IMG/VR virus record: IMGVR_UViG_3300034356_002607
Coordinates: 1-28,886 of that record
Source: a virus
Strand: one strand, 5' to 3'
Length of the DNA stretch: 28,886 bases
Translations under genes and position numbers: made by a program
Notes under the pieces: model-generated
What the model was told of the DNA's origin: nothing
Databases searched by the model: none
The model's input: only the letters and a program-made list of their open reading frames with translations
Part shown: positions 1-28,886 of the stretch, piece after piece
Layout: each line of letters opens with the position of its first letter
Position numbering within the stretch: position 1 is the first letter of the stretch

Positions 1-1
1 C

Positions 2-127
2 AACAAGATGGACATGATGGGCATCGTCACTAAAAACTACTATCAAACAAGAGAGTATTATGGCTTGAATGATGATGACGAATATTTCTTTGAAGATGTT
101 GTAGAGTTTATCAAAGCAAGACTGTGA
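2..127 (+). CDS. C-terminal end of an unknown protein (5' truncated by window)
   Basis: An open frame runs from the window edge to TGA at 125-127, giving 41 residues rich in Asp, Glu and aromatic residues and ending in FIKARL. The stop overlaps the next start as GTGA, a coupled junction seen at many places in this window. No domain can be recognised in what remains. Confidence 0.6.
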   Translation, partial: NKMDMMGIVTKNYYQTREYYGLNDDDEYFFEDVVEFIKARL

Positions 128-402
128 AATATAAAATTACAATCAGTGAAGGATGCACTGCATTCTATACAGAAATCAACGGTAAATTTGTTGGTGGAGA
201 AGATCCACGATACGACTTTACGGAAAAAGAAATTGATGAGCTTATTGATTATCTTTGCGAGCGATTCAAAGAAGAACGCAAACAATGCACGGTACAACTC
301 GACGATTTAATTAAATGCTTTCAACCAGACAGTTGGCACTATGATGACGAGTCCTGCGATCAATGCGGTGATACTGTAAGCACGCAAACTTGGGAATTAT
401 AA
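124..402 (+). CDS. Small acidic hypothetical phage protein
   Basis: A 92-residue protein starting at GTG, overlapping the preceding stop as GTGA. It is acidic, with a predicted beta-rich N-terminus, a helical middle (residues about 32-55) and a C-terminal CDQC pair with an upstream Cys that could bind a metal. I do not recognise a named family. The start is supported by the 4-nt overlap, and no ATG lies in frame near it. It is followed 11 nt downstream by the dioxygenase gene. Confidence 0.75.
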   Translation: MKYKITISEGCTAFYTEINGKFVGGEDPRYDFTEKEIDELIDYLCERFKEERKQCTVQLDDLIKCFQPDSWHYDDESCDQCGDTVSTQTWEL

Positions 403-413
403 TAAATAATGCT

Positions 414-1295
414 ATGAAATTAAAATCACTAGGACACGAGTTGGAGAGTGATGAACAATCTTTTGGATGGTTGCAAGATTGTTCAAAGCACAAAAATGAC
501 GTTGGCGCTTTAAGAGAATTTATGGATACAAATGGTTATTTGTATATTAAAAACTTCTTTTCGCGTGAACTAATTGAAGACGCAAGAAATGCACTGCTGC
601 AAACTCTTAGTGAAAAGGATATTTTTGATTCAGCATACCCACTAATGGATGGAGTATTAAAAGAGGGAGTGCATCCAAAATTTGATAGCGAGTCATGGAA
701 AAATCAACCTGCTCTCAATAGAGTTGTATTTGGTCCAGAAATTAAAGAATTTTATACAAATTTCCTCGGAGGTGATATTCGTCATTTTGATTATATCTGG
801 TTGCGCACAATGGGTCAAGGGCATGGCACTGCACCTCATTGCGATATCGTGTATATGGGCAGAGGTACACACGATCTTTATACTGCATGGATTCCATATG
901 GCGATGTATCGCTTGAGATGGGCGGGTTAATGATTTTAGAAAAGTCTCATCTTCAATCAGATCGTATTAAAAAATATCTTGAATCAGATGTTGACACCTA
1001 TTGTGAAAATATTCCAAACAGAGATGGATGGAAGCATGATGGAGCGCTTACAAACAATCCTCATTCACTGCAACAAAAATTTAATTGCAGATGGTTAACA
1101 TCACAATTTGAAATGGGAGATCTTCTTACCTTCAAGATGAATACAATTCATGGTAGCATAGACAATCAAACTCGAAATATTAGACTTTCAACTGACACCC
1201 GATATCAGAGAGCAGATGAACCAGTCGACGAACGTTGGGTTGGAGCTGATCCAATTGGTCACGGTGAAAATAGTAAAAAAGGTCTGATTTGTTAA
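414..1295 (+). CDS. PhyH-like 2-oxoglutarate/Fe(II) dioxygenase
   Basis: A 293-residue protein of the phytanoyl-CoA dioxygenase (PhyH) type. The Fe(II) facial triad is visible: H142 and D144 in PHCD, and distal H246 in IHGS. R257 in NIRLSTDTRYQ is the likely 2-oxoglutarate carboxylate ligand. The double-stranded beta-helix spans roughly residues 130-265. The frame extends to TTG at 390, but ATG at 414 lies just after the upstream stop and is preferred. The family hydroxylates lipids, small molecules or amino acids; the substrate cannot be read from sequence. The stop overlaps the extended frame of the next gene, so the two are probably co-transcribed. Family assignment is strong; role in infection is unknown. 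Confidence 0.85.
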   Translation: MKLKSLGHELESDEQSFGWLQDCSKHKNDVGALREFMDTNGYLYIKNFFSRELIEDARNALLQTLSEKDIFDSAYPLMDGVLKEGVHPKFDSESWKNQPALNRVVFGPEIKEFYTNFLGGDIRHFDYIWLRTMGQGHGTAPHCDIVYMGRGTHDLYTAWIPYGDVSLEMGGLMILEKSHLQSDRIKKYLESDVDTYCENIPNRDGWKHDGALTNNPHSLQQKFNCRWLTSQFEMGDLLTFKMNTIHGSIDNQTRNIRLSTDTRYQRADEPVDERWVGADPIGHGENSKKGLIC

Positions 1296-1315
1296 TAGTT
1301 AAAATATATCGTGCA

Positions 1316-1975
1316 GTGATTGAAATTTTAGTAGTTAGCGATATTCATCTTGGAACTTCAGTAAGTCAAAAAGAAAAGGTATTAGAAGTTCTTTCGCTTG
1401 ATTTTAACACACTACTAATCAACGGCGACCTATTTGATAACTATTCATTCAAACGCTATGACAAGCGTGATTGGAAAATTCTTGGAAAGATTCGCAAACT
1501 CTCAAAAACACACAATGTTATTTTAGTTAAAGGCAATCATGACAGCAACGCAGACTTTTTAAGTGCGATTACTGGAATGGAACTGCTAGAAAACTATACA
1601 ACCACAATCAATAACAAAAGATTCTTTTTTGAACATGGTGACAAGTATGATCATTGGATAAAACACCGACCATTTTTAACATGGTTTTTTACTGGTATAT
1701 ACTATTGGATACAAAAGTTTGATAGGACACATAGATGTTCAAGGTTTTTAAAACGATTGAGCAAATCTTGGATTGAAGCAAAAAATATAGTTTGTAAAAA
1801 ATTCGTCGAGAAACACGGCAAAAAATATGATGTGCTTCTTGCTGGTCACACCCACTATGCAGAAGTAAGAAAAATCGATTCTTGCACCTATATAAATTCT
1901 GGCTCATTTTGCGAGCATCGCTGTTCTTATGTCGAGATTTATCCTGATGGAAAATTTAAATTAAAATACATTTAG
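1316..1975 (+). CDS. Calcineurin-like metallophosphoesterase
   Basis: About 220 residues with the ordered motifs of the metallophosphoesterase superfamily: VVSDIHLG (D9, H11), INGDLFD, KGNHDSN, FEHGD and AGHTHY, which together build a two-metal active site. It cleaves a phosphomonoester or phosphodiester; the substrate is unknown. The frame is open from TTG at 1289, but GTG at 1316 places the protein start directly before the first beta-strand (IEILVVSD), so I choose it. It is one of three phosphoesterases in the window (see 6788 and 9753). Its size and simple architecture resemble LpxH/YfcE-type enzymes, but that is only a resemblance. Confidence 0.85.
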   Translation: MIEILVVSDIHLGTSVSQKEKVLEVLSLDFNTLLINGDLFDNYSFKRYDKRDWKILGKIRKLSKTHNVILVKGNHDSNADFLSAITGMELLENYTTTINNKRFFFEHGDKYDHWIKHRPFLTWFFTGIYYWIQKFDRTHRCSRFLKRLSKSWIEAKNIVCKKFVEKHGKKYDVLLAGHTHYAEVRKIDSCTYINSGSFCEHRCSYVEIYPDGKFKLKYI

Positions 1976-1978
1976 TTG

Positions 1979-2007
1979 TTTACAAACCGAAGGAACTGTG
2001 GTATAAT
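1979..2007 (+). promoter_or_regulatory. sigma70-type promoter fused to the next ATG
   Basis: TTTACA at 1979-1984, a 17-nt spacer, and TATAAT at 2002-2007. Exactly 6 nt separate the hexamer from ATG 2014, so predicted transcription start coincides with the start codon. Confidence 0.8.
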
Positions 2008-2013
2008 GAGCTT

Positions 2014-2211
2014 ATGCAACAGCTAAGTCCAACTGAAATTTACTCTCTCATCGAGTATGAGAAATTACGGAATTTTGTCGAGCTTGTGTCGAATGGTAAA
2101 CGACCAGATGGTTCATACAACTATTGTCGTGAAGCATTGGAAAAGAAAGCTCAGCAACTGCTGGAAGAATTAAAAGAAATTAAACAAGACGGATTGAGAA
2201 ATCTTTGCTAA
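2014..2211 (+). CDS. Small hypothetical helical protein
   Basis: A 65-residue protein, largely helical, with a charged amphipathic C-terminal half (residues 38-60). There is no recognisable domain. It is the first gene behind the 1979-2007 promoter and has no room for a Shine-Dalgarno, so its mRNA is predicted to be leaderless. The next gene starts 1 nt after its stop. Confidence 0.75.
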   Translation: MQQLSPTEIYSLIEYEKLRNFVELVSNGKRPDGSYNYCREALEKKAQQLLEELKEIKQDGLRNLC

Positions 2212-2212
2212 T

Positions 2213-2368
2213 ATGAAGCTTTGGAGAATATGGGCTAAAGCAATGGGATCAAAGATTAGCGACGATGATCGTGAATCTGATGCTGCTGCAATAGTAAGAA
2301 CAATTTTTTGGATTGTGAATTTGATTACCTGCTTTTTTATTATGGCAAATACAATACGACACTGGTAA
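2213..2368 (+). CDS. Single-span membrane protein, 51 aa
   Basis: A 51-residue frame with a charged N-terminus (KISDDDRESD) followed by one strongly hydrophobic helix, about residues 26-46 (IVRTIFWIVNLITCFFIMA), and a short TIRHW tail. It begins 1 nt after the upstream stop and ends 3 nt before the next ATG, which is the local packing style. Probably a small inner-membrane phage protein; function unknown. Confidence 0.7.
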   Translation: MKLWRIWAKAMGSKISDDDRESDAAAIVRTIFWIVNLITCFFIMANTIRHW

Positions 2369-2371
2369 AAT

Positions 2372-2518
2372 ATGAATAAAAAACCTAAAGTCACTTATGA
2401 ATGCTCGTGTTTAAAATATGGAGTTTTGAGAAGTGCTTGTAGAGGACCACACGGTTGCCAAGCCGAGAGAGACTACGAAGCATATTTGGAATCTAAAAAG
2501 CCTAAAAGTAAACGTTGA
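2372..2518 (+). CDS. Cys-rich small protein, 48 aa
   Basis: A 48-residue basic protein with cysteines in an ECSC pair plus two more in RSACRGPHGC, a spacing compatible with a small zinc site. The C-terminus is lysine-rich. It follows the previous stop by 3 nt. I do not recognise a family. The tight packing and the non-random cysteines support it being real. Confidence 0.6.
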   Translation: MNKKPKVTYECSCLKYGVLRSACRGPHGCQAERDYEAYLESKKPKSKR

Positions 2519-2545
2519 GTCTGGAAAAAACAATAAAATATAATT

Positions 2546-2734
2546 ATGACAACTATTCCTGATAAAGCAGATTTAAAGCGAATCGACAAATACAATTCTT
2601 TGGATCAACTTATGATTCTCAAAGACATTTGTAATCGCATGTATATTGCACGAAACATTACAATGTCGCAAGATTCGATGATTGACAACTTAGAAAAAAT
2701 TGATAGACTGTTCAGAGATGAAAACTACAATTGA
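2546..2734 (+). CDS. Small hypothetical helical protein
   Basis: A 62-residue, highly charged, helical protein. Its start lies in the typical A/T-only context (ATAATT before ATG) with no Shine-Dalgarno. Its last 17 nt overlap the next gene, whose ATG is at 2718. No domain is recognised. Confidence 0.7.
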   Translation: MTTIPDKADLKRIDKYNSLDQLMILKDICNRMYIARNITMSQDSMIDNLEKIDRLFRDENYN

Positions 2735-2990
2735 CATTGTTAGAGAATGTTCTGGAGCAATTATGTCAATTTGCTGTATGACTGCAGCTTTACCACAAAT
2801 TTTTAAAGTGCTTAAAACAAAACATGCATCAGATCTTTCACCACATAGTATTTGTATTGGATTGCTATGTGCTGTCTCTGGACTCATATACACACTAACT
2901 GGTCCATACGGAGTGTGGTTGTTAATTAATTGTATAAGCGGTATTATACTTCAGTCTATAGTATTAATTTGTTGGTCAAAATATAAATGA
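2718..2990 (+). CDS. PQ-loop / SemiSWEET-like membrane transporter
   Basis: A 90-residue protein with three predicted membrane helices (about residues 10-29, 44-64 and 67-87) and the PQ-loop signature LPQIFKVLKTKHASDLS after helix 1. This is the size and layout of one triple-helix bundle, as in bacterial SemiSWEETs, which dimerise to move small sugars. ATG 2718 is chosen over the upstream TTG at 2700 because it starts right before the first helix. Sugar transport is the family expectation, not something the sequence proves; PQ-loop proteins also carry other small solutes. It is unusual cargo for a phage. Confidence 0.8.
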   Translation: MKTTIDIVRECSGAIMSICCMTAALPQIFKVLKTKHASDLSPHSICIGLLCAVSGLIYTLTGPYGVWLLINCISGIILQSIVLICWSKYK

Positions 2991-2994
2991 TATT

Positions 2995-3297
2995 ATGAAA
3001 GAGATTCAATTTGTGTCTGACCTCACTGAAGCAGAAGTGCGACAACTATTATTTGATATCTACGAGCGTATTCCAATCGCTGGTGAAGATCTGTCTTACT
3101 CAGCACTGCCAGATAAAATTACTCGCTATGTTAATGAAGCGCATCGTCTCTTTGCACTAGAAGAAGCGGTAACAGCATATATTGTTGATGAATGTAACAA
3201 TGGAGACATTGGCGTTCAAGATCCGATTAACTTTTTGCTTGCATCTCATCGTATGCTAAGGCATAATCTACACGATACTTGGAAAGAAGAATATTAA
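2995..3297 (+). CDS. Hypothetical protein, 100 aa
   Basis: A 100-residue, acidic, mainly helical protein with no recognised domain. It begins 4 nt after the PQ-loop gene (TGATATTATG) and is followed 1 nt later by a small membrane protein, so it sits in the middle of an operon. Confidence 0.75.
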   Translation: MKEIQFVSDLTEAEVRQLLFDIYERIPIAGEDLSYSALPDKITRYVNEAHRLFALEEAVTAYIVDECNNGDIGVQDPINFLLASHRMLRHNLHDTWKEEY

Positions 3298-3298
3298 T

Positions 3299-3469
3299 AT
3301 GAAAATAAAACTAGAAAAAATTGAAGAGGCATCAGATCGTGCACTAAACAAATTAGAAAATTTAGAGCAGAAATTAAAAAATTTGGATGCTGACACCAAA
3401 CAAAATAAAATTATAATTTGGGTGATAGCATTTATTATTGCTGCAATTATAATCGCACTTAAATCTTAA
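3299..3469 (+). CDS. Coiled-coil protein with C-terminal membrane anchor, 56 aa
   Basis: A 56-residue frame. Residues 4-32 form a heptad-like charged helix (Leu and Ile spaced 3-4 apart), and residues 38-53 form a hydrophobic helix, giving a tail-anchored topology with a short KS end. It starts 1 nt after the upstream stop and ends 3 nt before the next ATG. Function is unknown; the layout would suit a small oligomerising membrane protein. Confidence 0.7.
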   Translation: MKIKLEKIEEASDRALNKLENLEQKLKNLDADTKQNKIIIWVIAFIIAAIIIALKS

Positions 3470-3472
3470 ATT

Positions 3473-3730
3473 ATGGAAGGTAAATATTTTAGATGTGAAT
3501 GCCATTGTGGTGTGCTCTATATGGAGTATGATCCAGATTGGGGTTTAGAGTTTGCAATGTTTGAACGTTGTGTTTCACGATCGTGGTGGAATAGAATACG
3601 TCTTGCTTGGCGAACGCTGTGTGGACGACCATACACTGATATGATCATCTTGAATGACCAACAGATTGCAGATCTTGCAGACTATTTGTTTCTTATACAA
3701 AATCCAGATCAAACTATAAACAATATATAA
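3473..3730 (+). CDS. Hypothetical protein, paralogue of 8056-8310
   Basis: An 85-residue protein with an N-terminal CECHCG cluster, a GLEFAMF segment and the conserved block RPYTDMIILNDQQ. The 8056 protein has the same order (CDCGHGG, TEFAHF, KPYTDMTILNDQE), so the two are paralogues. In both places a paralogue of the following gene (3735) lies downstream. The cysteines suggest metal binding near the N-terminus. Biochemical role is unknown. Confidence 0.8.
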   Translation: MEGKYFRCECHCGVLYMEYDPDWGLEFAMFERCVSRSWWNRIRLAWRTLCGRPYTDMIILNDQQIADLADYLFLIQNPDQTINNI

Positions 3731-3734
3731 TACT

Positions 3735-4019
3735 ATGAACTACGATAAACAAGAGCCTATTAAGATTAGTGTTGAAGGTGGTCTGTCTCCAGACAGGACT
3801 CTTCAACTTACGATGCATCCACATGCTACGATAGAAGAATGGATTGAGACATTCAAGACTATTCTTATTCATCAGACATTTGCAGAAGATACGATAAAAG
3901 AATTGTTTGATAGAGATTATGACGAATCATGTTATGACGCTGATAACGACAATTGTAGCATAGATGAAAATATTACATACCGATCTTTTAAACAAAATAA
4001 TTGGAAACAAGAATTTTAA
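3735..4019 (+). CDS. Hypothetical protein, paralogue of 8997-9293
   Basis: A 94-residue protein. Residues 7-50 (EPIKISVEGG, then IEEWIETFKTIL and HQTF) match the 8997 protein closely. The C-terminal half is acidic and variable but ends in the same NWKQEF/NWKTEF motif. The N-terminal half looks like a small alpha/beta domain. It forms a gene pair with 3473, and the pair exists twice in the window. Function unknown. Confidence 0.8.
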   Translation: MNYDKQEPIKISVEGGLSPDRTLQLTMHPHATIEEWIETFKTILIHQTFAEDTIKELFDRDYDESCYDADNDNCSIDENITYRSFKQNNWKQEF

Positions 4020-4024
4020 AACAT

Positions 4025-4309
4025 ATGAAGATTGCAATTAACGAGTGTCATGGAGGATTTGACCTTTCTGAAATGGGCTTGGCGCTATATAAGGAAAAAG
4101 TTGAAATGACATCTGACTTTCCATTGTATGCTTGGGCAATACCTAGAAATGACGAAAATTTAGTAGCAGTTATTGAAGAATTAGAACATGAGTCATGGGG
4201 AAAATTCTCCGAGTTAAAAATTGTCGAAATTCCAGATGATGTTGAGTGGGAAATTGCTGAGTATGATGGAGTTGAATGGGTAGCTGAGAAACATCGCAAA
4301 TGGAATTAA
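4025..4309 (+). CDS. Conserved-looking hypothetical phage protein, 94 aa
   Basis: A 94-residue protein starting MKIAINECHGGFDLSEM. The C-terminus (EYDGVEWVAEKHRKW) resembles a family I have seen in other phage genomes as an uncharacterised small protein. ATG 4025 is preferred over the upstream TTG at 4001, which would lie inside the previous gene. The gene is followed directly by a strong promoter. Function unknown. Confidence 0.75.
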   Translation: MKIAINECHGGFDLSEMGLALYKEKVEMTSDFPLYAWAIPRNDENLVAVIEELEHESWGKFSELKIVEIPDDVEWEIAEYDGVEWVAEKHRKWN

Positions 4310-4318
4310 AAAAACTTG

Positions 4319-4347
4319 TGTACATTTTTCGAGTTTTAGTGTATAAT
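4319..4347 (+). promoter_or_regulatory. sigma70-type promoter fused to the next ATG
   Basis: TGTACA at 4319-4324, a 17-nt spacer, TATAAT at 4342-4347, and 6 nt to ATG 4354. Same geometry as 1979-2007. Confidence 0.75.
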
Positions 4348-4353
4348 TAGGCT

Positions 4354-4944
4354 ATGATTATTGATACATACAGTCCCAATCCTTGGAGAGTTTTTAAACA
4401 TCCTTCGCTGCTGTTTAACAGCTTTTATTGGAGCGATATCAAATACCAAATCAAAGCATGGTTTAATCCACGTCAGAAATGGTTGACAAAAACTATTCCT
4501 AACACATGGTGTGACAAGACTGCTCTTATTCCGCACTTACTTTTTACTTGTCTCACACACTATGTAGAAGACGAAAAAGGTCTTCAAGATCACATTGATT
4601 GGACTGAAGATCTTGAAAAAGGATATATCTCGCAAGAGTATGTTGATAGTGTTAAAAACACTGATAATGAACTTCGTGAGGTTTATAATTATATTAAAAC
4701 TGAACGTCCCGAACTTGAAAAACAACATGAGAATTCTTATCCAACACCAAGTTCAAAAGCAATAAATGATATTTTTGTTGAGAATAAAGATGGAAGCTGT
4801 ACAATGAAAAGCTGTGAAGAGCTTTATGGTATGCCATATAAAGAAGCATATGCTAAGACTCATCGTCTTGAAGCACTAATTGAAGAAAAAGATATGTGGG
4901 CTATGAAGACTATCATCAAACACTATCAAAAAATGTGGACATGA
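4354..4944 (+). CDS. Hypothetical protein, 196 aa
   Basis: A 196-residue soluble protein. The first ~75 residues are rich in Trp, Phe and Pro, with motifs such as FNPRQKWLTK and IPNTWCDK. The rest is helical and charged. It is the first gene behind the 4319 promoter and is predicted to be translated from a leaderless message. Its stop overlaps the next start as ATGA. I recognise no catalytic motif. Confidence 0.75.
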   Translation: MIIDTYSPNPWRVFKHPSLLFNSFYWSDIKYQIKAWFNPRQKWLTKTIPNTWCDKTALIPHLLFTCLTHYVEDEKGLQDHIDWTEDLEKGYISQEYVDSVKNTDNELREVYNYIKTERPELEKQHENSYPTPSSKAINDIFVENKDGSCTMKSCEELYGMPYKEAYAKTHRLEALIEEKDMWAMKTIIKHYQKMWT

Positions 4945-5750
4945 ACATCCAAAGTTGTCTAGAGTGCGATGCTTTAGCAAGTCATGGCTATAATGACGGT
5001 CCATGTGATAAACATACAAATATGAAATATAAATCAGTAGAAGAATTAAAAGAACATATTCTAAGTGAAATAGAGGATGGTGATATATTTGAAGAGTATC
5101 TCTTTAAAAAATATCCTCGTTTGTTTCCAACTAATGAGAATGGAGAGTTATTGCCACAAAGTCAACGTTGTTGGAATGATTGTCCAATTGGATGGATGAG
5201 CATTGTCGATTCATTGTTTGGGTGTATTGATGACTATGTGTCGCACCATAAGCATACTGAAATTAATCCTAAGCAAAGGCTTCGTCTAAAGTTTCGTCAA
5301 CTATATTGGAAATATGTAAGAGATCCAATTTATAGAAAGTTCAATCCATATAGAGATTTTGAAAAGCGACTGCCCAAAGGTGCAAAGTTTGCTTCTCCAA
5401 GTAATGAAGAGAGAGAGAAAATTAACAAAACTTTTGCTGCACGTATTCGTAATATTGTAAGTACAATTGATAAAATTCTTTTTAATCGTCTAGATCTTTA
5501 TATTGGAGTCTCTCCACCTTCTGTAACGATTGCTCAATACAAAGAAAAGTTTGGCACTCTACGTGTCTATTATGATGGTGGCAATGATGTTGTAAAAGGT
5601 ATGGTTCGTTATGCCGAACATCTTTCTTCACTTACTTGCCAATATACTGGAAAGTGTGGACAACTATGCAAGCGCGGATCGTGGTATACTACATTGTGTG
5701 ATGAGGAAGCGCAGAAAGCAGGTTATAAACCGTGTAAAGAAGATATATAG
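4941..5750 (+). CDS. Hypothetical protein with N-terminal zinc-finger-like motif
   Basis: A 269-residue protein. C6 and C9, then C22 and H25, give a CxxC-x12-CxxH pattern typical of a small zinc site. A second cysteine-rich segment lies at the C-terminus (LTCQYTGKCGQLCKRG, then a final PC). The middle is basic and helical. ATG 4941 overlaps the upstream stop (ATGA) and is preferred over the frame extension to 4896. Metal binding at both ends could indicate nucleic-acid contact, but that is inference. Confidence 0.75.
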   Translation: MNIQSCLECDALASHGYNDGPCDKHTNMKYKSVEELKEHILSEIEDGDIFEEYLFKKYPRLFPTNENGELLPQSQRCWNDCPIGWMSIVDSLFGCIDDYVSHHKHTEINPKQRLRLKFRQLYWKYVRDPIYRKFNPYRDFEKRLPKGAKFASPSNEEREKINKTFAARIRNIVSTIDKILFNRLDLYIGVSPPSVTIAQYKEKFGTLRVYYDGGNDVVKGMVRYAEHLSSLTCQYTGKCGQLCKRGSWYTTLCDEEAQKAGYKPCKEDI

Positions 5751-5762
5751 ATATATAAAATT

Positions 5763-6170
5763 ATGAAAACAATATTAATAATTACTTTCACTTGTTTATT
5801 AGCTTCATGCGAAATATTTACACGTACTCCTCAAAACCCAGAATGGAAAGTGATGCAATCAATGCCAAATTCATGCTTGCCAACTGCTATCACATTTAAA
5901 GAATCACTTGGTAAAAAAGTAAAATGGAGTGAGGTTCTTCTTTATCGTTATAAGAGTAATATTGATGGAAAGGATTATGGTCATGCGGTAGTAGCGTATA
6001 TGTATCCAATTGGAAAAAATATGCTATGGACCTATGATAATGTTGGAAGTTTTAGAGTACGTGAGTATATTACTGAACCACTAAAAATTGCACAAGAAAC
6101 AGAAAACTCTAGAAAACGTAATTATAATAGGGTCTATTACGCAGAATATTTAAGTAATATACAAGAATAA
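5763..6170 (+). CDS. Lipoprotein with papain/C39-like Cys-His-Asp pattern
   Basis: A 135-residue protein with a lipoprotein signal: basic MK, hydrophobic residues 3-12 and a lipobox LASC with C16 as the lipid-modified residue. The mature part has NSCLPTAITF, then YGHAVVAY, then WTYDNVGS. This order of Cys, His and Asp in small-residue contexts resembles cysteine peptidases of the papain/C39 fold. It is predicted to be anchored in the outer leaflet or periplasm. A phage role in envelope modification or exclusion is possible. The peptidase idea rests on motif order only. Confidence 0.75.
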   Translation: MKTILIITFTCLLASCEIFTRTPQNPEWKVMQSMPNSCLPTAITFKESLGKKVKWSEVLLYRYKSNIDGKDYGHAVVAYMYPIGKNMLWTYDNVGSFRVREYITEPLKIAQETENSRKRNYNRVYYAEYLSNIQE

Positions 6171-6185
6171 AACCATTCTTAGAAT

Positions 6186-6791
6186 ATGGATAAAAATACC
6201 TTTATAGCAAAAGCAGTAAATGAATTGCTCGATGACGGCTTTTCAATAAAGCTTATTATGACAAGAGCTATAGATGGTAAATATGGTGGTTGGTTTGATG
6301 ATAATAAAGATCAAAAAGAATTTGTAGTCGCAATGAAACGCGACTGTGCATTTGAAATATTTGTGCATGAATATTCTCATTACTTACAATGGAAACATCA
6401 TCGTAAATTCTTTAATTCAAAAGTGAAAGGATGTGACATTTTGTTCAACTGGCTTGATGGTAAGAGATACTCTAAAAAGATAGTATCTCAGGCAGTAAAG
6501 GATGCTATAGAATTGGAATGGCATTGTGAGTGTATTGCACTTCAAACTATCAAAAAATATAAACTTGATATTGATGTCGATAACTACACACGAGGCGCAA
6601 ACTGCTATCTATTCTTTTATCATACTGTTGAAAAATTAAGATCATGGACTAAAAATAGTAAATCTCCATACTCTCCAGCTCTTAGAAAACTTTCATCAAC
6701 ACAATTGCATTCATTAGATTTTTACTTAGATCCTAATAACTATAACGACAAACTTAAAAAAAGACACGAGAAAATATGCAGTCAATTATGA
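6186..6791 (+). CDS. HExxH metallopeptidase-like protein
   Basis: A 201-residue soluble protein with HEYSH at residues 61-65 (EIFVHEYSHYLQW), the zincin zinc-binding helix. A second helix with IELEWHCE around residues 108-115 could supply the third ligand. There is no signal peptide. It is about the size of minimal zincins in phages and ImmA-like contexts. The substrate is unknown. Another HExxH protein lies at 10877. The stop overlaps the next gene as ATGA. Confidence 0.75.
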   Translation: MDKNTFIAKAVNELLDDGFSIKLIMTRAIDGKYGGWFDDNKDQKEFVVAMKRDCAFEIFVHEYSHYLQWKHHRKFFNSKVKGCDILFNWLDGKRYSKKIVSQAVKDAIELEWHCECIALQTIKKYKLDIDVDNYTRGANCYLFFYHTVEKLRSWTKNSKSPYSPALRKLSSTQLHSLDFYLDPNNYNDKLKKRHEKICSQL

Positions 6792-7459
6792 ACAAACCAA
6801 TTTATATAGTAGGAGACATCCATGGCAAATGGGATCAGCTTTTCTTAAAAATTAAAGCATCAGAAATTCGTAACTTCACACTGATTGGTGTGGGCGATTT
6901 GGGTATTGGATTTAAACTTGACAAACAACAATCTCGTCAGTTTGACTATATCAATAGTTTTTTTGGTGGCAAGGGCATTGACTTTATTGGCATTCGTGGC
7001 AATCATGATGATCCATCTTATTTTGATGGAAGAGTAAGCATGAGTAATTTTAAACTATTGTCCGATTATACTTATCTAACGCTAAACGACAAAAAGTTTG
7101 GTTTTGTTGGTGGGGCAGTTAGCGTTGATCGTCGTATGCGAACAGAAGGTATCTCATACTGGAAAGATGAAAAGTTTGTTTTAGATCATTCTAAAATAAA
7201 GCGTTGTGATATACTTGTAACACATAGCGCACCTACATGGAGTGGTTCATTTGACAAAGATGGAATTTCTAGTTGGTGTGATCGTGATGAAACACTTTGG
7301 GATGAGTGTTTACAAGAACGCAAAGATCATGATGTGTTAATCAAACTTTGTGGAGCATCTCGTCACTATTGCGGTCATTTTCATCAGTATTCTGTAGTTG
7401 ACTTTGATGGATGTGTGAGTACAATATTAGACGAACTAGAAATCAAAGAAATAAGATGA
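6788..7459 (+). CDS. Metallophosphoesterase, PPP-like
   Basis: A 223-residue protein with GDIHGKWDQ (D10, H12), GVGDLGIG, GNHDDP, THSAP and CGHFHQ. The DIHG form of the first motif is typical of PPP-type phosphatases and ApaH-like enzymes, but the usual GDxVDRG is replaced by GDLGIG, so it is a divergent member. Start ATG 6788 gives the common ATGA overlap. The substrate is not determinable. The following gene again overlaps as ATGA. Confidence 0.85.
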   Translation: MNKPIYIVGDIHGKWDQLFLKIKASEIRNFTLIGVGDLGIGFKLDKQQSRQFDYINSFFGGKGIDFIGIRGNHDDPSYFDGRVSMSNFKLLSDYTYLTLNDKKFGFVGGAVSVDRRMRTEGISYWKDEKFVLDHSKIKRCDILVTHSAPTWSGSFDKDGISSWCDRDETLWDECLQERKDHDVLIKLCGASRHYCGHFHQYSVVDFDGCVSTILDELEIKEIR

Positions 7460-7749
7460 ACAAACAACTTACTATTGAAGAACTAAATAAAATTTTAGAT
7501 TCATATATTGCTTTGAAAAAAGTAATGGACAAAGCACATGATGCGGGGTTTATGGATATTAATGGTTCATTTTACAATACAGTTTGGAAAGCATTTGAAG
7601 ATACAGTAGATATTGTTGATCCAGATGGTTGGATTATGTGGTATATTTATGATAATGATATGGGAGAAAGAGGAATGCAAGTAAAGATTGGTGATGAAGA
7701 ATTTTCTGTTGAAAATAGAAGAGATTTATTGAAGGTAATGAATTCTTAA
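7456..7749 (+). CDS. Hypothetical protein, 97 aa
   Basis: A 97-residue acidic protein. The N-terminal half is helical (IEELNKILDSYIALKK); the C-terminal half is rich in Trp and Tyr (DGWIMWYIYDNDMGERG). ATG 7456 overlaps the upstream stop, and the longer frame from 7411 lies inside the previous gene. No named family is recognised. Confidence 0.75.
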   Translation: MNKQLTIEELNKILDSYIALKKVMDKAHDAGFMDINGSFYNTVWKAFEDTVDIVDPDGWIMWYIYDNDMGERGMQVKIGDEEFSVENRRDLLKVMNS

Positions 7750-7752
7750 ATT

Positions 7753-7944
7753 ATGAATATTATCGTTGTAATTTTATTGGTCATTCATACAGCTTTGTGT
7801 ATGATTGCTGGTTTTTGGATGGGTGTTAATGAAACACATCGTGAAGCATATGAAAATGGTCATATGACTATTGAGCGTGTAGGTGATAAAAGAAATTATC
7901 GCTGGATCGAGACTCATAAAATAGGATACGATTATGATGAGTGA
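7753..7944 (+). CDS. Small membrane protein, 63 aa
   Basis: A 63-residue protein with one N-terminal hydrophobic helix (about residues 3-23) followed by a soluble tail rich in His and Tyr. The helix could be an uncleaved signal anchor. It begins 3 nt after the previous stop in TAAATTATG context. Its end overlaps the next membrane peptide. Function unknown. Confidence 0.7.
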   Translation: MNIIVVILLVIHTALCMIAGFWMGVNETHREAYENGHMTIERVGDKRNYRWIETHKIGYDYDE

Positions 7945-8032
7945 AATATCAATTATTTTATACAGCGTTTCAATGATTATTTTTGCAATTGCCGCTCTTA
8001 TTATTTTTGAAAAATACGACGATGACAAATAA
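7934..8032 (+). CDS. Membrane peptide, 32 aa
   Basis: A 32-residue frame (start ATG 7934, or 7937) with one hydrophobic helix (residues 6-25) and a charged EKYDDDK tail. It overlaps the previous gene's end, and its own stop lies within the next promoter motif (8028-8048). The packing and composition support a real small gene, but at this length it could be chance. Confidence 0.5.
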   Translation: MMSEISIILYSVSMIIFAIAALIIFEKYDDDK

Positions 8033-8048
8033 AAAACTAGAATATAAA
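8028..8048 (+). promoter_or_regulatory. AATAAAAAACTA-type promoter motif
   Basis: AATAAAAAACTA at 8028-8039, 3 nt, TATAAA at 8043-8048, then 7 nt to ATG 8056. A member of the recurring motif family described in findings. Confidence 0.7.
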
Positions 8049-8055
8049 AACACAT

Positions 8056-8310
8056 ATGAATGGTAAATTTTTTAAATGCGATTGCGGACATGGGGGACTT
8101 TATGTGAGTCATGATCCAGATTTTGGAACAGAGTTCGCTCATTTTCAATATGATATTTCTATTGGTTTTCTTTTCAGAATCAAACAAGCGTGGATGACTT
8201 TAAGAGGAAAACCTTACACTGATATGACTATTCTAAATGACCAAGAATTAGCAAATCTCGTTGATCATTTAGCAGAAATTCAAAATCTTGAATACAAAAA
8301 AGATTACTAA
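8056..8310 (+). CDS. Hypothetical protein, paralogue of 3473-3730
   Basis: An 84-residue protein with an N-terminal CDCGHGG cluster and the block KPYTDMTILNDQE, matching the 3473 protein along its whole length. It heads a transcription unit behind the 8028 promoter, with thyX next. Its role is unknown; the shared Cys/Gly cluster suggests a metal site. Confidence 0.8.
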   Translation: MNGKFFKCDCGHGGLYVSHDPDFGTEFAHFQYDISIGFLFRIKQAWMTLRGKPYTDMTILNDQELANLVDHLAEIQNLEYKKDY

Positions 8311-8314
8311 TATT

Positions 8315-8992
8315 ATGATAAATAAAGTAGAACTAATTGGACATTATGGTTCAGACGAAATTATTGCATGTAGTGCATGGACAAGCACATCAAGAGAATT
8401 AAATGATGAAAAGAAATCGCGCATTCCTAAACTCATCGACATGCTCTGGTCTAACGGTCACGAAACACCCTTTGAAAAAGGTAGTGTGCATTTTCTTGTT
8501 GATACCGATGTTAGCGCTCATATTCACCTGCTCAAGCATCGCATTGCTAGTATTAATGCTGAATCAGCCCGATACAAAGAATTGAATGATGATAAGTATT
8601 ACATTCCTACTGATTGGATTGCATTAGACAATGCAGATGAAGATGGTTGTGCTGGCAATTCACATGAATCTATATCTGTTTATAGTTGGGCAGGAGTTCT
8701 TGAAGAGTATACAAAAATGGGCAATAAGTATTATCATCAGTGTCTAGAGGAACTTACACCCATTCTTGGTCGTAAACGTGCAAAAGAAAGCGCACGATTT
8801 TTTAAAACTTACAATTCTCAAATTCAAGCTGATGTACAATTTAATATGAGAAGTTTTGCAAACTTTTTGAAGCTTCGTAACTCTGAGCATGCACAAAAAG
8901 AAATTAGAGAGATTGCTGAGAAGATGCTTGAACTTGTAAAAAATATTGAAGGTGAACCATTTAAACATACAATACAAGCTTGGAAATTTTAA
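8315..8992 (+). CDS. thyX: Flavin-dependent thymidylate synthase ThyX
   Basis: A 225-residue enzyme making dTMP from dUMP with FAD, NADPH and methylene-tetrahydrofolate. The ThyX signature RHR-x7-S is present as KHR-x7-S at residues 74-84 (KHRIASINAESARY), with Lys for the first Arg. The length matches the family (about 220-250). ATG 8315 follows the upstream stop by 4 nt; the frame extension to 8288 is inside the previous gene. It is inserted between the two members of a duplicated gene pair (8056 and 8997). It supplies thymidine for phage DNA synthesis independently of host ThyA. Confidence 0.95.
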   Translation: MINKVELIGHYGSDEIIACSAWTSTSRELNDEKKSRIPKLIDMLWSNGHETPFEKGSVHFLVDTDVSAHIHLLKHRIASINAESARYKELNDDKYYIPTDWIALDNADEDGCAGNSHESISVYSWAGVLEEYTKMGNKYYHQCLEELTPILGRKRAKESARFFKTYNSQIQADVQFNMRSFANFLKLRNSEHAQKEIREIAEKMLELVKNIEGEPFKHTIQAWKF

Positions 8993-8996
8993 TATT

Positions 8997-9293
8997 ATGA
9001 ATTATATGAAAACAGAACCAATTAAAATAACTATCGAAGGTGGATTTCGTCCAGATAAAACCATTCATTTGACACTCGGTCCAGATGCCAATATTGAAGA
9101 TTGGATTGAAACATTCAAAACAATACTTTTCCATCAAACTTTTGATGAAACTATTATAAAAGAAGTATTCGAAACTTGTGAATATAATGAATGGCTTGAT
9201 GAGATAGAATATGACATCAGTGATCTTGAAGATCGTGATGATATTAATATTTCTTGCAAATCTTCTAAACTTAATTGGAAAACTGAATTTTAA
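8997..9293 (+). CDS. Hypothetical protein, paralogue of 3735-4019
   Basis: A 98-residue protein. Residues 6-50 (EPIKITIEGG, IEDWIETFKTIL, HQTF) match the 3735 protein, and both end in NWK(T/Q)EF. ATG 8997 is chosen over ATG 9006 because it reproduces the paralogue's N-terminus (MNY before the shared EPIKI). The middle is acidic and diverged. Function unknown. Confidence 0.8.
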   Translation: MNYMKTEPIKITIEGGFRPDKTIHLTLGPDANIEDWIETFKTILFHQTFDETIIKEVFETCEYNEWLDEIEYDISDLEDRDDINISCKSSKLNWKTEF

Positions 9294-9310
9294 AAAAAGA
9301 TTCACATGGC

Positions 9311-9338
9311 TTAACTAATATCAAATTATATTGGTTAA
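9311..9338. repeat. Inverted repeat (hairpin) before the gene at 9351
   Basis: TTAACTAATAT (9311-9321) and ATATTGGTTAA (9328-9338) pair over 11 positions with one G-U, around a 6-nt loop. No T-tract follows, so it is not a standard intrinsic terminator. It may act as an RNA stability element or operator. Confidence 0.5.
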
Positions 9339-9350
9339 ATAGTCAGATAA

Positions 9351-9563
9351 GTGAACTTCAAAAACAAAGAAGAAGCTATAACTTTACTAAAGGAACATAA
9401 CATAAATGTTTCAAATGACCTGTATGTACTCTACCCAAAAATTGGATTTTTTCCAACCGATGCTTACAAAGCAATAAACTATCTCGTAGACGATTGCGGA
9501 TTTGGATTAAAGTATGTTGATGTCACCTCAATAAATAATTCATATGATTCCTCGAAAAAGTAG
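9351..9563 (+). CDS. Hypothetical protein, 70 aa
   Basis: A 70-residue protein from a GTG start. It looks like a small alpha/beta domain (EEAITLLKEHNINVSND, then VLYPKIGFFPTDAYKAINYL) without a recognisable family. It overlaps the next gene by 20 nt. No ATG start lies upstream in frame. An inverted repeat precedes it. Confidence 0.65.
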   Translation: MNFKNKEEAITLLKEHNINVSNDLYVLYPKIGFFPTDAYKAINYLVDDCGFGLKYVDVTSINNSYDSSKK

Positions 9564-9756
9564 ATTTAGAATTGTTAGACGATCTGATGATAATACCTAT
9601 GACATTCTTTATAATGTTGGAAATGGTAAAGTTGACTTTGTTTCAAATCATGATACATATGAAGAAGCAGAAAGAGAATTAGAAACTGCTACTCAAGAAG
9701 ATATAAATAAATTTAAACAATCATTTAAAGAATTTTTTAACAAACAACAAGCATGA
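9544..9756 (+). CDS. Hypothetical protein, 70 aa
   Basis: A 70-residue protein starting MIPRKSRFRIVRRS. The FRIV start, beta-strand pattern and the YEEAERELE helix resemble the layout of the proteins at 14265 and 28142 (FRIVK/YRIIK then an EEAL helix), perhaps one divergent small family. It overlaps the next gene by 4 nt (ATGA). Function unknown. Confidence 0.7.
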   Translation: MIPRKSRFRIVRRSDDNTYDILYNVGNGKVDFVSNHDTYEEAERELETATQEDINKFKQSFKEFFNKQQA

Positions 9757-10868
9757 ATATAAAACAACAAGTAATCCAAGCCAAACGAGACGGAATGTCA
9801 TTTAATGAAATTCAAAGAACCTTTGGCGTTCCTCGTTCAACAGCTTTTGATTGGGTCAAAGCTTATGAAAAACAATCTCAATCAAATTATGATACCGACT
9901 TTTTCAATTTCGAGTCAGGTAGTGATAATGAAGTTCAAGGACATATAAATGAGAATCTTCAAAGAGAAAAACCAACAAGATTTAAAAAGACAGAAGATGA
10001 GGTATTTTCTTTCTTGGAACAATTAGCTCCCATCAATGTAACAGTTCCACAATCCACAGCATACAGTAAGTCATCTGAAAATTATGCATTGGTTATTGGA
10101 GATATGCATTTTCCAAAACACTGCCCAAAAACACTTGATGTGTTTTTTGAAGTAGTCGCAGAATTAAGACCGAAAACTATTGTTTTAAATGGCGACACTC
10201 TTGATCTTTTTGCAGTGTCTCGTTATTCAAAAGACATTCGTCATCAATATTCATTGCTTGATGAAAGAGTAGCGTATCAATCTTTCTTAAAGGAACTTAT
10301 AAGTTTATCACCAGAAGATACTACAATTTATGAAGTAAATGCTAATCATAGCGGTAACGATGTTAATGGTCGTTGGTGGCGCTATCTATCTGAAAGAATC
10401 GGTGAACTTGGATGTTTACCAGAAATTAGAGAAAGACTCTCATATGAAGAAATATTTTTAGGTGAATATAATAAACATGTAAATCTGGTAGATTATGTTA
10501 ATTTGACTGATGACTTTGTTATCATGCATGGTGATGTTGTTCGTAAGAATGGTGGATATTCAGCTAGAGGTATGCTTGATAAGTTTAACATCTCATTGAT
10601 GCATAACCATACCCATAGATTTGGCGCTACAGCGCAAAGAATTCCTGGTATTGGTAAGCGTCCAGATACACAGGTTTATGCTTGGGAGAACGCTTGTGCA
10701 TGTGATCTTAAGCCTGTCTATGCATCTGCTCCTAATTGGCAGAATGGCTTTAGTATTGTTGGATTAGATGAATGTAATGGCATTCAACCTTATTCGGTTG
10801 AACAAGTCAGAGTTGATAATGGAATGGCTCATGTATCCACCCTTGGAAAAACTATCGTAGCAAGTTAA
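9753..10868 (+). CDS. HTH domain fused to a metallophosphoesterase
   Basis: A 371-residue fusion. Residues 1-40 form a transposase/recombinase-type helix-turn-helix (MSFNEIQRTFGVPRSTAFDWV). A charged linker runs to about residue 105. The phosphoesterase domain follows with GDMHF (D117, H119), LNGDTLD (147-151), NANHSG (196-201, in place of GNHE), MHGD and HNHTHR. Both halves keep their key motifs. The HTH suggests the enzyme is brought to DNA, so a nuclease or DNA-end phosphatase role is possible but not shown. Start ATG 9753 overlaps the upstream stop. Confidence 0.85.
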   Translation: MNIKQQVIQAKRDGMSFNEIQRTFGVPRSTAFDWVKAYEKQSQSNYDTDFFNFESGSDNEVQGHINENLQREKPTRFKKTEDEVFSFLEQLAPINVTVPQSTAYSKSSENYALVIGDMHFPKHCPKTLDVFFEVVAELRPKTIVLNGDTLDLFAVSRYSKDIRHQYSLLDERVAYQSFLKELISLSPEDTTIYEVNANHSGNDVNGRWWRYLSERIGELGCLPEIRERLSYEEIFLGEYNKHVNLVDYVNLTDDFVIMHGDVVRKNGGYSARGMLDKFNISLMHNHTHRFGATAQRIPGIGKRPDTQVYAWENACACDLKPVYASAPNWQNGFSIVGLDECNGIQPYSVEQVRVDNGMAHVSTLGKTIVAS

Positions 10869-10876
10869 ATATTACA

Positions 10877-11761
10877 GTGGACAGTTTCGATATTTTCTTT
10901 GAAAAAAGAGAAAAAAACCCTCTTAGAAAGCAGGAATTGAAAGAGCTTAAAACTCTTTCAAAACAATCTGTGTTTAAGAGAGAACTTTCTAAAAAATTAA
11001 AACAGCAAAAAGTTCAAGATACTTATAAATTATTAAAATTAAGAAATCCAGAATCTGCTGATAGATTTTTAAAACAAACCGAAGAAAAATTAAGAGAGCG
11101 TATATTAAAACCAACGGTATCAAAAAGAAACTATATTAAATTTGTCATACGTGGCGTTGATGAATTAAGTCATCAAGGTATTGAAATCAATATCAAAAAA
11201 GATGAAAAATTTCTTAATACTCCAAGTAGAATAAGAGTAATAGATCAATTAAAAGTTACAGTTCCTGAATTTTTAAAAAAAGTTTATGGTATTTTACCAT
11301 TAAAAAGACCAAAGATCGTAATTACAGATATAAAAAACGAAAATATATCATATGATCCGAAAGACATTGTACCTGCTTATTATTCCAGAGGAGTGATTTA
11401 TTTAGATCAACACTATACCAATAGACCAGATTTTTTGTTGCATGAATATGCTCACTTTATTGCTGATTTAATTCCAAAACAATCATATCCAATATTATTA
11501 AAAGCGTATGTGGATATGTTAGACGAATACCATAGAAGAATTAAAAAGAAAAAAACATATAGATTGCAAGATTCTAAAAAAGAAGATTACAAATTACAAA
11601 GAGAAAAGATAGCCAAACTTATGAAATGGCCATCTGCTTATTCTGTAAGTAATCCCGATGAATTTTTTGCAGAGATAATCACAAATTGGAAAAATGTGCC
11701 TAATAATGTAGCAACATATAAATTTAAAAATGCAGTTAAACAAGTAATAACAAGACTATGA
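10877..11761 (+). CDS. HExxH metallopeptidase-like protein
   Basis: A 294-residue protein from a GTG start. The N-terminal ~85 residues are lysine-rich and helical. A zincin-like domain follows with HEYAH at 189-193 (FLLHEYAHFIADL) and the downstream NPDEFFAE (E266), a good candidate third zinc ligand. It is very basic overall. There is no signal peptide, so it is cytoplasmic or virion-borne. It may be a peptidase for phage or host proteins. The stop overlaps the next ATG (ATGA). Confidence 0.75.
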   Translation: MDSFDIFFEKREKNPLRKQELKELKTLSKQSVFKRELSKKLKQQKVQDTYKLLKLRNPESADRFLKQTEEKLRERILKPTVSKRNYIKFVIRGVDELSHQGIEINIKKDEKFLNTPSRIRVIDQLKVTVPEFLKKVYGILPLKRPKIVITDIKNENISYDPKDIVPAYYSRGVIYLDQHYTNRPDFLLHEYAHFIADLIPKQSYPILLKAYVDMLDEYHRRIKKKKTYRLQDSKKEDYKLQREKIAKLMKWPSAYSVSNPDEFFAEIITNWKNVPNNVATYKFKNAVKQVITRL

Positions 11762-11952
11762 GCAAAGGTAAATACGAAGCGGAAATCAACAATTATTATT
11801 TCATCATGAATGATGATGATGTTATTGAAGTTTGGAGCGATTACGATGGGGAACATCCCGAAAGTTACATTTATGTAAGGGCTGGATCTATCAAAAATGA
11901 AAAAGACTTCCATTGGGAAATTTCTGATTGGTTCATTAAGAATTTCGAATAA
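11758..11952 (+). CDS. Small acidic hypothetical protein
   Basis: A 64-residue acidic protein with many aromatic residues (NNYYFIMNDDD, YIYVRAG, WEISDWFIKNF), probably a small beta-rich domain. It overlaps the upstream gene by 4 nt and is followed by a promoter motif, so it ends its transcription unit. No family is recognised. Confidence 0.7.
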   Translation: MSKGKYEAEINNYYFIMNDDDVIEVWSDYDGEHPESYIYVRAGSIKNEKDFHWEISDWFIKNFE

Positions 11953-11961
11953 AGATTCATT

Positions 11962-11982
11962 AATAAAAAACTAGAGTAATCT
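11962..11982 (+). promoter_or_regulatory. AATAAAAAACTA-type promoter motif
   Basis: AATAAAAAACTA at 11962-11973, 3 nt, TAATCT at 11977-11982, 6 nt to ATG 11989. The geometry predicts a leaderless message for the ATPase gene. Confidence 0.7.
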
Positions 11983-11988
11983 AACGTC

Positions 11989-12945
11989 ATGTTATTAAAT
12001 CACGAACATGTTGAATTTACTCGTATTGGAGATGTATCCATTCCAAGTAGTTACTTTAATAGAATTAAAACAGGCGATGATGAATTAGATTCTATATTCG
12101 GAGATGGTATATTGCCAGGATCTACGATGACTTTAATAGCAAAACCAGGAACTGGTAAAAGTGTATTTTCTTTAATTCTTTCAGAAAAGTTAACAACCAA
12201 GGGATACAAGGTTGGTTATACATCTGGAGAAGAAGATATTAGACAAATCGCATACAATGCGAAGCGTTTGAATGTTAAAAATTTAAAAATTGCCACAATC
12301 ACAAATGTAGATGAAATCGTACAGCATATGAAGAATATGGATTTCTTGGTGATTGATAGCTTTCAATGTTTAACAACCGATAATGATTTGAATTCAAGAC
12401 AAAAGGTTCAATATTTTGTCAATACATTGATTAAAAAAGCTAAAGTATACGATTGCGCTTTGCTTTTCATTGTTCAAATGACAACAAGCGGAGAACTGAA
12501 AGGCGGAACTACTTTACCATATGCTGTTGATGTTAATTTGAAAATTGACAAAGACGAAGAACTTGGTAAAGATTATAGAATAATCAATGTTTACAAGAAT
12601 AGATTCGGACCAACAGCACAATACAAAGCAATCATGGAATCATCTGGATATACATTTTTGGGAGCGTATGAACCAGAGGAAAAAGTAAAAACCTCAAAAG
12701 TTTCAATATCACAAACAAGGAAGAATCATATCATTAATATGGTAGAACCACCTTTGATTACTGTTGCGCGTGTATCTGAAGAACTTGACATTAGCACACA
12801 AACTGCTAATAATATATTGAGAGAGTTGGTTGCAGAAAATAAATTATGCAAATATGGCAGAGGATCAGAATCAGTATGGAAAGTGAATTCAATAAAAGAT
12901 GAAACTTTTCTAAAAGAATTAGTCAAACAATTAGAATCGAAATAA
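11989..12945 (+). CDS. RecA/RadA-type ATPase with C-terminal winged helix
   Basis: A 318-residue protein. Walker A AKPGTGKS is at residues 51-58, and Walker B FLVID at about 119-123. The GYTSGEED segment and the overall order match the RecA-superfamily core of RadA/KaiC/DnaB-type proteins. A polar linker follows residue 230. A C-terminal winged helix-turn-helix (ITVARVSEELDISTQTANNI) probably binds DNA. It could be a recombination mediator, Sak4-like annealing factor or helicase-like loader; I cannot decide which. It is leaderless by promoter geometry and overlaps the next gene by 1 nt (TAATG). Confidence 0.85.
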   Translation: MLLNHEHVEFTRIGDVSIPSSYFNRIKTGDDELDSIFGDGILPGSTMTLIAKPGTGKSVFSLILSEKLTTKGYKVGYTSGEEDIRQIAYNAKRLNVKNLKIATITNVDEIVQHMKNMDFLVIDSFQCLTTDNDLNSRQKVQYFVNTLIKKAKVYDCALLFIVQMTTSGELKGGTTLPYAVDVNLKIDKDEELGKDYRIINVYKNRFGPTAQYKAIMESSGYTFLGAYEPEEKVKTSKVSISQTRKNHIINMVEPPLITVARVSEELDISTQTANNILRELVAENKLCKYGRGSESVWKVNSIKDETFLKELVKQLESK

Positions 12946-13250
12946 TGAAAAAAGAAAAAGTAATTGAAATCCCAGTATCAATAGTCGAAGAAAACTTAAC
13001 AACATCAGAACTTGGTTCTGTAGTCGTGTTGATGGCATCGCCACATTTAAATTGGGCAGCCAAACAATTATGGCAAATTGATAAAACATTTTCAAAAGAT
13101 TTGTTAAGTTTGCAACATCAAAAAATAGTAAATCAAGATGAACAAGGAAACATTACAGTATCTTTTGGAATTCAAGGAAACGTTGAAGAATTTACTACAG
13201 AGCAACCAAACTCTGAAGGATCTTCTGCAGAACAACCAGAAGAACAATAA
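12945..13250 (+). CDS. Hypothetical protein with acidic tail
   Basis: A 101-residue protein coupled to the ATPase gene (TAATG). The first ~75 residues look folded and alpha/beta, and the last ~20 are Ser, Glu, Gln and Pro-rich and disordered. An acidic disordered tail next to a DNA-binding ATPase is reminiscent of partner proteins such as SSB tails, but no OB-fold motif is evident. Function unknown. Confidence 0.7.
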   Translation: MKKEKVIEIPVSIVEENLTTSELGSVVVLMASPHLNWAAKQLWQIDKTFSKDLLSLQHQKIVNQDEQGNITVSFGIQGNVEEFTTEQPNSEGSSAEQPEEQ

Positions 13251-13315
13251 GATAATAAAATTGGTTTTGTTTTGCATTGTGGTATATTTGTTTATAAAAA
13301 CTCTAAAAAAGAATT

Positions 13316-13336
13316 AATAAAAAACTAATTTAGTAT
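13316..13336 (+). promoter_or_regulatory. AATAAAAAACTA-type promoter motif
   Basis: AATAAAAAACTA at 13316-13327, 3 nt, TAGTAT at 13331-13336, 6 nt (AAGGGC) to ATG 13343. Confidence 0.7.
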
Positions 13337-13342
13337 AAGGGC

Positions 13343-13918
13343 ATGCAAGCAATAACCCCAACTCAAATCACCAACTTCAATCGTAACGATTATGAACTGC
13401 AATCGTTTTGGCTTTTCAGCATGTTTGTTGCTGGAAAGAATAGCGACTACGCTAGTAAATGTCTCGCTCGACTTTTAAACAAAGATGTCCTTCCATTTGA
13501 ATACCTACAAAACCTTGGTGAAGTCGGCATTCACAATGCTCTTGTTGCTTCTCGTATCGGTCAGTATAACAGACTCACCAAAGCTATTTTGGATTCTCTT
13601 AATCTTGATTTGCGCAATTGCTCTTTGGAAGATCTTTTACAAATTCGTGGTGTTGGACCGAAAACTGCTCGTTTCTTTTTGTTGCATACTAGACAGAATT
13701 GTGAGTGTGCCGTACTTGATACTCATATTCTTGCTTGGATGCGTGATAACGGTGTCGATGACGCTCCAGAAAGTACACCTCAAAATCAAAAACTTTATCA
13801 ACAACTAGAAAAACAATTTTTGTTTCTTGCAAAACATAATTTCCCACATATGAGTGTGGCGCAAATTGATCTTATGATTTGGATGAAACAAAGTGGTAGA
13901 CTAAAAGACGAAATCTAA
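13343..13918 (+). CDS. HhH-GPD base-excision DNA glycosylase/lyase
   Basis: A 191-residue protein. The helix-hairpin-helix is IRGVGPKTARFFLL (from residue 101), with K107 at the position of the EndoIII/OGG catalytic lysine. LDTHIL follows with D126, the conserved catalytic Asp, 19 residues later. This predicts a bifunctional glycosylase with AP-lyase activity. There is no C-terminal Fe-S cysteine cluster, so it is closer to the OGG2/AGOG style than to EndoIII. Together with the UVDE-type gene at 16778 it gives a phage-encoded repair set. It is predicted leaderless. Confidence 0.85.
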   Translation: MQAITPTQITNFNRNDYELQSFWLFSMFVAGKNSDYASKCLARLLNKDVLPFEYLQNLGEVGIHNALVASRIGQYNRLTKAILDSLNLDLRNCSLEDLLQIRGVGPKTARFFLLHTRQNCECAVLDTHILAWMRDNGVDDAPESTPQNQKLYQQLEKQFLFLAKHNFPHMSVAQIDLMIWMKQSGRLKDEI

Positions 13919-13929
13919 TTACAAAAAAT

Positions 13930-14247
13930 ATGAATACATTAACTAATATAATCGAAATCGGCATATGGACATCAGTTATTTTTTCAATACTGTTTGTTGC
14001 AATAAGAGCGTTTGTTTGTTATTTTTACAATCCTAAAGATTACTCGGAGGGATGTGAAGCCGATAGCATCATCGACTATGATGTGACTTATAAAGAAGAG
14101 AAGATGGAAAATAAAACAAGTAAGCCTAAGCGTACTCGTAAAGCTAAAACGCCCGAAGAACCAGCAAAGAAAAAAGCCGCTCGTAAATCTAAAACATCCA
14201 CAGAACCAGCAAAGAAAAAACCCGCTCGTAAGAAAAAAGAGTCTTGA
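13930..14247 (+). CDS. Membrane-anchored protein with histone-like Lys/Ala/Pro tail
   Basis: A 105-residue protein. Residues 7-31 form one membrane helix. An acidic stretch follows (EGCEADSIIDYD). From about residue 60 to the end it is a lysine-rich low-complexity tail with two imperfect copies of EPAKKK(A/P)ARK, like histone H1 or AlgP tails. With the N-terminus in the membrane, the basic tail could hold DNA or RNA at the membrane. That role is inferred from composition only. It lies 11 nt after the glycosylase gene. Confidence 0.7.
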   Translation: MNTLTNIIEIGIWTSVIFSILFVAIRAFVCYFYNPKDYSEGCEADSIIDYDVTYKEEKMENKTSKPKRTRKAKTPEEPAKKKAARKSKTSTEPAKKKPARKKKES

Positions 14248-14264
14248 TACAATAAACAAAACAT

Positions 14265-14534
14265 ATGCCAAAATTCAGAATCGTAAAGGAATCTCGTCAT
14301 AGAAACTCTCGCCTAGCTAAAGCGAAGTATTACATTCAAAGAAAATGGTTATTCGGGTGGCACGATATTGTACCGTATGATATCGATTCTGAGTTTTATG
14401 GCAGGGGGTTGAGTTGGGATACCTTTGAAGAGGCTCTCGAAGTTTATCAAGAGATTGAAGAAGTTCTAAAAATTAACAGAAAAGGTCCAGAGGTTGTCTG
14501 GCCAAAATCAGAACACGGTTCATACTATCCATAA
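14265..14534 (+). CDS. Hypothetical protein, related to 28142-28402
   Basis: An 89-residue basic protein: FRIVKES, YYIQRKWLFGWHDI, FEEALEVYQEI and PEVVWP. The 28142 protein shows YRIIKRR, YHVERKVLCFWFDI, SKEEALAII and KEVVW in the same order, so the two look like diverged paralogues. It is probably a small beta-sheet domain plus a helix. Function unknown. Confidence 0.75.
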   Translation: MPKFRIVKESRHRNSRLAKAKYYIQRKWLFGWHDIVPYDIDSEFYGRGLSWDTFEEALEVYQEIEEVLKINRKGPEVVWPKSEHGSYYP

Positions 14535-14537
14535 ATT

Positions 14538-14792
14538 ATGACTGACGAACAACTGAAAATAATTATTGCTGAACATTGCGGCTGGGATTGTAATCCAGAG
14601 GAAGCTAAAGATTGGGACTCTAGTAGGAGATGGATAAAACACCCACAGAATGGACTGCTGTTTAATCTTGCAAATGTATTGGTTGAAGCTGAAGATAATT
14701 TAACTGACAATCAGTTTAAGAAATATATCCGTGCATGCGCAGTAGTATATCTAAAAGTTATTGGAAAATGGGAAGGAGAGAGTGATGAGTGA
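14538..14792 (+). CDS. Hypothetical protein, 84 aa
   Basis: An 84-residue acidic helical protein, with Cys and Trp clusters in the N-terminal half (HCGWDCNPEEAKDWD). It follows the previous stop by 3 nt (TAAATTATG). Its 3' end carries the Shine-Dalgarno of the next gene and overlaps that gene's start by 8 nt. No family is recognised. Confidence 0.7.
   Translation: MTDEQLKIIIAEHCGWDCNPEEAKDWDSSRRWIKHPQNGLLFNLANVLVEAEDNLTDNQFKKYIRACAVVYLKVIGKWEGESDE
14773..14778 (+). promoter_or_regulatory. Shine-Dalgarno AAGGAG (rare in this window)
   Basis: AAGGAG lies 6 nt before ATG 14785 and decides that start over the frame extension to 14761. Almost no other gene here has such a site. Confidence 0.7.
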
Positions 14793-15432
14793 TACTCCAC
14801 GAATGGATTCAGCATTCAATCAACCCACATCCACAACCCCAAGGATGAATTGGCAACTCGATCAATGTTATCGAGAAGGTTGCAAATTAGAACGCAACCT
14901 TGCTGAGGCGCAAAACCTATTGAAGCAATGCTTGTCAGCCATGCCAGTCGGCTACATTCCAACGCACACAGCGGAGAACCTACCTGAGATGATTGGCGAC
15001 TTAGCGAAAGCACTCGCCGAAGAAACAACTGAGCGAGAAAATCTCGAACGCGAACTCGCCGCCGTGACAGAGCAACGCAACGAGACAAGTCACAATCTCG
15101 CTTCAATTGTCGCCGCAATTCTCAAGCGGGATAGTCGAGACGTTTTCGACATGTCGGCAACCGACCGCCTTGCAGAGCTTCATGCCGCAGAGCGTCAGCG
15201 CAACGAAGCAGTTGACAATTATGAAACTGCCGTGCTACGTGAACATCGTATGCAGGAGCAACGCGATGAAGCATTAAGCGATTTGAAAATTACTCAAGAA
15301 GCATGGATACAAGCCAAGGTAGAAAGAGTAGAAGCATTACGTGAACGCGATGAAGCGAGAGAGACTGCTGAAAGGTATCGTTTAGAGGCAAATGCTATAA
15401 TGATGCAACGTGATGTGTTGAGATTTAACTAA
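14785..15432 (+). CDS. Long coiled-coil protein of foreign composition
   Basis: A 215-residue protein starting MSDTPRMDS. A long alpha-helical coiled coil covers residues ~30-210, with repeated RE, AE and ERxEA patterns and no catalytic motif. Its codons use far more GCC, CGC and CTC than the neighbours, and the DNA is visibly richer in G+C up to about 15260, after which it drifts back. It also has a clear Shine-Dalgarno. Both traits suggest recent transfer from another genome. Proteins starting with SDTPRTD plus a coiled coil occur in various phage and bacterial genomes as I recall them. Function unknown. Confidence 0.75.
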   Translation: MSDTPRMDSAFNQPTSTTPRMNWQLDQCYREGCKLERNLAEAQNLLKQCLSAMPVGYIPTHTAENLPEMIGDLAKALAEETTERENLERELAAVTEQRNETSHNLASIVAAILKRDSRDVFDMSATDRLAELHAAERQRNEAVDNYETAVLREHRMQEQRDEALSDLKITQEAWIQAKVERVEALRERDEARETAERYRLEANAIMMQRDVLRFN

Positions 15433-15451
15433 TTAAAAACTAACATACAAT
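15431..15451 (+). promoter_or_regulatory. AATTAAAAACTA-type promoter motif
   Basis: AATTAAAAACTA at 15431-15442 (overlapping the upstream stop), 3 nt, TACAAT at 15446-15451, 6 nt to ATG 15458. Confidence 0.7.
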
Positions 15452-15457
15452 CAATAT

Positions 15458-15907
15458 ATGAACATACAATTTTTAGCAGTAAGAGAAAAAACCCGCAATT
15501 TTGACGAGGGTGATAATACTCTCCGTCTCGCAATGGCAAAAAAAGTTTTAGATGACGATAAAGTCATTATTGCCGCTTATGGTTATGAAGGTGGCGGGTG
15601 CTATTCAGACTATTATGCTGTTTTACAACTCGATGAATATCAAGAATCTGTAGAATCTATTCTTGAAAGACATATCGGTGATCCAGAAGATACAGAATAC
15701 TATGATGATTATCAACAATTGAACGAGTATATCGCAAAATATTGTTATTACGATGAAGATACCCCATTTTTAAATCTACCAGAGTGTGTGAAAGATGAAT
15801 ACGATAAGGACACTGGAATTTATGATCATGAATGGGATTGGGATGATGAAGTTCATTTTGCAGTGAGTGAAGATTGGCAGATTTTTTATACTTGGAAAAA
15901 AGATTGA
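15458..15907 (+). CDS. Very acidic hypothetical protein
   Basis: A 149-residue, strongly acidic protein rich in Asp, Glu, Tyr and Trp. An N-terminal alpha/beta part (IQFLAVREK, VIIAAYGYEGGGCYSD) is followed by long DE-rich segments (DDYQQLNEY, EWDWDDEVHF). Small highly acidic phage proteins sometimes mimic DNA to block host enzymes; that is only a suggestion. It is predicted leaderless. Confidence 0.75.
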   Translation: MNIQFLAVREKTRNFDEGDNTLRLAMAKKVLDDDKVIIAAYGYEGGGCYSDYYAVLQLDEYQESVESILERHIGDPEDTEYYDDYQQLNEYIAKYCYYDEDTPFLNLPECVKDEYDKDTGIYDHEWDWDDEVHFAVSEDWQIFYTWKKD

Positions 15908-15931
15908 CATATCATTTATTTTTAATATCAT
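15904..15931 (+). promoter_or_regulatory. sigma70-type promoter fused to the next ATG
   Basis: Consensus TTGACA at 15904-15909, a 16-nt spacer, TATCAT at 15926-15931, 7 nt to ATG 15939. The -35 overlaps the end of the previous gene. Confidence 0.75.
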
Positions 15932-15938
15932 AGATTAA

Positions 15939-16172
15939 ATGAAACTTGTTTTAGCAACATCAAAAACATGTGGCCCATGTCACATGTTGAAAAGTAAATT
16001 AAAAAAAGATAACATCGAATTGGAAACTGTAGAATTTGAAGAAGACTTTGAGTTCTTTAAAAAACATCAAATCAAAGGAGTTCCAAAACTTTTGGTATTT
16101 GAGAATTCTGATGTTGTCGAAATCATTCAAGGCATTGATGATATAATAAAAAAAGCAAAAAATAATAATTAA
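15939..16172 (+). CDS. Thioredoxin/glutaredoxin-like protein
   Basis: A 77-residue redoxin. The active site CGPC is at residues 11-14 after a short beta-strand (KLVLATSKT), with the cis-proline in KGVPKLLVF (P49). Its length matches minimal glutaredoxin/NrdH-type or phage thioredoxins, and CGPC is the thioredoxin-type sequence. It probably supplies electrons to ribonucleotide reductase or another reductase; no nrd gene lies in the window. It has its own strong promoter. Confidence 0.85.
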   Translation: MKLVLATSKTCGPCHMLKSKLKKDNIELETVEFEEDFEFFKKHQIKGVPKLLVFENSDVVEIIQGIDDIIKKAKNNN

Positions 16173-16188
16173 GTTGTTAAAATAAATT

Positions 16189-16209
16189 AATAAAAAACTA
16201 ACATACAAT
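16189..16209 (+). promoter_or_regulatory. AATAAAAAACTA-type promoter motif (overlaps an ATG)
   Basis: AATAAAAAACTA at 16189-16200, 3 nt, TACAAT at 16204-16209. ATG 16208 lies inside the hexamer, so a message from this promoter could only use the next in-frame ATG, 16220. Confidence 0.65.
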
Positions 16210-16219
16210 GAAGTACGAC

Positions 16220-16426
16220 ATGACCGAAGAAGAAATCGACGAGCAAATAAAAATTACAGAACAGCAATTTAATGATGTGATGAATATGGAAGTAGCTTGC
16301 TACGAATCAGTTGTAAAAAAACAAAAGCTATTGACAAATTTGAAAAAACAGATAGACTCTTTGGTGTGTGTTCTTGAAGTTGAACACTTCCTAGAAAATG
16401 GACCAAATGGACAAGATCCAGAATAA
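16220..16426 (+). CDS. Small hypothetical helical protein
   Basis: A 68-residue helical protein (MTEEEIDEQIKITEQQ, then a charged coiled coil to about residue 55). ATG 16208 is in frame, but it overlaps the -10 hexamer of the promoter at 16189, so ATG 16220, four bases past the predicted +1, is preferred. Function unknown. Confidence 0.6.
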   Translation: MTEEEIDEQIKITEQQFNDVMNMEVACYESVVKKQKLLTNLKKQIDSLVCVLEVEHFLENGPNGQDPE

Positions 16427-16457
16427 ACAACAAACAACAAACAACCGACATAATAAT

Positions 16458-16700
16458 ATGAGTAATACCGACACAAACATGACAAGAAAAAACAAGCAAT
16501 GGCTCCGTAATCGCAACCAACGAAAGAATCCTAAGATTTTTTCAGCTAAGTTCATTCAAAATCCAGATGGATCTTTTATGATGCTTGGAGGAGAAACATT
16601 GGTTCTTGAACGCAAGAATCAACACACCCACAGCTGGGTCAATGTTGATACTCGTGACTTTGCTTGCGAACTCAGAAACAATCGTCTGATTGCTCTCTGA
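16458..16700 (+). CDS. Small basic hypothetical protein
   Basis: An 80-residue protein with a basic N-terminus (RKNKQWLRNRNQRKNPK) and a beta-rich remainder (FIQNPDGSFMMLGGETLVL). ATG 16458 is chosen because the frame extension to 16398 overlaps the previous gene and is an AAC-repeat stretch of low complexity. It is the last gene before a strong terminator. The basic N-terminus would suit nucleic-acid binding. Confidence 0.7.
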   Translation: MSNTDTNMTRKNKQWLRNRNQRKNPKIFSAKFIQNPDGSFMMLGGETLVLERKNQHTHSWVNVDTRDFACELRNNRLIAL

Positions 16701-16712
16701 TAGTTATTAATA

Positions 16713-16747
16713 AGCGGGTGTCTATTAACTAGACACCCGCTTTTTTT
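16713..16747 (+). terminator. Rho-independent terminator
   Basis: A perfect 12-bp stem AGCGGGTGTCTA / TAGACACCCGCT (16713-16724 and 16730-16741) with loop TTAAC, followed by a run of 7 T (16741-16747). It is the clearest terminator in the window and separates the 16458 gene from the UVDE gene. Confidence 0.95.
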
Positions 16748-16750
16748 ATT

Positions 16751-16771
16751 TATAAAAAACTAAATTACCAT
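16751..16771 (+). promoter_or_regulatory. TATAAAAAACTA-type promoter motif
   Basis: TATAAAAAACTA at 16751-16762, 3 nt, TACCAT at 16766-16771, 6 nt to ATG 16778. It directly follows the terminator, as a new transcription unit should. Confidence 0.75.
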
Positions 16772-16777
16772 AGTTGC

Positions 16778-17704
16778 ATGACAGCAACACCAAAACTTGG
16801 ACTTGTATGCATCAGCGAATTGCTGAAAGATAAAAATAAAAAAACCGCATTCAAGACCATGACACGAAAGCAATTTGTCAGTATGCAAAGACACATTGCT
16901 ATCAAAGAATTATCATCTCGCATCCTTCATAATTCTAAAATCACAGCGCAAATTATTGTTCATTGTGCTTCTGTTGGTATATCACATTATCGTGTATCAT
17001 CCAATCTATTTCCTTTAATTACAGACAGCACTCTCGATTTAAATTACAATGATCTACCAGATTTTGAGCAAATTAAAAATATGCTATTGCTTGCTGGTGA
17101 TCACGCTAGAAAAATCGGCATTACTATATCTTCTCATCCAGATCAATTTAATGTGCTATCATCATATACTGATGCTGTTGTTGATAAATCTATTTGTGAA
17201 CTTAATCACCAATCTTATGTTCTTGATTTGATGGGGTGTTCTCAAGATCACAACACTCCCATGTGTTTGCATGTGAGTAAAAATCCAAACTTAGAAGTTG
17301 AAACAATTGAACAATACTGTCAGAGATTCATGAGTAATCTTTCTCGTTGTGACGTTGGTGTTCAAAAACGATTAGTTGTTGAGAATGAAGACAATGGTTA
17401 TTGGAATTCAGAAAATGTTTTCAATGTGTTTGGTAGCTTGTTGCCTTGCGTGTTTGACAATCTCCATGATGCAATAAACCCATCTAATCGTTGTTATATG
17501 AATGATTTTAAAAACACATGGAAATCATATACTCCTGTAATGCATTGGAGTGAAGGTATCAACAACACCAAATCACACACTGATTATGCTTCTCACATTC
17601 CAAACGTGGTTTCAAATAACCTTGATTGTATTTGGGAAGTTGAACTTAAAGCAAAAGACAAATCTATCGTCAAAATATTATCTGAAAATTTCAAATCATA
17701 TTAA
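16778..17704 (+). CDS. uvsE: UV damage endonuclease (UVDE family)
   Basis: A 308-residue TIM-barrel metalloenzyme that nicks DNA 5' of UV photoproducts. Family landmarks appear in order: KLGLVCISE near the N-terminus, SVGISHYRVSSNLFPL, ISSHPDQFNVLSS, LVVENEDNGYW, PCVFDNLHD and MHWSEG. These carry the His, Glu and Asp metal ligands of the family. The length is that of bacterial UvsE (about 300). It is predicted leaderless, transcribed from the motif after the terminator. With the glycosylase at 13343 it gives light-damage repair, useful to a phage exposed in surface water. The name uvsE is given by family. Confidence 0.9.
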   Translation: MTATPKLGLVCISELLKDKNKKTAFKTMTRKQFVSMQRHIAIKELSSRILHNSKITAQIIVHCASVGISHYRVSSNLFPLITDSTLDLNYNDLPDFEQIKNMLLLAGDHARKIGITISSHPDQFNVLSSYTDAVVDKSICELNHQSYVLDLMGCSQDHNTPMCLHVSKNPNLEVETIEQYCQRFMSNLSRCDVGVQKRLVVENEDNGYWNSENVFNVFGSLLPCVFDNLHDAINPSNRCYMNDFKNTWKSYTPVMHWSEGINNTKSHTDYASHIPNVVSNNLDCIWEVELKAKDKSIVKILSENFKSY

Positions 17705-17723
17705 TAAGAAACTAGATTAAACT
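17703..17723 (+). promoter_or_regulatory. AATAAGAAACTA-type promoter motif before rIIA
   Basis: AATAAGAAACTA at 17703-17714, 3 nt, TAAACT at 17718-17723. ATG is 23 nt away, so this unit would have a leader of about 17 nt, the longest of the set; no Shine-Dalgarno is in it. Confidence 0.6.
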
Positions 17724-17746
17724 AGTGCCATCATCAAACACAAACT

Positions 17747-19627
17747 ATGAAAATTGGAATTACAACATCACCAACAATCGCATCAGACTCGCTTCAAAAA
17801 AGCACCATGGGAATGTCTGCCAAAGGCATGGACATTGCCGCATACTTCCTGCGTGACAAGATTTACAATGATAAAATTCTTGCATGCGTTCGCGAATATA
17901 TTTGCAATGCTGTTGATGAACACAAAAAGTACGAGATTGATCGTCCAGTTGTTGTTGCAATCAAAACAGTAAAAAATACCAAAACTTGGAGCGTTAGAGA
18001 TTACGCTAAAGGTTTGGATGAACATGGTGTTCGTAACATTTTTGGAATGTATTTCGAAAGCACCAAAAACCATTCCAATGAATATGTAGGTGGTTTTGGT
18101 ATTGGTTCAAAAGCGGCACATTCATATACCGATACATTTTACATCAACTCTTATTACAACGGTGTTTGTAGTGTGTATGCATGCGTTCTTGGTGGAGGAG
18201 ACAAAGGTGTTCCAATCGGAGAGATTTTTAAGATCTCTGAAGAACCTACAAACGAAAGTGGAATTGAAATTTCTTTTGAAGTATCAGACAGTGATTCATA
18301 TTCATTTAGGAATACAACTTCCAAATTTGTTAAAAATCTACACCATGATACAAAGATTGAGTTTCTTTCTGATAACTCTGAAACTGTAGTTCCAGATTCA
18401 CCGATTCATTCTGTCAAACTGGGAGAATATGGAATGCATCAATATAAAAAATCTCATCAAGATTATGATTATAATCACATTTATATTCGTATGGGAGGTG
18501 TGGTATATAAAAAGATTCCCATTCGATTCTGCACTTTTAATAATGAAAACATATATGTTGTCGATGTTCCAATTGGAAAACTCAGCATTCCAATTTCAAG
18601 AGAAAGCATAGAAGATACACCAAACAATCAAAAAGTTATCAACGATATTGTGTCACATATCGAAACTTTTAAGAATGAACAAATCAGTAAAATTGTTCCT
18701 AAACCTCTGGGTGAATATGTCAAAAGCAAAACTTCAAAGTATTTCGAGGATGATTGGTTTACTTATGCCATGTCTGAATATATTCCAGAAACCCATGCGG
18801 CATTAATGAGTATAAAAGCATATGAAGTTGCATATTTAAATAATCTTGAATACTCTAATGGTAAGCTTCCAATTTATAAACTTCCAAATATTAAAAATTT
18901 AAAAAATTGGAAGTTGCGTCTAGCAAAACATCTTGCAGGTTTTGCAAATTACCACGGTTTTGTTTATATTCAAGATGAATCACCGCTCGATTCAAACTCT
19001 TGTAATGTTGACACTTCAGACATTGAGATCATTGATGTTAAAAAGATGAAGCTTCCAAAGCTTGAGAAAAATAAAACTTTGATGAAATATAACGTATTCA
19101 GTCGTTACAATAAACTTGGTTCTTTTACCAGTGAAGAGTTTGAAGAATATGTAGACAATAAGTTTGGAGAAATCTCTGATTCAAATTGGCACGAAACAAT
19201 TGATTGTATTAATCACCTTTTTCATCGTACAATTTATCATAATAATGAGTACACAAACAATGATCCTTACTGTGTATCAAGCAAAAGTAAAAAAATGGTA
19301 GATCAACTTCATGATTTGGGTTGGTTGCATCCAGATTCCACTGAATACAAAAACGCACACACCAGACTTAAAAATCTTGAAGAATTTCAGAAAAAACAAA
19401 GAAGCATTGAATATGATTTGACATGCACATGCAATGCAATTAATATCAACCCAACTGTTCTTAAACATCTCAAAAGGTATCCAGATAAAATTGAAAAGAT
19501 CAAAAAGATCATGACAAACATTAGAGCAGAAAATTCTACCAGAAGTCGTATTTACAACAGTGTGTCTCGATATGGATCACCATTGGATAGACGCGATCTT
19601 CGTAAACTCCTTCTGATAAAAGATTAA
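17747..19627 (+). CDS. rIIA: rIIA-like GHKL ATPase-domain protein
   Basis: A 626-residue protein with a GHKL-type ATP-binding domain in its first ~200 residues: the N-box YICNAVDEH, the G1-like RDYAKGLDEHGV, and the G2 glycine segment GGFGIGSKAAH. This matches the rIIA family of T4-related phages in size range and architecture. In T4, rIIA and rIIB are membrane-associated and protect infection against RexAB-type exclusion and modulate lysis; whether that holds here is inference. rIIB follows 57 nt downstream with its own promoter. The C-terminal two thirds have no catalytic motif I recognise. Confidence 0.9.
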   Translation: MKIGITTSPTIASDSLQKSTMGMSAKGMDIAAYFLRDKIYNDKILACVREYICNAVDEHKKYEIDRPVVVAIKTVKNTKTWSVRDYAKGLDEHGVRNIFGMYFESTKNHSNEYVGGFGIGSKAAHSYTDTFYINSYYNGVCSVYACVLGGGDKGVPIGEIFKISEEPTNESGIEISFEVSDSDSYSFRNTTSKFVKNLHHDTKIEFLSDNSETVVPDSPIHSVKLGEYGMHQYKKSHQDYDYNHIYIRMGGVVYKKIPIRFCTFNNENIYVVDVPIGKLSIPISRESIEDTPNNQKVINDIVSHIETFKNEQISKIVPKPLGEYVKSKTSKYFEDDWFTYAMSEYIPETHAALMSIKAYEVAYLNNLEYSNGKLPIYKLPNIKNLKNWKLRLAKHLAGFANYHGFVYIQDESPLDSNSCNVDTSDIEIIDVKKMKLPKLEKNKTLMKYNVFSRYNKLGSFTSEEFEEYVDNKFGEISDSNWHETIDCINHLFHRTIYHNNEYTNNDPYCVSSKSKKMVDQLHDLGWLHPDSTEYKNAHTRLKNLEEFQKKQRSIEYDLTCTCNAININPTVLKHLKRYPDKIEKIKKIMTNIRAENSTRSRIYNSVSRYGSPLDRRDLRKLLLIKD

Positions 19628-19646
19628 TAAAAAACTAAAATACAAT
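19626..19646 (+). promoter_or_regulatory. AATAAAAAACTA-type promoter motif before rIIB (distal)
   Basis: AATAAAAAACTA at 19626-19637 overlapping the rIIA stop, 3 nt, TACAAT at 19641-19646. It would start a message about 32 nt before rIIB and may act together with the second promoter at 19651. Confidence 0.6.
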
Positions 19647-19650
19647 CTCA

Positions 19651-19678
19651 TTGACAAAACAAACAAACAAACTATAAT
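19651..19678 (+). promoter_or_regulatory. Consensus sigma70 promoter fused to the rIIB ATG
   Basis: TTGACA at 19651-19656, a 16-nt spacer of AAAC repeats, TATAAT at 19673-19678, 6 nt to ATG 19685. Both hexamers are perfect consensus. Confidence 0.8.
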
Positions 19679-19684
19679 AATACT

Positions 19685-20683
19685 ATGACATACATCATCA
19701 ACCAATCCGCAATTATTTTGTTTATCAACAATGGTTCAGTTCGTGTTGAAAAGACAGATCGTAAATATCCAAAAATCATTAAATCTTTCACTCTTCCAAG
19801 TGATGAGCAAGAAGATGCTATCAATGAAATTTTGTATCCAATTGATTTCACTCTTGAATCTATTGATAAAGTAGAAGGATTTGAAATCATTGAAGATCAA
19901 GTTTATTACAACGGAGAAGCATTGCCTCCAGCACTATCTCAAAAGGTAGAAAGCATTGTTCGTGATGATCTTCCTCTTGAACATTTCACTAAATTCTGGA
20001 ATAATCTTGAAGATAATCCTGCCTCAAGTTCTGTTGATGAGCTTATGGAGTTTCTTGAATACAAAGAACTTCCAATTACAGATGATGGTTGCTTTCTTGC
20101 ATACAAAGGTGTATCAGAACATTATTACAGCATTCATGGTAATCCTAAAACTGTCGTTGTTCAAGGTATTACAACAACAGACGGTAAGATTTTCAACGGT
20201 GTTGGTTCCAAGATTGAAGTCAAACGCCGCAATGTAGATGACAATAGAAACAATCATTGTAGTTTCGGTTTGCATGTTGGTTCTCTTGATTATGCTCGTT
20301 CTTTCGGACAGAGAGTAGTCGTAGTCAAAGTCAACCCTAAAGATGTTGTTAGCGTTCCAACTGATTACAATTGCCAAAAGTGTCGAGTATCAGCATACGA
20401 GGTCGTTTCTGATTATGAATATGAAATCGAATCTTCGGTGACTGATGGAGAAGGTAATGATAATCTCGTGCCAAACTTTGCAAAAGAACGCACAGCTTTT
20501 GTGGAGAGAGTTGAAAAATATCTCAACAACAAACGCGATGAAGGATATGATGATGTTAGTGTCAGACAAATTCAAAATAGTTTCTCTCCAGAATATCCAT
20601 CAAAACAAGAAGTGTTGGATGCTCTTCAAGAACTCAATGAATACTGGGACGAAATCGATGGCGTGACTCTTGTTATTTTGTGA
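19685..20683 (+). CDS. rIIB: rIIB-like protein
   Basis: A 332-residue protein with the rIIB landmarks: an N-terminal domain (ILFINNGSVRVEK), then GCFLAYKGV, VDDNRNNHCSFGLHVGS, VVVVKVNPKDVVSVPTDY and KCRVSAYEVV. This region matches the family closely. A C-terminal extension of ~80 residues (EVVSDYEYEI onward, then a helical winged-helix-like SVRQIQNSF segment) goes beyond the T4 core. It acts with rIIA, and the tandem order is the classical one. Predicted leaderless from the promoter at 19651. Confidence 0.9.
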   Translation: MTYIINQSAIILFINNGSVRVEKTDRKYPKIIKSFTLPSDEQEDAINEILYPIDFTLESIDKVEGFEIIEDQVYYNGEALPPALSQKVESIVRDDLPLEHFTKFWNNLEDNPASSSVDELMEFLEYKELPITDDGCFLAYKGVSEHYYSIHGNPKTVVVQGITTTDGKIFNGVGSKIEVKRRNVDDNRNNHCSFGLHVGSLDYARSFGQRVVVVKVNPKDVVSVPTDYNCQKCRVSAYEVVSDYEYEIESSVTDGEGNDNLVPNFAKERTAFVERVEKYLNNKRDEGYDDVSVRQIQNSFSPEYPSKQEVLDALQELNEYWDEIDGVTLVIL

Positions 20684-20694
20684 ATGATGATGAT

Positions 20695-20733
20695 AGGGAG
20701 TGAGAACAGTCGGATTATTGCTTCTCACTCCCT
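20695..20733 (+). terminator. Strong hairpin after rIIB, no T-tract
   Basis: AGGGAGTGAGAA (20695-20706) and TTCTCACTCCCT (20722-20733) form a perfect 12-bp stem with a 15-nt loop, 12 nt past the rIIB stop. No U-run follows, so it may be a 3'-end stabiliser or a processing site rather than a true intrinsic terminator. Confidence 0.6.
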
Positions 20734-20742
20734 AACTCAACT

Positions 20743-20763
20743 AATAAAAAACTATTATATACT
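20743..20763 (+). promoter_or_regulatory. AATAAAAAACTA-type promoter motif
   Basis: AATAAAAAACTA at 20743-20754, 3 nt, TATACT at 20758-20763, 6 nt to ATG 20770. Confidence 0.7.
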
Positions 20764-20769
20764 GAATTT

Positions 20770-21093
20770 ATGCAAACAATGATTAAAGAATATATCAGAG
20801 ATGATAAGTACAACCCACGTGGTGTTGTGGTAGCTGTAAAAGAAAACGATCAAGTTTATTATGGTTATTCTTTGTGCAGTCCACATGACAATTATGACAA
20901 AGAAACAGCAATGAAAATCGCTCTTAATCGCGCATTGTCTGAGAAAGGATTCACTCTTCCTAAAGTTCCTGCAACTCGTGAATTAATCTTTGATAGGTTT
21001 CGTTCTGTTGAAGCTAGAGCTTTGAATTATTTCAAAGACGTTCCAAGGGAAAATGTCAGAATTGAATTTACTGAAGAATATACAGCACTATAA
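20770..21093 (+). CDS. Hypothetical protein, 107 aa
   Basis: A 107-residue protein with an N-terminal beta part (RGVVVAVKEND, YYGYSLCSPHDNYDKETAMKIALNRA) that resembles a small phage family I have met as unnamed proteins. The C-terminal helix is charged. It is the first gene of a unit leading into the RNA island. It overlaps the next gene by 1 nt (TAATG). Function unknown. Confidence 0.75.
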   Translation: MQTMIKEYIRDDKYNPRGVVVAVKENDQVYYGYSLCSPHDNYDKETAMKIALNRALSEKGFTLPKVPATRELIFDRFRSVEARALNYFKDVPRENVRIEFTEEYTAL

Positions 21094-21377
21094 TGAAAAT
21101 CACACCAGAAGAAATCAACAACATCATCAAAGATTTTGTATCAGACTATGAATGTTTGCATCCTTTGACAGAATTGGTGGAGTATGATGATACTTGTTAT
21201 TTGTCAATTCATCATTGCAAATTAAATTCTGATAAAAAAATCAACGCACATATTCTTGAAGAAAGAATTAAAAATCTTGTACAAGTATATGGTGAGTGTG
21301 ATTTGATTAAAGAAACATCTGGAAACACATCCAACACGGTATTTGATGTTTATAAGTTAATACCCAATGGCTATTAA
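21093..21377 (+). CDS. Hypothetical protein, 94 aa
   Basis: A 94-residue acidic protein, helical at the N-terminus, with a Cys/His-containing middle (DDTCYLSIHHCKLN). It starts at TAATG and overlaps the deaminase-like gene by 11 nt. No family is recognised. Confidence 0.7.
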   Translation: MKITPEEINNIIKDFVSDYECLHPLTELVEYDDTCYLSIHHCKLNSDKKINAHILEERIKNLVQVYGECDLIKETSGNTSNTVFDVYKLIPNGY

Positions 21378-21774
21378 TTTCAAAAGATTAGAAGAAATTA
21401 CAAGAGCATTAAAACCTACAAAACAAACTGGTAAGTGTTTTCACACCACGTTTGCTTTTAAAGGAAATAAAATGCTTGCCATTGGATATAATAATTACAA
21501 TAAGCTTCATCCTCATCATAAATTTGGTGTGTATGAACCAACAAAAGATCTTAATTCAAATTATACAGCAGGTATCCATTCTGAAATTTCCTGTTTAATT
21601 AAATTAGGAGTTGAAGATTGTAGTGATATAACATTTGTTAATGTTAGGATCGACAACAATGATAAACCAGCAATTTCAAAACCTTGTGCAAATTGTGAAT
21701 GCATCCTTGAACAAGTTGGAAATAGAAAAGTTTGGTTTTTTGATGGAGACTTTTATGTCTATAAAGGAAAATAA
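21367..21774 (+). CDS. Cytidine/deoxycytidylate deaminase-fold protein
   Basis: A 135-residue protein with the zinc motifs of the CDA superfamily: HSE at 71-73 (GIHSEISCLIKLG) and PCANC at 106-110 (KPCANCECIL). These provide His, two Cys and the catalytic Glu. The length is that of small cytidine deaminases; the dCMP deaminases I know are usually longer. It could make dUMP for ThyX (8315), or edit nucleosides, or act on a tRNA as in the adjacent RNA island; the substrate is not settled. Confidence 0.8.
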   Translation: MAINFKRLEEITRALKPTKQTGKCFHTTFAFKGNKMLAIGYNNYNKLHPHHKFGVYEPTKDLNSNYTAGIHSEISCLIKLGVEDCSDITFVNVRIDNNDKPAISKPCANCECILEQVGNRKVWFFDGDFYVYKGK

Positions 21775-21776
21775 CC

Positions 21777-21929
21777 ATGGACGCTGTTACATTTTATTTA
21801 AAAGCTATGTGTGTCATTCACACAATCGGTTTGTTTTATTCTTTGTATCATAAAAAAATGGATGAGACTTTATGGGGATTCTTTTTTTTAATTTGGCCTT
21901 TGTATTTATTATGGAAAGACAAAATTTAA
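21777..21929 (+). CDS. Membrane protein, 50 aa, two helices
   Basis: A 50-residue frame with two hydrophobic segments (about residues 8-22 and 30-45, the latter LWGFFFLIWPLYLLW) around a short KKMDE loop. It begins 2 nt after the deaminase-like gene, and its end lies against the promoter of the RNA island. Function unknown. Confidence 0.65.
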   Translation: MDAVTFYLKAMCVIHTIGLFYSLYHKKMDETLWGFFFLIWPLYLLWKDKI

Positions 21930-21930
21930 T

Positions 21931-21958
21931 TTGACATGTAAGATAAATATGTTATGAT
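21931..21958 (+). promoter_or_regulatory. Strong promoter for the tRNA/tmRNA island
   Basis: TTGACA (21931-21936), a 16-nt spacer and TATGAT (21953-21958). The first tRNA begins about 90 nt downstream, so unlike the other promoters here it produces a long untranslated leader. Confidence 0.8.
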
Positions 21959-21971
21959 TCTTGCATCACTT

Positions 21972-22015
21972 CAATCGAATCGATTGTCTTGATGGTTGAT
22001 TCGAAAGCGAATCAA
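21972..22015 (+). other. Two leader hairpins upstream of tRNA-Glu
   Basis: CAATCG-AAT-CGATTG (21972-21986) and the perfect 8-bp stem TTGATTCG-AAAG-CGAATCAA (21996-22015). They lie at the 5' end of the expected primary tRNA transcript and could mark processing sites or protect the leader. Confidence 0.6.
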
Positions 22016-22054
22016 TAATCAAAGTTCTTTGACAGAAAAAATTTAAGTTTTATA

Positions 22055-22129
22055 GCTTGCATCGTCTAACGGTTAGGACTTACGGTTTTCATCCGTACAA
22101 TTGGAGTTCGATTCTCCATGCAAGTACCA
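22055..22129 (+). tRNA. tRNA-Glu (UUC), CCA encoded
   Basis: A full cloverleaf. Acceptor GCTTGCA/TGCAAGT (G1-U72 wobble), anticodon stem TACGG/CCGTA with loop TTTTCAT (anticodon TTC), T-arm GGAG-TTCGATT-CTCC, then discriminator A and CCA. The D-arm GTCTAACGGTTAGGAC is typical of bacterial tRNA-Glu. Confidence 0.93.
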
Positions 22130-22133
22130 ATTT

Positions 22134-22244
22134 GCCGCTATTAAGGTTAAAGGGCTTCATGCCCTGTACTATAATATAAATGACTTGCAGAACTGCGTAT
22201 GCGGGTGAGTAAGGGAACATATTATAGTCGCCTTTCTAGTCGGC
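22134..22244 (+). ncRNA. Unassigned structured RNA between two tRNAs
   Basis: It is not a cloverleaf. A closing helix GCCGCTA (22134-22140) / TAGTCGGC (22237-22244) with one bulge encloses two arms. One arm is AGGGC-TTCAT-GCCCT (22151-22165). The other is a long arm ACTATAATAT/ATATTATAGT (22168-22177 with 22219-22228, perfect 10 bp) with an inner helix ACTTGCA/TGCGGGT (22183-22189 with 22200-22206). It is a three-way junction with no T-loop sequence and no CCA. It would be cut out of the same precursor as its tRNA neighbours. Function unknown. Confidence 0.55.
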
Positions 22245-22256
22245 ATAATTTTCAAT

Positions 22257-22334
22257 CGCGGGTCAACCAGTAGTAGTGCTGGATCTGTCTCATAAGCAGA
22301 AGTAGTTTCGGTGCAATTCCGAAACCCGCAACCA
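22257..22334 (+). tRNA. CAU-anticodon tRNA, initiator-like (tRNA-fMet candidate)
   Basis: Acceptor CGCGGGT/ACCCGCA with a C1-A72 mismatch, the hallmark of bacterial initiator tRNA, and a 3' end (CCCGCAACCA) like tRNA-fMet. The anticodon arm is TCTGT-CTCATAA-GCAGA (anticodon CAT). It departs from a normal initiator: the three G-C pairs of the anticodon stem are missing, the D-loop (TAGTAGTG) lacks GG, and the T-loop is TGCAATT. It may be a specialised initiator or a Met/Ile CAU tRNA with an unusual end. Confidence 0.8.
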
Positions 22335-22436
22335 ATTTTATCGGGCGCGTTCTGGTTTCGACTGTATTGATAAGCATTCAACTAGCATGTAGAGGTTGAT
22401 CAGTTGGCCTCTTAAAAAGCTGATCAAAAAAACATA

Positions 22437-22520
22437 AACGGCAACAGAATTGTTAACGCTGTGCGTGGTATTGCTAATCGCGTTTTCGCCCCACAAGGCG
22501 AACTTGCTTTAGCTGCCTAA
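22437..22520 (+). other. tmRNA tag-peptide reading frame (about 27 codons)
   Basis: The frame ends in APQGELALAA then TAA. By analogy with E. coli the resume codon lies 11 nt past pseudoknot 1 (ends 22425), which points to AAC at 22437; GGC at 22440 is the alternative. The tag is much longer than the usual 8-15 residues and contains four Arg in its middle. Confidence 0.75.
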
Positions 22521-22715
22521 GCAAATACGCCAAGAGATAAACCTGCTCTGCTCTTGGATACAAAACAGGTAATAAAACAGTATGTATTCTGTCTAATACA
22601 TTGGTGGAGGATGGCAGAGAAATCGGTCGTCCCTAACAGGAAAGTCTCACCTTAACGAGACAATATAAGCATGTTTGAAGGTTAATGTAAGTTGATAGAG
22701 GACAGGAGTTCAACT

Positions 22716-22925
22716 TAATGAGGGTCTGCTATTTGGAAACGAATAGTTAGTAAGGTGTAAATTCGGTGAACGGTCTGGAATAATATCCGTCCCAATGCCG
22801 AGCCAAGCTCAGATAATGAGAAGGTGTAGAGACTATAATCACCTACCTAAAGTAAAAATACTAAGGTAAAGGCATAGTCCAGCGCACAAACAGAGAAATC
22901 TGGTGGTGAAAACCATAGTGTGATG
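22716..22925 (+). other. Group I intron in the tmRNA T-loop
   Basis: About 210 nt without an ORF. Core motifs: P3-P4 region AATGCCGAGCCAAGCTC (22793-22810), AGAAGGTGTAGAGACTATAA (starts at 22820), and AAGGCATAGTCC. P7 is GACTAT (22831-22836) with ATAGTC (22874-22879); P8 lies between. The layout resembles the tRNA-Leu group IC3 introns. The 5' exon ends in T (ACT, wobble with GGT in P1) and the intron ends in G at 22925, as required. Exon junction is inferred from restoring a 5-bp T-stem and 7-nt T-loop (TTCAACT). No homing endonuclease is inside. Confidence 0.88.
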
Positions 22926-22952
22926 CTCCTCGCGTCCACCAATTTTATTATT

Positions 22953-23038
<86 letters not shown>

Positions 23039-23043
23039 TTTTC

Positions 23044-23118
23044 GCGGGATTCGTATATCGGCTAATATGTGAGTTTTCCAAACTTGAGAGATCAGTTCAA
23101 CTCTGATATCCCGCACCA
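23044..23118 (+). tRNA. tRNA-Gly (UCC), CCA encoded
   Basis: Acceptor GCGGGAT/ATCCCGC, anticodon loop TTTCCAA (TCC), T-arm ATCAG-TTCAACT-CTGAT, discriminator A and CCA. The anticodon stem TGAGT/ACTTG includes two G-U pairs, and the D-arm is weak, but the rest is standard. Confidence 0.85.
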
Positions 23119-23135
23119 ATCTAATAAATATAATA

Positions 23136-23558
23136 ATGAAACACAGAGATCAAATTTTACTTAGTGAAGCATATAGTAAGATTATTGAAAGCATGCACGG
23201 TGATAATTGGCAAGAGACTAGTTGGGAAGATACAACAAATGACGGTAAATTAGTTAAAGTAACTATTAGTGATTTGTTTGCTTTTTCTAAGGATATGCCT
23301 ATATCAGAAATAAATGTTGATAGTCTTAAGCCTTTAGCTCTTCACCAAACTAAAACTGATCCCGAAACATTAGCTAATATTCAAAAAGCTAATCTTGACT
23401 ATCCAATTTTAATTTTAAATAAAAACAACGGAAAGCAGTCAATTTTAGATGGGCATCACAGACTTCAAAAAGCAATTACAAATAAAATAACTAAAATAAA
23501 AGCTAAAGTTTTAAATATTTCTGACATGCCAGAAGATTGGCAGTGGCTGTTTTCATAA
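23136..23558 (+). CDS. ParB-like nuclease-domain protein
   Basis: A 140-residue protein. The N-terminus has ILLSEAYSKI, a motif of several phage proteins. The ParB/Sulfiredoxin-like core is DYPILILNKNN followed by SILDGHHRLQKAI (residues about 108-120), the ParB box II type GxHR motif. Such single-domain proteins in phages may be nucleases, CTPases or DNA-binding regulators; no ParB HTH is attached. It sits alone between tRNA-Gly and the next RNA block. Confidence 0.8.
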   Translation: MKHRDQILLSEAYSKIIESMHGDNWQETSWEDTTNDGKLVKVTISDLFAFSKDMPISEINVDSLKPLALHQTKTDPETLANIQKANLDYPILILNKNNGKQSILDGHHRLQKAITNKITKIKAKVLNISDMPEDWQWLFS

Positions 23559-23576
23559 AACAGTTAATAATTTTCA

Positions 23577-23880
23577 ATGGGGCAGAGTTTAGCGACTTTA
23601 TTCTCCTCATACCCTCTACGCTTGATGGATGCATACTAAACAGCGCACGGTTTTAATAATGATATGAGAATAACCCCATCATTTTTTCCCTGCCATTGTA
23701 GGCAAAGACACTACAATGAGCGAGTTGACAGAGAGCGGGTTAGCAACCCGATGATGACAAACGTAATCCGACATAAATTAAAGTAGGCTTGGAGTCGCTA
23801 CCAAGATGAAATAGTCACTGTGTTTCTTCAAATTGATCAAAGCTCCGCTTGGTTAATTATTCGGTAGTGGGGAAAACACT
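23577..23880 (+). ncRNA. Large structured noncoding RNA candidate
   Basis: About 300 nt with no ORF but dense pairing. ATGGGG/CCCCAT (23577-23582, 23674-23679) encloses GTTTAG/CTAAAC (23587-23592, 23636-23641), while TCATA inside that loop can pair with TATGA outside it: a pseudoknot. Then come CATTGTAG/CTACAATG (8 bp, 23694-23718), CGGGTT-AGC-AACCCG (23736-23750), CTTGG/CCAAG (23788-23805), a 10-bp stem with one bulge (23833-23856) and AGTG/CACT (23866-23880). The dense helices and pseudoknot recall large ornate phage RNAs that neighbour tRNA clusters (GOLLD/ROOL class), but I cannot confirm any family. Confidence 0.5.
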
Positions 23881-23882
23881 TT

Positions 23883-23951
23883 GCGAGAGGGATCATACGG
23901 AGATCGCTAGGCCCATAGTCTAGAGTGAAGGTTAAATTCCTTCCCCTCGCA
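23883..23951 (+). tRNA. CAU-anticodon tRNA-like gene (Ile2 or Met candidate)
   Basis: Acceptor GCGAGAG/CCCTCGC with one A-C mismatch, a D-stem GATC/GATC, anticodon stem CTAGG/TCTAG with loop CCCATAG (anticodon CAT, but C instead of T at position 33), T-arm GAAGG-TTAAATT-CCTTC. No CCA is encoded and the T-loop lacks the C of TTCRA. It could be a divergent tRNA-Ile2 that needs TilS (encoded at 26737), a tRNA remnant, or part of the flanking structured RNA. Confidence 0.5.
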
Positions 23952-23952
23952 A

Positions 23953-24055
23953 TTCGTATTCATGCGCGATAAAGTATGACGTTGCTAGGAGCGGTTCCCT
24001 AGATAGTCACAGCCCTTGATGAGTCGTAGGCCGAAATGCTATGGGCAAATCATTT
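23953..24055 (+). ncRNA. Further structured RNA segment after the CAU tRNA-like gene
   Basis: A non-coding 100 nt with hairpin CTAGG/CCTAG (23985-24002) and an outer helix GCCC/GGGC (24012-24015, 24043-24046) enclosing TTGATGAG and CCGAAATG. It may be the 3' part of the RNA that begins at 23577. The remaining DNA to the next start at 24093 is A/T-rich with nothing I recognise. Confidence 0.35.
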
Positions 24056-24092
24056 TCTATGTTTTTCTATTGTGCTTTATTAAATAAAAACA

Positions 24093-25271
24093 ATGATTGA
24101 TGGTATCATACATACATTACGTAATGAAGATGACTTAGAATTTATTTTAAAAAATGGGTTGCGCAGAGGAACCAATGTGAGCATAGATTCAAGATTACCA
24201 AATCAATCATTCACTGGTTATGGAATAACTTTAATGTATGATAATAAATCTATAAAATATAAGACCAAAGAATATAATTCAAATGAAGGTATAGTATTAC
24301 AACATTTAAATAAAAAACCAACGGCTATATTAATCGGAATAGATGATTTTAGAGAAGATGATTATGATTTAGACGACAATAAAATCGAAGAATATAAAAA
24401 AAGAAAAAAATATTTAGATGAGCGCATAAATAATATATTAAAAACTATTAATATAAAATTAAAAAATATTGAATCTAAAATAAACAAATTAATTTATATA
24501 GAAGAAGTAGATGATGAGCACGGAGAACGTTTTATTTTTTTATATCCAAAAACAAGATCTGGTGAATATGAATACAGTGTAGATGTTAGTAATATTAAAC
24601 ACAGCAGTATACATGATCTTTATAAAATAGTAGGAAATGAAAAAATGCATACATTTTACAATACAGATATTCCTAAACTTTTGAATAGTTATATGGATAT
24701 TAAAGCTAGAAAAATAAGTTTTATTCATGAATATGAATATCTTAAAAACTTAAACTTTGAAGATATAGCAAAAAATAAAAATAAAATAGATAAAAATAGA
24801 GCTTTGAATTATGTTAAATATCTGAATTTACCTAAAAATATCTCAATGTATTATTACACTACAAATTCAAACGGAACAGCCAACATTATCCCACTGTTAG
24901 AAGAAAAAATGTCTCAATATGAGACATTAAAACTGCTAGAAAACATGCAAAAGAATGATATATACACTATTATTCCAGGGGATGGGTATATATTCAATAC
25001 AGAGTTTAATGAAATACATCAATATGACGACAAAATGTATGGTGAAATTCTCGATGGTCAAAAAATTGTAAAGTTTGAAAATGGTCAGATGGTCAAATTA
25101 AGTGATTTTAAAAGAGATTTATTAGTTTGTCACAAACATTTAAAAATATATGGTGAAAAGGGTAAAATAAAAACAGACGGACTGCCAATTACAAGAATAA
25201 TGGTAAAAATGTATCCAAATTTTAATCATAAATCTGGATATTTTCCATTACAAGTAATAGATGATATATAA
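24093..25271 (+). CDS. Large unknown protein, possible ADP-ribosyltransferase-like N-terminus
   Basis: A 392-residue, very Lys/Asn/Ile-rich protein coded by DNA poorer in G+C than its neighbours. The start IIHTLRNEDDLEFILKNGL, RRG, then FTGYGITLMYD has the look of the ART fold (a His near the start, an IL-x-NGL segment, and a G-x-GI-x-L strand), as in DarT, KptA or PARP-like proteins. A coiled-coil-like helix covers residues 100-135. The rest (FEDIAKNKNKIDKNRALNY, NGTANIIPLL) matches nothing I know. The ART idea is weak. It is isolated between RNA genes, as accessory cargo often is. Confidence 0.7.
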   Translation: MIDGIIHTLRNEDDLEFILKNGLRRGTNVSIDSRLPNQSFTGYGITLMYDNKSIKYKTKEYNSNEGIVLQHLNKKPTAILIGIDDFREDDYDLDDNKIEEYKKRKKYLDERINNILKTINIKLKNIESKINKLIYIEEVDDEHGERFIFLYPKTRSGEYEYSVDVSNIKHSSIHDLYKIVGNEKMHTFYNTDIPKLLNSYMDIKARKISFIHEYEYLKNLNFEDIAKNKNKIDKNRALNYVKYLNLPKNISMYYYTTNSNGTANIIPLLEEKMSQYETLKLLENMQKNDIYTIIPGDGYIFNTEFNEIHQYDDKMYGEILDGQKIVKFENGQMVKLSDFKRDLLVCHKHLKIYGEKGKIKTDGLPITRIMVKMYPNFNHKSGYFPLQVIDDI

Positions 25272-25278
25272 TTTCTTT

Positions 25279-25416
25279 TTTCTATTGTGGTCTTTATCGC
25301 CCGAAGTATGTTGGGAAAGCAGATTGGAAATCTCCGACGAGCCTCTACTAGCAGAAAAGTGACAGAAGGATAAACGAGTGGTGTCTTTAAGACCAAAGCT
25401 TCTTCAGCAATAGAAA
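25279..25416 (+). ncRNA. Structured RNA candidate before tRNA-Asn
   Basis: A 138-nt segment closed by a perfect 9-bp helix TTTCTATTG/CAATAGAAA (25279-25287, 25408-25416), with TGGTCTT/AAGACCA (25288-25294, 25389-25395) continuing the stem around a 12-nt bulge. Inside are AGATT-GGA-AATCT and CCC/GGG hairpins and a single-stranded GTGACAGAAGGATAAACG-type stretch. No ORF, no cloverleaf. It is 11 nt from tRNA-Asn and probably released from the same precursor. No known family recognised. Confidence 0.5.
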
Positions 25417-25427
25417 GTATTTTTAAC

Positions 25428-25503
25428 TCCAAAGTAGCTCAGTGGAACGAGCGGGAAGCTGTTAACTTCTAGGTCGTTGGTTCGATCCCAACCTTTGGAG
25501 CCA
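25428..25503 (+). tRNA. tRNA-Asn (GUU), CCA encoded
   Basis: Acceptor TCCAAAG/CTTTGGA, D-arm AGCTCAGTGGAACGAGC, anticodon stem GGAAG/CTTCT with loop CTGTTAA (GTT), T-arm GTTGG-TTCGATC-CCAAC, discriminator G and CCA. Confidence 0.95.
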
Positions 25504-25509
25504 TTTTTA

Positions 25510-25584
25510 GCCGATTTAGCACAGTGGTAGTGCAACTCATTTGTAATGAGTAGGTCGTTGGTTCGAATCTGACAATCGGCTCCA
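25510..25584 (+). tRNA. tRNA-Thr (UGU), CCA encoded
   Basis: Acceptor GCCGATT/AATCGGC, D-arm AGCACAGTGGTAGTGC, anticodon stem ACTCA/TGAGT with loop TTTGTAA (TGT), T-arm GTTGG-TTCGAAT-CTGAC, discriminator T and CCA. Ends the main RNA island. Confidence 0.93.
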
Positions 25585-25603
25585 CCTTTATAATAAAAAA
25601 CAT

Positions 25604-25631
25604 TTGCATATTAAAACTTTAATGATATAAT
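25604..25631 (+). promoter_or_regulatory. sigma70-type promoter fused to the next ATG
   Basis: TTGCAT at 25604-25609, a 16-nt spacer, TATAAT at 25626-25631, 6 nt to ATG 25638. Same leaderless geometry. Confidence 0.7.
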
Positions 25632-25637
25632 AACTTT

Positions 25638-25763
25638 ATGAAAACTAAAACAACAAAAAACGACAACAGAATTAAGAGAAAAGGAATTCATGCCAAAACG
25701 AAATCTTCCCGTTTGAAGAATTCAAAAAATTACAAGAAAAAATATGCCAAGCAAGGGAGGTGA
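25638..25763 (+). CDS. Very basic small protein, 41 aa
   Basis: A 41-residue protein with about 40% Lys+Arg: RKGIHAKTKSSRLKNSKNY then KKKYAKQGR. The GIHxKTKxSxxKxSKNYxKxY pattern resembles small unnamed proteins I have seen in other phages. It is almost certainly a nucleic-acid binder, perhaps RNA given its place beside the tRNA genes, but this rests on charge alone. Own promoter, predicted leaderless. Confidence 0.75.
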   Translation: MKTKTTKNDNRIKRKGIHAKTKSSRLKNSKNYKKKYAKQGR

Positions 25764-25771
25764 TTGTTATC

Positions 25772-25792
25772 AAATAAAAACTAGATTATAAC
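25772..25792 (+). promoter_or_regulatory. AAATAAAAACTA-type promoter motif
   Basis: AAATAAAAACTA at 25772-25783 (one A fewer than the main form), 3 nt, TATAAC at 25787-25792, 6 nt to ATG 25799. Confidence 0.65.
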
Positions 25793-25798
25793 AATCAG

Positions 25799-25861
25799 AT
25801 GTTTAAAATAAACAACCTCTATATTATTTTTTATATTTTTGTGCTAAATAATATAGCATGA
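25799..25861 (+). CDS. 20-codon leader ORF upstream of the GIY-YIG gene
   Basis: ATG 25799 sits at the usual 6 nt from the promoter hexamer. The frame encodes 20 residues (MFKINNLYIIFYIF and six more), hydrophobic, and its TGA overlaps the endonuclease start as ATGA at 25858. It may be a leader peptide that delivers ribosomes to the endonuclease, or the left stub of a gene interrupted by the endonuclease insertion. Confidence 0.5.
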   Translation: MFKINNLYIIFYIFVLNNIA

Positions 25862-26535
25862 TTGTATATATGGTTACTAATAAAATTAATGGAAAACAGT
25901 ATATAGGATATACTACAAAAACTTTAGAAGAAAGAAAGAAAGCGCATTTATGTAAAGCAAATTCACCTTCTAATAAACATTATTTTTATCTTTTTAAACA
26001 AGCAATACGTAAGTATGGTATTGATAACTTTGATTGGGAAGTTTTAGAAACTTGTAATTCAATTAAAGAGTGTTGCGATAAAGAAATTTATTATATAAAT
26101 AACCACAATACTATTTCTCCTAATGGTTATAATCTAACAGAGGGTGGTAATGGTGGTATACCATCAGAAGAAACTAAATTAAAAATATCAAAATCTTTAA
26201 AAACATATTGGCATAATAATAAAAATTTAAATAACATGGTAAAAGCTACAACAGAAAATAGGAGTGCTTGGGCTAAAAAAAGTTGGCAGATAAAAAAACA
26301 AAAAGGATATGTCAGACCATCTTATACACACAAAGAAGATTCTAAAAATAAAATGAGTTTAACAAAAAACGAACTCAATAAAATTAAATGGTTTAATGTG
26401 TATACTTTAGAAACATTGGAATTATCTTTGACAGATATGTCTAAAAAAACAGGATTATCTATAGGTGCATTCAATCATTTAAAACAAGGAAGACAACTAC
26501 AGACTAAATGTGGTTGGAAACTAATAAAAAACTAA
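25858..26535 (+). CDS. GIY-YIG homing endonuclease
   Basis: A 225-residue free-standing endonuclease. The GIY-YIG module occupies residues 1-95: VYMVTNKINGKQYIGYT, LEERKKAH, NFDWEVLE (catalytic Glu) and GYNLTEGGNGG. The C-terminal half is basic, with NUMOD-like repeats (TKLKISKSLKTYW and LTDMSKKTGLSIGAFNHL) that bind DNA. It lies between a promoter plus leader ORF and the next promoter, which overlaps its stop, as expected of an insertion between two transcription units. Its target is unknown; it may also mobilise the intron in the tmRNA gene 3 kb upstream. Confidence 0.88.
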   Translation: MIVYMVTNKINGKQYIGYTTKTLEERKKAHLCKANSPSNKHYFYLFKQAIRKYGIDNFDWEVLETCNSIKECCDKEIYYINNHNTISPNGYNLTEGGNGGIPSEETKLKISKSLKTYWHNNKNLNNMVKATTENRSAWAKKSWQIKKQKGYVRPSYTHKEDSKNKMSLTKNELNKIKWFNVYTLETLELSLTDMSKKTGLSIGAFNHLKQGRQLQTKCGWKLIKN

Positions 26536-26543
26536 GATATTAT
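26523..26543 (+). promoter_or_regulatory. AATAAAAAACTA-type promoter motif
   Basis: AATAAAAAACTA at 26523-26534, 3 nt, TATTAT at 26538-26543, 6 nt to ATG 26550. It lies across the stop codon of the endonuclease gene. Confidence 0.7.
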
Positions 26544-26549
26544 AAAGCC

Positions 26550-26735
26550 ATGTCAAACAAATTCAAAGCACCTATCAAAGTAATCAAAAGCAGTTGGAGA
26601 TCAGAATCGTTTAAGAAACCTTCAAGTCGAGGTGTTATTGTTTCTCGTAGTCTTTATGGAAATAGTAATACATTGACTAAGGTTGATGGAACATATGTAT
26701 CCAAAGGCAACATGTTCAGCGGAAACATGTATTGA
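26550..26735 (+). CDS. Small basic hypothetical protein
   Basis: A 61-residue basic protein (KAPIKVIKSSWRSESFKKPSS, then YGNSNTLTKVDG). ATG 26550 is chosen over the in-frame ATG of the longer frame at 26508 because it is the one set by the promoter. It ends 1 nt before the tilS-like ATG. Function unknown; co-expressed with the TilS-like gene. Confidence 0.7.
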   Translation: MSNKFKAPIKVIKSSWRSESFKKPSSRGVIVSRSLYGNSNTLTKVDGTYVSKGNMFSGNMY

Positions 26736-26736
26736 T

Positions 26737-27372
26737 ATGATTAGACTTGATAGATCATTAATTCCTAAAGAAGATTTTTGTGTTGCTGTAAGTGGAGGAA
26801 TTGATTCTATAGCATGTTTACACTTGCTATCAAGGTTATACAAAGATAAAGTATCTGCCTGTCACTTCAATCATAACTTCCAATCAACAAATGCAAAAAT
26901 GCAGAGAGTTGTTGAAAGATTTTGCTCGCAACATAATATCAAATTAGTCTTGGGTAAAAGAACTAACTTTAATGATAATGTCAAACATGGAATTGAAGAT
27001 CATCTTAGAAAAGAAAGACTTAAATTTTTTTCTAGTCTAAACAAAGATATTATTGTGTGTCATCATCTCAATGATGCTGTTGAATCATATTTGATGAATA
27101 CATTAAAAGGTTGTCCAGAATACACACCCATTCCAATCGCAACTAAATTTCATAATAATAATCATAAAATGATTCGTCCTTTTTTGAAAACAAAAAAGTC
27201 GAATATAAAAGACTACATTGATAATAATAACCTTTGGGAATTTGTTGTAGAAGATCCTACAAACAATGATACCAAATACAGAAGAAACTTTATTAGAAAT
27301 TCAATACTTCCAAATCTTAATAACTTTGGTTTAGAGAAAATTGTTTATAAAAAATTCTATTGCATTAATTAG
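26737..27372 (+). CDS. tilS: TilS-like tRNA(Ile)-lysidine synthetase, short form
   Basis: A 211-residue N-type ATP pyrophosphatase. The P-loop SGGIDS is at residues 19-24. TilS-specific blocks follow in order: HFNHNF, EDHLRKERLKFF, HHLNDAVESYLMNTLKG, IRPFLKTKKSNIKDYI, then EDPTNNDTKYRRNFIRNSILPNL. All family motifs of the catalytic domain are kept; the C-terminal tRNA-binding domains of the ~430-residue E. coli enzyme are missing. The family turns CAU of tRNA-Ile2 into k2C-AU, which reads AUA. CAU tRNAs are encoded at 22257 and 23883. Start ATG 26737 follows the previous stop by 1 nt. Confidence 0.85.
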   Translation: MIRLDRSLIPKEDFCVAVSGGIDSIACLHLLSRLYKDKVSACHFNHNFQSTNAKMQRVVERFCSQHNIKLVLGKRTNFNDNVKHGIEDHLRKERLKFFSSLNKDIIVCHHLNDAVESYLMNTLKGCPEYTPIPIATKFHNNNHKMIRPFLKTKKSNIKDYIDNNNLWEFVVEDPTNNDTKYRRNFIRNSILPNLNNFGLEKIVYKKFYCIN

Positions 27373-27387
27373 AAACTAGATTAACAT
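27367..27387 (+). promoter_or_regulatory. AATTAGAAACTA-type promoter motif
   Basis: AATTAGAAACTA at 27367-27378 (covering the tilS stop), 3 nt, TAACAT at 27382-27387, 6 nt to ATG 27394. Confidence 0.65.
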
Positions 27388-27393
27388 ACTGAC

Positions 27394-27621
27394 ATGCGAC
27401 TCACTTACAGCAAGCGTTTGAAAGGTTCAAACAACAAAACATTCATCAATGTTTCTAAAGACAATGAACCTTATGGTCAAATCTATACTTGGCAAAACAC
27501 CAAAACCGATCAACATCCTTGGCATGGTAAAAAAACCACAGGAAAACATTTCTGCAGTTATGGAGATGGTAATAAATCTGAAGGTTTGCATGATGTAATT
27601 GATTGGATGAATAAACAATAA
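27394..27621 (+). CDS. Small basic hypothetical protein
   Basis: A 75-residue protein, rich in Lys, Thr, His and Trp (TWQNTKTDQHPWHGKKTTGKHFCSYGD). Beta-rich, no recognised family. Predicted leaderless. It is followed 5 nt later by tRNA-Leu, so the tRNA is probably co-transcribed and processed from this message. Confidence 0.7.
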   Translation: MRLTYSKRLKGSNNKTFINVSKDNEPYGQIYTWQNTKTDQHPWHGKKTTGKHFCSYGDGNKSEGLHDVIDWMNKQ

Positions 27622-27626
27622 TAAAT

Positions 27627-27713
27627 GGCCACGTGGTGAAATTGGTAAACACTGCGGACTTAAAATCCGTTGCCCTAATCGGCTTGTCGGTTCGACCCCG
27701 ACCGTGGCTACCA
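27627..27713 (+). tRNA. tRNA-Leu (UAA), CCA encoded
   Basis: Class II tRNA. Acceptor GGCCACG/CGTGGCT (G1-U72), anticodon stem GCGGA/TCCGT with loop CTTAAAA (TAA), a long variable arm, T-arm GTCGG-TTCGACC-CCGAC, discriminator A and CCA. It stands 2 kb from the main island. Confidence 0.93.
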
Positions 27714-27719
27714 TCTATT

Positions 27720-27740
27720 AATAAAAAACTAAAATATAAA
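27720..27740 (+). promoter_or_regulatory. AATAAAAAACTA-type promoter motif
   Basis: AATAAAAAACTA at 27720-27731, 3 nt, TATAAA at 27735-27740, 7 nt to ATG 27748. Confidence 0.7.
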
Positions 27741-27747
27741 ACACATC

Positions 27748-28137
27748 ATGAAGATCAGAATTGACAACATTGGCGCACAACCTCCGACCTATATTGGTAA
27801 ACCTCCAGAGGATGTAGACAATAGACTGGTTATTGTTAAGTACTTTCCTAATGGTAAATACGGTAAATTGCAAGAATATATTGATGTTCTTGGGTGGGAG
27901 AATGATGGAGATTATGTCAGAAAAAATATGTGTAGCATTCACAAGAACTGCTTTGAAGGCAAAGAGAATATTATAGTGATTGCTGATCTTACCTATAGCA
28001 CTAAAGAAGAAGACACATTCTTAGAGACTGTAGGTGAGCGAGTGTTAGATCTATCACTAGAAGATCGTGAAACTTTCTTTGAGGTGTATGCTCTTGCGGC
28101 AAAGAAACTAGCTGAGGCTTATAGTGACAAAGACTAA
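27748..28137 (+). CDS. Hypothetical protein, 129 aa
   Basis: A 129-residue acidic alpha/beta protein (RIDNIGAQPPTYIGKPPED, then helical DLSLEDRETFFEVYALAAKK at the C-terminus). No recognised family. It is the first gene of a unit predicted to be leaderless, with three small genes after it. Confidence 0.75.
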   Translation: MKIRIDNIGAQPPTYIGKPPEDVDNRLVIVKYFPNGKYGKLQEYIDVLGWENDGDYVRKNMCSIHKNCFEGKENIIVIADLTYSTKEEDTFLETVGERVLDLSLEDRETFFEVYALAAKKLAEAYSDKD

Positions 28138-28141
28138 AATT

Positions 28142-28402
28142 ATGGCAACGTATCGAATAATTAAAAGGAGGTTAGGAGTTGATAGCAAAGAGATCTATCA
28201 TGTAGAGAGAAAGGTTCTCTGCTTCTGGTTTGACATACTTAATAACTCCTTTATATTTGGCATTGACGATGTTGCTAATTATAAAAGTTGGTTTAATTCT
28301 AAAGAAGAAGCTTTGGCAATCATCGATAAGTTGATGCAGCCTAAGAAAAAGAGAAAAGAAGTTGTTTGGACAAACGACCCTCAACCAAAAATGAACTATT
28401 AA
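28142..28402 (+). CDS. Hypothetical protein, related to 14265-14534
   Basis: An 86-residue basic protein. YRIIKRR, YHVERKVLCFWFDI, FNSKEEALAII and KEVVW line up with the protein at 14265, suggesting diverged paralogues. ATG 28142 follows the previous stop by 4 nt (TAAAATTATG) and is preferred over the extension to 28124. Function unknown. Confidence 0.75.
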   Translation: MATYRIIKRRLGVDSKEIYHVERKVLCFWFDILNNSFIFGIDDVANYKSWFNSKEEALAIIDKLMQPKKKRKEVVWTNDPQPKMNY

Positions 28403-28405
28403 ATT

Positions 28406-28519
28406 ATGAGTATGGCTATAATCATTATGTGGATAGCAATAATAGTTTTAGCATCTCTGGCAACATTTGCAGTATGCTATATCATCTATAAAGCTAGTGA
28501 TGATGATCTTTGGTATTAA
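28406..28519 (+). CDS. Membrane peptide, 37 aa
   Basis: A 37-residue frame with one membrane helix (residues 4-27) and a short ASDDDLWY tail, similar in layout to the peptide at 7934 (helix then acidic end). Starts 3 nt after the previous stop (TAAATTATG). Function unknown. Confidence 0.6.
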   Translation: MSMAIIIMWIAIIVLASLATFAVCYIIYKASDDDLWY

Positions 28520-28529
28520 GGAACACTGA

Positions 28530-28535
28530 TATAAT
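28530..28535 (+). promoter_or_regulatory. Candidate -10 element TATAAT
   Basis: TATAAT ends 5 nt before ATG 28541 with the same TAGGT-like spacer as at 4348. No good -35 is seen (TTGGTA at 28510 is only 14 nt away), so this is weaker than the others. Confidence 0.45.
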
Positions 28536-28540
28536 TAGGT

Positions 28541-28696
28541 ATGAACGACGATAAAAAACACGAAGCAAAAATTAAACGTCTTCAAGGAAAGATAGACGAT
28601 TTGAAAGATGATTTACTGGTTGCTAATGCTGAAATACATAAGCAAAACACATTCTGTATTATGAACAAGAATGGCGAAGAAACTTTCAAAAACTAA
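28541..28696 (+). CDS. Small coiled-coil protein, 51 aa
   Basis: A 51-residue protein, residues 5-33 forming a charged heptad helix (HEAKIKRLQGKIDDLKDDLL), then NTFCIMNKNGEETF. Predicted leaderless or with a very short leader. Function unknown. Confidence 0.65.
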   Translation: MNDDKKHEAKIKRLQGKIDDLKDDLLVANAEIHKQNTFCIMNKNGEETFKN

Positions 28697-28749
28697 TGAA
28701 GGATGTAGTTCATACTGATACTCTTGAAGCAAATTATGACGAAAGTTAA
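28696..28749 (+). CDS. 17-codon ORF, doubtful
   Basis: ATG overlaps the upstream stop (TAATG) and the frame encodes 17 residues (MKDVVHTDTLEANYDES), ending 14 nt into the next gene. The coupled junctions fit the local style, but the length gives little statistical weight. Confidence 0.3.
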   Translation: MKDVVHTDTLEANYDES

Positions 28750-28886
28750 AAACAATAGGGTTGTAAAGTATATTCTCACTTGGACTTTTGATTCAGAGCG
28801 AAAAGAACAAGAATTTGATGATCGAGAAGTTGCTGAAGATTGGTATGAAACGAAACTAGAAACAGGCAAGAATCCATCTCTGTATG
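28736..28886 (+). CDS. N-terminal part of a hypothetical protein (runs off the window)
   Basis: At least 50 residues (VVKYILTWTFDSERKEQEF, then DREVAEDWYETKLE). A beta-hairpin followed by a charged helix. Starts at ATG 28736 within the end of the previous small ORF, in ATTATG context. No family can be assigned from the part seen. Confidence 0.65.
   Translation, partial: MTKVKNNRVVKYILTWTFDSERKEQEFDDREVAEDWYETKLETGKNPSLY

What the first reader, a model, noticed from the sequence alone, without database searches (positions are those of the whole stretch)
1979..28541. Promoters fused to start codons: predicted systematic leaderless mRNAs
For transcription units starting at 2014, 4354, 8056, 11989, 13343, 15458, 15939, 16778, 19685, 20770, 25638, 25799, 26550, 27394, 27748 and 28541, the -10 hexamer ends 5-7 nt (mostly exactly 6) before ATG. 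With the usual -10 to +1 distance this puts +1 at the A of ATG. Two promoter classes share the same fixed distance, so it is a property of the start-codon position, not of one repeat. Exceptions are rIIA (23 nt) and 16220 (10 nt).
Basis: seen in the sequence. Interest (0 to 1): 0.85.

Follow-up and report, generated by a model that had tools for sequence, protein, structure and literature searches.

The report
Phage promoters fused to start codons
In a group of uncultured T4-like phages, promoters of three different kinds end a fixed few bases before the start codon, so that many first genes should be made from messenger RNAs with no leader and no ribosome-binding site, which is not how T4 itself is built.

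Summary
All 16 listed units have a -10-like hexamer 5-7 nt before ATG (12 at exactly 6). The window is part of a T4-superfamily phage (138.7-kb record G001); relatives at about 53% protein identity keep the pattern. The spacing differs (6 versus 5) as each class's -10-to-+1 geometry requires. Class B elements not fused to an ATG still carry a pyrimidine-purine initiator at positions 6/7, and a few precede tRNA genes, so they behave as promoters. Shine-Dalgarno sites are depleted. T4 shows none of this, a pelagiphage almost none (2 of 56 genes); phiYS40, reported to make leaderless mRNAs, shows the TANNNT-6 peak. Most likely: leaderless or nearly leaderless first genes, with stop-start coupling downstream. 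A third to four fifths of non-coupled genes fit; the major capsid gene does not. No RNA 5' ends and no host are known. New variant of a known kind.

The parts
1979..2016 (+). Class A (sigma70-like) promoter fused to ATG: TTTACA 1979-1984, TATAAT 2002-2007, 6 nt, ATG 2014
4319..4356 (+). Class A: TGTACA 4319-4324 (4 of 6), TATAAT 4342-4347, 6 nt, ATG 4354
15904..15941 (+). Class A: TTGACA 15904-15909, TATCAT 15926-15931, 7 nt, ATG 15939 (thioredoxin-domain gene by PHROG)
19651..19687 (+). Class A: TTGACA 19651-19656, TATAAT 19673-19678, 6 nt, ATG 19685 (rIIB); a class B element lies just upstream at 19631-19646
25603..25640 (+). Class A: TTTGCA 25603-25608 (4 of 6), TATAAT 25626-25631, 6 nt, ATG 25638 (41-aa basic protein)
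28530..28543 (+). TATAAT 28530-28535, 5 nt, ATG 28541; no convincing -35
8033..8058 (+). Class B: AAAACTA 8033-8039, N3, TATAAA 8043-8048, 7 nt, ATG 8056
11967..11991 (+). Class B: box 11967-11973, TAATCT 11977-11982, 6 nt, ATG 11989 (KaiC/DnaB-type ATPase); class B at the same spacing in the G002 orthologue
13321..13345 (+). Class B: box 13321-13327, TAGTAT 13331-13336, 6 nt, ATG 13343
15436..15460 (+). Class B: box 15436-15442, TACAAT 15446-15451, 6 nt, ATG 15458
16194..16222 (+). Class B, not fused: box 16194-16200, TACAAT 16204-16209, ATG 16220 ten nt away
16756..16780 (+). Class B: box 16756-16762, TACCAT 16766-16771, 6 nt, ATG 16778 (UvdE)
17708..17749 (+). Class B, not fused: box GAAACTA 17708-17714, TAAACT 17718-17723, rIIA ATG 17747 at 23 nt; predicted 17-nt leader without Shine-Dalgarno
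20748..20772 (+). Class B: box 20748-20754, TATACT 20758-20763, 6 nt, ATG 20770
25777..25801 (+). Class B: box 25777-25783, TATAAC 25787-25792, 6 nt, ATG 25799 of a 20-codon ORF that overlaps the GIY-YIG gene start (25858) by ATGA
26528..26552 (+). Class B: box 26528-26534, TATTAT 26538-26543, 6 nt, ATG 26550
27372..27396 (+). Class B: box GAAACTA 27372-27378, TAACAT 27382-27387, 6 nt, ATG 27394
27725..27750 (+). Class B: box 27725-27731, TATAAA 27735-27740, 7 nt, ATG 27748
403..416 (+).
23125..23138 (+). Class C: TAAATA 23125-23130, 5 nt, ATG 23136
9532..9546 (+). Class C-like: TAAATA 9532-9537, 6 nt, ATG 9544
24081..24095 (+). Class C-like: TAAATA 24081-24086, 6 nt, ATG 24093
25845..25860 (+). 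Class C-like: TAAATA 25845-25850, 7 nt, ATG 25858 (GIY-YIG endonuclease)

Best explanation
In this T4-superfamily phage clade the promoter and the translation start form one fused element. Three RNA polymerase specificities each place +1 on the A of the ATG, or within about 3 nt of it: host sigma70 at class A, an unidentified factor or modified holoenzyme at class B (AAAAACTA-N3-TANNNT), and a gp55-type late sigma at class C (TAAATA). The first gene of such a transcription unit is therefore made from a leaderless mRNA, presumably by ribosomes that bind the 5'-terminal AUG directly. Downstream genes have no Shine-Dalgarno either and often start within a few nt of the preceding stop, so they are presumably translated by stop-start coupling. 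Shown from sequence: the three classes, their locked spacing, the initiator signature, the depleted Shine-Dalgarno, and conservation between two lineages. Inferred: the RNA 5' ends, the ribosome pathway, the factor at class B and the early/middle/late timing.
For: De novo 6-mer-by-position counts recover TAAATA at distance 5 (G001 19 seen/0.6 expected; G002 39/0.5) and AAACTA at distance 15 (G002 49/0.6) with no prior motif. TANNNT at exactly 6 nt: G001 24 of 193, G002 55 of 300, G005 21 of 161, G013 27 of 85, G011 42 of 110 (3.8 to 19 times background); T4 1 of 78, Mosig 2 of 56, phiYS40 8 of 58. TAAATA across 53 further loci (not dereplicated), 889 called genes: 279 at distance 5, 52 at 6, 33 at 7, 0-5 at each of distances 0-4; after clustering, without gene calls, the first ATG is at 5 nt for 187 of 1162 sites and at 6 nt for 51. 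At ATGs other than called starts class C is at most 0.14% in the five phages tested, against 9.8-13.6% of called starts in four of them and 1 of 85 in G013. T4 late octamers begin at -13 (PMC2988020, passage seen), which gives 5 nt to +1, as observed; T4's own late region has TAAATA 9-46 nt from ATG and Shine-Dalgarno in 24 of 39 genes. Shine-Dalgarno: G001 5 of 193, G002 8 of 300, below their control windows (10, 25); T4 41 of 78, Mosig 35 of 56. Initiator: of 249 clustered class B elements, 138 have ATG at position 7, of which 137 have a pyrimidine before it; of the other 111, 85 have pyrimidine-purine at 6/7 against 26% background. Class B lies within 60 nt upstream of 6 of 58 distinct tRNA genes, 0.39 expected. 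gp55-like proteins in G001, G002, G005. Orthologues of G001 and G002: 11 pairs C-C, 2 B-B, 1 A-A among 73.
Against: No RNA 5' ends, no host and no proteomics. Many genes are not fused: 58 of 193 in G001 are neither fused nor closely coupled, some of them probably wrong calls by my simple gene finder. The major capsid genes of G001 and G002 and the G002 terminase gene have none of the elements. G006 has no clear TANNNT-6 peak (6 of 132), though it has TAAATA at 5 nt in 14. Of 50 copies of AATAAAAAACTA in seven records, 32 have the next ATG 5-7 nt after the -10 position, only 10 of 22 in G001. Class B has a second mode at 9 nt (51 of 327 unique elements) and longer spacings, so leaders exist; because of that mode the pyrimidine-purine count is also raised at 9/10 (62 of 111) and 11/12 (63 of 111). 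Of 73 orthologue pairs, 25 have a class call in one phage only or in different classes. TAAATA at distance 6 shows no pyrimidine preference (21 of 51). -35-like TTGACA is not peaked in G006 or G012. No MotA or AsiA homologue was found (best E 0.38 and 0.32), so the class B factor is unknown. No ribosomal S21 or IF3 family match in three records, so no phage-encoded aid to leaderless translation was found.
Confidence: 0.86

Rival explanations
1. The promoters are real but the RNAs carry very short leaders (1-10 nt) and are translated through an A/T-rich, Shine-Dalgarno-independent leadered route, not as true leaderless mRNAs.
For: Class B has a second mode at 9 nt (51 of 327), giving a predicted 3-nt leader such as ACC-AUG, and a minority with 15-30-nt, often CA-rich leaders. 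Spacings of 5-8 nt occur in several classes.
Against: The main mode is exact (186 of 327 with first ATG at 6 nt; 279 at 5 against 52 at 6 for class C), the two spacings differ by promoter class as +1 geometry requires, and a pyrimidine precedes the fused ATG in 137 of 138 clustered class B elements.
Confidence: 0.09
2. The elements are translation-initiation or start-codon context signals in an A/T-rich genome whose host does not use Shine-Dalgarno, and only look like -10 boxes.
For: Shine-Dalgarno sites are depleted, and T is common before ATG in the genomes as a whole.
Against: -35-like TTGACA is enriched at 27-29 nt in G001 and G002; class B also precedes some tRNA genes and keeps its initiator when no ATG is there; two different motifs have two different fixed spacings; a gp55 homologue is present; closely coupled genes mostly lack the elements (15 of 131 against 106 of 169 in G002).
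Confidence: 0.03
3. The class B sequence is a recombination or cassette-boundary sequence that spreads with small genes, and its fixed distance to ATG reflects copying and not promoter function.
For: In G002, G011 and G013 many small genes, some of them paralogous, carry the same element, often inside the 3' end of the preceding gene. T4-type phages are reported to shuffle genes with regulatory cassettes (Arbiol 2010, seen only as a title in a reference list).
Against: It does not explain class C or A, the initiator register, or elements before tRNAs. It can be true in addition to promoter function.
Confidence: 0.01
4. Chance and selective reading in a 33% GC sequence.
For: A TA-initial hexamer with at least 4 of 6 matches at spacing 5-7 occurs at 10% of other ATGs in the window.
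Against: 15 of 16 claimed starts meet that rule; the box AATAAAAAACTA is on one strand only in 9 of the 10 records that have two or more copies; enrichments at 6 nt reach 3.8 to 19 times background in five records; T4 and Mosig are flat.
Confidence: 0.005

Closest known systems
Thermus phage phiYS40
   Same: Most middle/late mRNAs reported without leader (review PMC3594737, passages seen; the original, Sevostyanova 2007, is not held); its first 50 kb gives the same TANNNT-6 peak here (8 of 58).
   Different: Its stretch has Shine-Dalgarno in 19 of 58 genes; none of its 58 genes has class B or C at the exact fused spacing. That it belongs to another lineage and has a thermophilic host known for leaderless genes is recalled in part; kinship was not tested.
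T4 late promoters (gp55/gp33/gp45)
   Same: gp55-like sigma present; TAAATA core of the T4-late-type element before several structural genes (portal, prohead protease, sheath, one tube-like gene).
   Different: In T4 the element lies 9-46 nt from ATG with Shine-Dalgarno in 24 of 39 genes; here mostly 5 nt and Shine-Dalgarno depleted. The major capsid gene lacks it here.
T4 middle (MotA-box) promoters
   Same: A phage-specific upstream box plus a -10 (recalled for T4).
   Different: Box sequence and place differ (the T4 Mot box near -30 is recalled; here the box ends 3 bp before the -10); no MotA/AsiA homologue found.
TA-led leaderless genes of Actinobacteria and Deinococcus-Thermus (Zheng 2011, PMC3160421, abstract and passages seen; Zhong 2025, PMC12340547, introduction and passages seen)
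   Same: TANNNT about 10-12 bp upstream of the start codon, counted from its first T in Zheng, that is about 6 nt between; read by those authors as leaderless.
   Different: Those are cellular genes with a sigma70-type -10; here three classes in a phage.
phiKZ promoters (PMC4666361, passages seen)
   Same: Phage-specific middle motif centred near -24; late TATG motif overlapping +1.
   Different: Late promoters are read by a phage multisubunit RNA polymerase; the words leaderless and untranslated do not occur in that paper's main text.

Membership tests
Leaderless (TA-led) genes sensu Zheng 2011 | TANNNT about 12 bp upstream of the start codon (6 nt between) | tested here: met
   definition; met by a part of the genes, no clear peak in G006
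Leaderless (TA-led) genes sensu Zheng 2011 | No Shine-Dalgarno signal upstream | tested here: met
   (seven related records below their control windows; the window alone, 1 against 0 of 48, is too small to tell)
Leaderless mRNAs | Mapped RNA 5' end at the start codon | not testable with these tools
   no transcript data; indirect support from initiator position
T4 late promoters | TAAATA-containing octamer with 5 nt to +1 | tested here: inconclusive
   TAAATA at 5 nt from ATG met; geometry; that +1 is the ATG was not mapped, and the first two octamer bases vary
T4 late promoters | gp55-family sigma encoded by the phage | tested here: met
   phmmer E 7.5e-16 (T4 gp55 to G001_22582_23037); sequences
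T4 middle promoters (MotA/AsiA) | MotA and AsiA homologues encoded | tested here: not met
   best phmmer E 0.38 (MotA) and 0.32 (AsiA); not filed here; a diverged homologue could be missed
Sigma70 promoters (class A) | TTGACA-like hexamer 16-18 bp upstream of the -10 | tested here: met
   enriched at 27-29 nt from ATG in G001 and G002, not in G006 or G012; clear at 2014, 15939, 19685, weaker at 4354, 25638, absent at 28541
phiYS40-like leaderless phage strategy | Phage-driven change of IF2/IF3 favouring leaderless mRNA | tested here: inconclusive
   no IF3 family match in three records; effects on host factors cannot be seen
T4 superfamily (phylogeny) | gp23, gp20, gp21, terminase, gp43, gp55, rIIA/rIIB homologues | tested here: met
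   identities of the listed best hits 28-37%; no tree was built

The most novel reading that the evidence does not exclude
A large branch of T4-like phages has abandoned ribosome-binding leaders. Host sigma70, a new middle-type promoter class and the gp55 late class are all fused to AUG, so one 25-30 bp element specifies both transcription and translation start. Class B elements, often encoded by the last codons of the preceding gene, act as portable one-gene expression cassettes that let small genes be shuffled freely.
Probability: 0.55. Interest if true: 0.82.

Novelty: new variant of a known kind. Interest (0 to 1): 0.72.

Why it matters
Leaderless translation is usually treated as a minor route, yet here it appears to be the main one for the first genes of a T4-like phage group, several head and tail genes included (portal, prohead protease, sheath), though not the major capsid gene. 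It would give a natural system in which much of a phage's expression depends on 5'-AUG recognition. It would also point to a host whose ribosomes favour such mRNAs, and it supplies an easy rule (-10 at 6 nt, TAAATA at 5 nt) for checking start codons in uncultured T4-like genomes. Class B is, as far as my searches show, an undescribed phage promoter whose recognition factor is unknown.

Tried and rejected
Chance in A/T-rich DNA: rejected by other-ATG and control-phage tests. Translation-context signal: rejected by tRNA-linked elements, initiator register and dual spacing. MotA-type middle promoter: no homologue found. Additional sigma factor with region 4: PF04545 gave 0 matches in 5 records while controls rang. 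Single-subunit RNA polymerase: PF00940 gave 0 of 5, but no control genome rang either, so this says nothing. Host search: WhiB as an actinophage marker (recalled as such) gave 0 of 16 records; the capsid protein in the collection of 84,980 bacterial/archaeal genomes matched 16 stretches, of which two encode a relative: gut MAG contigs at 44-48% identity, labelled Lachnospiraceae and Paludibacteraceae, which does not settle the host. Phage aids to translation: S21 and IF3 families gave 0 of 3 records each. Literature: seven full-text searches, six of them with the word leaderless. Each listed 8-25 of 41-385 papers, by title and opening of the abstract; none of those shown describes a T4-like phage as leaderless. 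Most subscription papers are not in that library.

Rows dropped before counts: genes within 60 nt of a contig end; the loci under 9 kb (29 of 82) were not examined, and the 53 used include near copies and the two gut loci L098 and L099; and 61 loci L095-L097 and L001 were left out, (unreferenced TAAATA count) and 76 also L180, L181, L098 and L099. Records G003, G007 and G014 looked like near copies of G001 by box order and were not fetched whole.

Full report
WHAT THE WINDOW IS. The window is a whole IMG/VR record of 28,886 bases, classed linear. Its first 20 kb had no megablast match among 50,697 named phage records (the tool warns that records very near the window may be left out). It carries rIIA, rIIB, thyX, uvdE, a KaiC/DnaB-like ATPase, a GIY-YIG endonuclease and a PP-loop ATPase, seven tRNAs and a tmRNA. 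A 138.7-kb record, G001, holds nearly the same sequence (41 reciprocal best hits, median identity 100%). G002 (184 kb) shares 73 reciprocal best hits with G001 at a median of 53%. Terminase, DNA polymerase and capsid proteins match T4-superfamily phages at only about 31-37% identity among the best hits listed. The host is unknown.

OBSERVATION. All 16 listed starts were checked in the sequence: 12 have the -10-like hexamer 6 nt before ATG, three at 7, one at 5. Fifteen of 16 meet a simple rule (TA-initial, at least 4 of 6 TATAAT matches, spacing 5-7) that 130 of 1259 other ATGs in the window meet. At 11989 and 13343 the hexamer alone is weak, but the upstream box fixes the register.

TWO CLASSES BECOME THREE. 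Class A is TTGACA-like, 16-17 bp, TATAAT-like. Class B is AAAAACTA, 3 bp, TANNNT. A public-collection scan for class B fused to ATG found 56 stretches. The 12-base core AATAAAAAACTA, searched without reference to ATG, lies on one strand only in 9 of the 10 records with two or more copies, for instance 0 forward and 22 reverse in G001 (14 records searched, four with a single copy). Of 50 copies in seven records, 32 have an ATG 5-7 nt after the -10 position, 10 of 22 in G001 and 22 of 28 in the other six. Counting 6-mers by position with no prior motif then showed a third class: TAAATA exactly 5 nt before ATG, 19 of 193 genes in G001 and 39 of 300 in G002, against 0.6 and 0.5 expected. TAAATA sits 5-6 nt before portal and prohead protease genes in both, and 5 nt before a sheath and a tube-like gene in G002; the major capsid genes of both and the G002 terminase gene lack it. 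In 53 further loci, 889 called genes, it is at distance 5 in 279, at 6 in 52, at 7 in 33, and at each of 0-4 in 0-5 (not dereplicated). Without gene calls, the first ATG after 1,484 unique sites is at 5 nt in 319, at 6 nt in 68, and in 5-37 at each other distance from 0 to 29.

WHY THIS POINTS TO +1 AT THE ATG. First, the spacing depends on the class. A sigma70 -10 hexamer occupies -12 to -7, which leaves 6 nt (recalled; consistent with the TA-led definition in PMC3160421). A T4 late octamer begins at -13 (PMC2988020, passage), so it ends at -6 and leaves 5 nt. The data show mainly 6 for A and B and 5 for C. Second, transcription prefers a pyrimidine at -1 and a purine at +1 (recalled). Among 138 clustered class B elements with ATG at position 7, 137 have a pyrimidine before it; among the 111 whose ATG is elsewhere, 85 still have pyrimidine-purine at positions 6/7, against 26% in the sequence further downstream. 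The pairs 9/10 (62) and 11/12 (63) are raised too, which the 9-nt ATG mode explains; 5/6 has 7 and 7/8 has 17. So the start appears to be set by the promoter, with the ATG placed on it. Class C at distance 5 has a pyrimidine before ATG in 169 of 187 clustered sites; at distance 6 only 21 of 51 do, so those sites may be inexact. Third, six of 58 distinct tRNA genes in the fetched loci have a class B element within 60 nt upstream (at 6, 6, 10, 11, 14 and 37 nt; one of the six is an undetermined tRNA call), 0.39 expected. A translation signal would not be expected there.

SHINE-DALGARNO. GGAG/GAGG/AGGA within -18 to -5 occurs before 5 of 193 genes in G001 and 8 of 300 in G002, fewer than in a control window further upstream (10 and 25); the other five records agree. 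The window alone (1 against 0 of 48) is too small to tell. T4 has 41 of 78, the pelagiphage Mosig 35 of 56, phiYS40 19 of 58.

CONTROLS. With the same gene finder (ORF from first ATG), T4 has TANNNT at 6 nt in 1 of 78 and Mosig in 2 of 56, at or below background; phiYS40, reported to make leaderless middle/late mRNAs (PMC3594737, passages), has 8 of 58, 5.9 times background. Among the related records G006 is the weak one: 6 of 132 at 6 nt, no clear peak, though TAAATA is at 5 nt in 14. T4's own late region has TAAATA 9-46 nt from ATG and Shine-Dalgarno in 24 of 39 annotated genes. The full A/B/C rule of 78 genes in T4, 2 of 56 in Mosig, 6 of 58 in phiYS40 (all class A), 69 of 193 in G001 and 121 of 300 in G002.

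ARCHITECTURE. Of genes with more than 12 nt to the upstream stop, promoter-fused are 106 of 169 in G002, 71 of 87 in G011, 35 of 61 in G013, 56 of 114 in G001, 34 of 78 in G005 and 20 of 60 in G006; of closely coupled genes 15 of 131, 5 of 25, 1 of 24, 13 of 79, 12 of 83 and 7 of 73. In the window it is 14 of 28 against 0 of 20 under this strict rule, which misses 8056, 27748 and others. So a large part of the genes either start at a promoter or start close to the preceding stop. In G002, G011 and G013, intergenic gaps of 14 and 21-22 nt stand out. In the 14-nt case the stop codon TAG of the preceding gene is the ACTAG of the box, so the promoter is written in the last codons of the upstream gene (read).

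CONSERVATION. Among 73 G001/G002 orthologue pairs, 11 are class C in both, 2 class B in both and 1 class A in both, with the surrounding sequence diverged; 34 have no class in either; the remaining 25 have a class in one only or different classes.

MECHANISM. Early genes would use the host holoenzyme at class A. Class B would be read by an unknown factor: no MotA or AsiA homologue, no region-4 sigma family match. Late genes would use the gp55-like sigma. The AUG is then at or next to the 5' end and is presumably bound directly by the ribosome, as for leaderless mRNAs in general. No phage-encoded S21 or IF3 was found in three records. Timing classes are inferred from gene content only.

LIMITS. 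No transcripts, no host, no proteomics. Gene starts come from a simple rule. Related records are not independent, though clustering did not change the picture. Class B has real leadered members: 51 of 327 unique elements at 9 nt and a tail to 36 nt, rIIA in the window among them.

VERDICT. What is new relative to phiYS40 and to cellular leaderless genes is the T4 background, the three fused promoter classes and the class B element. Seven full-text searches listed, among the titles and abstract openings shown, no report of this in a T4-like phage.

Noticed in passing
window 22343-22941: tmRNA whose Rfam match ends at 22717, but whose acceptor stem (22343-22349 with 22931-22937, followed by ACCA; read by eye) closes about 220 nt further on, suggesting an insertion in the T-arm, possibly an intron; a permissive Rfam scan gave no intron family. 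The tag reading frame ends in ...ELALAA and stop.
   Followed up: partly
window 25799-25860: A class B promoter drives a 20-codon ORF whose stop overlaps the GIY-YIG endonuclease start as ATGA; the endonuclease also has TAAATA 7 nt upstream.
   Followed up: no
window 22257-22334 and 26737-27372: A tRNA with anticodon CAT and a PP-loop ATPase of the ATP_bind_3 family (the family of TilS; recalled) in one phage, which might be a tRNA-Ile lysidine pair.
   Followed up: no
L092, L078, L090 (G011, G002, G013): Runs of small genes, some paralogous, each with its own class B promoter, often encoded by the last codons (...KILKN-stop) of the preceding copy.
   Followed up: partly
window 23560-24060 and 25264-25420: Two stretches without a convincing protein gene; the first holds a weak tRNA-like match at 23883-23951 (31 bits).
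   Followed up: no
L098, L099: Gut MAG contigs (labelled Lachnospiraceae and Paludibacteraceae) with a capsid protein at 44-48% identity; Shine-Dalgarno in 0 of 23 and 0 of 17 called genes, hinting that the Shine-Dalgarno-poor state extends to gut relatives; there TAAATA is at 6-8 nt, not 5.
   Followed up: partly
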